64,000 bases of DNA from Tribonema minus (taxonomy: Eukaryota; Sar; Xanthophyceae; Tribonematales; Tribonemataceae): contig JAFCMP010000002.1 in NCBI GenBank assembly GCA_017506865.1, positions 558,001 through 622,000 on the forward strand, in the 5' to 3' direction. A program made the position numbers and the translations under genes. Positions 1 to 64,000 of the stretch are shown in pieces (position 1 is the stretch's first letter; the number at the start of each line of letters is the position of its first letter). The notes under the pieces were generated by a model that saw nothing but the letters and a program-made list of their open reading frames with translations, made no database searches and had not been told where the DNA came from.

Positions 1-2958
1 GCGGAGGGCGTATTTGTGGGGCATGTGGTGAGTCTGATTTGATTCCAAGCACCCAGTCCACCACAACAGGGGCACTTGAACTCAGAATTAAACTTCAAAA
101 TACGCTTTTTTGCAACCCAATTATCGATCAAGTAGGATCGTGAAAGCGGCAGCCGCAGCAAAGCACGCAAATCAAGTAGTGGATTGCAAGGGCGTGGCGA
201 TTAGCGTCACAGCGTGGTGCTGCAGCTGCTTGCACAATCACCTGGTCTGCAATGCGAAGTCAAAGATTCACCGTCTACCGCTGTACGTATTCATTCACCA
301 TTACATACATTGATGAGCACCCTGAAATGTTAGTTTTCCGCTTGCATGGCATTGCAGCGCCTGCAAATGATAGTGCCAGCGGCGCCTCGCAAATAGCTTT
401 TGTGACACGAATCTAGAGCTGCCTGGGCAGCTGATGACATTAACATGGACAGGACCAGGCTTAAGCCGTATATGCGAGCACGAGCACTGTAGTCACTGAT
501 TGCAGAAGCTCGCCAGGTGAAGGAATCGCGTTGATACTGAGTGTTGACTTGAAAAACAGATCATGTGAATGCAAGTGCATGTGATTGAGCAGTCCGCATG
601 GCATTCATGATGCAGCTCGCTGCCAATTTCAATCAAGAGAGCGCGGGTTGATGAGATCGTGCAAGTGACATATTCTGCAAGCCACTACGACAACAGCTGG
701 TGTCAGATAAACAATGTTGATGCATTTGGCTGCCCGCTACGCTAGCGTCCCGGCATCTGTAGCAAAACCACTGTACTGAAAGCTCGGAATGCGGTGTGAA
801 GTGTTGCTTGTACATTGCCTCCTCCCCAGTCAATGCAGCTGGAACCTGCGCGATGCTGGAAGGTCAGCCTTCGCACATAAGACGATACAGTTTTGGTGTG
901 TTTACATGGCGCACAGCCAACGCTTTACTTGCCTGATATCCTCCAAGTTGAAGTGCCGGCGTCCGAGCTGCCTGCCTGGCTGTCGCCAAGACTTGAGCGC
1001 GGCACCCCGCCATCGATGCGACCGTCCTCTTCATCATGAATCCAGTCACCATAATTGCTATGCTCGCCTTGAGTATTGCGCAGTTGTGATGCTGGCAGCG
1101 TGCTGTGTCGGAATCCGAGCTAGGGGACACGCCCCCCCCCCTTTCCCCCCTTGAAGTGGCTCCAGATCTGAAAAGCGTGACTTGGGGGGGGCGGCCGATG
1201 AGAAGGAAGCCCTCAGCCTCAGTAAGAGAAGTTACCGCCTCCTGAGAGGGGAGACGACAAGGAAGAGGGGAGGGGCCCATGCGAAGCGAAGTAACACCTA
1301 CTGTCATGATGGGCAACACGTTGAACTGCGCCTGATTGGGCGCAGTGAGCAGTAGAGCGGAACAGGCCAAGCAGATGAGCATGATGAATCAAAATAATTG
1401 AAGGGACAATACCATGCATGTACATTACATTGCCACAACAAAAATGAATACTTTGGTCCAGCAAATATTGGTTGCCAATGGTTGCCCGATCCGATCTGGC
1501 ACTTCGAGTGAGCCAAATCCGCAACCCTTGTGGCTATCGTTCACAATCGGTATACCATAAAATTAAAAATAGTTGTATTCCCAGGCAGCACATCTCCTGC
1601 AGCGGTGGCATCGCCAAATAGGACGCTGCTGCCACAGGCTGCGCTCCCTTGCCACCGGTGGTAGCAGCAACAGCGGAATCGAACGCCGCAGCTGCGTCGC
1701 GCAGCTGCGTCTGCGGCAGCAGCAGCAGCAGCAGCACCGCCGACAGGCACGCTGCTGTAACGTCTGAAACAGTCACTGCCAACACTGTCGCGGACACCAG
1801 GAAGACAAAACACACCAGCACTGTTGAGAAGGCGAGACGGCATTGTCACACGGTGGCCTTGCCCCTTATGCACATACTTGTCACAGCCGCCGCGTCATTC
1901 CGCGCGGCAGATGCGTTTGGTCTTCAGCCATCAGCAGCCCTAGCGCCGCCACAGCAGCTGCTGCAACAGCACATGCTGCAAGCAGTGCCACCACAGCAGC
2001 CAGAGCAGCAACTAGCAAGTGGCGCGACTCAGTCCGACCAGTGGTGCGCTTCACTCGCGAGCACATGGACCCTCCCAAGCCTGAGGTTTTGATTGTTATC
2101 AGCACACTGATGCACCATGGCTTGAGCGCTCGCGCATCGATGATCATTGTCCCCCAATGCTGAGCCGAAGACACTGTGTCATGCCGTAAATGCCCGAGTA
2201 AACGCCCCCCCGGGCGAGCGGATCTGGACCTTTGCACAGCACGCCCATGGGCTTTACATGGGGGAGGGGCCTGTAAAGGGGGGGGGGGCGTTTACTCGGG
2301 CATTTATGCTATGAGCTGATTGAACAAAGTGCAGATGATTATTATAGCCGTTCAACAATGCGGCAGTCTCCTGACATCAAATCCTTCCGTGCGTACATAT
2401 TCATGGTGCACTCAAACTTCAGCAACTGTTCCAGCCAGACTTCAGCAACTGTTCCAGACAGTAGTGGTGCACAGATTGCACAGCTTGCGGCACCGACAGC
2501 TCAAATTCTCCCAGTGGCATGCAATGACTAGTGGACGCCTCCATTTTCAAAAGCAGTGCCAGCGCTCATTGCGCGCTGGAGCTGCACTGCAGTGGCAGTG
2601 GCCATGCCCTGTTGAAGAGTTGCCAGGCTGACATTTGCTGGGCAGCCGCAGCTCGTTGACGAACCCATGAGCGCGCTCCGGTACGTGCACGTGTGCATTG
2701 CAGCGGGCATTGCACTCCATGTCAGGTTCAACTTCCTGCTTGACTTAAGGCACCGAACACGTGGCTGCTTCGACTGCAGCAGATGCCGCCGAATCAACTG
2801 CGCGCGGTGTGAACACCCTGAAGCAGGCTGTGCTTACTACTCACTAACTCGACTTGCTCGGTGAGATTAGGCGAGTAATGAGCGCGAAATCCTGACTGTG
2901 AAGTTGTGAAGTTTTGCGAGCGGCAGTGAAGGCAGGACAGGTACACAGCGAAGTAGCA
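1..2958. other. Upstream region without a supportable gene
   Basis: I found no recognisable gene here. The open frames are short, overlap on both strands and lack domain motifs. The stretch 1649-2092 (+) holds a CAG/GCC-rich frame. Its internal Met at about 1867 starts a hydrophobic stretch followed by ADAF, which loosely resembles a stramenopile plastid-targeting start, but no conserved domain follows. A strong inverted repeat lies at 2185-2304 (listed separately). C-runs and G-runs occur at 1130-1150 and 1185-1192. The part just before 2959 would be the promoter and 5' UTR of the RAD16-type gene. Confidence 0.4.
2185..2304. repeat. Inverted repeat / hairpin or very small MITE
   Basis: A near-perfect arm of about 25 bp (TAAATGCCCGAGTAAACGCC followed by a C-run) at 2187-2211 is repeated in inverse orientation at 2281-2304. 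About 70 bp containing G-runs separate the arms. The structure could be a folded non-autonomous transposable element or an RNA hairpin. No convincing target duplication is visible. Confidence 0.7.
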
Positions 2959-5900
2959 ATGGCGCCCAGAAGACCCAGCAGCAGAACCACAGCCAAGAAG
3001 AAGGTCGTGTACAATGTCGACAGCGCCGATTCCGGGGAGGAGGTGTCTGATTTTGCGCCAGACAAGGACGATGCGGTGAGCAGCGATGGCAGCAGCAGCA
3101 GCAGCAGCAGCCTAGCGCAGTCCGACGACGAGGTTGTGGAGGTCAAGAGCCCTGTGGTCAAGGCGGCGGCGAAACGGAAGCGTGCGCCTCGCATCTCTCC
3201 TGTTGCGAAGGCACCCAAGAAGGCAGCCAAAGGCGCGGAGGAAGGTGGATCCTGCGAGGCTTCAGCTTCAGCCGGGGGTAAGACATTATTAGCGTGTGTG
3301 GTGCGCAAGATCTACAGCTACAGTCGCTCATTCAATTTTTGCAAAGAGCATCTGGTGAGTTGGTTCACTGATGCGTGAACGCGAAGACCGCTTGCGCGAT
3401 TTCATCTCTCCGGTGCATGAACACCGGATGCGCTGCGTCCGTATTTCAGTGAGCGTGTGCTGGGATTCGATATGACGCTTCGCATCAGCAGCTTTGATGC
3501 TGCTGCTGCATATTGCAGCAGGTTGCGTCCGCGCAGAGATAGCACATCGAGATGCTTGTGTCCCACGCTGCCTGGCCTGCATGTCACTCCCCAGTTTTCT
3601 CGTGTTTGGCATGGTACTGCTGTACAATGCAGTCATTTGGCATCAATGAGGCTGGCAAGCAGTATAAATATAGAGTGTCTGTCATCATGCAATTTTTGGA
3701 GGGATCATCTTGCAAAGCTCTCGAGCATGTCTGATCGGTGCCATTATTGCCTGTCAACCTCAGAAGTGCTTTGAATTATTGCTACATTACTCATATCAGA
3801 CAGTCCAGACAGTCTGGCCTCTCAGTGGCTCTCAATTCCTCGTAAACCATGACATAGGCATAATAGTGCATCAATGTCAGGCTTGCAGGTCGGGCAACAG
3901 CACGCCACTTACGACTTTCTGAATGTTGATGTGCTGGACAGTTCGTAATAATCACATCTGTGACAGCATCAGTTGTGTGGGGCACCGGAAGCATTGCCAT
4001 GCCTCTGAAGTAAATACCTCTCATCACAACGCTTTCTAATCTTTGTTCAGGGTGATGCTGCTATGACCCCTGTGCACTGGATGCTTTGCTTGCTCTACTG
4101 CACTGCGCCACCACTGCAGCTGACGGTAGCACTGCCAGCAGCTGCATCCACTGGTAGCTACGCCGTTTTCTCCACCGGCTCCTCACACAGTTTACTGTCC
4201 TTTGATATAGTCTGTTGCTGTGTTGCCATTTCTCTCTGTGCGGCGAGAAAAGTAGCACTGCTCACCGCTTCATGACGTCCTCTACACTGCAACCGCAGCT
4301 GACGGTGACGCTGGCGGCGACGGCAGCGGCAGCAGCGGCGGCGCCAGCTGCAGCGCTACACTTGTTGGCGGGGCTGCCATGCCCCCCGGAGTTGACAGGT
4401 ACTGCTGCGACCTGGCCAAGTCGAGCCGCGCGGCGTGCAAGAAGTGCGGGGAGCAGATACCCAAGGGGGAGCTGCGGGTGGGCGCGGTCATGGGGGAGGG
4501 GCGCTGGGGGTAAGTCAACCCAAGTGTAGCAGTTATCAGTATACGTGAACTGGTCTGATGAAATGGGGGGGGAGGGGGGTACAGCTATGGCTGAGACAAG
4601 GGGGGGCTACAGCTGTTTTCTGGTACACGGTGACCTGGTCTGATAGGCCTGCAAAAAGGGGGGGGCGGGCTGGTCTGTGTGTGCACTATGGAGTGGAGCA
4701 CACAGCATATGCTTAGCGTACATTCTGCGTTTGATTCGAGCCTGTCAGCCCCATGGTATTGTGGCTGCTAAGCGTCAACACGTGTGCATGTGTGGAACTT
4801 GCGACGCATTGCACACGCAGTATACTATGCATGCGTGCAAACTTTGGTGTGTTCTAGCATGCCCTCATACATTGCCAACATTGGCATGTAGCTGTCAGAT
4901 CCATGGCGACCACTTGGCATGTGGCACAACGTAGAGTATGCCCACACAGCTCAGCATGTAATACACGCTGTTTCTTCCATTGACGGCGTGGCACCGCTTT
5001 TGGCGTGTAGCACAACATGCACTACACACAACTTGCTTTGCAATGCGCTCTGTGTGCACTCACATTATTGGATAGTTGCACTGCAACTGGTGTTCACTTG
5101 TTCACTGATACATCCATTGTGGCTGCCAGGCGCATGACGGCATGGCAATTCTTGGCGCGCATCGTCGTGCAGTGCAACAGTATGTGTGTCGCGTACACGC
5201 TACAATACATCCAGTACAGTACACGCTGCACTGCTGGATATTGACGTACAGCATGCACCTTTCCATTGTCGCATGGACAGGCCTATGACAGTGTGGCACC
5301 ACCAGGCGTGCGAAGTGCCCGCACTGCAACAGTTTGCGCATCATGCTATGTGTCCAGCACACTAAATGAAGTACATCCGGCACTGGTTATTCATCTATGA
5401 ATTGCACTCATTGCTGTGTCGCCAGGCCCATGACAGCGTGGCACCACCTGGCGTGCGTCGTGCCGCACTGCAACACCGCTGCGGACATTGAGGGCTATGA
5501 CGACCTGCCCGAGGAGCAGCAGCAGGTGCTGCAGGAGCGCGTAGATGAAAGCCGCGGCCAAGTGGACGAGCTGTATCAGGTCTGTCTGAGCATTGTCATT
5601 CTCTGTCATACTTCGAAGTATATTGGAGCGCAATCCACTGCTTTCGTGTCACATGTGGCAGCAACCTGTGCATGTTAGTGAGTCTGCTTCAGCAGCGCGT
5701 GGATGAGAGCCGTGACCAAGTGGACGAGCTGTATCAGGTCCGTTTGAGCATCATCATTATTTGTCATGTACATATCGGAGCTTAATCATCATTATTTGTC
5801 ATGTACATATCGGAGCTTAATACTGAGCATGGTACTGTCTTCATGTCACCTATGGTCAAAAGAAGAGAAAATCGTACAGCTCTCGGTGACCAGGTGTGGT

Positions 5901-8900
5901 TAGCCGCCAGCGCCTTCCACCAATAAGTCTGCCTGGCATCATATAAGTCTGCTTGGCATCATTATATCCCATGTCATGCGTGTTGGCACGCAACAATGTG
6001 CGTGGTATTGCTTTCATGTGACATATGGCAGCAACCAGTGCAGATCAGTGCGTCAACCAATGCACCATATTGCATTCATGCCGACAGCGGTCGACACGGG
6101 GACAAGCTGTATCACTTCAAGAACTTGAAGCCTTCAGTAGTCTAGGCTGCATGCTCAATTGTTCAAACTTAACCTTTAACCTGTGGCTTGGCCTCTGCGC
6201 AAATGTACACGGTGTTAGAATATGGACCGGTTCCTGCTTCTGTCACAATCATCTGGGTACAGGGGGGGGTTCAGACCCAGCAGTTTCACAAATCAGGCGT
6301 GTTCTCGGGAATGTGCGTTACTTGGCGGTTACATCTACCGTATGACGGTTACATTTTGCTTTGTGTCTCTAGTAATATTCACTCTCGTAAGCCCAGCACC
6401 CACGGTCTGGCGATGCCTCTCGGCCTCCTCTGCTGCCTGTGCTAGTGCGCAACACCGCATTTCTAACACTGACCATACATTTGAACTTCAACCCCTTGCA
6501 GCAATCAACCCCGACGACCTCGTGCGCACGGCATGGGACTCTGAACCTCAATCTCACATATTGCACCCTGCTTATGTTATGGACAGTGATAATTCTGAAC
6601 GAACTCATACTCACCATACATGTGAACTTCAAATCCTTGCAGCAGATCAACCCTGATGACCTCGTGCGCACGGCGTGGGACTCGAAACGTTACAACCTCA
6701 CAAACTGAACCCTGTTCATGTCTAGAGTGATAAACCTCGGGAACTTATACCTATACTCACCTAACCATACTCCGAACTTCAAACCCTTGCAGCCGATCAA
6801 CCCTGTCAACCTCGTGCGGCAAGGCCTGGGAATGTAAACCTCAAACCTTAACCTACGTTGAACCCTTTTGTGTTCAGAGCGATAAACCTCAACAACTCAT
6901 CATACATGTGAACTTCAACGCCATGCAGCCGATCAACCCTGATGACCTCGTGCGCAAGACCTGGGACAAGAAGGCCCCGCAGCCCCCCCGAGCTGCTTTT
7001 CCCACGCCTCCTAAACCTCAAGAACTCATACTCACCAGTGTACTGCAAACCCTCGCAGCCGATCAACCCTGACGACCTCATTCGCAAGGCCTGGGACAAG
7101 AAGGCTCCGCAGCCCCCGGAGCTGCTGTCCCCGCTGCTCCCCTACCAATTGGAGGGCCTTGGGTGGCTCCTGCACCAGGAGCTAGAAGAGGAGCACCGCG
7201 GCGGCATCCTCGCTGATGAGATGGTGAGTTCAGCTTACTTCAACCCAAACTTCAACCCTACACACATGTATGCATGCATGCATACGTACACATATATACC
7301 TAATACTTCAAAGTACTCAATAACTCATCCTCGCTGATGAGATGGTGGGTTCAGCTAACCCTAATAATACTAACCCTAACTCTGCATGTCTGCATGCATA
7401 TGTGGTGTTACATGGACACATGTAGTCTTACAATACGTTAGGATAGAAGTGTACATTAAATGAATGTTCAAGTGTGCATTGTGTATAATCGCAGTGCTTC
7501 CATGCCACTATAGGTCGGCAGATGCAAGCTCGGCAAGATGGCCCTGCTGTCATAGCCATGTGTCTGTTCCCAGTCCTGGGCCATATGCGCTTCCGAGCTG
7601 CAAGCCACTACCGTTTTGACGGCGGCGTCCTGGATTTTGTCTGTCGCCACTGGTCTGGCGTATCCTATTGCCCAGTCATGTGCCACTGCTCAGCGCGTTG
7701 CGCCTTGCGGGTTAAGTTCAGAAAGCCATGACTATGTCACTGAGCTCGGCAGCGTTTAATGATGTTGCACGTCGTGGCTGACTTGTGGATGGTTTGGCGT
7801 GTACACAACAGTTCAGACAGGTGTTCCAAGCGATGTGCACTTGGTGCATTGGAAGATGCTGTCGTGGCAGCGCTCAATAGTGCAATATTGTTGAGGAGCA
7901 TGCTGTGTCGACTGCAATGCTGCGTGCTATGCACCGCGGCATACATAGTCTGTACCAGCAAACAACACTCCTGCACGAGAGGTGTGTATTTGATGTTAAC
8001 CTTCTCATGGACGCTCTGCTACTCCCTTGTGACTTTACTGATTTTTGCATGCTTGCTTGCCCCTGCCGTTGCTGCTGCTGCTGCCGCCGCTGCTGCTCCC
8101 GTCTCTGGTGCACCACCTGCTTGGTCGCATCTTTTCAGGGCATGGTGAGGTTATACTATTTTGTGTTGCGGGGTAGGCGTGTATCAGCATCAGGGTTGTG
8201 GATTCATGCTGTGGTGTCATTTGACATAACGGCATCAAAGGCTCTACAACTCAGTGCTGCATCAGAATGAATCTTTGTGCTCTGTCGATGCCTGATGAGT
8301 AAACATCACTGGCATCATTGTATTGGTCGTGCAGCCTGCTGATGCATACTTCAAGGTACCCATGTGTAGTCATACGCAGGCTGGCCGCTGTATCATATGC
8401 GCGCAATCGTCAAACTGCTTCTCAATGCACGGGCATGCATATATCGCGTGAGTTGTGATTGCATCTTGGCCTCATGTGCATACTCAATCCTATGTTGGTG
8501 TAGATTTGCTTTTCGAATGTCACTTATGTCAACATTTAGGCAGTAGGCAGGCGTATCGCTGACATGCTGCCACCACTTCCCGTGCATTGTGCGTAAGGCT
8601 TTATAGTCAGCCGCGAGCCTTTGCTCTCAGGCCAAATGTTTCGTCACAAGGGCATGTATGTTTACAGCCACTCAATCTGGTTGCTCATGTCTTACTGCCC
8701 ACCTGTGGTGTGTACATCTTACGTGGTTAGACAGCCAGGCTCTCACTATCGCGCCTGCCAAGCAGCTCAATGCACATCTGCCCCATACACGGGAACAACA
8801 CTCTTGAAGTCTTGCAACGAGTCTGATGGTGTGCATAGATAAGGCCCAATTTTCAGCAATATACAGTGATGCCCCCCCCCCCCCATCTCGTTTACTGGGT

Positions 8901-11900
8901 CATCAGTCTCGTAACCGTATGCCAACCCCCCCCCCCCCCTTCCTGCACGCATGCAGGGCAAGACCATCCAGGCCATCAGTCTCATGCTCGCCAACAGGCC
9001 GCACGCCAAGGACAAGCAGCAGTGCTCAGCATGGACTGCCGCCGAGGCCGGCATGGAGTTCCCCACGCTGGGCAACGCCGACACGGCGCCGCGGCGCGGG
9101 GGGACCCTTGTGATCTGCCCGCTCATCGCGCTGACGCAGTGGCGCGCGGAGATCGAGCGCTTTGTCGAAGACGGGGGGTTGAGCGTTGTGACGTATCACG
9201 GCGCTGATCGGGCGAAGGGGACGCGCGGGCTGGCGGATGCGGACGTGGTCCTGACGACATACGCCGTGGTGCAGGTGGGTGCTGCTTGAGGACGTTGCGG
9301 GTTCGGTGTTGCATTACTATGGACGGTTACACAAGTAGAAGGATGTGCACACTTGAAAAACAGAAACTGATTTTGATGTGATTGCATTGTCGTATTAGTG
9401 TTGCATTACATACGCCCAGATGTAAGTCGCATTTGAATTGTGATTAAAGGTACGTATTGTGTGGGCTTCGAATGTTTTTGAAGGTGTTGGCGTCTTCCCA
9501 TGCATGCTCTTGTTTTCGACCGCGACAACTCTCACCAATCACAAGCCAGTCCAGTGCTGGGTAAAGGTTGCATTGCATTAGTCATCTTCGCTTCAAACAT
9601 TGCTGGATGATGTGAACTAATTCACAAAGCATGACTCAACTTCAACTGTGGCGTGCCCACTCCTGCAGGCGGACTACCGCCGCATGGTGGCGAAGCGCAA
9701 GGTGAAGTGCCCGGACTGCGGCAAGGCGCTGTACCCCGACAAGCTCTTCCTGCACCGCAAGTACTTCTGCGGGGAGGGCGCGGAGCGCACGGCTGCGCAG
9801 GCCAAGACGCAGCGCAAGAAAGGTGGGCCCAAGGGGGGCGCCAAGGGGGACACAAAGAAGGACGGCAAGGGGGCGGCAGGGGGGTCTACCAAGGGCAAAG
9901 GTGGAGCCAAGGGGTCTGGCGCTGGGAGTCTGACGACTGTGCTGCCCCCCAAGAAGGGGGCGAAGGCGGCGGAGGAGGCGGGTGGCGGAGCGGCGAACCC
10001 TAAGGGTAGGGCTGGTAAGAAGGGCAAGGCCAAGGCCAATGCTGAGAGCGACGAAGAGGCTGTCGCGACCGACATGTCTGACGGCTCCGTTGAATCCGGT
10101 GACGAGAGCGACGCGCCGCAGCAGCGGCAGAAGAAGCCTCGCGGCAAGCCTAATGCCAAGGCCGGCAGCAAGGCGAAGGCGAAGCAGACAGTCGTGGAGG
10201 TGGAGTCCAGTGATAGCGACGACGGCGCCGCCACTGCGACCAAGGCGAAGGGCAAGGCGGCGGCCAGTAAGGGCAGGGGCAAGAAGGCGATTACGGAAGA
10301 CGTAACCGACAGTGACGACGCTCCGGTGGCTTCGAAGGCAGCGGCTGGCAAGGGGAAGGGCAAGGCTGCGGCAACAAAAGGGAAGGGGAAGGCAGATGAG
10401 GTCACCGTGCTCGATGTTGAGAGTAGCGACGACAGCGCGTTTGAGGCGCCGGTGCAGAAGAAGCAGAAGACGGCCACGGGCAAGGCCGCAGCGGCGAAGG
10501 GGAAGGGCAAGGGGAAGGGTGAGTCGCGGCGTGCTGAGTAGTGACGCGTATGATGCGGGCAGGGTAGGTATGCAGTGCAAAATACTGCTGCCTGATGCGC
10601 ACCGGCGATGACGCGATCCGCTGCGCAGCGCCAGGGGGCCCGCGCTATGCGGCAGCGTGGACGCATTGCCCTTGTTGCAGCGGCCTTACACTGACCTGAA
10701 AGCTCGACTGCAGCAGAGGCCTTTGATGCATGCGCGCAGCAGCGGCGCGGCATGTGGCAGCCGGCTGACAGCCGCATGTCGTATAGGGCTGCAAGATCGC
10801 TTGCCACAGGAATGCTCATTCAGAACTAGCAAGCATTGACAAGTTCGCTGCGCTGTGGCTTCCGGCTCTCTGCTCTTGTGCAGGCAAGAAGCCTCTCGCG
10901 TCCGTTGCGGCAGCGGACGATGGCGATGAGGCAGGCGGCACAACTGTTCTGCCGGGCAGCGGCAAAAGGGGGAGGGGCGGAAAGCAACCGGCGAAAGGCA
11001 AGGCAAAGGGCAAGGCAAAGGGCAAGGGCAAGGTCCCCGCGGGCATGACGAAACTGTCGGACAGCGAAGAGGAGGCTGACATCAGTGACGAAGGTGAGGC
11101 TGGTGCTATTGTAGGTTTTGCCTGCCAGCGGAACAGTACATGCATTGGGGCTTCATTATCACAACAAGGTTCTTGAGGCAAAAGCAGAATGGTGCTGGGG
11201 GGGGCAGATTTGCAGTGTCGATACTTGCCTTGCTGCTCATTTTGACGTCAGCAAGTGTGAGGTGCGAGCGCGGCAGTTGCAGCTCTTAGGGCGCACCTGG
11301 TGAGCAGTGCCTCGCTGGGTTCGCAGCTGTAATTGAAGACTTCTCTTGAACTTCATCTCAACATCTTGACAACATGCGTTCGCAGCGCAATGGCAACTGT
11401 GCAGTGGGCCTCGTGGTCATTACTTGCACTTGCCACCAACTATTATGACGCGCTGATCTGCAGGGACGCCATGGGGCTGCAGCCCCTGCAAGTTTGCCGT
11501 CTGAGCACTGCTTTACTTACTTCTTCAAATTCTGGACCTGAAGCTCGGTGCGCAGCGAAGGAGCCCGATTCCAGCATGCTCGTTTCACATTGAACGCTCA
11601 CAGCGCTGTGCTGCGTGTTCACAGTGGATAATGACGATGGCAATGACAGCGGCAAGGGGACGGCGTAACGCGCACACTTGGCCCCGCATTTGTCATGCGA
11701 GCACTGCTGTACTCACTCTCGACCTGAAGCTCAGCATGCAGTGAAGGAGCCCAATCCCAGCATGCTCATCTCAAGCCAACCGCTTCCATCGCATGCTGCG
11801 CAGAGTCGGACGATGATGACGTCAGCGACGCCGGCAAGGGGGGCGGCGTAACGCGCGCTGTGGGCCCCCTCAGCGCGCTCCACTGCGTCAGCTGGTTCCG

Positions 11901-14900
11901 CATCATACTGGACGAGGCGCACGTCATTAAGGACCGCAGCACGGGCACCGCCAAGGTGAGCACTGCTGCAAAGTTGAAGTTCTACCGGCTTTTCCAAGCC
12001 CATTTCAAGTCCACTAGGAGGTAAGCGCGTTTCATTGAGGACCGCAGCACGGGCGCTGCCAAAGGAGAGCGCTGCTGTAATGAAGCTCAAACCACGACGC
12101 CCCTTACAAAGCCGCTTATCGCCCCCCTTCTGCAGGCTGTGTTAGTGGTGTGCAGCCTCAACAACCGTATTTTGCTGCAAATCAGCATCAGCGCTTTGCC
12201 TGCAACCTGCTTCAAAGTTCAACTCATGACGCTTCACACACACACACCCTCTCTCCTGTCCTTCCGCTGTGCGGGCCGTCTCTGCGTTGTGTAGCCTCAA
12301 CAATCTTTGTTTTACACGCACGTTGCTGCACAATAGCGCTCTACCCCTGCAAATCGCTTCGAAGTTCAAGTCATGACAACCCCCCCCCCCCCCCCTTCCC
12401 CCTTGCAGGCGGTCTTTGCGCTGTGCAGCCTCAACAAGCTGTGCCTCTTGGGGACCCCCCTGCAAAACCGCATCAGCACTCATGTGCTCATCTGTTTTGA
12501 AATTCAAGTCATGACGCTCATCACAGCCCCCCCTCCCCCCCGTCCTTTCTCTTGGCAGGCGGTATTTGCGCTGTGCAGCCTCAACAAGCTGTGCCTCACG
12601 GGCACCCCCCTGCAGAACCGCGTCAGCGAACTGTACTCCCCCATCCGCTTCCTGCGCATGGACCCGTTCGCGTACTACGTGTGCAAAGCCAAGGGGTGTG
12701 CGTGCAAGAGCCTGCACTACCGGTTCGGCCCGGAGGGGCGCAAGTGTGAGGAATGCGGGCACAACCCCATGACGCACAGCTGCACGTTCAACCGCCTGGT
12801 GCTCAACCCCATCATGAGGGCAGGTGCGCACTGTTGCTGCTACAACGCGTTTGTTCGGAAGACCTACTTACGACTAGGGCTGGGGGTACAATTAGGTTTA
12901 GGGTCTGGCCCTGAGGGGCTGCAAGCGCGAGGAATCTGGGCACAACCCTATGACGCACAGCTGCATGTTCAACCGCCTGGTGCCCAACCCCATCATGCGG
13001 GCAGGTGCGCTGTTGATGTGTTCAGTTCTTGTTGGTGCTTGGGTTACGTTAGACAAAGTCTGGGGTCTGAATCAGGTGCGTGGGCTACATTGGACAAAGT
13101 CTGGGGTCAGATTCAGGGTTAGAGTTTGGAGGGGCGCATGTGTCAGCAGCAGCGACCACATGACGCACAGCTGCACCTTCAAACGCCTGGGGTGAAACCC
13201 ATCATGAGGCATGTGCGTGCTGTTGGGGTTCGTCACTAGACGCGGTTTGAGTTGATTAAGGTTAGAGCTGCATCTAGGGTTAGGGTTTGAGTCAGCGGCA
13301 GGGTTAGGATGAAGGCAGTGCACAAGAGTGTGCGTGATCCCACAACGCACAGCTGTGCAGCCGACTGCCTGGTGCTCAACCCTGTCCATGCTGATGGCCG
13401 TGACGGATGCCACACCAAGTGCGCTTCCTCCCCATGCAGCTTGTGTTCAAGCCCTTGCAGTGCATGACAATCACTTGTCATCCTACTGTCTTCCCATCTG
13501 GCAGCGAACTCGTGCACTGGCACAGCGTTCAGCCGGCGTAAGTCTGATCTTGTGCTTTGCACCTGTTGCACATTTACAGGATACATTGGCGAGGGCCGCC
13601 GCGCTTTCATAACGCTCAAGTCGGAGGTGCTAGACAAGTGAGTGGCGCTTTTGTTGCTAGTTACTGTCCGAATTTTGCCAAATGCTGCACTTCAACTTGC
13701 CGAGCGTTCTGCATGCTGCACTTGAACCGCATGGTCATCATAGGCTGCAGCCAGTCTTTCATGTGCTTCATTCCAAAGTACAATGCTTTGATGTGATTTT
13801 GCTGTGGCACAAATGTCAAGGCGCAACAGACATCGCACAGCGCGCAACGCCGCAGCCTTGTTGACAACGCTCAGCGAGCGGTCAGTATGTGTTTATATGT
13901 GTTCACGCTGACTTGGATTATGGCACTGATAATGACTCCACTACCTCCTGTGTGCGTAAAATTCAATGCGTGGAGTATATAGATTGAAGCCACCAATACC
14001 CCAAAGGATGCATTGATTGCGGTACACCTGTTTCCCTTCCAATGCACAGGATGTGCTGCGGCGCACAAAAGCCATGCGCAGCAATGACATAGCGCTGCCG
14101 CCGTGCGTCATGTGCGTGCGTCGCTTGTGCCCTACCAACTGCGAAAGCATATCATCCTGTAGGTAGTATACGCCAAACACCATGATTGCGTTCAGCCCAG
14201 CCCAAACCTGGTTTCGATGTCTACACTTTGTAAACAGAATCCTGCTGCGGCGCAAACCTAACGCTGGTTCCAATGTCTACACTTCTACAGGATCCTGCTG
14301 CGGCGCACCAAGGCCACGCGCAGCGACGACATTGCGCTGCCGCCGCGCGTCGTGCGCGTGCGCCGTTACCGCCTCAGCGAGAAGGAAGAGGACTTCTACC
14401 AGGCGCTCTACACGCAGAGCCAGGCGCAGTTCGATGACTACGTGAACACGGGGGTGGTGCTCAACAATGTGAGCGCTGCCATCATGCCGTTGTATCATGC
14501 CGTTGTAGTTGTGCATGTTGAAGTTTGTGTTTTTTGATTTGTTTTTGTTTTGTTTATTCTTGTGAACGTTCTTGTTTGTGGATACTGCTGCCAGGCGCAG
14601 TCTCAACGAGTACGTCAACATGGGCTTCCAGTGCGTACGTCAATATGGGTACGGTGCTCAACAATGTGAGCGCTGCCATGCAGCTGTAGGTGCAGATGTT
14701 GAGGTTATTGTATGGTGCCTCGCCTACTTCGTGAGCATTCTCTCAGTCGTACCTTAGTATGGCCCACAATTGCTGGTCCCTTGCAGACTCACGTTTCTGT
14801 TGTCCGCGCTTGTTCGCAACGGGTTCTGGCATGCCGGCTCTGGCCCCTTCCTGCACTGACGGTCGGGATAGTTACTCAGAACGATTCCTTGCCTCACGCT

Positions 14901-16352
14901 CGGAACGGCATCTCAGCAGTGCATAACTTCCCCTCACAAGTGCTTCTTGTTGTGCCCACGCTTTTGTGCTAATGCATGTGTGCATGATGACTCTCCTGTT
15001 GTTGCAGTACGCTCACATCTTTGACATCCTCATCCGCCTGCGCCAGGCCCTTGACCACCCGTACCTGGGTGAGTGCAGCGAGACGGCGGAGCGTCCGCTT
15101 GTGAAGTATGTTGTTGAAGTTTGAGCACTTGCTGCCGTAGGTTCATCTAGAGCAGTATTCATAGCTTGCGTGTGAGGCTCACATGCTTTTTGCAAGAGTA
15201 AGGTCATGATTCCCACAGAGCAGGCGTAACTCAGCTTTGCAAGCTTCTATGAACGCAGGGCCACTGTGGCCTCAACAGGCAAGAGACAAGAAAACGCTGT
15301 GGCCAACGTCTTTTTTGGTCAGAAGCCATGTGCTGTTGCCCTCAACTTCACCTAACCATGCAGAGCGCGGTTCATTCTGAAGCGCAAACTTCTGATCACG
15401 CCCTTACGCTGATCAATATGTTGTGTATAGGTGCTCTCCAGAAATAGCAGCCACGAATCAACATCGGGCCACATTGTTCTGCTACTGGAGTATAGATCAA
15501 TTTGAAGAACTGAAAAGCTGGCTCTGTTAAGACAGTGTATGTAAGTATGGATCGCCTTGCAAACCTCCCCTTCCAGTCGAACGTGCCTACTTAGCTTTGC
15601 ACCATCTGACGTTAGTGTATTCACAATTGATGTCTTTGGCATGCTTCAATAGCCTGTGTTGCGTATTTATCCCCTCGTGTGGCACAACGGTCAACCGCTG
15701 CTGGTCTTAGCTGTGTGTTGTCCACTTTTGTCCCATTCATGCAGTTGTGCACAGCAACACGCAGAGAGAGGGCATGGACATGGTCGGCTCTGGCACTGCG
15801 GCTGTCATCGAGGCTGACAACTCAGGTACACTTCAATAAGTGCACTTCAAGTACTATTTTTGACTTCATCATGTACGCTGCACCTCAAATGTGTTCTCTG
15901 CAGCCTTTACCGGTTACATGCATGGGACAATGCCCTCATTGCACAGCAAGTATTCAGCATTTGTCGTTGAAGCTGCTGCGGCCAATACGTTTTGTCTTCT
16001 GCAAGGTTACATTGCTCTACAGCAATTGCACGAGACACTGTAAATAAATGCGCGGTGAGTGCTGAATTATTGTACCTCGTACCTCGCACACAATTGGCAT
16101 GAACCATAGCATCAGTTTTTGCAGTATTCCGTGGCCCATTTTTTCTCTGATGCCAATCTTATCTTTTTTTGCTTCGAGGCATGCACTTCACTTTTTGAGC
16201 GCTGCCACCACAACTCCCTCCTTCCGCAGTGGAAGCTCCTGACTGCGATGTGTGTAAACAGGAGCCCCAGGAACTCATATTTATATGGTTACATCTCTAC
16301 ACATCCCGCCACTCGTGACTTTTTCCAAGCGCTGCTGCCACCTCCTCATGCG

Positions 16353-16387
<35 letters not shown>

Positions 16388-19300
16388 AGCAGCGGAAGCA
16401 GGCGATTATGGCGTGTGCAGGAAACAGCCCTATGTACATAGACTTCGAGTACAGTTTTACACATGTGTTTACCCTTACACATGACTGTCCAAGTGCTGAC
16501 GCCAACTGTCCACGCGCCGCCCCCCCCCCCCCCCCCCCCCTTCACCACCCCTTCCCCCCCCAGCAGCGGAAACAGGCGAGTGTGGCGTGTGCAGGGAGCA
16601 GCCGGAGCAGCCCGTGACGGCGGAGTGCGGCCACCCCTTCTGCCGCTCGTGCGTGGTGGACCTCATGACAACAGCCATGGAGGGAGTTGCTATGGAGTGC
16701 CCCACGTGCAGCAAGCCCCTCACGGTGGACCTCAATGCTGACGGTGCGTCACCTTTTTCCTTGTACTTCAAGTAGTTGTAGTTTGCGATGGAGTGCCCCA
16801 CGTGCAGCAAGCCCCTCACGGGGGCCCTCACCGTGGACCTCATTGCGGACGGTGCGTCGCAGTTCCCTCATTCAAACTTGCAGATGGCACGCTGCTACGA
16901 TAGACGGCAAGTGTAAGACTTCATCAATGCAATGTGTGGCGCCCTGCTGTCATGCAAGGAGGGGGGGTGCTGCGCACGCGCAATGTGCGCAGGCGGAGCA
17001 TCATCAATAGTCGCTCACTCAATTCGTGAATGTGTGTGTCGTGCAGAGGGCGGGCGCAGCAAGGGCAAGGCTGTCGGCACGCTGCGCATGCGCAATGTGC
17101 AGAAGAAGTCGATCATCAACAAGATTGACCTCGCCAAGTTCCAGACCAGCACGAAACTGGAGGTCAGTCGGCATTGCATACTTCACACTTGCAGTTTGCT
17201 GTTCACCTTCGGTACTGCACGCGTCTCTGCAATGGTGCTCACGCTTGCGGTTTGCTGCTAAATTTCAAGCATTCTGCTCTCGCTGCAGGGCCTGCTTTGA
17301 CGGGCACTTGAAGTGCATCATGCATGTTTGTGCTTTCTCCAATCGCTTGTTCTGGTCGCGCCTTGCGTTTTTTTGGCCTTGCGCCACTTCGTCTCCACAC
17401 CTGTGCTCAGTGCTCGCTGGCACCGCAGTGTTGAGATGCAGCATCATGTCATCTCGCCCCCAATGCCGTAAAGGGCCGCTCTGCACCTTTGTCCTCTTGG
17501 CATCTCCTCTTGGCGATGCGCCACCAATTTGCTGAGCGCGGCTGCTTCACGGCGCATAACTGTATATATCAAGGTATTCAATATGCTGTGTGATGTTGAC
17601 ACGTGCAGGCGCAGGCGCTGATGCACGAGATGCAGCAGCGAAATTTCTGTGCTCATGCAGTTGAGGGTCGCCACGCGCCTCTGTCCACTCAGCGCTGTGC
17701 CATGAGTGTCGCTGCCTGGCTGTATCTGTATATAGCCCCTGTGCTGAGAATGCTGTGTGACCTTGACACGTGCGCACGAATGAACAGGCGCTGATGCAAG
17801 AGCTGCACGAGATGCAGCAGCACGACCCTTCCGCCAAGGCCATCGTCTTCAGCCAGTTCGTCAACATGCTCGACCTCCTGGAGTTCAGGATCAAGCGCGG
17901 CGGCGTGCAGTGCGTCAAGCTCAGCGGCCACATGAACGTCGGCGCGCGCGACGTGGTGCTTGAGGTGAGCGCTGCCACATAGGGTCAACCCTAGGCGTGT
18001 AGGTAGGATTGAGGGTTTAGGTTCAGGGTCAGGATCAAGTGCGGCAAAATGCAGTGTGTCAAGCTTAGCGGCCACATGAACGTCGGTCCACGCGACGTGG
18101 TGCTGGAGGTGAGCGCTGCTGCGAGGGCTAACTCTAGTGCTAGGATGAAACCTGGGCGTGTAGGTAGGGTTATATAAGGGTAGGTACAGTAAGATTAGGG
18201 TGAGCATTAAGCGCGGCGGCCACTGGTGCTGCAGTTGAGGGCTGCCATCAGGGACAACCCAAGGGTTAACCCTTGGCCAGGTAAAATTAAGGTTAGGGTT
18301 AGGGTTTGGATCACGTCGGCGCGCGCGACGTGGTGCTGGAGGTGACCGCTGCCACATAGGTTAACCTAGGCGTTTAGGTAGGGTTAGGGTTAGGTTTAGG
18401 GTCAGGATCAAAGCGTGGCAGCCAGCGGCCTCATGGATGTGTTATGTAGGGTTAGGGTGAAGCTCATGGACACTTGTACTGTGGCGGCGTGCAGCGGATG
18501 AACAGTGATCTTAGCAGCCACACAAACATTGACGCGCGAAACGTGGGGCGTGGAGGTGAGCAGTACTATTAGGATTAGCGTTCGACTCAGGATAGATATC
18601 ACCCTGTAGGGGAGCAGTAGTCAAATGTACAGGGTGCAGACGTGACCAAGGCCACCAGCGCGATTGACTGCGCACTTTTTCTTACATATGTATTTTGATC
18701 TTGTACTGGTAATGAACCTTTCTAGCAATGTAGCGCGTCGAGACAACGCGTACCAACATGGCAGTTTTGTACTTGTACTTCTCTGGAATTTCCGACTGAC
18801 GCCGCTATGCCAAGGTTGCCCGTCTCACCTGCCACTCTTGCTGAGCACCGACGCACCGCATATCAACATCCAGCGCGACATCGCATCTGGTCGCCGCCGT
18901 TACGCGAATGTCGCCCGTCACACCTGCCACCCTTGCTGAGCCCTTGGTGCCTTATAAACAGAGCCCACGAGTACCGTGTTGTATGCCATTCTGTGGCCGC
19001 AAACATTTAGCGCTGCACGATGCTCGTCCATCTCACTGCCGCTCTTGCTGAGCACTGCTGCACAATGCTCGTCCATCCTGCTGCAGGCCTTTAAGGAGGA
19101 CCCCGATGTGAAGGTGCTTCTGATCAGCCTTAAGGCGGGGGGCGTGGCTCTCAACCTCACTGTGGCCTCCTACTGCTTCCTCATGGTAAGGGCACGTGTT
19201 CATGCTGGGGTAGGTATGCAGTGGGTGTGCTTGCGTGTTGTTGCACTTCTACGTTGTACCCATATGTGTGTTGCTGTGCATCACGGCTGAACATAACATG

Positions 19301-21249
19301 AGCACAGTTGCCTCCTACTGCTTCCTTGTGGTGAGGGCACGTGATCATGCTGGGGTATGCGGTTGGCGGCGTGCTTGTGCACTTGCGCCCTTTTGCGATC
19401 GCAGTGCTTTCACGCTGTGTCTATGCACGCGTCTCTGTGTATCATGGCTGAACGCAGTTGGACGTACTCGAGCATTGGGATGCATAACTTTTACCATCGT
19501 TTGGTTCCATTCGTAGAACATCACTGCGATGCGCTTTACCTGAAACTGAACGCATCTCATGCACAAGCGCTGCCATTGGCACAGACAGTAACTCATGGGA
19601 ACTCCGCAGCGAAGGTGCAGATGCAGCCGATGAATCGCAATTTACCAGTGAACTTCAACAGTCACATGCCCTGCCATGCCCAGGACCCGTGGTGGAGCTT
19701 TGCAGCGGAGATGCAGGCGTTTGACCGCACTTCACTTTTGAACTTGAATAGTGACGTGCCCTGCTAAATATATGATTCCTTGCTCTCTGTAGCATCCGTG
19801 GTGGAACCCTGCAGCGAAGATGGAGGCGATCGACCGCACTTCACTTTTGAACTTGAAATAGTGACGTGCCCTGCTAAATATGTGTTTCTTTCTCGCTCTC
19901 TGCAGGACCCGTGGTGGAACCCTGCAGCAGATGCAGGCGATTGACCGCACTTCAACAGTGAACTGCAACAGTGACGTGCCCTTCTAACCATTATGCTTGC
20001 TTGCTCTCTGTGTAGGATCCGTGGTGGAACCCTGCAGCAGAGATGCAAGCGATCGACAGCACTTCACCAGTGAACTTCACCAGTGACGTGCCCTGCTAAT
20101 TATGCTTGCTTGCTCTCTGCAGGACCCATGGTGGAAAGCCGCAGCAAAGATGCAGGCGATCGATCGAGCGCACTTCAACAGTGAACTTCAATAGTGACAC
20201 GCCCTTCTAACCATTTATGCTTCCTTGCTCTCTGCAGGACCCATGGTGGAATCCTGCGGCGGAGATGCAAGCGATAGACCGCACGCACCGCATGGGCCAG
20301 TTCAAGCCCATCCACGCCGTTCGCTTCATCATCGAGGTACGCATTCATCCATGAATACATGAAGTGATCGCTTGACCCATGCTCGTGTTTGCGCTTGCGT
20401 TGTGGTGGCGTTGCGCCAGCCAGCATCAACACGAGAATACTATTTGGATCTGCGGCTGCTACGTTTCTTTCATTATTGAGGCTTGCTATCATTCATGAAG
20501 TGATCGCCCCGCCCCGATATTGCTCCTCACTCACAATAACAGTCCTTGGTGTCGCGCACAAGCCAGCAGCAACATCGCCTTCAGTGTTGAGGCCAGGGTG
20601 TGGGCGAGGGTTAGGGTTAGCGTGGCCGCTAAATTGCCTAAACAGCAGGGGCGCAGTATGGATGGGGCGGCGGCGCCTGTGGCCAGGTGGCACTTCGAAC
20701 CATTACCTAACCTCAATCCACACCCTGGTTAGGGTTAGGGTTAGGGTTTAGCGCATCGACGCACTGGGGTGTGCCCCTTGCAAGCGGCTCTCAATGCTGC
20801 ATCCCCACATGCTTCAAGTAGACCTAGCAAATTTGCGGAACGCGCAAAGTGGGCCTTGCGTTTCTCGCTCCTTACACCCACACCGCATGATTGTTATCTT
20901 GCTTGGTCGTGCTGTTATGGTGTATGCTCACACAGATGCTGAAGGTAATGTCTAGTCCTGTTACTCCTCCCCCCAAAGTACTATTCTGCGTGAACAACAC
21001 TGCCAAGTTGCCCGCACTGACTATGTGACTCATCCCACCCTCAACTCTCCCGGTGGTCCTCTAATGCATCCCCTTGCCACCTGCGCGTCATCACCACAGG
21101 ACACCATAGAGGAGCGAATCCTGAAGCTCCAGGACAAGAAGCGGCTGGTGTTCGACTCCACCGTTGGCGGCGATGCCGGTTCGCTGGCACGACTCACAGT
21201 GGACGACTTGCGGTTCCTGTTCTCGCCAGGAGGGTGCGGCAGGTCCTGA
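2959..21249 (+). CDS. RAD16: RAD16-type SNF2 ATPase / RING E3 ligase with PARP-type zinc finger (20 exons)
   Basis: Exons that keep frame: 2959-3277, 4299-4509, 5426-5579, 7059-7223, 8139-8144, 8957-9274, 9669-10518, 10884-11093, 11804-11955, 12559-12823, 13580-13637, 14291-14468, 15008-15068, 15745-15825, 16564-16743, 17047-17162, 17788-17964, 19087-19185, 20238-20336, 21100-21249. All junctions are GT-AG and sum to 1282 codons plus TGA. Order: acidic/Ser-rich N-terminus; PARP finger (CKKC...HLAC, about 145-190); SNF2 N-lobe with ADEMGMGKT (about 280), KVKCPDCG insert, long Lys/Gly-rich linker, [25 protein letters not shown]3HC4 (CGVC...CGHPFCRSC...CPTC, about 1013-1058); C-lobe with [12 protein letters not shown] and [24 protein letters not shown]16 acts with RAD7 in global-genome nucleotide excision repair, moving on DNA and ubiquitylating partners. 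Yeast Rad16 is about 790 aa; the extra length is low-complexity linker plus the finger. The introns carry exon-derived copies (see findings). Exon borders are my reading, not transcript data. Confidence 0.93.
4900..5425 (+). repeat. Decayed copies of the PARP-finger exon 5' edge
   Basis: Copies of the start of exon 3 (ATGACAGCGTGGCACCACCT...) recur in the preceding intron at about 4901, 4975, 5130 and 5281, before the intact exon at 5426. The last two keep an acceptor-like CCAGG or ACAGG junction and stand about 145-150 bp apart. They have lost the reading frame or key residues, so I regard them as non-coding duplicates. Confidence 0.75.
5690..5742 (+). repeat. Copy of the PARP-finger exon 3' edge with intact donor
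   Basis: The end of exon 3 (coding [13 protein letters not shown], then GTCTGT) is repeated in the downstream intron at 5690-5742, coding [13 protein letters not shown] and followed by GTCCGT. A more decayed copy lies at about 6080-6112. Confidence 0.8.
5751..5820. repeat. Perfect 35-bp tandem duplication
   Basis: Two identical adjacent 35-bp units (5751-5785 and 5786-5820) sit in intron 3 of the RAD16-type gene. They abut the exon-edge copy at 5690-5742, showing that local tandem duplication is recent or ongoing here. Confidence 0.95.
6500..7058 (+). repeat. Array of four decayed copies of the exon-4 start (INPDDL...)
   Basis: The start of exon 4 (ATCAACCCTGACGACCTC...) occurs at about 6504, 6646, 6796 and 6932 before the real one at 7062, spaced 130-150 bp. 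Each copy is preceded by TGCAGC-type acceptor sequence and CTTCAA-rich intron sequence. The copy at 6932 extends furthest, into the GCCCCGCAGCCCCC segment. A copy of the exon's 3' edge with its donor lies at 7326-7348. Confidence 0.85.
8139..8144 (+). other. 6-nt micro-exon (GGCATG) of the RAD16-type gene
   Basis: The exon ending at 7223 stops at ADEM and the exon starting at 8957 begins GKTIQ. Joined directly they lack two residues of the invariant SNF2 motif I (DEMGxGKT). In the intron, CTTTTCAG at 8131-8138 is followed by GGCATG and then GTGAGG at 8145. This is a consensus acceptor, six bases coding Gly-Met, and a consensus donor, phase 0 on both sides. Including it gives ADEMGMGKTIQ. This is an inference from motif conservation. 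Confidence 0.75.
11615..12070 (+). repeat. Copies of both edges of the DEAH-box exon
   Basis: A copy of the 5' edge (GATGACG...GACAGCGGCAAGGGG ACGGCGTAACGCGC) lies at 11625-11675, before the real exon at 11804. A copy of its 3' edge (GAGGACCGCAGCACGGGC GCTGCCAA) lies at 12027-12062, after it. Confidence 0.75.
12130..12558 (+). repeat. Three decayed copies of the [10 protein letters not shown] exon start
   Basis: The start of exon 10, coding [22 protein letters not shown], recurs at about 12136, 12265 and 12410 before the real exon at 12559. The copy at 12410 keeps [21 protein letters not shown] and a C-tract plus TTGCAG acceptor, so it could still be recognised by the spliceosome. Confidence 0.85.
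12900..13400 (+). repeat. Decayed copies of the 3' part of the same exon
   Basis: The exon's 3' part, coding [19 protein letters not shown], is repeated downstream at about 12908-13010, 13130-13210 and 13335-13390 with rising divergence. The first copy keeps the GGGCAGGTGCGC donor junction. Confidence 0.8.
14048..14290 (+). repeat. Copies of the [18 protein letters not shown] exon start
   Basis: A long copy at 14050-14112 (CTGCGGCGCACAAAAGCC...GCGCTGCCGCCG) and a short one at 14240-14262 precede the real exon at 14291. Two copies of its 3' edge follow at about 14594-14630 and 14634-14680, coding YVNMGF and TVLNN before GTGAGCGCTGCC. Confidence 0.8.
16205..16563 (+). repeat. Copies of the RING-exon start and long C-tracts
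   Basis: CAGCGGAAGCAGGCGATTAT at 16388 mirrors the real exon start at 16564. A more distant copy at about 16229-16262 codes [11 protein letters not shown]. Both the copy and the real exon follow very long C-runs (16353-16387, 35 C; 16520-16540). A 3'-edge copy lies at 16785-16860. Confidence 0.75.
17605..18560 (+). repeat. Copies of both edges of the [20 protein letters not shown] exon
   Basis: A 5'-edge copy (GCGCTGATGCACGAGATGCA) lies at 17614, before the exon at 17788. The 3' edge, coding [17 protein letters not shown] plus GTGAGCGCTGC, recurs after it at about 18055-18117. Shorter remnants lie at 18225, 18316 and 18525, interleaved with GTTAGGGTTAGGG runs. Confidence 0.8.
19684..20237 (+). 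repeat. Five-copy tandem array of the [16 protein letters not shown] exon start
   Basis: Copies begin at 19684, 19793, 19906, 20016 and 20123, and the functional exon begins at 20238. The period is 107-115 bp. Each unit includes a CTCTCTGCAG-like acceptor, about 50 bases of exon, and CACTTCAACAGTGAACTTC intron sequence. All five decay at the same point, after the codons for ATCGACCGCAC, so only the last continues into HRMGQ. Confidence 0.92.
20600..20750 (+). repeat. Interstitial TTAGGG-type runs
   Basis: GGTTAGGGTTAG occurs at about 20609-20620 and a cleaner run of four units at 20728-20748, within an intron of the RAD16-type gene. Similar short runs occur at 13260-13290, 18175-18310, 18375-18400, 25261-25275, 26153-26164 and 29560-29575. 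Confidence 0.75.
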
Positions 21250-23654
21250 GTGTGAGTCTCAATCTTGAGTCAAGATGTATGACTCATGAGCCAAGAGCCT
21301 TGACCCTCGCAACGGCTGTTTGGAGCTGATAGCGTTGAACTTGGAGTCCCGTCGGCGGCGATGCAGAGACGTTACCGTCGCACTTGCCGTAACGGCGGAT
21401 GACTTAAACACGGCCTGACCCTGCCTAGTGGCTGCGGCCAAGTGGTTTGGGCCTGGTGTAATCCTGGCTAGGGGGTGACCAAAGGGGGTTGCCGCTGCCG
21501 GCAGGGGACACGCATTACGGTGCTGGCTCTGACTGGCAGGGTTGAGGGTCAGTGACGCGGGCTTGTTGTGATTATCAGCTGCGAACGGTGTGCAGAGTCG
21601 GGCCTCGGACCCAACGCTGACAACAAGGCTTTGGGTTTCAGGGTAGGAGAGTCTTTGCACAAAAGCGTCCGTAGGAAAGGGGGCGAAGAAACGGTCGCAA
21701 ATAGCGCTGAGACAGGGGATTGAAAAAAGTTCATAACTGCGAAGGAGTTGCAACACAACACAGCGAAGCTCGGGGGGGGGGGGGGGGGGGGGGGAGTCTG
21801 TGGGTTGGTCAGGAATATGCCCTGTCACACCTGTCTGTCCCATCGCCTTGCGAAGGCGTAGTGTGAGCACTGCACAGCCCACACTGCCGTACATCACAAA
21901 ACACAGTCACAACAGCCCCCGCAGGCATGGGACAAACAGAGCAGTGGGAATTGGGCATTTTTGTATCATGACAGGAGTCGCCAGGCATCCCCTGTCTCGT
22001 ATTGCTGGTATTTTTTAAGCCGGCACGTTTTTGAGAGGGGGCACAATGTTATGTGTTGTCCAATTCTGCAGCGGCTCGAGAGTCTGTGTGATGACACACA
22101 AGCAGTGCCAGGCTGGGGCAAGTGGTTTGGCGGAAGGGTAGTTCAAATGGCAACGCTCAGCCAGACCCAGTATTTGCTCTGCCTTGCGGTTACGTAAGCA
22201 GCGCATGCACGTGTTGTCATACTCAGTCGCCTCTCAATGGATACGTGTGTTTTGCACTTAAGGAGTGTGGGTGCAAATGCGTTTATTCCATAAACTGCAA
22301 CCTGCTCCTGCTGTTTGGTATTCATGCTGCTGAAGGCTCATCATTTATGTGACGCACAGTCGTCGTCCATGCTTTTCTGGTGTCAGATTGATGCTCTGTG
22401 ACTATCAAGTCACTATTTGCCACCTGCTTGCTGGGCATGAGAGTCACTTTGTGCCCATCATTCTTCAACGCATGGTGCAGCCATCTTTGCTGGTTCGTTC
22501 TCTCTGGCTTGCTTTGTAGCCGCTGTGCTGCAAGGATGCCAATTGCAATGACTTGGCCCCAATGTAAACTTTCAAAACATCGACACAGAATGGAATCGTT
22601 TCATGGTGCGCTCAACCGAGGGGGGCGCAGTAGATTCTCGAGTGTAACGTTGCCAGCTTCAAGCAGAGGGGTGTCCAACCACTGGTGGTGACTGATGAAG
22701 TGCCATTCGACGATCATTCAACTTGAAGCTCGTGGCCATAGAACAGATACCACATGCGCTGTTGACAAGACAGCATTCATGACAGCACTTGCGCAATGTC
22801 CACTTCCGCAATGTCAAGTTGTGAGAGCTAGAGTCGAGTACTGTCGGCAGCTTGAAGTAGCTGCAGGTTTTGGGCCCTATGTGTGGCCAAAGTCTGCATA
22901 CGCCCGTCCATTTGCACGCATTTGTTGACAGTGCAACATGGCATTGATCATGCAAGTGACTGCAATGCCAAGCCAGAGCTACAGGCACAGACAGAGGGAA
23001 ATGGCATCGACAAACAGATAAAATTTTCCTTACCCCATACTTCGAAGTATATTGTGTGCATCCCACATCAAAAACATTCATAAACGGATAGTAACCAGAC
23101 AGCGTACGGACGCTCGGCGGCTGCGGCGTCACTGACGGAAGTTGCGCGGGGACGTAGCGGATATAGTTGAAGTAGGAGTGTGTGTGTGTGACAAAACTGA
23201 TCGGAAGGTGCGCACTGGGTTATGCCTAGCGGCTTGACTGTCACTGTCGGCCATCTCTCGAAAGGAGAGACGTACGTGTGTGCCCCGATCCTCACAGTAA
23301 AAAAACGACGAGGGGGGGGTTACGTACCCCCGCTCCGCGCCCTGCAGCAATGTGCAGGTAATATAATTCGTTGCGCCGCGTGCGAAGCGTCAGCGGTCTT
23401 AAAATTCGCAACAGGAATCACGCAAGAAACTGCAACCATGCCCCCCCCCTCCCCGCCCCCCTCTTGCACCAAGGTTGCACTGCCGCTGAACTCTGGACCA
23501 TACTTGTACCGCAGCTGAACTCCGGCCGCACGCGCAGCGCTGAACAGCAGCCACCGCGCGCATCAGCGCTCGACATCGTGCGCTGTCAAAGGCACCGCCA
23601 GCAAAAGCTCCGTATCTGTGCATTGGCCCGTAGGCCACAGCAATCCGCAACCAC
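21250..23654. other. Intergenic region between the RAD16-type and cysteine-rich genes
   Basis: This region separates two convergent genes. It holds a G-run at 21772-21794, a palindrome ATACTTCGAAGTAT at about 23038-23051 (the same 14-mer occurs at about 5609), and otherwise unremarkable sequence. Open frames are short and mutually overlapping; I support no gene. Confidence 0.5.
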
Positions 23655-26600
23655 CTACATAAACGCACTTTCCCGAAGACTGCTGCCATGCTTGCCGGTG
23701 ACACTACCGTTGCTGGCGTTTCGGCGGCCGTTGCTTGTGCCGCCGCCGTTGCCGCCACTGCTACCGCCGCCGTGGGCAGCGGTGCTGCCGCCGCCGCCGC
23801 TGCCGCCGCCAGTGCCGCTGCCACCGCCACCTCCTTTGTTTTTGCCGTTACTGCCCTTGTGCTTGCCAGTAGTTTTGCCCTTCTTCTTGCCCTTGCCACC
23901 GCCGGCTCCGCCTTTGTTTTTGCCGCCTTTGCCGTTGCCACCGCCGCCGCTTTTGCCGCCGCTTCCGCCGCTTTTGCCACCGTTTCCGCCGCCTTTCGAC
24001 GGCCGCGGCGTCGCGCCTTTCTTCGCCTCCCTCGTATCGCAGAACACGCCGGTGAAACCCGGCGTGCACTTGCACTTCTTGAAGTGGCCCTTGTCGTGGT
24101 TGATGTAGGGGGAGGCGGCGGCGATGCACTTTCCGCCGTTCTTGCAGAGATCCGTCGTGCAGCCGAAAGGGTACACGCACTCTGTGGTGAGGCTTGGTAA
24201 CACGCCATGGAAGGCCTCCTTGCACACCTGGGGGGTTGGGGAGGGGGGGAGGGGGCATGTATTGAGGTGATGTAAGGTAGGCATCAATCGCTACTTGAGA
24301 AATGCCATGACGGTGCACGACTGTATTGGCGCAATCGGTGCAATGGGCACTTCACATCAACAGGAGGTCACGGTGACAGGGTACCATGTGAGGTGCGTAG
24401 GTAGGTGCATCAGAGAGGGGTAGGTTGCAAGGCTCAATATGATGCGCTCTCTGCGGCAAGGGGGTGTAGTACAGCATACATTGCGGCTCTGCATTCACGT
24501 TGCATGAGTGTTGCTCTACTCTGTGCGCACAATTTTGAACACTTGAGAGACATGAGTGACACCACTTCAAGTATGAGACTCCATCAATTAATTTAAATAA
24601 CGCGCCCCCTTTGTCCAAAAGCAAGGTTTGAAAATCTGTTGAGATGATGATGTGAGGTCGACTGTACTTCAAGTACTTGAAGTACCTGTTTTGGCAGGCA
24701 GCAGCGATCATCGCCGGTCTTGCTGTCCAGGCTTTTGCGGCCGCAGGGGAGCTTGCAGGTGCCGCACTGCGTTGTGTAACCGCCATCCGCTTTGTCCTGC
24801 ATCCATATGAGGACAACGCGGGCGAGCACGTTTTGAACTTGTGGTGATCAACGATGCACAGAGTGCGCAATGGTGTGTTTCAAAGAGGTTTTGTTTGCTG
24901 TTGTCATGTAACTGTCAACAATGATTGTCGCCATGAACTGCCGTCGTGTAACTGTCGCCAAGTAGCTGCCGCCATCCTCCTTCCTGCATCCGCACAGGGA
25001 CAAGGGTTAGGGTGAGGGTCAGGAGGGGAAGCGTGTCAACCGCCGCTAATCCACATGAGCATCAGATTAGAGGCGTGGCATTACATGCTGTCTGCTGAAG
25101 TGTGGCTGCGCTTTCAACAATCCATATGCAAAATACAGGTTCTTGAGTGTGTCTGTGTGTGTCTGTAGGCATGCGCTGTTTGCACCACTCTGCCTTGAGC
25201 AAACCAGTCCCTCTTGCACTCAGTTTCTTCAAAAAGCGCTGCAGAGTGCTGCTGCACAACTTAGGGTTAGGGTTAGCACAAGTGCTTGTTAGGCAGGGCC
25301 ACATCCTACTGTCGACTTGAACGTGGCCAATCGGAGCCCAACTTTCCTGCTGAGTCTGGTTCCAGTGGATTACCTCGTCTATCTACACACACGTCTATCT
25401 ACACAGGCAGCGTGTGCCTCAAACCGCCACCACATCTCGCAGCATGGAGCTTCCAGTTGCAGTCGAATGTCAGCGGTGGCAGCAAACGGTCTACAACCCT
25501 GACCTTACTGGCCTCACTTGAGTTTTCCCAGAGCAGCAACTAGCGGTATGTGCACCTCAAGCCCTACGGTAGCCCGCAGTGCCACCATAGTCTCCAGCAC
25601 CCCGATATAGCAATGCTCAGCACATATCTGCTCTTTAGCATCCGCATTTCTGACCTAAATCGGGGGGAAAAAAATTTGGACCTTCATTTTCAACTTGAAT
25701 GTTTCTGGCACGCGGCACCGTTGTTTGGTGACAATACACCCACATCATTACAAAAGACCTCAATTGATCTTCAACGTCATACCCCACAACACTTCAGTGA
25801 GTGCAGCGCTGTGTGATCAACCACCGCCGCGCCGTGACGCTGTCGACCGCACCTGAATGCAGCACTGCTGGCCAGAGCGGCAGCACATGTCATCCGCCGC
25901 CCTACTGTACCCGAATGCTGCAAATATCAACCACTGCCTAGACCATCATACCTGAATATATCACTGATTCGTTTTTCAGTAACCACCGTCCAGACTACCA
26001 TGCCTGAATGCAGCAGTGCTTGCTGGCGGGGCAGCACATGCCCATCCGCAGTCTCCCGCCCGCCCGCGCTGCGCACCAAAAACTTCAACATCAATATTGT
26101 CTGGCACACCTCGAACCTCAACTTCAGGTCATCTCCACCGCCTCGTCGTCTCAGGGTTAGGGTTAAAGCTGGGGGTGAAGTGAGGTTGCCACTCGCACGG
26201 TTAGAGTGGAGGTTCTGCGCCCCTCGCCGCGCACCTGAACGTAGCACTGCTTGCCGGCGGGGCAGCAAGTGTCATCCGCAGTCTCCTCCGCGTCCGCGCC
26301 GCGCACCCAAAACTTCAATTCCAGTTGTAGCGCACACCTCAGAAAGTTCACCTCAAACTTCAAAGTTAGTTCGCGTCAACCACTGCCTATCATACCTGAA
26401 TGTAGCACTGCTTGCCGGCGGGGCAGCATGTATCATCCGCAGTCTCCTCTCCGTCCGCGCTGCGCACGCGCCCGCACGGCGTCTCCCCCTTCCCCTCCGC
26501 GCACGCCTGCCGCGCCACGCACACCGTCCCCCTATGAGCATCACCGCCATCCGCAGCGCACATCTCGCCACGGCCGCAGCACACCGCCTCCACCGACTGC

Positions 26601-27771
26601 CCAAACGTCGTCAGCGCAAAAGTGTGGGAGCCGCAGGCGGAGCGGCCGTCGGGGCACTCCGTGAAGGGCGCACAGCGCGTGCCGAAGGTGCCGTCGGCCG
26701 CAAGCTTTGTCGCGCGGCATGTTGTCCCCTGGAACAGCGGGCAGCACGCCGTGTAGGGGGACACGCGCGCGGGGACATACGCATCGCCGCTGCTGGGCCG
26801 CCAACGCGCGCCGCAGCGCTCGTCGGCGTACTTGCAGGGTGGAGTGTTGCCGCTTGAAGTTGCGGCGGCAGTTGCAGTGGGCGCGATGAGGAAGGAGTGC
26901 AGGGGGTTGAAGGGGGGGGGGATGCAGGGCGGGGTTCCGCAGGGCTTGCTGCCGTGTTGTGCTAGGATGGCGTCGAGGCAGCAGTGGGAGGTGCTGTCGG
27001 GGAACTTGGCGGCGCAGGCGCCGGGGACGCCGCAGCTGTCTCCGCATCTGCAGGGTGAGGAGCAGGCCATTGGAGGTTGAGATATGCGAAATGAATGTGA
27101 GTTGAAAGCAAGTCGGGCCTTGTGTTGTGTCACAACGGAGACATGCTGTCACGGGAGGAGCTTGATTGCCGGAGCGGGCGAGCATTCAGCCAGTGTTCAC
27201 TGACACGCTGCTGAGGGAAACGATGCTGTGAGAAAACCGCTCAGCGCATGAAATGTCCACTGGGATGCAGGCAAGCGCCAAGGGGTTGGCTGTTCTGCTT
27301 CTAAATATTATAAATATAGATGCCTTCAAATGGACTATGCATGATTCGTCGAACACACAAATGCAGAGCAAGCTCCACTAAGCAAAACTCATCGCACGGT
27401 CGACGATGAATCAGATTAATGACACCGGTTCGTGACGCCGGCTCGTCGATAGCGCCAACGCCTACTGCTGTCGACAAACAGCGTGCAAATGCCGACGGGT
27501 GCTCGCATTGAGGCAGAGCTGGCAAGACCGCCTATGCCGGCTTGTATGTGCAGCACAGACGTTCTCACCTCTGTGGGCAGCATACTTTGCCTTGCGCGCC
27601 CAGCACGCCATCGCCGTCGCCGCAACTCGCCAACAGCGGTGTCAAGACGCTGCCGATGAGCAGGCTGGACTCCGCGCTGTGCGCCTCATAGGCTTGTGCG
27701 CCTGACGCAGAGCATCGTCGCATCAGAACTGCTGCCAAGCATGCCGTCGAAGCTCCTGCCGGCAGCCGCAT
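23655..27771 (-). CDS. Secreted cysteine-rich protein with EGF-like domain and Gly/Lys-rich tail (4 exons)
   Basis: Exons on the minus strand: 27771-27569, 27047-26396, 24796-24686, 24227-23655, all GT-AG, joined in frame to 512 aa. Exon 1 gives a hydrophobic stretch (SLLIGSVLTPLLAS) and CGDGDGV...KVCCPQ. Exon 2 continues RCGDSCGVPGACAAK...CCLDAI, then several Cys pairs such as CCGRGEMC and TCCPAGKQCYIQ. Exon 3 is TQCGTCKLPCG...RCCLPKQ. Exon 4 has an EGF-like module (CTTDLCKNGGKC...CKCTPGFTGVFC) and a Gly/Lys/Ser tail of about 100 residues. I infer an extracellular or cell-wall protein stabilised by disulfides. The CGDG/VCC/CG.C/CC pattern is one I recall from stramenopile secreted proteins. 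The true start is less certain because an upstream signal-peptide exon is possible. Confidence 0.75.
24664..24685 (-). repeat. 22-bp perfect palindrome starting at a splice donor
   Basis: The intron after the exon ending at 24686 begins with a perfect 22-bp palindrome built from GTACTTCAAGT and its complement. Its first two bases are the donor GT. In RNA it would fold into an 11-bp hairpin burying the 5' splice site. Confidence 0.9.
25850..26300 (-). repeat. Copies of the TCCPAGKQCYIQ exon end
   Basis: The 3' edge of exon 2 (real end 26396) is repeated downstream in the intron at 26300-26225 (coding EETADDTCCPAGKQCYVQ, then GTGCGC), 26062-26005 and 25905-25850, with rising divergence. The nearest copy keeps frame and a donor and might serve as a repeated exon. 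Confidence 0.8.
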
Positions 27772-28621
27772 GCTCGCGGGGTGTGTGATTTGAACTGTGT
27801 GTGCTGCAGTAAAGTTGAACGAAGGGGCCTGGGGCCTTGCGATGTTTAATCAGTTTTCAAGCCCAACGCAGGACAGGAGCTGTTGTTCTGCTTGCAGGGC
27901 TTCAGTCGCCACCGTCCTTAAGCGCCCGCTGCTGTGGACGAAAAACTGTGTGCGTGGCGTCCCGCACAACCGACGTTCCTCGTTTTTTGAAATCGAGCCC
28001 CATCCGTTGCCTCCGGTTGGCTTTGCCAGGAGCTATATGGCTGGAGCCGCACTGGACGGAGATGCTACTCGAGCAGACAGGAAGCCTTTGGATGCTCGCC
28101 CTTCGCGGGTACTAGCTTCGATTAGACGGTTTGAATGGCAAAAGCTTGCCCCCACATCGTGGTTCTACAGTCTTGGCGAGTGCGTGTGTCCCCGACACAC
28201 TGATTAGTAGTAGTGACCATACATATATGATGGTGACTGTAGCAGCACAAGTGTAGCAGCACAATGCACCAACTATTCAGACCTAGGCGGCACACCACTG
28301 CCAGTCTTGACCGCAAGATAGCTACACTGCCGTCTTTAATGCTACAGCGATTGCAGAGCAAGACCCCAGCATGCTTGTCTCTCTCTCTCTCACAGCATAC
28401 ATACGCGTCTGACAGAGTAACACTGAGGTGTTGCAGTCATGCAACGATCTCTCCAGAACACATGCTCCATCCAAAGCAAAAGGTGAAGCATTCTTGCTCT
28501 ACAGTACCAGCTGAACAGCCCATCAGCACCAACAAACAGCCATACACAAAGAAAGCATCATTGGCCAAGCCACGTATATGTACATTGACTTCATACACAG
28601 ACGCTACCCAACCTGGCATGC
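27772..28621. other. Intergenic region between the cysteine-rich gene and RTF2
   Basis: The region lies 5' of the cysteine-rich gene and 3' of RTF2, both on the minus strand. There is a short CT microsatellite at about 28378-28391. The open frame at 27797-28207 (+) has no recognisable motif and I do not support it as a gene. Confidence 0.45.
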
Positions 28622-31475
28622 TCAGATTGGGCACGCAGCCTTGCCTGACGCAAACAGCTCCGTCGCCGTGGGCTTATGCTTGCCAAATAGGCTACCATAC
28701 ACCGCGCTGCTGGCTTTCTGGGCCCGCACTGCTGCCTCCGCTTCCGTGACTGATCGTGATGCCACTGCTGGCCTGGCAGTAGCGCCCGCTGCCTGCTGCG
28801 CTGCAGCTTTAGCAGCCTGTCATGAAGCAACAATTCAAAGAGCATAGTGAGTGTTGGAAAACTTGAAGCTACTTCTAAAAAAGTCAAGCTCAACATGCGC
28901 TGACCAGGGACAGAGCAGCGCAGAGTTCAGCATGCGGACCCATCTGACTGAAGGTTGACCATCAAAATGTGATCATGTATGCACTGCAGTAGGTACACAC
29001 CTTGGACGTCAAGTCAAACATAAGGCTGCTGCACGACAGATACGCTGCAACCCAGCACACGACCGATACGCTGCAACCCAGTACACAACGGCTTCACTGC
29101 TGAAGACATGGGCATCGCAAATGGCGCAACTGCATACTGCGGCGCTCTAATCTTCGTGTACTTCTTCCTGCTCCTGCCGTGGCTTTCGCCAGCGCTGAGT
29201 ATAGATATGCTGCCAAGGTGCGCACAACGACTTGCGCCGCCAACAACCCACACAGTGCAAATGATCCCTGTACAGCACAAGCACCATACCTTTTTGTGCT
29301 TCTTCTTGCTCCCCTCGTGGCCCTCCGCAGCAGCAGCGTCCACTGCTGCCTCCGCCCCTTCCCCTGCTGCGAGCGCGCGCTTCTCCCCCTTCAGCTTGGC
29401 CTTCTCCCCCTTGAGCTTCGCCTTAGCCGCTTTGAGCTGCTCTCGCCGCGTCTCCATGCGCTGCCGCAGCTGCTGCTGCTCGTCCTTGTCCGGCGCCAGC
29501 CGCATGACGTCATCTTGGACGAAAGGGCCATATTCCGCCTGAAGGGTAGAAGTAGAGTTAAGGTTAGGGTTAAAGCAATGTCAGGGGCATCCATGCAAAA
29601 AGAGGGTTTGTTTGAAAAGACTGAGCCTCTCACCCGCTGCGCATCCCCAGCATCCTTCCATGTGGACGATGCTGATGCCTCAATGACGCCGTTGACGATG
29701 CGGGCGAAAACAAGCCTGCAGACCCTGCTTCAGTGACAACCAGATTAGTGTATAGCCTACGTCGTGTATAAACATGCGTGCAAAACACCTAGTGGTCCCC
29801 TCACCTGAAGCCCCTCGATCCCCACTTCTGCGATGGCGCGATCAGATATGACCCACCCCGTGCTGCGGATGATGGAAAAGGGGTACCTGCCGGTGAACTC
29901 CTGGAATGTGATGGGGCACATGTACGGTGGCGACTCGGAGTCTGACTCGTCGTAGGCGCGGTTCGCAGTCAGCTGCGCAAGCGGGGGGGGGGGCGATGAA
30001 GCTGTGGTCAGCCCCATGGTCAACATGCAGCAAGCGCGGCGTTGAAGTAGCATGCAGCAAAGGTGACAAGTAGTAAAGCAGCAGATGTTGTCTGTCAACT
30101 TCAACTTCAGCCAGAAGAGGCGTCAAAATCGAGATGATGCTGCAACCGTGAGCTTGATACTCGCAGCCGCGATGTAGTGCCACTGAGGGCCCTTCATGTA
30201 CTAATGTAAAAGAATCAACAGATCATAGAGCTCTAGGTGACGCGGTGTGGTGAGCCGCAAATGCCTTCCACCGATAACCGTGGTCGCCGCTGCTGCGGCC
30301 ATTGGCCACAAGTCAACCACTAATAGTACATATTCCATCCCCCTCACATGCCAAGATGCAGCAGTGCTCACCTTGGGCTCGATGAGGTCCTTAAGTCCGC
30401 GAAGGTGAGCAAAGGTGGGGTCCAGGGTCCTGTCCAACAGGGCGCTGAGCACTGCATCTTTGTTGTACAAGTAGCCCAGCTCGCACACGACGATGGGCTC
30501 CTGTAACCGCTCATTGCTGACTGCGCACACCTGTTGCGCGGGGGAGTGTGGAGCGGAGGGGGGGAGGAAGGGGAGGCGCACATGTTGGGGGTCTGTATGT
30601 ACTGAGGTATGGAATGTGCTGCCACAAGAAAAAAAGTGGTGCCTGTGGGCCAATGCAAAGCGAGGTGCCGTGCGAGTAACGGTGACCTGTACGCTCACGT
30701 GAGCTTTGTCAGATCGCACAGCATAGCGCAATGAGCATGTAGGATTACCAAGCTGACTGCATCTGTTGTTTTGAAAGGAGAAGACGCTGAGTTTGCAGTG
30801 CATGTAATGGAGCCGACCTCACAAGTTGACGTGGCACAACAGCCGGGATGACCTGCAAGAAATAGATGCAGTGTTGCTGTGTTGTGCATTGTGACAGGGG
30901 GTCACAGGTACAGCGATAATTTGGTGGGTGTGCATGCAGAAAACAACTTGCTGGCCTCCAAAACATGAGGCATGCAAGCCAATGCCATTGTCTGCAAGGG
31001 GCTTCGAGCAGTGCACTTTGCTGAAAGTAAGGTGACCATGTGGCTTGCCCCGAGCCACAGCCACAGTTCCTTCTTCTTTTTTTTGCAGTGACCTGACACC
31101 ATTAGTTATGCCCGTCGCCTGAGAGCAGCTCAAAGAATGCATACGCTATCAGTAGAAATAGATCACAGCGACAATCAATACCATTGCTCCCACCAAAAAA
31201 GGAGCGCGGCCTCCTCCCTCCTCGCCATTTACCGACTTCAACAAGTCGTTTTGAAATGCTTTCAGGAACGAAAACCAAGTTGACAACAGGCGGAACGTTT
31301 GTCCGAGCGTGCTATGATTGATGCTCAGCAATGACTGAAGCAGTCTCACCTTAGTTCGCAGCTGCTTCTGCTCTCGTTCATCCACTGCCTCCGTCTGAGT
31401 GTTGTTCAAGAAGCCGTCCCCACACTGTCTCAGGAACTTCCTATTGGCTGCGATCACGCCACCATCGCCCCCCAT
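28622..31475 (-). CDS. RTF2: Replication termination factor 2 (5 exons, 298 aa)
   Basis: Exons: 31475-31350, 30530-30372, 29972-29805, 29538-29290, 28816-28622. All introns are phase 0 with GT-AG ends, giving 42+53+56+83+64 aa. The N-terminus MGGDGGVIAANRKFL matches the family's MGCDGGTIPKR start. EPIVVCELGYLYNKDAVLSALLD and YMCPITFQEFTGRYPF...GWVISDRAIAEV are the RING-like RTF2 core. FVQDDVMRLAP and the C-terminal SSAVYGSLF also match. In fission yeast Rtf2 stabilises paused replication forks, and in animals it is removed from stalled forks by proteasome shuttles; it is nuclear. The length is near the family norm (about 290-310). An in-frame extension upstream of 31475 is open but unlikely to be translated, given the family start. 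Confidence 0.93.
29130..29195 (-). repeat. Copy of the end of RTF2 exon 4
   Basis: The exon's 3' edge, coding GHEGSKKKHKK before GTATGG (exon ends 29290), is echoed about 130 bp downstream as GESHGRSRKKYTK. This is the same pattern as in the RAD16-type gene. Confidence 0.65.
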
Positions 31476-32585
31476 GGTCTCTCCTGGTCTCCTGAACGGA
31501 AGATCTACGCGCTCAGGTACTGAGTTTGGGGTAGGTATCGGTACCATTATGGGGTAGGTATCGGCACCCGATGAGGTCATGTCGCGGTAGGGTTTGGTTG
31601 TGGGGTGTTGGTGGTGAAGAGGGGGAAGCCTGTTTGCGTTTGAGTCTCTCTTCGGAGAAGGAATGTTGCATTGAGTGCACATCCACAGAGAGGGCTTTTC
31701 GCGCCCCTTGCGAAGCGAAATTAATAAAAGTACGCAACGCGTGCGCATTGAAGCTAGCAAGGTGTCAAGAGTACTTACCAGAAGTGACATGCATCACACT
31801 ACACGTTGGCATCCAGCAGCAGCCAGCAAATGTGCGGCAGAGACTCGCAGTGCAGAGTGTGTGATGGTACCTTTCATTTCGAAGCGCTAAGAGCGTGGCA
31901 CCAAACTTAATCGGCTCGCGGCACCTGTTGGCTATGAAGAGACGCTGTTACCGCACGCTGCTGCACCGGCACGAACTTACCGCCGACTAAGGCTGATGTC
32001 ATGCGTCGATTATCTTTCTTGCCATCCAAGTTGGACGCCCCCATTGTCGCCATGTATACGGCTGCGGCAATTGCAGCGAGCTAAATGACCCTCCGCTTCA
32101 ACAGCGCTATGTAAGCTGCAGCACCTAACTACCGCGTGCGCGCACAGTCGTCCACCTTCAGCATATCGTTCAGCAGTGTAGCAGCAGCGTAATACAGGCA
32201 GGCTTTCGCTGCGCTCTATCGTAGCCGCTACGTCGCAAGATCCATGGTTGTCTATGCTGCAAATTGCACCAGCAGCGCATGAAGTGCTACAGCTGGCAAA
32301 ACATGTTGCGACGGCGGTCCTGCGAGCAAAATTGCTGGGCATCAGCAAGCGCAGCTGGTGCTGAGTTTTGCGGGAAAGCGTGTTATGTTAGCCGCCAGTG
32401 CAAGCTTGACGACTTTTTACTGATTCTCGATGCACACGTCAATTCTCGGCCCTCCAAGGGGTCGTCAAAGACGGCGATTAAGTTGCCACCAGTGGACATG
32501 CTCTTATACGCTTTCATATCAACACAGAGGCAGTTCCCCAGAGATGCCCTATTCACATAATATCAACATAGCCCTCCATGCCATG
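31476..32585. other. Left half of the RTF2/hydrolase divergent promoter region
   Basis: The sequence lies upstream of RTF2 and ends at the inserted PLV. A small imperfect repeat (GGGGTAGGTATCGG) occurs at about 31529 and 31551. A frame at 32264-32560 (+) has some coding-like composition but no motif and no supported splice partner. I call no gene here. Confidence 0.4.
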
Positions 32586-32590
32586 CAGTC

Positions 32591-32641
32591 TGGAACCATA
32601 GATCTGATCTATGGTTCCACTGTACCGCTGGATATCCAACG
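32591..32641 (+). repeat. Left terminal inverted repeat of the PLV
   Basis: The 51 bp are identical to the reverse complement of 53527-53577. The outer 29 bp (32591-32619) form a perfect palindrome with 14-bp arms TGGAACCATAGATC around one central base. Inside the TIR follow three short units of the type TATCTAATGCCGCG (32650-32693), echoed inside the right TIR at about 53480-53520. Confidence 0.97.
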
Positions 32642-32821
32642 TACGTACGTATCTAATACCGCGCGCGTATCTAATGCCGCGCGCATCTAATGCCACTGTG
32701 CGATATCCAACCGCCGTAACCGTTTTCCTACACTTCGAGATCACGTTCGAAGATTAGTCGGAGCTGACTTTTGTGCCGCGGCCGTCTGAGCCGAATTATA
32801 ATATGATGCTTTGGATATCCA

Positions 32822-34324
32822 ATGCAACCCATCACTCACTCACCGCTTTCGCAATCGGCGAACATGCCAGCTACCGCGAAGCCTCTCCAGTTTCCTGTGC
32901 TGACCCACGCCCTCATCGAGCACATCGTGACCCAGGTGGGCGACGATGTTACCAAGGCTGCACTCAAGACGGCCATCGACGACTGGACCAACCTTGCTCT
33001 TCACCGCTACGAAACGGAATTCAAGCCCCTGAAGGCGGCCTACGATACTGTGTACAAACAGGCGAAGGAGACCATGACCCCCACCAAGTTCCAGAAATGG
33101 AACAGCTCCCCCTCCCAGAAGGCGAAGCGAAGCGAGATAGAGGATCTTCGCAGGGACCGAATCGCATACGGCGCCCACACCCTCAAGCAAGTTGTGCTGG
33201 AAACGGGTCCTGCCATAGCGAATCGGGACATCCGATTTAGGGACACCTGGGACTGCAAGCCGGTCATCTACCGCATCGCCAAGGACCAGACGATGGCCAA
33301 CAACGAGGAGAGGAGGAGGCCGACGGAGGGTGGCACCTTGCTCAAGTACAAGTTCGGACCCATGGTGGCGATGGCGAACGAGATCCTGGAGGATGACCTC
33401 TACCTCGCGGTCTACAGGAGGGTCCACTTCGCGCTTCAGCTCACGTCGGAACGCCGCGCCGAGGAGATCGTCAACCCTGAGTACAAGTACATCCCCCACC
33501 CCCACGACGAGCGGAAGGTCATCATCAGCTCCCTGTCCAAGAAGCAACCTGGCCAGATCCCCCAGCTCGACGTTCCGGTCCTACTCATCTGCGACCGCGA
33601 GCGCTGGTTCGCCGCCCTCGAGTGGCTGAGGGCGCACATGCTGGCCTGCCCGCTCAAGTCAGTGAGCAAATGGTTCCAGCAGCCCACCTCCCCCTTCGTC
33701 GAGTTCAACAAGGTGCTCAATGACAGGTACAAGCGCAGCTTCTCCTGCCACTGGCTGCGCCACATCTACTGCGCCTACATCGCCGCGATCCGGGGCACCA
33801 ACTTCTACGCGGAGAATGCGCATGAGCTCCTGTCCCACCGCTCCATGCTCAGCTCCATGTTCTACGCGGACTTGGAGTGCGATCTCGACGTCGACAAGGT
33901 CGAAGTGGACGATTCGGAGGAGGAGGAGGGGGCGAGGGCGTCCGAATCGGATTCAGAGGGAGAGGAGGAGGAGGCGAGCGCGTCCGAATCGGACACAGCG
34001 TCGGAGTCCGAATCGGATTCGGAGGAGGAGGAGGCGAGGGAGTCCGAGTCGGAAACGGAGTCGGCATCCGAATCGGAGACAGCAGAGGGATCCGATTCGG
34101 AGGTAGCGGATCCCGATTCGGATCTCACCGTGCCCCAGACTAGTGCTCTGGTCGACTACGAGTCCGAGCCAGAGGGGCCTCCGCTAGTTGACTACAACTC
34201 CGACTCTGATTCGGAGTCAGAGGTGCCTGCCCCGACTCGCAAGCTGTCGGGCCTCATGGCGCTGGCTGCTGCTATCGACATGTGTGAATCGGAGAGGGCT
34301 GCCAAGAGACCCAGGACGGCCTAG
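32822..34324 (+). CDS. PLV tyrosine recombinase, telomere-resolvase-like, with acidic tail
   Basis: 500 aa, the leftmost gene of the element. Candidate catalytic elements are an Arg in LTSERRAEEI, HWLRHIY, LLSHRS and a Tyr in SSMFYADL, the R...HxxR...H...Y order of tyrosine recombinases. The HxLRxIY form and the helical N-terminal region remind me of telomere resolvases (ResT/TelK family) more than of phage integrases. After about residue 360 comes an acidic Ser/Glu/Asp tail rich in ESDSE units. TATAATATG at about 32796 lies 25 bp before the first ATG; an alternative start is Met at 32864. Its substrate is probably the terminal palindromes (inference). Confidence 0.8.
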   Translation: MQPITHSPLSQSANMPATAKPLQFPVLTHALIEHIVTQVGDDVTKAALKTAIDDWTNLALHRYETEFKPLKAAYDTVYKQAKETMTPTKFQKWNSSPSQKAKRSEIEDLRRDRIAYGAHTLKQVVLETGPAIANRDIRFRDTWDCKPVIYRIAKDQTMANNEERRRPTEGGTLLKYKFGPMVAMANEILEDDLYLAVYRRVHFALQLTSERRAEEIVNPEYKYIPHPHDERKVIISSLSKKQPGQIPQLDVPVLLICDRERWFAALEWLRAHMLACPLKSVSKWFQQPTSPFVEFNKVLNDRYKRSFSCHWLRHIYCAYIAAIRGTNFYAENAHELLSHRSMLSSMFYADLECDLDVDKVEVDDSEEEEGARASESDSEGEEEEASASESDTASESESDSEEEEARESESETESASESETAEGSDSEVADPDSDLTVPQTSALVDYESEPEGPPLVDYNSDSDSESEVPAPTRKLSGLMALAAAIDMCESERAAKRPRTA

Positions 34325-34400
34325 AAATGGAATTTGAGACATTGAAGTTTCCGACTCGATTGTTTGCAAAACTGATTGCCATTTGCTGAGGTCCATAAAG

Positions 34401-34476
34401 CGTAAGCTGTAAGCAAATCGATGAGATGTTTGAAGTTGTGCATTGAAGTTTTGTTTTCATTTGCTTACAGCTTACG
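34401..34476. terminator. Hairpin between convergent PLV genes
   Basis: A perfect 18-bp inverted repeat (34401-34418 and 34459-34476, arm CGTAAGCTGTAAGCAAAT) with a 40-bp spacer lies between the 3' ends of the recombinase gene and the nuclease gene. The position suggests a two-way terminator or 3'-end signal. The arm is the element's dispersed motif (see findings). Confidence 0.65.
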
Positions 34477-34508
34477 AATTAAACCCGCTCCATTTGGCTG
34501 ACTGATTT

Positions 34509-35669
34509 TCAGAACCGCCTCTGGCGCTTCGGGGTGGGCTGCACCAGCGCGTAGTCCTCCAGCCGCTCCGCGTACCTCTTGAACGTGTACCACCCCTTCG
34601 CCTTCTTGTCCCACACAGCCCCCTTCGCCTTAGCATCCTCGCGCTCCTCCTCCGAGTACGGCACGTCCAGCCAGATCCTGGGGCCGGTGACCGCGTCGAG
34701 ATACGCGAGGTCGTCCTCGTCGGTGATGAAGTTCCTCATCTTGTACGCCTTGAAGAAGGTGGGGCACCACCTCCGCTTGAGCAGGGGATCGTACCCGTAT
34801 CCTTTCAGATTCTCATTGTCTGCGGGACACGTGATCGGCGCCAGATCCATGCGAAAGTTAGCAGGAATCGTAAGCCTCTGGGGCGGGGCGTACTGGCAGA
34901 TGACCGGAGGCTTGTCGGCAGCGGCCTTGCGGCTCCAGCAGTCGTTGCAGCACACGCCTCCCCCCTCCCTGCTCTTCGTCTGGTACTTGCTGAACGTCTT
35001 CTCGCAGTCTCCGCACACGAGCTGCACCATACAGGCCGGGCACACGACCGACGCGCTGTGAACGGCGATGACCTCCCCATCCGACTTGCTCGCAACCTCC
35101 CGTATGTAGTTCTCGACGAGGGCGCTGGCGTCCAGCTCGAACACGTTCTCGTATCCGAGCATCTTCTCCAGGGCGCCCAGCTTCACGGGGCAGCTGGCGT
35201 GCGATTTCTTGATTTCCACCACCGCGACGAGCTCGTCCGTATCGGGGTGGTGCAGCCCCACGTCCACGATGTACTTCTTGTCATCGCAGAACACCGTCTC
35301 CTCGAGGCGCACGACGTGGTCCTGAAACCGGCGCGCCGCCATGGTGATGCAACAGGCACAGATCTTCTGGAACACCAGCCTCCCGATGTTCTCCTGGATG
35401 AATCGCTTCCCCTCCCGGTGGCAGAAGGTCTCCCCCAGACCCGACGTGATCGCCTTGGCGGTGGGGTTGCAGGGCGGCGCGTCGTCGTCGTGCACGTGCC
35501 TCATGTGGTTGGCCTTGGCCTTGGGCAGCACGCAGATGATCTCGCGGGTGCAGCACGGGCACTTTCCGGAGCCACCGAGCGCGCGTGCCTCCAGCGGCCC
35601 CACCAGCCTCTGTTCGTCCCCCTCGCCCCACAGGCCCACCTCCAGCTGAACGTCACCCTCTGTCGACAT
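34509..35669 (-). CDS. PLV PD-(D/E)XK nuclease-like protein with zinc ribbons and DUF5710
   Basis: 387 aa from the ATG at 35669, chosen because AAATAAAATATG lies about 40 bp upstream and the upstream extension overlaps the divergent gene. N-terminal CPCC and later CxxC pairs suggest zinc binding. YIVDVGLHHPDTDELVAVVEIKKS fits the D...ExK core of a restriction-like nuclease. A second Cys-rich block (CPACMVQLVCGDC, CCNDC) follows. The C-terminus, IWLDVPYSEEEREDAKAKGA plus WDKKAKGWY, is DUF5710, a small domain often attached to DNA-processing proteins. I infer a role in DNA processing. Confidence 0.75.
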   Translation of the reverse strand: MSTEGDVQLEVGLWGEGDEQRLVGPLEARALGGSGKCPCCTREIICVLPKAKANHMRHVHDDDAPPCNPTAKAITSGLGETFCHREGKRFIQENIGRLVFQKICACCITMAARRFQDHVVRLEETVFCDDKKYIVDVGLHHPDTDELVAVVEIKKSHASCPVKLGALEKMLGYENVFELDASALVENYIREVASKSDGEVIAVHSASVVCPACMVQLVCGDCEKTFSKYQTKSREGGGVCCNDCWSRKAAADKPPVICQYAPPQRLTIPANFRMDLAPITCPADNENLKGYGYDPLLKRRWCPTFFKAYKMRNFITDEDDLAYLDAVTGPRIWLDVPYSEEEREDAKAKGAVWDKKAKGWYTFKRYAERLEDYALVQPTPKRQRRF

Positions 35670-35777
35670 GCTCGTCCGATCTTTACCACATGCACATATT
35701 TTATTTGCGCCACGCATGCCGCAGTGCGAAAAAAATGTCATGCACACAGTAACAGACCGAAGACGACGCGCTGCATC

Positions 35778-36122
35778 ATGGATCTCACAGCTGAACGCAT
35801 CCGCCATGACAGGGCCCTCATCGACGCTCACATCTGTCCGGTGTGCGAGCGCAGTACGGGTGGGTGCAAGCAGCAGAGGGAGGCGCTCAAGAGACACATG
35901 CTGAGATTCAGGGAGCCGGAGCACCAGCTCTGGTGCGACACGTTTTGGAAGATACACTTCTGTATTGGGGGGTACAAGAATCGGCCGGGAAAGCGCACCG
36001 TAGACGAGGTGCTTCAGATAGTACACAAGTATTTCGGAGACGATCTGGCTCGGGGAGTGGAAGCGCGGCTGCTGGTCCCGCACAGCTCCCCTACTGCATG
36101 TGAGCCGGGAGCTGCCTCTTGA
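35778..36122 (+). CDS. PLV small C2H2-like zinc-finger protein
   Basis: 114 aa. CPVCERSTGGCKQQREALKR followed by HMLRF...H resembles a single zinc finger near residue 20. It is divergent from the nuclease gene (109 bp between the two ATGs) and its tail overlaps the 3' end of the helicase gene by about 30 bp. It may be a transcription regulator or DNA-binding accessory protein; the function is unknown. Confidence 0.6.
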   Translation: MDLTAERIRHDRALIDAHICPVCERSTGGCKQQREALKRHMLRFREPEHQLWCDTFWKIHFCIGGYKNRPGKRTVDEVLQIVHKYFGDDLARGVEARLLVPHSSPTACEPGAAS

Positions 36123-38730
36123 GCTGGTCCGCCCCCTGCACCAGCCGCAGGCGCCGGTAGATCCACTTGTCGCGCATGCCCTCCGCATCCCTGCCCTTGT
36201 ACTTAATGGATACGAACCCCTTGTCCTTCATCACGCTGGTGAAATCCTTTTTTTTCATTGGCTGGTCTCTCGCCCTGTTCTTCTCGTTGTTCACCGTCAT
36301 CCACATGAGGTACGTCTCCCACATGGACGTCGCCAGCACGCGGTCCTCCACCGTCTTGTCCTCCGTGTCCACGCACTCGTCAAAGAAGTCCGCCAGTGCG
36401 TCGTTGTCGCTCTTGATGCGGTCGAAGAATTTCTCCATGCAGCGGGGCTTGGGGGGGAACTTGAAGTTGTTCGTCAGGAACTTGGACGCCCCGTCCACCG
36501 CGTAAGCCAGGAACGCCGCGGGCTCCAGCCCCTTCTCGAAATCCTCCACCTGCTTGAAGTGGGTGGGGTTGCTGGGGTCGTACGGCTCCACGGCAGTGGG
36601 GTCCTCGGGCACGAATTTGGCGGGGAACCACACGGCGAAGAGGCGCCTCAGGGTGGAAAAGTTGAGGTCCAGCTGCGGCAGGTTGTTCACCACCAGCAGA
36701 ATCTTGGCGGTCATGTTGAATTCCGTGTACTCGCGGTCGAATAGGTTGCGGGCCTTGATGGTCTGGTCGCCGGTCAGGGTCCTGAAGTTGCGCTCGTTCA
36801 TCACCGACTTCTTATCCCACTCCGAAATGACCCCCAGGCGCGCGTGCTGGAGATCGAGGAGGTGGGGCTGAGGGCCGCCCGCCGACTCCTGGGCCGCCCG
36901 CAGTATGTCCACCGAGGCGGTGCGGTACAGGTTCTTGAACGTGGTGCTCATCAGGACGGTCAGGGCGGTCTTGGCGTTGCTGCCCTCGCCCAGCCAGGCG
37001 AACAGGCACTGCTTGTTGGTGTATCCCGTGATCATGTATCCGATGGTCTGGTTCATCATCGTCGGCATTTCGTCGTAGCCCTCGAAATCGGCGGCCCGCT
37101 CCAGCCATTCCGGACCGTAGTCGCCGTTTCGGACCGCCACCGCCCGATCCGCCAGGGTGATCTGCCGCATGAACTCTTCGATTTTGGCGATGCTGGGGTG
37201 CTCCGGATCGTAATCGTAGGGGAGCGCGTACGACAGGTAGTCCTCGCGGCACCTCGCCCTCACCTCCTTCGTCCTCAGGTTCACCACCCCGTTGGCGCAG
37301 CTGAGGAGCTCCGGATCGTGGTCCAGCTTGTCCTTGAAGTGCTTGTCGCGCAGCCGCACGCACAGGTCCCTCACCACCCGGGTCCGCTTGTCCACCATGT
37401 AGACGGCGGTGCACGCCCTCGTGAACGTCTCCGCGTCCTCCGCCAGCATCGCCTTGTCCTTCAGCTCGTCGACCCGCTGCACGATGTGCTCCATCTCCCT
37501 GGTGATCATGTACTCGGCGCTCCTGGGGATCCAGAGGCACTCCTCCTCGTCGAACACGTAGAACTCGGCGGTCTCCTTTCCCTCCTTCCCGGCGTTCACC
37601 ACGTCCTTCCCGCGAAGTCCCTCGTAAATCGTGGCCAGGCCGACGTCTCCCCGCATCAACAGAGCGATGTCCCTGATCACATCGGGAGGTACCTCTCTCG
37701 CCCTCTTGGCCTCCCTCTCCGCTTCGGCCTCCTCCTCGATCTCCCGGGGCCGCTTCAGCACCACGTCCCCGTACTCTTCCCTCAGCTCCGAAACGGTCAC
37801 CGCCGGCACGTCCTTGAGCTCCAGCCAGATCGCCCACCCCGTCTCCTTGAGTACCGCATCCGCCAGGTCCAGCAGCTGGTCCTCGGTCGGCTGCACCAGC
37901 GGCATGAGCCCGTCGTGCATGGGCACCTGGGGCTGAAGCTTCAGTTCGGTCGCCCTGTTCCAGATGGCGTGCAGGCAGGCGTTCTCCGCCGCCTGCATGA
38001 CCAGGCTGGCGCAGCTGAGGTCCGGGTGCTTCCTGCCGGCGCACGCCTTCAGCACGTGCGGGTTCGCCTCCGCTATGACTTTCACCGCGGCGCGGGCCTC
38101 CTTCTGCAGCGCCGTCACCAGCCGGTGCTTGAAGGGCTCGGCGTCGTCCGAGAGCGCCGCCCTGCCGTCGTAGCACACCTTCTGCAGCAGCTCCTTGGCC
38201 TGCGCCACCGAGATGTCGAGGTCTCCCGCCACCGTCGCCCTGATCCTCTTCGAATCGTTCGCGTACGCCGTGATCTTCGGAACGCTGAGGCCCAGTTTCG
38301 GAAGGTACTGACTCATCAGCATGGGGTGGCAGCACTTGATGTCGACGTCGCAATGGTTGCCGCTCGCCAGCATGTAGCGGACGGGGCGGATGAAGTTCTG
38401 GAAGCTGGGGCCGAGGGCTGACAGGCGGCCGTAGTCTCCCTCCCTCCTGTTGTATGTCACCTTCACCACGTGGCCCAGGTCGGGATCCTCCGTCACCCCG
38501 TTCGCGTACTGCACCAGCAGCCTCTCCATGTTCTCGCACCGCCACACGTCCTTCGCGCTCTTCTGCGAGTACCCCAGGGCCACCTTGTGCATCAGCTCGC
38601 GGTCTGCCAGCAGCTCGTCCAGCGCGGCCTTGTTCACCACTTCCACCCCCGTGATCTCCCCCATCTGGGCGGTCACGTACTTGGGGAGGCGGGGAGCTGG
38701 GTCCGGGGACATCGTCTGCATGTCCGCCAT
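36091..38730 (-). CDS. PLV replication protein: TV-Pol-like polymerase fused to SF3 helicase
   Basis: 879 aa from the ATG at 38730, chosen because TTATAATATG lies about 30 bp upstream. The N-terminal half has CDVDIKCCHPMLMSQYL and a late VPMHDGLMPLV, the signature layout of the family-A-like TV-Pol domain. The C-terminal half has WLGEGSNAKT (Walker A), LGVISEWDKKS and ILLVVNNLP (SF3 motifs), as in D5-type helicases. The fusion is known from PLVs and virophages. The protein is likely to replicate the linear element genome. Confidence 0.87.
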   Translation of the reverse strand: MADMQTMSPDPAPRLPKYVTAQMGEITGVEVVNKAALDELLADRELMHKVALGYSQKSAKDVWRCENMERLLVQYANGVTEDPDLGHVVKVTYNRREGDYGRLSALGPSFQNFIRPVRYMLASGNHCDVDIKCCHPMLMSQYLPKLGLSVPKITAYANDSKRIRATVAGDLDISVAQAKELLQKVCYDGRAALSDDAEPFKHRLVTALQKEARAAVKVIAEANPHVLKACAGRKHPDLSCASLVMQAAENACLHAIWNRATELKLQPQVPMHDGLMPLVQPTEDQLLDLADAVLKETGWAIWLELKDVPAVTVSELREEYGDVVLKRPREIEEEAEAEREAKRAREVPPDVIRDIALLMRGDVGLATIYEGLRGKDVVNAGKEGKETAEFYVFDEEECLWIPRSAEYMITREMEHIVQRVDELKDKAMLAEDAETFTRACTAVYMVDKRTRVVRDLCVRLRDKHFKDKLDHDPELLSCANGVVNLRTKEVRARCREDYLSYALPYDYDPEHPSIAKIEEFMRQITLADRAVAVRNGDYGPEWLERAADFEGYDEMPTMMNQTIGYMITGYTNKQCLFAWLGEGSNAKTALTVLMSTTFKNLYRTASVDILRAAQESAGGPQPHLLDLQHARLGVISEWDKKSVMNERNFRTLTGDQTIKARNLFDREYTEFNMTAKILLVVNNLPQLDLNFSTLRRLFAVWFPAKFVPEDPTAVEPYDPSNPTHFKQVEDFEKGLEPAAFLAYAVDGASKFLTNNFKFPPKPRCMEKFFDRIKSDNDALADFFDECVDTEDKTVEDRVLATSMWETYLMWMTVNNEKNRARDQPMKKKDFTSVMKDKGFVSIKYKGRDAEGMRDKWIYRRLRLVQGADQLKRQLPAHMQ

Positions 38731-39413
38731 GGTGTCGTTTTTGTTACACCCAAGCAACATATTATAAATCGGCCAGGGCCGGCGTGGCCGCGCTGGGGCC
38801 AAAACTTTCTGGCCCCACATGGCCCCACCTGGCCCCAGGCCCTCTAGGGTGGGGCCTAAGGGGGTGAATGATAATAATTTTTTATCGAAAATGGGGCCAT
38901 AGATTTGGCCCCAAACCAGACCTGGGGTAGTAGGGGTAGCTCAACATGAACATTTGAAATACAGTGTTTTACAATGTTCATGTATTGACCCAGCCATAGG
39001 TGCCTTTCATTTCGGGGCTGGCCCCAGCGGCCCCTGTGGCCCCGCCCCGAATTCTGCCCCGCACCCCCTCAGGAGCAGGCGCCTGCCGGAAACGCTCACC
39101 TAGTGAAGGTGTGGGGCCAAAAGTTCTTGGCCCCAGCAAATCCGGCCCCATCGATTTGCTTACAGCTTACGAATTAACGACGGTCCTCAGATGGAATCGA
39201 TTTCCAGCGGCCGTTCAAAAAAAGTTCCGACCCCCGCCCTCTAGTCCCAAGTCATGTGCGTCACCAGATTGAAATAGATACCGTTGTGCTTCTTCTGAGC
39301 GGCAGTCTCTCTGTTTATTTGCATATACCTCATCGTCGCCCTCCTGTCGTAGACCCTCGCCCGGGACCACGGATTGTTGATCACGTTCTCGTGCTCCGCG
39401 TCCATTTCCGGTG
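38731..39413. other. PLV intergenic region with GGGGCC-rich inverted-repeat unit
   Basis: It holds the first copy (about 38790-39143) of a 350-bp repeat whose ends are inverted copies of CTGGGGCCAAAACTTTCTGG, then one copy of the dispersed GCTTACAGCTTACG motif at 39154-39177. No gene is supported. Confidence 0.7.
38790..39143 (+). repeat. MITE-like unit, copy 1, inside the PLV
   Basis: The left end GCTGGGGCCAAAACTTTCTG matches the reverse complement of the right end (about 25 of 29 bases). The inside contains repeated TGGCCCCA words. A second copy lies at about 51238-51588 in the same orientation, with long identical stretches in the first 170 bp. No clear target duplication is seen. Confidence 0.75.
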
Positions 39414-40775
39414 TTACAGTTCCTGTAATGTTTTCTGGCGTGCTTGGAACCCGAATGGGTCCTCCCGGTCCTCCGGTACTCCATCCGCTTTTCGCTTGCC
39501 TTGCCACTCGGTAACGAACTTCTCCCGGTCCTCCACTTTTGGCACCAACAGGCACTGGCCTCTCAGCAGGACACGCCCGGGCAGCTCCTCGATTCGGACC
39601 GTATTGTCGACATCTGAATGCGAAACGACCGTGTACACCTCCTCCGAGAACGAAGCGTTGTGAGTCGATTTCCAGCGCCCCTGCTTCCTCAGCTGTCGAA
39701 TCGAATTGGACAGAGCGATCACGTCGATTCGGACCTTGTCTCCCTTGCGGAGCTTATAGTTCATCTTCTGGGGTAAAGACCTCCCCTTCGCCAGCGCAAA
39801 CATGGTAGCCTTGGCTTTCGCCAGCACCGCCTTGGGACATTCCGGATCCTGCAAATCGGATGGCCGGTAGCCGGTGACGGCATTCTGGGAGTTGTTGATC
39901 ACGCGCAGCACCTTGTCCAAATCGGCCGTCAGCCTGACCTTCTTCCGATTCGCACCGTCTCCCATCCAATACGAGAACAACAGTGTCTTGATTGTCTTGA
40001 CGCTCGTTTCGGCTGCTGCATTACCCGTCGGATTCGCAGGGAGGGAGTAGATCGCCTTGATGCCGTTCTCCCTGCAGAAAGTCAAGTATTCCTTCACTCC
40101 CTTCCATTCGTTGTCACTTCGGATGTACTTTGGTTTACTAGGCATCGAATCGATCATCTCCTGCAGGGCGGGAATGTACACGGCGGCCTCCCTCGTCCTC
40201 AGCACTTTGGCACGGATGTACTTTGTGAACAGGTCGGTACAGACCAGCACGTAGGGCTGATCGAACTTTTTGGTGTTGGCGTCCTCACCCTTCGCCTGCA
40301 GGTAGCCGAAGTCGATGGCCACTGTGTGATTCGGCCCCTTAGGCGTTGTCGTCTGGGTCTTGCTGCTGCGAGTCCGCTGGAAGTACTGTTGATGCGCATC
40401 GGAACTTCGTAGGTACTTGCTCACCTGGCTTGCTGAAATCCCGATATAGCGTTCCTTGAGATAGGCGAACAGTTTCTGGGTGCCCATCGACGAGGGCAGA
40501 TCGTTGAATTCCGAATCGAGGACGCCGTAAACGAGCGGCTGAGGGAGCACGATTCGGCCACTCCACCAATACAGGTCATTCGCCCTGTCAAACTCCAACT
40601 CTTCAGGGAACGGAAACCGCATCGCAATATCATCGCCCGATTTGAACTTGAAGCATGATACAAGTGACAAACGTGATCGAAATTTGGTGTTCCCGACCTC
40701 GGAAACGTCGTGCTTCTCGTTCTTGTCTGCAAGCTCTCTTATGGAGTCAGCACGTTCTTCAGTGGGTTCCGTCAT
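39414..40775 (-). CDS. PLV rve-type (DDE) integrase
   Basis: 453 aa from the ATG at 40775; an upstream ATG at 40790 lies inside the AATATTATG promoter-like motif. The catalytic core is HTVAIDFGYLQ (first D), YIRSDNEWKG (second D) and NAAAETSVKTIK (E), with the D-35-E spacing of retroviral-type integrases used by Polintons. It makes staggered cuts, consistent with the 5-bp target duplication. The N-terminal region may carry a helical, zinc-binding-like fold, but I see no clear HHCC. Confidence 0.92.
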   Translation of the reverse strand: MTEPTEERADSIRELADKNEKHDVSEVGNTKFRSRLSLVSCFKFKSGDDIAMRFPFPEELEFDRANDLYWWSGRIVLPQPLVYGVLDSEFNDLPSSMGTQKLFAYLKERYIGISASQVSKYLRSSDAHQQYFQRTRSSKTQTTTPKGPNHTVAIDFGYLQAKGEDANTKKFDQPYVLVCTDLFTKYIRAKVLRTREAAVYIPALQEMIDSMPSKPKYIRSDNEWKGVKEYLTFCRENGIKAIYSLPANPTGNAAAETSVKTIKTLLFSYWMGDGANRKKVRLTADLDKVLRVINNSQNAVTGYRPSDLQDPECPKAVLAKAKATMFALAKGRSLPQKMNYKLRKGDKVRIDVIALSNSIRQLRKQGRWKSTHNASFSEEVYTVVSHSDVDNTVRIEELPGRVLLRGQCLLVPKVEDREKFVTEWQGKRKADGVPEDREDPFGFQARQKTLQEL

Positions 40776-40835
40776 TTCACAAGGCAACAAACATAATATT
40801 CGACACGGGAGGCAGATGTTGCATCGATTTCGTAT

Positions 40836-41288
40836 TTAGGAGCGGTCCGAATAGGCCTGTGTCACCGCCTCCGGATCGGCTCCGGACACGAGTGTGACAG
40901 GTGCTTTCCTGAAAGTCGGGTCCCGAGTCCACAGGCACTTGCCCGGCCGCCTACTGAAGAAGTCTTCAGTCTCCTCCGCCCCTCCCCAGTTGAATGCCTG
41001 CAGCCAGACGCTCTTTCCACTGGTGAAGAGCTGCAGCTTGTCCATCTCGATGTCCTCCCCCCTGGACGCCCGCTCCACCTTGATTGCGCGGCTGCCGTCT
41101 TCTAACTCAGCGATCGCCCCCTGGAAATGCTGCGCCACGTTTGCTAGTGCGGCGTCGTCAAGTCCCGGCTTGAGGGCCACCATCTCTGTAGTGATCTCGT
41201 CGCAGGCGTTGTGATCCGCCAGTGCCTGCAGCGCCTGTCGGAGCGCCGTCTTGGAAGTGATCTTGGCGTAGTAGTTGCGGAGGCCCAT
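40836..41288 (-). CDS. PLV protein of unknown function (150 aa)
   Basis: It begins MGLRNYYAKITSKTALRQAL. The N-terminal half is helical and Ala-rich; the C-terminal half contains LWTRDPTFRKAPVTL. No domain is recognised. It lies immediately upstream of the integrase gene on the same strand and may share its transcript. Confidence 0.65.
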   Translation of the reverse strand: MGLRNYYAKITSKTALRQALQALADHNACDEITTEMVALKPGLDDAALANVAQHFQGAIAELEDGSRAIKVERASRGEDIEMDKLQLFTSGKSVWLQAFNWGGAEETEDFFSRRPGKCLWTRDPTFRKAPVTLVSGADPEAVTQAYSDRS

Positions 41289-41532
41289 GGTTGCTGAGGT
41301 TGTGAGGTAGTGAACACAGGTCGCCAGCTCTGCCCCACCTGAGAGCTCTGCTCAGAACTATTTTGAAATAAGTCCAAGCTCACCCGCCGCGGAGTTTCAA
41401 ATTCCGCTTGACAAGCATGTGCAGCTGAGAGGAACCCCCAGAAATCGATCGCAGATATGGAGGGGCATTAATTCGTAAGCTGTAAGCAAATGAGACTCGT
41501 TCAAAAGACTCGACTTGATCGATAGAATCGAT

Positions 41533-41934
41533 CTACTTGGTCGGATCATAGGGCAAAAAGTTCATGATGAACGAGTGTGCCGCCATGTTCGTCGTGACGG
41601 CCCCTGTGCTGACCACGACGTGCCTGAACTCAAGCTGGAGTGGAGGTGTACTGGAGAAGTAGATGGAATTGCGCATCGTTGGTACGTTGTTGATGTAGAT
41701 CACTGCGGTGGTCCAATTCGAATTGAGGCTGGTGCTCTGACAGCTGCTGAGGCTGCCTCCTCTGACTTGGAGTTCCGAAATACCGTTCGCGGTGAGGAAG
41801 GTCCCCTGGCAATCACAGGTCCACGGCCCATCAGAAAGTTTGGGCATGCTCACGAGGAACTGGTCGTGGCTTCCGCTCACTCTGTCGCCGCTGCGGACGC
41901 ACACGGTCCTCGGGTACTTGCCGTCTGCGGGCAT
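41533..41934 (-). CDS. PLV protein of unknown function, possible virion component (133 aa)
   Basis: The sequence is beta-rich with many Ser/Thr and a pattern like jelly-roll minor capsid proteins (for example AVIYINNVPTMRNSIYFSST). The TTAAAATCTA word lies about 25 bp upstream, as for other structural genes. The structural role is inferred from gene order only. Confidence 0.65.
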   Translation of the reverse strand: MPADGKYPRTVCVRSGDRVSGSHDQFLVSMPKLSDGPWTCDCQGTFLTANGISELQVRGGSLSSCQSTSLNSNWTTAVIYINNVPTMRNSIYFSSTPPLQLEFRHVVVSTGAVTTNMAAHSFIMNFLPYDPTK

Positions 41935-41958
41935 GGTTGTTTACTCGCGGCCTAGATT

Positions 41959-42156
41959 TTAACGGATCAAATTCGCAACCAGGGAATACTTTGAGCTGAG
42001 GTAGGCAGCCGTGTCCTTGACGGTCGCCGAGTCGTCCTTCGCGTAGAAGTTGATGCACAGCAGACAGGGGCGGTATAGCACGGCGTGCGCCTTCTGGTTC
42101 TGATAGTCCGTCATGGCATCGCGCAGGGGAGTCGGCAAGTCGGCGATTCGGATCAT
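41959..42156 (-). CDS. PLV small protein of unknown function (65 aa)
   Basis: It begins MIRIADLPTPLRDAMTDYQN and ends SSKYSLVANLIR. There is no signal peptide or clear membrane segment. It sits in the run of minus-strand virion-type genes. Confidence 0.55.
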   Translation of the reverse strand: MIRIADLPTPLRDAMTDYQNQKAHAVLYRPCLLCINFYAKDDSATVKDTAAYLSSKYSLVANLIR

Positions 42157-42187
42157 AGTGTTTGGTAAAGGGAAATGTTATTTATGC

Positions 42188-42532
42188 TCATTTGTTGCTC
42201 ACACCGTCCCCGTTGATGAGGTACGCTGTGGACGTGCCCAAGTCGTATGTCTGAAGAAACGACTGCAGCGTCCTCGTTGAGAAGGTGTTCGTGCTGGTCT
42301 CCCACACGCCCTGGGATAATTGGTGGTTCGAAATTTCGAATCCGAGGTTGACCTGGGTGAACGTCCCCGCGTTCTGTTTCTCCAAAATGCACTCGTTAAG
42401 CGCGAACATGAGACGTTCGAAGCTGTCAATCGCGGTCGTGTCATTCGTGGTGATGGCCGCCAACGCCGTCCAAGGAATCGAAAACACTCCCGCCGAGTAC
42501 GAAGCTCCAGGGATGGCTGTGGCGATCAGCAT
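42188..42532 (-). CDS. PLV protein of unknown function (114 aa)
   Basis: It begins MLIATAIPGASYSAGVFSIP and is Thr/Ser-rich. It is preceded by GATTAAATGTTG, the motif shared with neighbouring structural genes. Probably a minor virion protein (inference). Confidence 0.6.
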   Translation of the reverse strand: MLIATAIPGASYSAGVFSIPWTALAAITTNDTTAIDSFERLMFALNECILEKQNAGTFTQVNLGFEISNHQLSQGVWETSTNTFSTRTLQSFLQTYDLGTSTAYLINGDGVSNK

Positions 42533-42574
42533 GTTTCGTCTTTGGTCGTACTCAACATTTAATCGCGCGGATAC

Positions 42575-45500
42575 TCAGGTTGACATGAAATACGCCGTTC
42601 CCCCGTTCACCGTGATAGTATAATTGTCATCAGACGAGGCCGCGTTCACCTCGATTCCCACGGTGTACGTCGATCCCGCTGAGACCGCGAACTTGGCCAT
42701 GCAGCAAAAGTTAGCCGCGTACCCGGGGTCGTCGCCTATGGCACGGGGGAGCTTCGTGAAGGACGTCGTGGTGGTCGTGTAGACGCCGGCTTTCACTAGG
42801 TAGGGCCGGCACCCCGTGGAGTCCGCCCCGCTGCCGGTATTGATCCTCCCGTTCCCCATGAACGAGATGGTCACGTAGCTGTTGATCATGTACATGCTGA
42901 AGAGGGGCTCGAACTGGTTCGCCCCTGACGTTACGCCCGTGACGACAGAGTCGAGGAGGAGGGGGATCACTTCGGAGGCCCTCGTGTTGACGCACGCGTC
43001 GCAGAACACGTAGCGACAGTTGATGTCCGTCGTCAGAGAGAGGGTGGCCGCGCTCACGTCGCCGGTGACCGCGACCGAAGCGCCGGTGATGGCCCCCGAC
43101 GAGGCGACCGAGGTGGCGGCGATCGGCCCGCCGATGACCGTGTTAGAAAACACGTTGTGGCCCGCTACGGACGTGAACACGGTGCCCCCGGGAGCCGTCG
43201 TTCCATTGTTCTGCAGGTCCATGACGAATGCCTGCGCCGCGCTCGCGTGGCCGTGGCTCCTCGCGTTCACGTAGACGTAGACGGGGACCGCCGTCTGCAC
43301 GTACACGTACAGCTCGTGGTTCGCAGTGTAGGTGGAGATGTTCGTGAGCTGAATGTCTCCGAATACGGTGTTGGAATTGTAACTCCCCGAGTGGTCGACG
43401 ATAACGCTGCGGTAGATTCCTGTGCCCTGGTTGGAGAGGCAGTAGTTGATGTGTATCAGTAGGCAGCAGTGCCTGCTCGAACCGGCGCCGGTGACGGATA
43501 CGGTACCCGTGAAGCGCTGGCCGAAGTAGCCCAGTTTCACCCACGTTGAGGCGACGCCGGTCCCAGTCGAGATCGCCGCCGTGTCACCCTGTACCACCCC
43601 CGTCAGAATGGCGTTGGCGATGGAGGAGGTGCCCGTCACGATGGCGTCGACCTGCGACTTCAGCGACATGACAACGCGGTTGAGCGACCGCATCGCCTGC
43701 GGCTTGATCTTGCGCATCGCGGCGTACCCCGTGGCTGTCGTGTCGATCGCGGAGATGCGAGTGCTGAGCGAATTTAGGTTTCTTCCACAGTCTCTTCCCA
43801 GCACCGGTTTAGTTCGCCTCGAGTTGGCTGAGATCCGAGTCGAAAGAGCGGAAACCACGCGGTCGATGTTTCGGGCCACCGCCGGCTTTACGATTCGGGC
43901 CCCAGCCGATATCCGATTCGAGAGCGAAGTCAGCATGCGGCCGCAATCCCTGGCCAGACTCGGCTTCACGCGGCGATTGCTCTCCGAAATGCGAGTTGCG
44001 AGCGAATTGAGAATCCTGTCGATTCCTCTCGTGACCGCCGGCTTCGTGCGTGCCACGACGCGTTTCGCAATACGAGCCAGAAACGGCTTGACTCGGACCT
44101 TCGGGAAAAACGTTCTCCGCATCTGAGGACGTTGCAGCAGCGTTCCCGTAGGCACCCCGTTCACATTTCCGACCGCCAAGTTGAGGACGTCCGAATCGAT
44201 GGCTGAGGCGGTCGAAACGGAAGTCTGGTACGCCGAGATGGATCCGTCGTAGTACACAGAAACGACTGGTGCTGAGGAGGGTCCGAAGGTGGCGAGTAGA
44301 GGGTTCGTGTCCACGTCCGTATCGATCGCTCTCATGCCTAACCCCGTCAGAGGAGCGACCGACTCGCCGAAGCTGGAGGCACCCGAAACGGACATGTTGC
44401 CGGTGACGGAGAACATCGACACCGCCCGTTCTACCAGTGTCCCGAGTGCGTTCGTAAAGCTCCCAGCCGGGGCCATGTTGGCCATGCCTCCCGCCATGCT
44501 GTAGCTCATGTCTGCGGCGTCCATTCCCTGCATGAACTCGTCCGGAATGGCATAGTCCGGGAGGGGCGCGTAGCCCTGAAACTGGGGCCACATCTTGGCG
44601 ATTCCCTCTCCAGCCGTGATCGCCGCCTGGATTCCATCCACTACCCCCTGAGCGGCTAGGGCGGCGTTGATGCCCGTAATGTTGGTATTTATCAAATCGT
44701 ACCAGTCGTTGAAGCTGACCCCGTTGATGATGGCGTCCGGACTGATCTCCACTCCCAATGCGGACATGCTGATGATGGAAGTGGGCACCGTGCCCAGCGT
44801 CACGTCGGGGATGAGGGTGGCTAGAGTGAGTTCCGCCCCCGTCAGTGCGGTCGCGGGGGTCACGGTGATTGTCACCCCTCCGTACACGTTGGTCGAGTAC
44901 AGCTGGTCAGAGACCATGCACCCCGACTCCAGGATCAGCACCCGGTCGTTTTCCCGCTGTAGCATACGATCCAGCCTCCTGTTTCCCATATTACCGTGGA
45001 CGTTTCGGGAGATACACATGCCGTTGATGCTGGAGGAGTTGACGGAGCCTTCCGTGACGAGGGTGCCCTTGATCTGGCAGTTGCCCGAGGTCGAGTTGAT
45101 CGCCATCATGATCGCATCGTTGCTATTCTCCCAGAGCCAGCCTTCGTTGGTCTGGGACTGCTGGCGGAACCTGGTACACTGACCGGAGACGACGGGGCCG
45201 TAGAAGAGGGCGGTAGCTCCCCCTGAAGTCTTGGTCGTCGCGCAGTAGATGAGGAAGTTGGTGCCCCCGGTGTTGTAGAGGTACAGAGGAGTCGGGGCGG
45301 TGAAGCTGCCGGACGAGTTGAGAGCCAGTCCGTTGGCCAGGATGGTGCCGGAACTGCTGACGTTTCCCGTGAAGGATGGGGCCGTCAATGTCTTGTTTGT
45401 GAGAGTGAGGGTACCCGTCCTCAAGTCGGATGCCGCCCTCAGGAACCAACGCGCCATGTTGGCATTCGGATTGATGCCGCGGTAGAAGGGCATGGCGATT

Positions 45501-45598
45501 CGATACGCCCTGTCTCGGCGCGCCACCTGAGGCTTCACTGTGGATGCCAACTGGGCCGAATCCACGGTCACACCATAGTAGTTCTGAAGATTGGACAT
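42575..45598 (-). CDS. PLV fibre/adhesin-like protein (about 1007 aa)
   Basis: The start at 45598 (MSNLQNYYGVTV) follows GTTAAATGTATG. The N-terminal part has TLTNKTLTAPSFTGNVSSSG repeats typical of phage tail-fibre shafts. The middle holds four to five repeats of about 35 residues with the pattern KPxxxRxxxRxxxSLxxRIS. The C-terminal part is Ser/Thr/Gly-rich with beta-prone segments and may form the receptor-binding head. By analogy it would be a vertex fibre binding the algal host; no catalytic motif is seen. Confidence 0.7.
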   Translation of the reverse strand: MSNLQNYYGVTVDSAQLASTVKPQVARRDRAYRIAMPFYRGINPNANMARWFLRAASDLRTGTLTLTNKTLTAPSFTGNVSSSGTILANGLALNSSGSFTAPTPLYLYNTGGTNFLIYCATTKTSGGATALFYGPVVSGQCTRFRQQSQTNEGWLWENSNDAIMMAINSTSGNCQIKGTLVTEGSVNSSSINGMCISRNVHGNMGNRRLDRMLQRENDRVLILESGCMVSDQLYSTNVYGGVTITVTPATALTGAELTLATLIPDVTLGTVPTSIISMSALGVEISPDAIINGVSFNDWYDLINTNITGINAALAAQGVVDGIQAAITAGEGIAKMWPQFQGYAPLPDYAIPDEFMQGMDAADMSYSMAGGMANMAPAGSFTNALGTLVERAVSMFSVTGNMSVSGASSFGESVAPLTGLGMRAIDTDVDTNPLLATFGPSSAPVVSVYYDGSISAYQTSVSTASAIDSDVLNLAVGNVNGVPTGTLLQRPQMRRTFFPKVRVKPFLARIAKRVVARTKPAVTRGIDRILNSLATRISESNRRVKPSLARDCGRMLTSLSNRISAGARIVKPAVARNIDRVVSALSTRISANSRRTKPVLGRDCGRNLNSLSTRISAIDTTATGYAAMRKIKPQAMRSLNRVVMSLKSQVDAIVTGTSSIANAILTGVVQGDTAAISTGTGVASTWVKLGYFGQRFTGTVSVTGAGSSRHCCLLIHINYCLSNQGTGIYRSVIVDHSGSYNSNTVFGDIQLTNISTYTANHELYVYVQTAVPVYVYVNARSHGHASAAQAFVMDLQNNGTTAPGGTVFTSVAGHNVFSNTVIGGPIAATSVASSGAITGASVAVTGDVSAATLSLTTDINCRYVFCDACVNTRASEVIPLLLDSVVTGVTSGANQFEPLFSMYMINSYVTISFMGNGRINTGSGADSTGCRPYLVKAGVYTTTTTSFTKLPRAIGDDPGYAANFCCMAKFAVSAGSTYTVGIEVNAASSDDNYTITVNGGTAYFMST

Positions 45599-45637
45599 GT
45601 TGCTCGATTCAATTGAACCATACATTTAACAGCGGAT

Positions 45638-47032
45638 TCAGAGGTCGTTCATGGCGTCGCGTTCCCAAGGGACGGGGGACACCGTCGGTACCATCGCCCC
45701 GATCGCCGGATCCACGGGGGTGTGGTCCACCAAATTCTCCCTAGGAACCTGGACCGTGTATTCGGGAGGCTGCGGAAGGGGAGGCGCCACGTAATGCACC
45801 TGCTGGGGCACGAGGACGTTGTACTGGTGCTGAGCCGCCACCATCTCGAGTTGACCTGGGTGAGGGGCAGCGGCAGCCGCCTGAAGCTGCTGCATCGCGT
45901 CCGCCACCTGCGGCTGAGCCTGAAGCTGCGCCGCCGCCTGCTGCTGGAGCTGCCCTTGCTGTTGCTGCAGTTGTGCCTGGTCTCGCATCCCCTGCGCCCC
46001 GATGCGTACGCCAGCGTGCTGTGCCAGCTCATTGATGGCGTCGTTCTGTTGTTCGTAGTTACGGTGAACCACTCTGATGGCGGCCCCCGTCGCGTCCCTG
46101 AGCGTACCCAGCCCCCCCGCAACCTGATCAACCGCTCCCGCCACGTTTCCGACCCGTCCCCTCACGTCATCGAAAGCGGCCTGCGCCGCCCCCGCCATGT
46201 TGTTGATCTGTCCCTGGAGAGCGTCGCGGCTCGCCTGGTGTGCATCCCCAGCCTGTCTGCCGAGTACCATCAAGTCGGCATTGAGACCGCTGAGGGCCGC
46301 CCCCGTCTCCTGTCGATTCGCGGCCACCACGTTGGAAGCCTCCTGCATCTGGGCGTGCAGCTGGCCGACGCCGGCGCTCAAGCCGTTCATGGTCACCTCG
46401 GCGTTCGTGACCCTGCCGCCAAGCTCCCTGTGAGCGGCATCCATCGCACCCAGCCTCGCGTTCATTCCTACTCTGGCGGCGTGAATGTTGGTGACGTGTC
46501 TGTCGAGCGCGTCCGCCCTTCCCGTCAGCCTCGCCATCTGGTCTTCGGCGGCGTCGAATCGGTTGGCGTGCGCTTCGTGCTCCCTCCAGTTCGCCCTCAT
46601 GTCGTCCTGCAGCCTCGCGTTGACGTCGTCGATGGCCTGCACCCGCCCCGTCAGCCGGTTGAACTGAGCCCCGTGCTCCGCCGCCAGTGTGGAAGCCTGT
46701 CGGAGCTGAGACTGCACGGCATCCAGAGCGGTCTCTCCGGGGGCCAGCGCCTTCCTGATCCTCTGGTCGACCGCGTCGTAGTCCATCGCGCCTTGGTTGG
46801 CGAGGGGAGCGGCCGCCCGCTGCTGTTGAGGCATGGGGACGACAGCCACCGACCCGCCACCACCCGAACCGCCTCCTCCTCCGGCGCCGCCGCCACCCGA
46901 TCCGGATCCCTGGCCGCCGATGATCTTGACCTTCTGCACCACCTTCGTCTTGACCACCGCCTTCGCCTTCGCCTTCGCCTTTGGCTTCTTGACGAGCACC
47001 ACCTTCTTACGTGCCTTCTTTGTATCCGGCAT
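45638..47032 (-). CDS. PLV Ala-rich coiled-coil protein with basic N-terminus (464 aa)
   Basis: The N-terminal 45 residues are strongly basic (KKPKAKAKAKAVVKTKVV) and could bind DNA. A Gly/Ser linker follows, then about 250 residues of heptad-like helices (RLTGRVQAIDDVNARLQDDM and similar) and a Gln/Ala/Pro-rich C-terminus. It could be a core or scaffold protein. It is preceded by GATTTAATGTTG and lies next to the packaging ATPase. Confidence 0.7.
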   Translation of the reverse strand: MPDTKKARKKVVLVKKPKAKAKAKAVVKTKVVQKVKIIGGQGSGSGGGGAGGGGGSGGGGSVAVVPMPQQQRAAAPLANQGAMDYDAVDQRIRKALAPGETALDAVQSQLRQASTLAAEHGAQFNRLTGRVQAIDDVNARLQDDMRANWREHEAHANRFDAAEDQMARLTGRADALDRHVTNIHAARVGMNARLGAMDAAHRELGGRVTNAEVTMNGLSAGVGQLHAQMQEASNVVAANRQETGAALSGLNADLMVLGRQAGDAHQASRDALQGQINNMAGAAQAAFDDVRGRVGNVAGAVDQVAGGLGTLRDATGAAIRVVHRNYEQQNDAINELAQHAGVRIGAQGMRDQAQLQQQQGQLQQQAAAQLQAQPQVADAMQQLQAAAAAPHPGQLEMVAAQHQYNVLVPQQVHYVAPPLPQPPEYTVQVPRENLVDHTPVDPAIGAMVPTVSPVPWERDAMNDL

Positions 47033-47060
47033 GGTGATTTGCTATAGGCACAACATTAAA

Positions 47061-47858
47061 TCAGAAAGAATCCGCTATCTTGTCGGCCCACAAGTCAACG
47101 AATAGATAGCTGTGGGGAGCCAGCGTGTAGAGATGCAGTTTACGTTGAAACTCCTCTTCGCTCATCATGCCCCCCAGCGATTCGTATATCAACTTCTGCT
47201 CCCTCGTGGAGTGCGTCTTCCAGATCGCCCAGTGGGTCACATTGAGTCGAATCGGCTTCGGGCAACCCGTCAGCGTCTGCACCATGAAAAAGATGCTGAG
47301 CCCGAGTCCCTCTCCGATATGTCGACTCTTCAGCACTAAATTCACGAGGGGATTGCGCGCAGACTGAGACATGAGTATGCTTCCCTGGATGTCGTCCAGT
47401 ACCAGGGCGGGACTGGGACGTTTCGGCTTGATCTCTCTGAACCCTCCCGTCTCCAGCAGGTTCTCCTCGACGTGAGATATCGTCTCCCCGGAGACAAACT
47501 TTTTGTATGCGATCTCGTATTCCAAGTCATGGCGATATTTGGCAGCGTCTGCCTCGCACTCCTGCACGACTTCCTGGATGTGCTGAAACGCATTCTTGTC
47601 CAGATCCCAGGTCTTGTCCTCCGGTGTAAGGATCGCCTTGTAGATCGAGTTCGAATCGGCGGTCGGACTGATTAGAAACACCTTGTTGATTGAACCCTCA
47701 GCTCTCATCATTCGTATCAGGTTGATGGTGGTGAAGGACTTGCCGCCTCCGGTGCTGGCGAGAGCACAAAAGATGGTGGGCACACGGCTGAGATACTTGG
47801 ACTCGAGTCGGGGCATACCCGGAAACTTCACGTTGAGATCGAGCAACTTTCGCACCAT
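47061..47858 (-). CDS. PLV genome-packaging ATPase (FtsK/HerA superfamily)
   Basis: 265 aa. Walker A is LASTGGGKSFTT near residue 35; Walker B is PALVLDDIQGS near 155. The length fits the 250-300 aa of Polinton and virophage A32-like ATPases. It pumps genome DNA into capsids. TTAAATCTTG lies about 25 bp upstream. Confidence 0.9.
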   Translation of the reverse strand: MVRKLLDLNVKFPGMPRLESKYLSRVPTIFCALASTGGGKSFTTINLIRMMRAEGSINKVFLISPTADSNSIYKAILTPEDKTWDLDKNAFQHIQEVVQECEADAAKYRHDLEYEIAYKKFVSGETISHVEENLLETGGFREIKPKRPSPALVLDDIQGSILMSQSARNPLVNLVLKSRHIGEGLGLSIFFMVQTLTGCPKPIRLNVTHWAIWKTHSTREQKLIYESLGGMMSEEEFQRKLHLYTLAPHSYLFVDLWADKIADSF

Positions 47859-47897
47859 CTCGCCTTTACCCCAAGTTCAAGATTTAACTTCCTCAAA

Positions 47898-48005
47898 ATG
47901 CTTACAGCTTACGAATTAATGACCTCGCCGAAGTCGAATCGATTTTGAGTGGCCAGGAGACGAGTCTTTCCGACGAGTCTCATTTGCTTACAGCTTACGA
48001 ATTAA
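47898..48005 (+). repeat. Two tandem copies of the PLV dispersed motif
   Basis: GCTTACAGCTTACGAATTAA occurs at about 47900-47919 and 47986-48005. Each is followed by a similar 30-bp stretch (AACGAGGTCGCC...GAATTGATTT). They separate the ATPase gene from the next minus-strand gene. Confidence 0.9.
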
Positions 48006-48030
48006 CGAGGTCGCCAAAGTCGAATTGATT

Positions 48031-48429
48031 TCAGACGAAATTCAGTTCGCATGCTTGTCGAGCCTTGTGCTGAATGAAGGACTCGTTGAGACCAGCAGTC
48101 TCCTGGCGCAAGCCCTGTTGGTCATCGCGTAGCCCCTTGATCTCACTGTGCAGTCCTGCGATCGCCTCCTGCTGTGCCTTGAGTAGGGAAGTCAGCTCAG
48201 ACATGTCCGCAAAATCATACTCCTCTTGCTCTTGGGGCATCGACTGCTGGACCACTGGGGCGGCCACGGGTTGTGGCTCAGGTTCGGCTACCTCCATCGG
48301 CTCAGCTTCCGGTTCGGCGACAGTCTCGGGAGGTTCGGGCTGTTCTGTCATTTTGGCCTTTGCCTCCAGGGCAGCCTTGCGCGCCGCCAAGCATTTCTGG
48401 AACGCTGCTTCTTGTGCGGGGGTCCTCAT
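48031..48429 (-). CDS. PLV Pro/Glu-rich coiled-coil protein (132 aa)
   Basis: There is a short N-terminal helix, then a PEPPETVAEPEAEPMEVAEP linker, then a predicted coiled coil with heptads (LKAQQEAIAGLHSEIKGLRD). Function unknown. It diverges from the gene at 48469, and the two share a 39-bp AT-rich promoter. Confidence 0.65.
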   Translation of the reverse strand: MRTPAQEAAFQKCLAARKAALEAKAKMTEQPEPPETVAEPEAEPMEVAEPEPQPVAAPVVQQSMPQEQEEYDFADMSELTSLLKAQQEAIAGLHSEIKGLRDDQQGLRQETAGLNESFIQHKARQACELNFV

Positions 48430-48468
48430 TCGATAAAATATTATCTGTTACGTAAGTACAAGATAATT
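48430..48468. promoter_or_regulatory. Divergent AT-rich PLV promoter
   Basis: The 39 bp between two divergent ATGs contain ATAAAATATTATCTG. An AATATT/ATAATAT word is also found 20-40 bp before the recombinase, helicase, integrase and major capsid genes, suggesting a shared promoter element. Confidence 0.55.
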
Positions 48469-48705
48469 ATGGCTACTTTCCCCCAAATCGTTCAATTCGA
48501 TTTCAACATGATTCCCTGGCAGACTCCTCCTACCGAGGAGGCCTGGACCGCGGCGGCAAAGTTCATGGATGACAACCGGGAAGCCCACCTCGAGGAATTA
48601 AAAAATTTGCCAGAGCTAGCAGAGATCAAGCGACAGCTAGAGAATGACGACCTACCAGAGGGCCACATCCGTCTTCCTGAGCGCCCAGAAGGGGACGACG
48701 AGTAA
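48469..48705 (+). CDS. PLV small acidic protein (78 aa)
   Basis: It begins MATFPQIVQFDFNMIPWQTP and ends acidic (RPEGDDE). Its 3' end overlaps the start of the penton-like gene by 62 bp in another frame, so the two are probably co-transcribed. Function unknown. Confidence 0.65.
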   Translation: MATFPQIVQFDFNMIPWQTPPTEEAWTAAAKFMDDNREAHLEELKNLPELAEIKRQLENDDLPEGHIRLPERPEGDDE

Positions 48706-49438
48706 CAGCTTCTACGATTCGGTCTACTACCAGCTCCCGCTCCCGATTCAGGCGGACGAGGGATGCAACGTTCTCCTCAGCGTTCAGAACTTCTCAATGG
48801 TCAACTCGAGGACCGTGATCTCAAGTTACAACAACGTCTTGACACTGAACGGCGTGAGCAAGACGGTGATACCAGGAAACTACAGCGCGTTCGAGCTGGT
48901 GGCGGCGCTGCAGTCCTCGGGCGTGAATGCGACGTACAACAAGACGAGCCTGAAGGTGACGCTCGCTTTCTCCGTTTCCACCACGGTGACGGGGAGCATG
49001 TGCACTCCTCTGGGAATCACATCCGGAAGCACCGGGACATCCGTATCGACGTCGAACAGCGTGCAGCTGACGGGACCGCTCTCAGTCTACATCGGAACGA
49101 ACCTCCAGGGTGGAAATGCGGCACAAGACCGCGGCAACAGCATCCTCGTCCGCATCCCCAACTCGGTGCCGACTCTGGACGTGCTACACTACTCGGACGC
49201 GGTGTCGAACACGGGGCTGCTGTTGCACGACACGTGCGTGCAAGCGCTGACCATCTACTTGACGGATGAGTTCGGAGCGCCGTTCCTGTGCAGCGTGCCG
49301 TACGAGTTGACGTTGCTGTGCAAGCAAGTTCCGACGGGGCGGCAGCAGCTGATGGTCCCCCGCCCTGCCGGATTAGTTGCACCGATTCCGACAATGCCGC
49401 CAACAAAATCTCACACTAGTAGTAACAAACGCAAGTGA
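48644..49438 (+). CDS. PLV penton-like minor capsid protein
   Basis: 264 aa. SVYYQLPLPIQADEGCNVLL, VQNFSMVNSRTVISSYNNVL and later beta-rich segments fit the single jelly-roll penton protein of PLVs and virophages. It lies two genes before the major capsid gene, the usual order. Its stop codon overlaps the next ATG (TGATG). Confidence 0.8.
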   Translation: MTTYQRATSVFLSAQKGTTSNSFYDSVYYQLPLPIQADEGCNVLLSVQNFSMVNSRTVISSYNNVLTLNGVSKTVIPGNYSAFELVAALQSSGVNATYNKTSLKVTLAFSVSTTVTGSMCTPLGITSGSTGTSVSTSNSVQLTGPLSVYIGTNLQGGNAAQDRGNSILVRIPNSVPTLDVLHYSDAVSNTGLLLHDTCVQALTIYLTDEFGAPFLCSVPYELTLLCKQVPTGRQQLMVPRPAGLVAPIPTMPPTKSHTSSNKRK

Positions 49439-49809
49439 TGGCTTTCCTGGGACGCATGCTCGCTTCGGGCTCCAAGTTCCTCGGACGCGGAATGAGCACC
49501 GCCGCGTACCTCTGCAGGACAGCGGCACCTATGATTCAGCGCGGACTGCCCATGTTGGCGAGAGGGGCGGAGGCGGTCGGCGCAGCAGCTTCCAACCCGT
49601 ACCTCCAGCACCTCGGACAGAAGATCGGTGTCAATCCGAAGACGTTCGGCAGCATCCAACAGGGAGCGGGCACGATCGGCGCCGGGCTCGGAATGCTCCC
49701 TCAGGTGGCTAGCAACGTCGGCCAGGCGGCGCGCGGCATTCAGACAGCGGTCCAGCCCGTCAAGAAGTCGCTCGCCGAATTACACGGTCTAGCTAAGGGT
49801 TTTCGGTGA
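49438..49809 (+). CDS. PLV small amphipathic virion-type protein (123 aa)
   Basis: The start ATG overlaps the previous stop by one base. The protein is Gly/Ala-rich with amphipathic helices (MAFLGRMLASGSKFLGRGMS), Met-rich and without Cys clusters. A protein-VI-like membrane-active or cementing role is possible; this is position-based inference. Confidence 0.65.
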   Translation: MAFLGRMLASGSKFLGRGMSTAAYLCRTAAPMIQRGLPMLARGAEAVGAAASNPYLQHLGQKIGVNPKTFGSIQQGAGTIGAGLGMLPQVASNVGQAARGIQTAVQPVKKSLAELHGLAKGFR

Positions 49810-49844
49810 ATAAAATATTGCGTACGAGCTAAAACGGTGTCGCC

Positions 49845-51149
49845 ATGTCTCTCCCCAAGCAGCTGATGTTCCCGCAGATCAAGTCGCCCGCTGCGGCGGC
49901 GGTGAGCGTGATCCACAGTGTCACTCCGATCACGGGATCCTCGTTCGCTCCGGGAAACACGATCAGTTTCGACATTCCCACTACTCGGGGGCAGTGGCTC
50001 GATCCCGCGTACACGTACGTTCAGCTCACAATCACCCCCACTTTTACGGGAGCTGCCGGGTGTCAATTCAACCCTTGGGATTTCGTCGACTCGCTGAACC
50101 TCTACTCGTCTGCGGGAGCGCAGCAGCTGGAGAGCGTCTCGACTGGTTACGCGTCCCTCTTCCACTGCCTCAGGGATCTGTGTTCGGATGCGACGAACGT
50201 GCTCGCAGGCGACACAATCTGCTACAATACATCGCGGTCCGCGACCTCTATTGCCAACGGGCTGAGGACGTACGCCACGGTCGCATCCGGCACGTCCATC
50301 ACCCTCACCATGCCGCTCATCAGCGTTCTGGGAACTCTGAGCGCCGGCCAGACCTATATCCCTCTGCACGCCCTGAACTCCTCCCTGCGCCTCGATCTCG
50401 GACTCGCATCCGTGAACCAGGCTCTGTCAATGTTCACCGGCGTCACTGGGTCGCCCACCTACGCGATCACATCGCCCAGTCTCAATTTGTGCCTCGTGAC
50501 CGTGGGAGATTTGGCAATGCAGCAGATCGAACAGATGACCGGGGGCGTGTACGCGTTCAACTGCACGACATACAGGACTCACCGCGCGGCCCAGGCGGCC
50601 TCGCAGCTGAGTAACGTAATAACCATCCCTGCTCGTGCGGACAGCCTCAAGCACATCATCTTCGCGCAGCGTCTGGCGGCGACGCAGGAGGTGATCGCGG
50701 CCTACTCCAACGCAGAGAGAACGACCAACAACTTGGCCACCTACGCCGTGCGCGTCGGGAGTGCGTATCTGACACAGAAGCCAGTCGTGGTGGCCGCTTC
50801 CGGGATCACGACCAACGGAGTGGGTGCTTACATGGAGGCCAAGAGGATCTTTGGGAACACCACCAGCGAGACATACCCGACGCTGCTGACGGCCAGCACG
50901 TACTTCGGTTCTGGAGGAGTCACCCCAGCCGCAGACCTGTCTCCCGCTTCCTTCCTATTCGGGATCGACTGTTCCCCGTTCAACAATGTTTCTGCTCTCC
51001 TCAGCGGGACATCTACGCTTACCAGCAACGTCTACCTGGAGCTCGTGTACGGCTCAGCTCCCGCTGCGGCTTACATCGACGCTTACGTGTGCTTCGATTC
51101 GCTGTTCACCATCAGCAAGCAGACTGGCAGCATGAGCATCGTTTTCTGA
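49845..51149 (+). CDS. PLV major capsid protein (double jelly-roll type)
   Basis: 434 aa. The N-terminal FDIPTTRGQWLDPAYTYVQL and FNPWDFVDSLNLYSSAGAQQ correspond to the first jelly roll of PLV capsid proteins. The C-terminal VYLELVYGSAPAAAYIDAYV is the usual last strands. AATAAAATATTG lies 35 bp upstream. The length is a little under that of virophage and Polinton capsid proteins (about 500-650) but normal for several PLV groups. Confidence 0.87.
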   Translation: MSLPKQLMFPQIKSPAAAAVSVIHSVTPITGSSFAPGNTISFDIPTTRGQWLDPAYTYVQLTITPTFTGAAGCQFNPWDFVDSLNLYSSAGAQQLESVSTGYASLFHCLRDLCSDATNVLAGDTICYNTSRSATSIANGLRTYATVASGTSITLTMPLISVLGTLSAGQTYIPLHALNSSLRLDLGLASVNQALSMFTGVTGSPTYAITSPSLNLCLVTVGDLAMQQIEQMTGGVYAFNCTTYRTHRAAQAASQLSNVITIPARADSLKHIIFAQRLAATQEVIAAYSNAERTTNNLATYAVRVGSAYLTQKPVVVAASGITTNGVGAYMEAKRIFGNTTSETYPTLLTASTYFGSGGVTPAADLSPASFLFGIDCSPFNNVSALLSGTSTLTSNVYLELVYGSAPAAAYIDAYVCFDSLFTISKQTGSMSIVF

Positions 51150-51813
51150 TCTGAAGATACGACACACACTAGAGCCTAAATGCACATTTTCAACATCTAT
51201 AACATCTCTCACTTCTGCTGCACAGTTGCAAACGACGACCAGGGGCCAAAATTTCAGGCCCCACATGGCCCCACCTGGCCCCAGGCCCTCTAGGATGGGG
51301 CCTAAGGGGGTGAATACTACTTATTTTTTATCGAAATTGGGGCCATAGATTTGGCCCCAAACCAGACCTGGGGTAGTGGGGGCAGCTCAAATCGAATAAT
51401 GAAAAAACAGTGTTGTACAATGTTTACGTTTTGACCTAGCCATAGGGGCCTTACATTTTGGGGCTGGCCCCAATGGCCCCAATGGCCCCGGTCAGCATTC
51501 GCAACAGCGCCTTGTTAACTCACAGCACAAACAGAAATGCACCCCTAGTGGAAGGGCGGGGCCAAAAACGCTTGGCCCCAGTAGCAGCGAACATGTGTGG
51601 CACACAAGCAGCACAAATACAACACTGCGCACATGATCTCTTTATTGGCACTAGGCACTTGTGTATTCAGTCTCTCTGTACATCACATACCAGCACTATG
51701 AATACTTAGCCAAATCGGACACCCCCCACGCGATTCGGAAAATCCCATCCGAATCGGAAACCCAGATCCGAATCGGACACCCCTGTCCGAATCGAAAACC
51801 CCCCATCTCGCAA
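51150..51813. other. PLV right-arm intergenic region with MITE-like copy 2 and CCGAATCGG iterons
   Basis: It holds the second GGGGCC-rich unit (about 51238-51588). It then holds a run of five TCCGAATCGG-type words at 51712-51801, just beyond the stop of the minus-strand gene. No gene is supported. Confidence 0.7.
51238..51588 (+). repeat. MITE-like unit, copy 2, inside the PLV
   Basis: Same orientation and order of blocks as the copy at 38790-39143. The segment around CTGGCCCCAGGCCCTCTAGG to GGCCATAGATTTGGCCCCAA is nearly identical. The ends again form an inverted repeat of GGGGCCAA...TTGGCCCC. Confidence 0.75.
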
Positions 51814-53046
51814 TCAGTTCTTGGCCCTCTTGCCGCCGCCCTCCGCCTGCATATCCTCATAGATCTCCAAGGCCTCCTCCTCACTGCAGCCAAGGTCGCG
51901 CTGCAGCTCAAGAAGCTCGAGGAACATCGACTTGGCCTCAGCGAAGCTGACGCCGCGCTTACGCTTGAGCTCCAAGATCTGCTTAGTGTACTCCGAAACG
52001 GGCGTGCGAGTTGCGGGAACAGGCACAGCAGCCGCAGCAGCAGCAGCGGGAGCAGCAGCAGCGACAGGCGCAGCAGCAGCAGGCGCAGCAGCAGCAGGCG
52101 CAGCAGCAGCAGGCGCAGCAGCACTGGCAGCACCAGGAGGCGTAGCAGCAGCGGCAGCAGGCACATGGCCCAAATCGGACAGCTCACCCGAATCGGACGG
52201 GGCGGCCGAACCGGATGCAGCAGCGCCGCCCTCCGTGTTCGAACTGCGGCGCAGGGCAGCTAGCGCACTGCGAGAAAGAGGCTTACAACCCTTGTCGCCG
52301 GAGTCATCGCCCCCGCCACCACCGCCCTCGTCATCATCATCCGAATCGGATGCGTCCGGATCGGACGGAGCAACATCCGATTCGGATGTAGAAGGAGCAG
52401 GATCATCGCCGGGCTCCTCGTAGCTCTTGGTGGCGGACGCAGCAGCGCGCGCAGGAGCGGGAGTGCGCTGCTTGTCGGGAGAGGCATCGCACTGGTACGC
52501 TGGCGAATCCGCAGGAAGCCCGGTGGCGGCGGCCTTGGCCTTCTTGGCCGAACCGGATACGCTGCCCGATCCGGATGCGGCCGGTTTGGCTGCGGGCGGA
52601 GGCATGAACTCAGGGGGGTTGTCGATGTCGTAGAAGGCAACACGGTTCATGTAGTGCTTGATCAGCTTGTGATCGCCATTGTCGTCACCCAGGTAGGTGA
52701 ATCTAGGGTTGAAGGTCTTGGTGTGCTCCATAGCGCTGCCGTGGAAGAACGCGTTGAAGATGTCGAACACCACCTGCATCGATGAGCTGTGGTCGGTGGC
52801 TTGCTTGTCATCGGCCACTAGCCTGACGACGAGGCGAAAGTTGCCTGGCACGTCGCCCTTCTTGGTGTGAGCAGCAAACACCTTGTCGACACGCTTGCTC
52901 TTGAAGCCTTGCACCAGCCCGCCTTTCTTGCCGAACACGGCCTGCGGCGACGGCAGAGGCTTGAAGTACACAGCAGCTTCGGTAGGTCCCACCTCCATGC
53001 TGTACCACCTAAGCAGCGTCATCCTCTCGGCACCAGCCTCTGACAT
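51814..53046 (-). CDS. PLV right-arm protein with acidic and Ala/Pro low-complexity regions (410 aa)
   Basis: The ATG at 53046 starts MSEAGAERMTLLRWYSMEVG. About 150 residues of apparently folded sequence follow (for example VVFDIFNAFFHGSAMEHTKT), then a Ser/Asp-rich stretch with SESDVAPSDPDASDSDDDD, an AAAAP repeat, and a helical C-terminus (EYTKQILELKRKRG). No family is recognised. The acidic ESD-type tail resembles that of the element's recombinase. TTGCAG directly precedes the ATG, so a 5' non-coding exon is possible. Confidence 0.6.
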   Translation of the reverse strand: MSEAGAERMTLLRWYSMEVGPTEAAVYFKPLPSPQAVFGKKGGLVQGFKSKRVDKVFAAHTKKGDVPGNFRLVVRLVADDKQATDHSSSMQVVFDIFNAFFHGSAMEHTKTFNPRFTYLGDDNGDHKLIKHYMNRVAFYDIDNPPEFMPPPAAKPAASGSGSVSGSAKKAKAAATGLPADSPAYQCDASPDKQRTPAPARAAASATKSYEEPGDDPAPSTSESDVAPSDPDASDSDDDDEGGGGGGDDSGDKGCKPLSRSALAALRRSSNTEGGAAASGSAAPSDSGELSDLGHVPAAAAATPPGAASAAAPAAAAPAAAAPAAAAPVAAAAPAAAAAAAVPVPATRTPVSEYTKQILELKRKRGVSFAEAKSMFLELLELQRDLGCSEEEALEIYEDMQAEGGGKRAKN

Positions 53047-53057
53047 CTGCAAGCGCA

Positions 53058-53270
53058 ATGAACACGTTACAAGCAGAAAAATCAGAATTTGCTGATGCGC
53101 GACAGATAACACTTGCAAGTCCTACCGCCGTCGTGGCAAATAGCTCAAGTATGTCTAGTACAAGTACTGACAGCACCACGGCACAATATCCCAGCGTCTA
53201 TGGCGCGCAAACGCCAAATCCCGCGTTATTGAAAACAGCCGAGGTGAGCAGTGTAGCGTGCGCGAGCTAG
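53058..53270 (+). CDS. Small Ser/Thr-rich frame near the PLV right end (doubtful)
   Basis: 70 aa, beginning MNTLQAEKSEFADARQITLA. The coding-like stretch runs to GCCGAG followed by GTGAGC, which could be a splice donor. No motif is recognised and the frame is divergent from the gene at 53046. It may be a chance frame. Confidence 0.25.
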   Translation: MNTLQAEKSEFADARQITLASPTAVVANSSSMSSTSTDSTTAQYPSVYGAQTPNPALLKTAEVSSVACAS

Positions 53271-53526
53271 CGCACACCAGAACTGCGACCAGCAGGCAGA
53301 CGCAAGGAGCTACTGCTTATTAGAGGAGCCATGTGCTCACCTGGTTCTCAAGTGCCTCGCGTGTGCTGCTTCCAGCGATAGCTCACTTTTTGCTTGGTTG
53401 CAAAATAACCGCGAGCGCGCGCGGAAGTGACGGTTTCATTCTGGGGCATTGGATATCTGTCGCTGCCTGCTGTAGCATTAGACCGCGGGTAGCATTAGAT
53501 ACGCCGCGGCATTAGATATTGTGCCG

Positions 53527-53577
53527 CGTTGGATATCCAGCGGTACAGTGGAACCATAGATCAGATCTATGGTTCCA
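53527..53577 (-). repeat. Right terminal inverted repeat of the PLV
   Basis: This is the inverse of the left TIR with 51/51 identity. The outermost 29 bp (53549-53577) form the same palindrome. It is flanked outside by CAGTC, matching the left target duplication. Confidence 0.97.
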
Positions 53578-53582
53578 CAGTC

Positions 53583-54168
53583 CTTACAATGGCGACCGCA
53601 AAGGTTGAGGGGATGACAGCAATGGCATGAGCGGCTGCATGGCTGGAAAAGCCAGCGCCAGCTACATGCTCATTTTCAAAATTGCCTATAGGCATACCAC
53701 TAGCCTAGCAGCTGCATTAGTGAATGTTTGGTTGGTGCAGCGTGTCTCGTCACAGCCCTCATGATGAACACGTGCACAAGGGTTCCGCAGTGCGCAGGCA
53801 CCTCATACCCGCCTACCCCAGGCGCCACCCCCTCCCCCTCCCCCCCCCCCCGTCCGCCCCCCTTCCCGCCCCACATGTAATCCTGGAGTCGCTGGTGATT
53901 GCGCCTGCAAAGGCGGCACTAACAGCCTGCGATACCCCTACTAGTGTTACGTACATACCCCCTGAATGCATTCAGCACAGAGCAGTGGCATCTCACGGAC
54001 TGAGCGCTGCTGCTGCAAGTGCCTCACCCCCCCCGCCGACTGGTACTCCTTAACCCTGCCCCGTCCTCCCCCACCCCCCCTCGCCCCCCTCCCCCGCCCC
54101 CCCCCCCCCTTCCCCGTCCTATCATAACTCCTGAAGTCACGCGGCACAAAGCTGCGGCGCCTCACAAA
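53583..54168. other. Right half of the divergent promoter; C-rich 5' flank of the hydrolase gene
   Basis: It contains several C-runs (53834-53850, 54075-54110). At 53985-54030 there is a decayed copy of the first hydrolase exon (ACTGAGCGCTGCTGCTGCAAGTGCC), which has lost the ATG; the functional exon follows at 54169. Confidence 0.55.
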
Positions 54169-57100
54169 ATGAGCGCTGCTGCTGCAGGTGCGTCGCCACC
54201 GCGACTGCCCCCCCCCCCCCTGCCCTCTGCTCCCACTGCCATCACCCGGAGAGCACTATGTAGTGCCGCAATGTCGCCGCTCACCCCCCAGACTGCCACT
54301 GTACCCCCCCCCCTACTGGCATGTATACTGTATGCATCGAGTTCAGAGATCACTTCAGAGACACACGCACCTCAGGGACTGCCGCCGGAAGCAGCACAGC
54401 GGGAAGGCTTGGCGGTGCAGCGATAGTGAGGTGAGCGCACAGCCAGCAGCGCTGTGTTTGGTTTCGCAGAGGGTTCCTGGAGGGCATGGAAATACTTGTT
54501 GTCGACGTCGTCCACGCCATGCCATGCCTTTACTGTAACACTGAGTACAAGCCATGTTAGCTGATGTAATGTTGTACCAAATTTCCCCGAGCGGGTCATG
54601 ATGCCACCATCCTCTATCCACCAATTCACCTAGCGAACTTGAAGACAGAACCGAGAAGATTTGGACCTGGCCGCCGACTTGACGCTGGTGCTGTGTTTCG
54701 TGCCGTAAGCCATTAGCCGCCGACCACTGAGCCATGACCAAGTATGTAGGCGCGTAGACACCATCTCACTCAGCTACCTTCCGCTTTGAACGCCACCCCA
54801 CTGGCAGGACGACAGGCACCAGGCTTAGAGTACTACTAGTAGTGCTCGGAGTACTACTCCAACTGCTCGCCGTGAATCCACAATCTGAAGAGTCCAATGC
54901 CAGCTGCCCAGGTGATGGGTTTGCAAACTTTAAGTCAGAAACCTGCACTGCGCCAGAAACCTGCACTGCGCCGGGCGAGGCATCGGGCCTGCCGCCAGAC
55001 GCCATCTTCTTCGACGACGAGTTTGCGACTTCTGAATCAGAATCTGACTTCGAGTTGCGCGAGCTTCAGGGCCAGGATGCAGCAAAGCTTTCAATGAGAC
55101 TGGAAGAGTTTAAGGTAAACTTGACTTCAAAGTTTGATATTATGAACATGCCTTAAAGTTTAGGAAAATATTGAGACACGCAATAATTATTGTTGATCAC
55201 TGCAGTCATGTGAAGTCACTGTGAGACTCACTGACAGCTGCTGCAGCATGGTTCCCAAAGTCTACAGTAACTACTGTTAGATTGCACGCACTCACTGTCG
55301 GACAGTCTGGCTTTGCCTTTAAAAGTTTCAATATCCATCTGCAAGTACCATTTATATTTCAGCAATAAGTGGTCGCTCACCAGCGTGTCCACCGTCACGG
55401 TGGTGACGGTTACCGTTATGATACCAGACCGAGCTTGACGATACGTTGGTTGTTCAACAGCGTGCCCGACGGAGTCCATTGGCTACTACACCTATCATTT
55501 GCCCAGAACTAATGTTCTGTCGGACGCCCCAGGCTGCCAACAAGTAGCGTCACACACAATATTTCTAAAGAGTGGCTCAGAGCGCCGCTGATTTTTCCTA
55601 CTTCAACAGTTGTGATCAACTTAAAGGGGGTCTACTGTAACTGTAGAAAAGAAAAGTGGTGTTGCAACTCCCCGAAACTGTCATGGTGGTCGACGTTACA
55701 AAAATACTTGAGCACACCGTGGTGCTGCAAAACCGTGACGTGGCTTTAAAATTCGTAGTGCTTAATGTCATTATCATTGAATAAAAAATGAGCATGTTTA
55801 TATCGTGATGCCACCGTGACGCTTTTGCAGGGCTGGGTCGTCGTCGGCCATGCGTTTCTACGGGATTTGGGGAAGTTGTGACCCCACTTTTTTGTTCTAA
55901 ACCCCAGGCTTCAATTGGCATGAAAGCAACCCTGGATGCTAGAAAGCGACTTGGGTTAGCAGCCAACAATAATGATCAGCCCAAACAACGCAGTTGAAGT
56001 ACCACCGTGATGTTGAAGTTACCACAACTTCTGACTGTGGTGGGCGGCCTGCTGAGGTAGAGCATATTGATATTGAAGTTTCAAAAGTGCAAAAGATGTT
56101 GAAGTTCAATAGATAATTGAAGTTGGAATTCTGAGCATCAGTTGAAGTTGGGCTGTTGATGTTACCTAAGTCCTGATGATCAACTTCAATTTGAAATTGA
56201 AGTAGGTCATTCGAATCGTGCGTTTCCTGTGAATGCAATGGACCAGGTGTAGTTCACAATGTCCCATGACACAAGGAAGGCTACTTTGCCTTGGCGTCGC
56301 TTTTTAGCATCCGGGTCGTTTTCACCGTGACGCCAATCAGGGCCTCCCCCTTGGTGACACTGACAGTGTGTGCTTTGTTCATTGCGGCAGGCGGACTCGA
56401 AGGTCAAGATTCAAGAGGCAGCGAAGCTTATGCTATGGGATGCTGCGGTATCAGCGAACCCGGTACGCACTTACGTAATGGTATTACGTGACAGATCTTC
56501 AAGTTCAAGTTGTCACTTCTAGGCTAATAGCATGTAAGCCGGCCGAACACATAGACGATGCCGTAATTGGAACAATCCTTCAAACTGCCCCCCTGGGCCA
56601 AAACTATAAAATCTGATACATATGGATATAGATGAGATATATCCAAGCTTGTATCACTCAATCGCATACATTTTGAGTGAGCCTAATACTATTATCAGTA
56701 ATAGTATCTAAGCCGCCACCGTGAACCCGCCGTCGGTGTCCTTTCCTAGAATCTGTCAAGCGCGCCGTGTGCCACAGAGTGTATCACACATGTGCGTGCA
56801 AACTGTGTTGATTCAGATTCTGAAGTCGCTGTGGAAGTTGCTGTTCCTGCACTGTGCGTTTGACAGCACTCAGTCTCTGCTAGACTGACTATGGAATAAA
56901 TATGTGACATCTGACAGTGTGATGCAGCGCTGCGGTCGACTCGGAGCGCTTGCAGCCCAATTGTGCGCCAGGCCCTGTGTCAGCTCCATGCGCCGCGCGG
57001 CAGCACCTTTGTGAGAAAACCATTTTGTCAATTTAATGATTATTCTGCAACAGCTCCGACTCAGAGTCAGCTTAGCGGCTGCTTGAACATGAAGTAAAAC

Positions 57101-60100
57101 TGCTGTCGACAGCTCGTGGCTTTAGTAGTGACTCATCGGATGTGTAACTTCAAGGTGGTAGGTATCATACGGTGATCATGCAGCAACTATATGCTGTCTT
57201 GTCAATGATTCAAGCCAGCCTGCGGTGCCAGTGGATACACAAAGTGTCAATTTAATGCACGTGTCCGATATGCCTTGTTCCATGAGGAGTCCGGGCGGCG
57301 CCTTAAATAACGACAACTTGAAGACAGTCACTGCGGTAATAACATATGCCGCGATTATGCCTATGCCAGTGGCAGGGATGTCTCTGCTGAACAGCAGCGT
57401 TCAAGTTGTCTACATTCTGTGCTGACTTTGACGCAATGCCATACTGTCACAGTCACAGTGCACATTGTCAACCTCAAAGTTTAAACTTTGGTACACTGAC
57501 ATGATGGTCAGGCTGCTGACAGCAGCACACGCCCTTCAAGTTGCCGCTGCCAGCAGTGCTGTGTGTGCAATCAGTTTGGTAGTACCTTGAAGTTACGCTT
57601 TCCCTCGGCAGTTTTCGAGTCCAACTAACCCACATAAATTTAATTATTACTCTTTTTGTGCTTTGATCCTTGCAGCTCTCGGGCAAGATACTCCACGACT
57701 GCCTGAATGTCAGCGTGAAGCAGAACTTCACCGTGACAAAGGGGCAAAATGGGACAGAGCAGGGGTGGGGTTATGACATCAACATTGACTGGAAGAGCCA
57801 TGAAGTGCAGAACCACTTCAAAGGAAAGACAGATGTCTACATCTTCAGTCACGGCTGGCTCGCTTCAATGGACTTCGGACCAGATCACCCATCCAGCCCA
57901 CTGAACACAAAGGACGGCCTGTTTCCGCGGATGATGCGCAGCCTCGCTGGTGCTGGTCAGGTACCGAACAATAGAATCATCATCCATCGTTCAACGTGAT
58001 AGCACTACATCAACTCAGGCGGGGTCCCTCACGATGTTTGTTGTCGACTGTAAGTGATGGCATGTGAAACTTTTGGTGCAACGTTTAAGTTGAATTATAC
58101 AGCGTCATGGTGATTTGATTTATCTATCAGTATCTGTAGTTCATAGTCTAAGACAGCTGTCAGTGACACATAACTTGAAGTTGAGCTCTGCCGCTCCCCC
58201 AGCGCCTTCTCTGAATCAGCCCCGGGCCGGAGGGCCCTCAGAGTCAGCCTGAGGCTGGGACGCATGACTCAAGCATACAGTGGTGTGTGTCTCACCATGA
58301 TCATGATGATCGGACTAGGTTACACGACAGCATACTATGCTACCGTAACTGTGTGACACTGACTGCAGCATGCTCAAGCATGATGTAGCAAACATATTGT
58401 ATGTTATGGTTTTGAAGATCAACTTGTTCTTGAGGTACAGTGCACAGATCCCGGATGATGATCCATGACGAGACATTTTTGGCCACCAGCAAGTACTTCT
58501 CAGGCTAGTAGTACATACTTCAGAAGTAGCACATAACTGAAAAATGCAGGGGCTGAGTTGTCAGCACCTCAACTATCACTATGATTACCATTATCATAGT
58601 ATGCATAGACCTTCATTTGGCTGCTCTCAGACTGGCACGTTTCATGGCAGTATTGACTATTGCAGTCAATGACATGATGAAGCTGGCAGGCTCCTGGCGC
58701 AGCTGGCATACTTATTAGTAAGACTCTTGTTTAGTCTGACACCCTGACCTCGACATTGCTCCTGCAGCACAGCAATCAGTAATACGTGGTGACTGCGCCG
58801 TGACAGATAATGTCTGATGAGGTAGGGCAACTTAAAGCACTGCGAGCCTGAGGCATGCTGCAGGCTATTTCAATGCACCGATCCATATCATCGCGCGCCA
58901 GTCGCAGTGACTTCTGTTTCTATTAGTAGTTTTGGCCTTCGGGAAGCTGCAGCTGACTCACAGGGCGCAGCCAATGGCAGCCTCATTGCATAGGTTGCGA
59001 CAAAACATACGTTCGCCGACCTACATGGCGTACTACATCATAGTATATCCGTATATTATCGTACATATTGGCGTTTGTGCGCGTAAGTCTATGTACGTCT
59101 GTTAATGACGACATATATGCAGTGCATGCCCACACACTGTGGCACGTGCCATTGAGCATCACGAAAGTATATCCGTATATTATCGTACATATTGGCGTTT
59201 GTGCGCGTAAGTCGATGTACGTCTGTTAATGACGACATATATGCAGTGCATGCCCAAACACTGTGGCACATGCCATTGAGCATCACGAAGTAATGTCATG
59301 CAATGACACTCATCTGTAAGTTTTCAGAAGCATGTCCTTACTCTAAATTTGACTTTAAGGCGGTAATAGTTGAATTAAGGTACATGCGTGCAGCTCATCT
59401 CCGCAGCTGCTCTGCATTCTGGATGTGTCGCGGTCATGGCAAACATTTTGGCAAGCTCCGTTTGCCAATAATGAATAATTTAGCACAGCCTGCCACACAC
59501 AGATCGGTCGCTCGCTGCTTCCTTGACTCACTTCAAAAGCGCGGGCTCGCAACGCATGCGCAAGAGGGCAGCAAGGCGGGCTGCAGGCAGGAAACGAAGA
59601 TGACGATGTAGCCTGCAGATGTAAGCCGTAAAGGTTAACCACGTCACATGGTTTACGCTGCAATAAGCATGTACGGATCCCTACCATTGCGGTATCTTAA
59701 GATCATTACCCTTGCCCTCGTTGTGTATGCAGGAGGCTGCCACCACAGCATATGTATGCATTAATTGGCCAAGCGGCGGAGGCTCTACCAACGTCTTACA
59801 ATATAAGTCATTCTGGCACATGCGGCAGCGAGCGGTCGCTGTCGGCACATCGGCCGGAGGACAACTGCTGCGCGATTTGCACGAGCACCTGCCAGCGGCA
59901 GTGCATGAAGCCAAGCTGCACCTTGTTGGCCACAGCTTTGGCTGTGCCGTGTTGTCAGCTGCGGTGCGCGACTCCAACTTGGAATTGCCAGTGACATCGC
60001 TGGTGCTTCTGCAGGCCGCCATGTCACCCAGGTACTAGAACTTCATTAGAAGTATATATTTCGGAGTGCAATTGGTGCTGTCTCTTCAACAATTCAAAAC

Positions 60101-60966
60101 ACCCACGAGCATCGACAAAGAGTATGCTTACCCTGAGAAGTAAAGTTAGCAGTGCTTTTCAACAACACGCATTTCATTTCAAAGTGACGCTCGATGTGTG
60201 AATTCAGTTACTTCCAAAAGTACTGTGAGGCCCGTTGTCACACTTAATCACGTTCGCCTCAATTGCATGTGCCAATGAACAGCTTGGTCGAATTGACCTC
60301 GCGTCGGATGGACATCAATCGGATTTTAGCTCGCTCAGCTGCAGCACTGCTGCACAAACGGGACCAAAAAAATCACGCATGATGATGTCAACTGGGTGCA
60401 GTAATGCTTGATTGGAGTAGTGCTTGATCGCCGAGTCTGCGTCCTCTTCTACTGCAGCTTCACAATAACCTCGTCAACGCATGCCGTTCCGAATGAGTCA
60501 GTGATACTGACAGGTTGAGCTAACAGCAGTATCATGTACTTGAAGCATGCCCGTGGAACCCTCTCGAGCGTCGCACTGCTGAAGTGCATGCACCCCTGGT
60601 CAGTGACCGAATTCACTCCCGCCAGTGGGTTGCTACGCTGGTGCCTCAAAGAGGCTCGCGTCATTGTTGTTTTTTGCAGCAGCTGCATGGCAGTGCCGGA
60701 CGATGCACTGAAGGCGCCGCTCCTGGCCGTGAGTGGTGTATTGCGGCTGCATATGTGTTTGCTGGGGCTACCGACTGCGTTTGTGTAGCTGGTGCTGATG
60801 TCGCTGCACTGCATGTAGTGTAGTATATATACGCAACAAGCTGCCCTCTTTGCCCACAAGGTCGCTCTTGCCCTCTGTGCTTTTCTGCAGGGCTTTCAGC
60901 CTACATAAGGATATTGAACCGCAGGCATTGTTTGAGTCCGATCCTACACCAGAAGCGTTCACAGAG
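54169..60966 (+). CDS. Alpha/beta-hydrolase, membrane-anchored or secreted (3' end unresolved)
   Basis: Exons that keep frame: 54169-54187, 54774-55114, 56391-56462, 57676-57960, 59733-60031 and probably 60891-60966, totalling 364 codons. The N-terminus is MSAAAA, then a hydrophobic segment (RLRVLLVVLGVLLQLLAV) acting as signal or anchor, then an acidic region (FFDDEFATSESESDFELREL). The hydrolase core has FSHGWLASMDFG (oxyanion-type HGW), TTAYVCINWPSGGG and HLVGHSFGCAVLSAAV, with the nucleophile Ser in GHSFG. The catalytic Asp/His should lie further 3' and were not found. The last listed exon would use a GC donor (GAG/GCAAGT) or GT four bases on. The substrate is unknown; a lipid or ester is typical. 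The first three introns and the fourth fit phases 1, 0, 0, 0. Confidence 0.75.
59043..59289. repeat. 124-bp tandem duplication
   Basis: Two adjacent units (59043-59166 and 59167-59289) differ at about three positions. They lie in the last long intron resolved for the hydrolase gene. The AT-rich start (GTATATCCGTATATTATCG) may have promoted slippage. Confidence 0.95.
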
Positions 60967-62033
60967 GCAAGTGTGCCAGTGGTTGTCGCTCAAATTAACA
61001 GTTGCACATGGCGCCTATGCTTCTCACACTTCACAATGTTGACGGCTGAAGTTGCACAGGGCGCCTATTCTCACACTGAGTCTCCACAAACTTAACTACT
61101 GAAGTGTGGCCAATGTCTCATGCTGCACATTCATCCGGCCAAGCAGTGAATGGCTGCATGAATGAGCATGCCAGTGGTCAGATGGTGTTGTAATTTCACA
61201 AAGAAAGGCAAGAGTGACCTACACCATGTTTGCAATATCATAGTGGAGCAACGTGCTGAAGACCGTGTAATGATCAGGATTGGGAGTGCTGCAGTTATCA
61301 CACATTGTACTCAGTCTGGCTTTTCCTGACATCAAATTTTGGCGTGAGCCAGGTTGATCACTCTGATTTTGCAATTTGATGCGTGAACTCTCCTTTCACA
61401 ACAGAGTATGCTGCACAGCATATTTTGTGCAGCTGTGATTTCCTCAAAATCTTGAGTGGTTCTGCAGCTGGCGAGTTGATTTTGAATCAACTAAACAAGC
61501 AGACAAGGCAAACTAACATGCAACCAGGTACTTGTGAATGTGCTACAGTAACTGCACAAACTCTCAGGGAAACCAAATCTCTGCACCCGCTGCACTTCGC
61601 AGGCTAGGGCCTCCCCCCGGGCCCAAGTGTGATCAGGCCACCGACATTGAAACACAATGTCAATTTATACTCGAAATGTATTGTGCTATGGTCAGTGAAG
61701 ACGACTCTGGAGCATCTTTGATTATGGGCTACTTTGAGCAACCTCTTTGTTGAAAAATGAAGTTATGTATGTCCCTGTGTTCTGGTTGAATGCCATGGTA
61801 AGATAAAGGGAAAACTTGACGTACCACAACTTGCAGCATACCGGGAACTTGACCGTTTGGGAACTTGACCGTTTGTTGATTTATCTCAAATGTTTTGGTT
61901 TCAGCTTCAGTTTGGTATAGCGTCAAAAGCTCGAATTGTGATGTGATCATCTTTGCTACATTGCAATTGATGTTCCCCCCCATAAGGTTCAATCGGAAGT
62001 CTTAGTGCAGTTTCTGGCACTCACACCGGCATC

Positions 62034-62125
62034 TGTACTTTTTATTAATTCTCGCTCAGGGCGCGAAAAAGCCCAGATGATTGGCATCTAGCTGTAAGGA
62101 ATCTACATGTCGTATGACAGTCTGA
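62034..62125 (+). repeat. 92-bp direct repeat, copy 1
   Basis: It matches 63594-63685 at all but one position (G/C at 62116/63676). The two copies are 1560 bp apart and bracket the inverted-repeat element at 62141-63088. They are too short for typical LTRs and carry no promoter-like hallmark. Confidence 0.95.
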
Positions 62126-62140
62126 CTACGCAAAGGCTGC

Positions 62141-63088
62141 CTTCCACACCTTAGACGACATGGTGCTTTCACGACGTAGTCGGTACAATATGTCGCGACG
62201 GTGCCGCCAGAAATCATGTCGCGACACTCGCGCACCATCTGCCCAGTTCATGTCGTCTAGACGACGGTGTTGACGCACCGTTCATTGAGTTCATGTCGTC
62301 CATTCACGACACCGTCGCGCAAGATTGGCGCTCTTCATGTTGTGTCATGTCGTGCATGTCGTAGCATGTCGTGTGTGCACACACCAGTGCACACAGCATT
62401 GATTCCGCGGTAGCTTGCTGCTATCTGAGCGTATTCGCAGTAGGCGGATGACACTTCCGCAGGCTCTAGCTGATGAATTACTCTGACCGTGATGATCCAC
62501 GTCAGAAGCTCAAAGTTCGGTGTATTTATCAGTTATCCCGAAAAGGTCCTCCTTGCGTGGTAAGACGCTGGGAGCTGGCGCTGATGTTGGTGATGCAGCC
62601 ATACACCCCAGAGGTGCTCTGCAGTGAATCCAGGGCCCAATTGGCCAGAGCGTCTTGCAGTGAGACGGTGGTTCAAATCTGTTTCAGCCGCTGTTGGAAG
62701 GTTGCGTCAACAGTGTTGTGGACATGATATTTACATCAGAGAGTAGGCAGCACTACGTAATGTGAGATTGGTGTGACAATGCTTTCGCAGCAGTCGTAGC
62801 AGCGCAATAGCTGCAACAGCGGTCTCTCTATCGCACTTCAATTTCTAGCTTGAACTATGTCGTTGTGTGTGTTGCTGTCACGACATAGTTGCGTGCTCCT
62901 GGCAGAACCTATGTCGTCTAGACGACCATGTCGCGACATGCCTGTCAAAGTCCATGTCGTTCTAGACGACATGTGTCGCTTGCCACTGCTAAAAGCCCTG
63001 TCGTCTGGACGACCATGTCACGACGTACCCTCAAAGGATCATGTCTTCTAGACGACTATGTCGCGACATGATGTCGTCTAAGGTGTGC
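62141..63088. mobile_element. Small inverted-repeat element with palindromic GTCGTCTAGACGAC clusters
   Basis: CACACCTTAGACGACAT at 62146-62162 is the inverse of ATGTCGTCTAAGGTGTG at 63071-63088. The flanks CTGCCTTC (left) and CTGCTTTC (right) match in 7 of 8 bases, compatible with an 8-bp target duplication as made by hAT transposases. Clusters of GTCGTCTAGACGAC and GTCGCGAC palindromes lie inside both ends (62250-62390 and 62875-63080). No transposase is encoded, so it would be a non-autonomous DNA transposon. Confidence 0.65.
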
Positions 63089-63593
63089 TGCTTTCTCCTA
63101 CTGCTGATTTCCTGCCTCATGCGAAAGGTGACATGATAGACTCAATGTTGTCCTGTGTCATGTTTGCCTACTGTGCAGGTGCCCAAACTGGTCTCTCAAG
63201 CCCTCGTGGTTATTTCAAGCAAGAGAGATGATGCTCTTCCCTGGTATAGAAGGCTACAAAGTGCTCTTGGCGCGACTTTTGGAAGTCTCGGGATCAACGT
63301 AGAGCGCTCGGGCTGAAAGGTCCCTACCACAACAAGAAGGGAGGCTGGCAGGTGCAGTGGCTTAGTCAGTCTCATAATTGCAACTTGCTGTTTCAACACA
63401 CCATTGATCAGAGCAAGAGCACCATCTTTGATTAAAGTGATTTCACCATTTCTTTCGGTGATAATCCATAGCTGTTTTGGCACAAACTCTTGTGCCACTT
63501 CCGTGTCGTCACCACATGCCATTGGCTGTGAAACCCTAGTGTTTGCAGAGACTATTGACATCAGTCAGAAATGTTTCAAGAACTTGTCGTGAG

Positions 63594-63685
63594 TGTACTT
63601 TTTATTAATTCTCGCTCAGGGCGCGAAAAAGCCCAGATGATTGGCATCTAGCTGTAAGGAATCTACATGTCGTATCACAGTCTGA
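63594..63685 (+). repeat. 92-bp direct repeat, copy 2
   Basis: Partner of 62034-62125. Downstream sequences diverge at once after CAGTCTGA, and upstream sequences share nothing beyond TGTACTT. Confidence 0.95.
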
Positions 63686-64000
63686 AAGTGTCGCAACGAC
63701 AACCACTCAAATGCCGCCGCCGCCAAATGGCATCTCGGGGTCCTCCCCTACGTCCTCCTCCATGTGCCCCCCCCCCCTGGATTCTGCCATGTGTGTGAGT
63801 GTATGATACAGCAAAGCAGCCTGGAGTCTATGTTCTTGAGCAATAGAGCTGCTGAGCTGCTAGTGACATCAAAGTGCAACCAACTTGCAGGGCAAACATC
63901 AGTGGGGCAAACAAAGACACACCTGTGTAGACATGACTGAAGAAGGAGAGTGAGCCCAATGGATATGGCTCAGCTCCAGAGGTCTTGCTGTCTCCCAGCC

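Follow-up and report, generated by a model that had tools for sequence, protein, structure and literature searches.

A probable Polinton-like provirus of Tribonema minus with palindromic ends and a protelomerase-like recombinase

The window, a 64-kb stretch of the Tribonema minus genome, contains an integrated element of ~21 kb that spans positions 32591-53577 (Table 1). Its terminal inverted repeats, integrase, primase-helicase and size, which lies within about 15-40 kb, are Polinton-like features, and the element is probably an integrated small DNA virus of this type with T. minus as its host. The capsid and packaging ATPase genes are candidates. The 434-aa candidate major capsid protein had no Pfam or PDB sequence match and has 39 matching stretches genome-wide, its own copy counted. 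The counterpart of the candidate ATPase in C511, a related element elsewhere in the genome, gave a weak Pox_A32 match (0.0094, under the cut-off). A Pfam scan of 17 window ORFs gave no match to PolB and no HUH-type nickase.

Table 1. Positions of the element's termini, flanking repeats and genes in the 64-kb window
Feature	Position	Strand	Basis or remark
Left CAGTC copy, 5-bp target-site duplication	32586..32590		Direct repeat outside palindrome
Left terminal palindrome, 29 bp, TG...CA, 14-bp arms, centre T	32591..32619
Left terminal inverted repeat, inner part	32620..32641	+	22 bp identical to right end
Tyrosine recombinase, protelomerase-like; conserved R-K-H-R-H-Y positions, acidic C-terminal tail	32822..34324	+	Motifs, profile, model
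559-aa protein with DUF5710	34509..36188	-	Possible PD-(D/E)xK-type nuclease motif (by eye)
D5-type primase-helicase	36091..38820	-	Pfam D5_N 1.8e-13, Pox_D5 2.6e-6
rve (retroviral-type DDE) integrase	39414..40790	-	PF00665 6.7e-11
Repetitive 1016-aa protein, possibly fibre-like	42575..45625	-	Relative in C290 element 87% identical
Candidate packaging ATPase, P-loop-like GGGKS	47061..47858	-	Pfam: weak ResIII only
Candidate minor capsid (penton) protein	48644..49438	+	Role suggested by position and conservation beside candidate major capsid protein in relatives
Candidate major capsid protein, 434 aa	49845..51149	+	Putative role
Right terminal inverted repeat, inner part	53527..53548	-
Right terminal palindrome, 29 bp, centre A	53549..53577
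Right CAGTC copy, target-site duplication	53578..53582

The initial annotation had described the same 29-bp palindrome with 14-bp arms at both ends and a recombinase ORF at the left end. Both were confirmed, and the 5-bp direct repeat and the rve integrase are additions to that description. The window contains four copies of the arm sequence, arranged in two inverted pairs, one per terminal palindrome, and four arm matches at up to two mismatches were obtained in 0 of 100 shuffles. No other palindrome in the window has perfect arms as long as those of the two terminal ones (14 and 15, the next being 11), and arm length never exceeded 12 in 20 block shuffles. Since the centre is T on the left and A on the right, the two palindromes are inverted copies of one sequence. 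Each terminal inverted repeat consists of the palindrome and 22 further identical bp, with weaker similarity further inward.

Besides the window element, we found seven elements in the same genome with palindromes of their own at both ends, and three seen at one end. The palindromes of the eight two-ended elements are 29 or 30 bp long, run from TG to CA and differ in sequence from element to element. Apart from 0-3 bases at the centre, pairing between their arms is perfect, the unpaired centre being 0-1 bp in nine of the eleven palindrome-bearing elements. When close variants are compared, a change on one arm is accompanied by a change at the corresponding place on the other, and this holds even for the two ends of C157; a hairpin state would explain it directly because both arms would then form one duplex. 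The centres of C490 are flip/flop-like, with TTG at one end and, read on the same strand, CAA at the opposite end.

Insertions are flanked by different 5-bp duplications, which are perfect in six of the eight two-ended elements; C490 and C57 have no perfect copy pair. Single palindromes sit between 5-bp duplications in two of three cases, resembling excision scars; the C126 palindrome is without a duplication. One insertion has an empty-site counterpart, located in C126, with one GTGGC and no palindrome; in its alignment to the joined flanks, 591 of 600 bases are identical, and there are 7 gap bases in addition. The window element and one relative, C511, each carry both the rve integrase and the recombinase, a count from an rve search that covered a minority of the relatives. 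A recombinase of the same kind lies 0.2-4.4 kb from the palindrome in eight of the eleven palindrome-bearing elements, and none was found for C146, C112 and C133.

Sequence searches against Pfam, PHROG, NCBIfam and PDB gave nothing meaningful for the recombinase. By motif assignment, R197, K227, H296, R299 and H325 are invariant in five element recombinases; the catalytic Tyr is found in four of them, and the fifth gene model stops short of the Tyr position. Judged from sequence, this family has the R-K-x-R-H-Y positions of the tyrosine-recombinase fold. Each of the six protelomerases and each of the six element proteins compared has a double Arg at box I, which is followed by xxE in five of the element proteins. 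The box-II residue is His in the five recombinases and in C511, as in Cre-type and ordinary Y-recombinases. In TelA and ResT a Tyr replaces His at box II, as stated in a passage of PMC3558466, and this Tyr was not found in the element recombinases; it is not universal among protelomerases, since TelN, TelK and PY54 have Lys.

The family profile scored 71.1 (probability 95.6%) against phage protelomerases and 40.7 (58.5%) against phage integrases, with four of the six members of each comparison set being matched stretches rather than whole proteins; column-shuffled controls reached at most 19.4 and 16.0, respectively. Against single references, scores were 28.7-52.7 for protelomerases and 12.6-26.9 for integrases. 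By profile, Cre/lambda-type integrases were not the better match for the family. When the six element proteins were compared one at a time, four favoured protelomerases, and C511 (18.1 vs 16.9) and C92 (25.8 vs 25.3) favoured neither family. The hhalign alignment to protelomerases is two residues out of register at box II. Structural comparison by VIA-align placed ResT, TelA and TelK at ranks 1-8 for a weak model (pLDDT 55.7; 37.2 for the full-length recombinase), with all Z below 8 and identity of 9-15%; the lower resolvase rows, at Z 5.6-5.8, exceed lambda Int (4.8) by at most 1, a gap that VIA-align calls tied. The interpretation given in the initial annotation is partly supported.

We propose, with a probability of roughly one half, that the element is a linear virus whose own resolvase makes its covalently closed hairpin telomeres, with integration carried out by the rve integrase. 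The ends of the free genome would be closed hairpins, each being half of a terminal palindrome. Replication via the D5-type primase-helicase would leave ends joined as full palindromes, which the protelomerase-like recombinase would resolve into hairpins. The rve integrase would nick each hairpin 14-15 nt from its tip, after the conserved CA, and attach the resulting 3' end to the target with a stagger of 5 bp. Gap repair would then copy the unfolded hairpin into a full palindrome at each provirus end, within the 5-bp duplication. Action of the recombinase on both palindromes could release the virus, and rejoining of the host ends would leave one palindrome between two duplication copies.

The palindrome might instead be a loxP-like site and the terminal recombinase a Cre-like enzyme, which would excise the provirus as a circle by recombination between the two palindromes; the rve integrase would insert it, without hairpins at any stage. 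The canonical R-K-H-R-H-Y positions with His at box II are in keeping with this, two loxP arms are close in length to 29-30 bp, and palindrome-by-palindrome deletion predicts the single palindromes with intact 5-bp duplications that were seen. However, profile and structural order both place Cre and lambda Int further from the family than protelomerases, the short unpaired centres of nine of the eleven elements leave no asymmetric spacer, and rve insertion of a one-palindrome circle would need an extra step to place palindromes at both ends. We consider this somewhat unlikely. A self-priming hairpin in parvovirus-like rolling-hairpin replication, opened by a separate nickase while the recombinase has another job, would also be compatible with the paired changes on the arms and with the flip/flop-like centres seen in C490. 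Although the 559-aa protein shows a nuclease-like motif by eye, the lack of an HUH-type nickase among the ORFs scanned and the proximity of recombinase to palindrome, which would go unexplained, make this improbable.

It is a little less probable still that the rve integrase simply binds the palindrome as a symmetric site at the element ends, with selection keeping the symmetry and no tie to hairpins or recombinase. TG...CA ends and 5-bp duplications are integrase signatures, but such integrases need one binding site per end and no palindrome, and the exact paired changes across variants seem to exceed what binding would require. Site-specific integration of a circle by the recombinase, with the palindrome as an att core shared with the host, would place a palindrome at both ends of every two-ended element, as found, and a tyrosine recombinase integrates other algal viruses in the account given in passages of PMC13236599. 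This is hardly credible here: the empty site in C126 contradicts it for the single insertion examined, the 5-bp duplications differ from one insertion to another, and an rve integrase is present.

Under the hairpin-telomere reading we tentatively envisage, at somewhat less than even odds, a lineage of small eukaryotic DNA viruses with self-made tyrosine-resolvase hairpin telomeres, in which a retroviral-type integrase integrates the hairpins directly, an unfolded hairpin forms each end of the provirus and a palindrome remains as the scar of every excision. If so, telomeres of this kind, found in phages, bacteria and, as proposed, giant algal viruses, would extend to small virus-like elements of eukaryotes; a retroviral-type integrase would take hairpin ends as its substrate; and single palindromes would record past excisions. 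The differing palindromes within one genome are natural variants for tests of enzyme and site pairs, and TG...CA palindromes of 29-30 bp with 5-bp duplications offer a simple sequence mark for such elements in other algae.

The element recombinase shares tyrosine-recombinase catalytic positions, the box-I double Arg and a palindromic site near the gene with TelN and TelK (N15/phiKO2-type), TelA and ResT, which match it best by profile and head the structural listing. Telomere resolvases cut a palindrome with a stagger of 6 bp and seal the ends as hairpins, an activity that the recombinase of the palindrome-ended element may share. It differs from these protelomerases in its box-II His, where theirs is Tyr or Lys. 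The element carries its palindrome at both provirus ends, whereas the phages have a single telRL site, which is internal and annotated next to telN or the phiKO2 protelomerase gene; unlike the protelomerase systems, it also has an rve integrase and a eukaryotic host. Poxviruses likewise have a D5-type primase-helicase and palindromic junctions of hairpin ends, and their telomeres are resolved by a Holliday-junction resolvase, whereas a tyrosine recombinase probably resolves those of the window element. For vaccinia, this mode of resolution is described in passages of PMC13236599. For Ectocarpus phaeoviruses, the same passages describe sense-antisense reads at an internal palindrome and conservation of a telomere resolvase, from which closed hairpin telomeres are proposed; a separate tyrosine recombinase is proposed to integrate a circle at CC dinucleotides. 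As far as these passages go, the two systems share related algal hosts and the theme of palindrome and telomere resolvase; however, phaeoviruses are giant with an internal palindrome, whereas the Tribonema proviruses end in their palindromes and are probably integrated by rve. Cryptophyte Polinton-like viruses, according to the portions of PMC12220804 that describe them, are 14-40 kb in size with terminal inverted repeats, and have as alternatives an rve integrase with 5-6 bp duplications or a tyrosine recombinase; the string "palindrom" is absent from the main text of that source. On this description they resemble the window element in size, terminal inverted repeats and the use of rve or tyrosine recombinase, but the two enzymes that are alternatives in cryptophytes are combined in one element here.

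A sequence search bore out the positions at which the initial annotation had placed palindromes at the two ends of the Polinton-like virus (PLV) in the window. Their perfect arms of 14 and 15 bases are the longest in the window, where the next longest has 11, and 20 shuffles of the window gave perfect arms of at most 12. The terminal inverted repeat comprises the 29 bp palindrome at the tip and 22 bp of identical sequence, with weaker similarity further in, and CAGTC is directly repeated on the outer sides of both palindromes. Pfam identified in the element a D5-type primase-helicase (D5_N, 1.8e-13), a retroviral-type (rve) integrase (6.7e-11) and a DUF5710-bearing protein (8.9e-8), but no family B polymerase among the 17 window ORFs scanned; capsid and ATPase assignments are candidates. 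The element also contains a 259-base direct repeat (86% identical) and an intergenic motif like TGCTTACAGCTTACGAATTAA, recurring in both orientations, which could be a promoter or terminator shared between genes.

The 434-aa candidate capsid protein had no match in Pfam or by PDB sequence search. Across the 158 Mb genome, of which the window is C2:558001-622000, it matched 39 stretches, its own included, on many contigs and some with stops, indicating that the alga holds a large set of related elements. With flanks of approximately 1.5 kb examined, 7 of 20 candidate-capsid loci (L009-L028) carried a palindrome whose arms are 13-15 bases long; among the 13 without, two had one further out, namely the window's own locus (L009) and one on contig C110 (L015). 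A locus found with the recombinase (L007) yielded one more. Pattern searches of the genome allowing up to 3 mismatches located copies on C290 (three), on C112, C123, C133, C348, C126 and C157 (two on the last), on C92, C110, C509 and C490 (two on the last), and on C511, C146 and C57 (two each). C123 and C348 are one place read on opposite strands, with no candidate-capsid match on either among those listed in the genome search, and the empty site shows that C92 and C110 carry opposite ends of a single insertion. Eight elements have a palindrome at both ends, and for three (C112, C133, C123/C348) one end was seen. Palindrome length is 29 or 30 bp throughout, and every copy but the decayed one on C509 starts with TG and ends with CA.

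Positions of features, five-base sequences flanking the palindromes, and elements with a recombinase gene (window coordinates unless a contig or locus is named)
Feature	Position	Five-base flanks	Recombinase gene
C2 (window) element	32591-53577	CAGTC/CAGTC	present
Terminal palindromes	32591-32619; 53549-53577
Recombinase	32822-34324 (+)
rve integrase	39414-40790 (-)
Candidate capsid protein	49845-51149 (+)
259-base repeat	38796-39054; 51242-51500
Intergenic motif (near)	34396-34418; 34462-34482; 39157-39177; 41469-41491; 47899-47919; 47985-48005
Stretches shared with C126	62033-63796
C290 element		GCCGT/GCCGT	present
C290 inverted flank copy (L034, L035)	C290:865756-868844
C92/C110 element		GTGGC/GTGGC	present
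C157 element		TGTTT/TGTTT	present
C511 element		GACAA/GACAA	present
C146 element		ACTTG/ACTTG
C57 element		GTTAG/GCTAG	present
C490 element		GTGTG/TCGTG	present
C123/C348 element			present
C126 empty site	L042 ~204-209	single GTGGC
Single palindrome near empty site	C126:31010 (L042 ~1501-1530)	no duplication
Single palindrome	C1:1240458	ATGTG/ATGTG
Single palindrome	C509:778692	GTCGC/GTCGC

Perfect 5-bp duplications flank six of the eight two-ended elements, palindromes 1 and 3 of the three being paired for C290; the duplications of C57 and C490 are imperfect. C126 carries the C92/C110 insertion site in its empty form, the joined flanks matching those of the element at 591 of 600 aligned bases, plus 7 gap bases. 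This counterpart is either an allele or a duplicated region. Since it holds one GTGGC and no palindrome, the palindrome came in with the element, and insertion duplicated 5 bp of the target. Another palindrome, which has no duplication around it, lies approximately 1.3 kb from the empty site. Stretches near the right end of the window recur in the part of C126 that matches the C92 host flank, and are probably a host repeat family. On C290, an inverted copy of approximately 1465 bases of the host left flank (99.0% identical) lies between two right-hand palindromes, as though copying had jumped from the element's right end to its left.

The protelomerase-like recombinase gene is present in 8 of the 11 palindrome-bearing elements, 0.2 to 4.4 kb from a palindrome; no match was found for C146, C112 or C133, part of whose DNA was covered. 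Two relatives of the recombinase are deposited Tribonema minus proteins. Five related recombinases share invariant R197-R198, K227, H296, R299 and H325. The Tyr is present in four, and the fifth gene model stops just short of its position. A second subfamily is encoded beside the C511 palindrome and near those of C123/C348, C157 and C57, and its weaker matches to C92 and C490 (3.6e-10 and 2.9e-4) connect both subfamilies. Recombinase matches on C544, C44 and C75 had no palindrome in the stretch examined, and two further matches, at C1:61569 and on C346, were weak. The C511 element has an rve match just above the cut-off (6.1e-8) and a primase-helicase from a different Pfam family (DUF5906); an rve-like stretch also lies near the capsid candidate of C522.

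Four sequence variants of the palindrome in the C157/C112/C133/C123/C126 group differ at three places, every difference occurring on both arms, and the two C157 ends differ from each other symmetrically at the two central bases. Read along one strand, the C490 centre is TTG at the first end and CAA at the opposite end, and is thus the same unpaired centre in inverted copies. Because both arms of a closed hairpin are one duplex, a change would reach both within one copying round, and the pattern of paired changes suggests a hairpin state behind them. For the central CG/TA change in C157, decay of methylated CG could also be responsible. Unlike this group, the lone palindromes on C1 and C509 are changed on one arm. 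The C1 copy is the window palindrome with one arm base altered, and sits in what is probably an intron of a gene that, read by eye, looks like one for a light-harvesting protein; the C509 copy is a C92-type palindrome that has decayed. In comparisons with the window and other loci, nothing matched the C509 stretch, and the match of the C1 stretch was confined to the palindrome, some rows extending by approximately 11 bases (86-88% overall identity), which we take as chance. Both copies look like scars left when an element was precisely removed through an event at the palindromes.

One scheme accommodates the complete palindrome at both ends of the provirus, its outer TG...CA, the 5-bp stagger and the hairpin-like co-variation; we infer every step of it beyond the anatomy of the elements. 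The rve integrase would nick the closed hairpin after CA, 14-15 nt from the tip, and transfer the nicked 3' end to the target, and the unfolded hairpin arm would be copied by gap repair. The recombinase would make hairpins out of replicated junctions. It could also cut both palindromes of a provirus, and rejoining of the host ends would then give the observed single palindromes. The main rival, a Cre-like enzyme that recombines one palindrome with the other, accounts for the scars equally well.

Our literature search, with subscription papers and preprints outside its scope, found no paper on a Polinton-like virus in Tribonema, on polintons with terminal palindromes or on polintons with a protelomerase. 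The main text of PMC10120064 contains neither "hairpin" nor "Tribonema", and, judged by their titles and opening abstract lines, none of the matches listed from the wider literature describes the same finding. The excerpted text of PMC12220804 gives rve and tyrosine recombinases as alternative integrases of cryptophyte PLVs, and also reports target duplications of 5-6 bp for rve integrases; the 5-bp duplication of the Tribonema elements falls within this range. By title and start of abstract, the nearest prior work among the matches listed is PMC13236599, an excerpt of which describes Ectocarpus giant viruses, where closed telomeres are proposed to arise through a telomere resolvase together with an internal palindrome.
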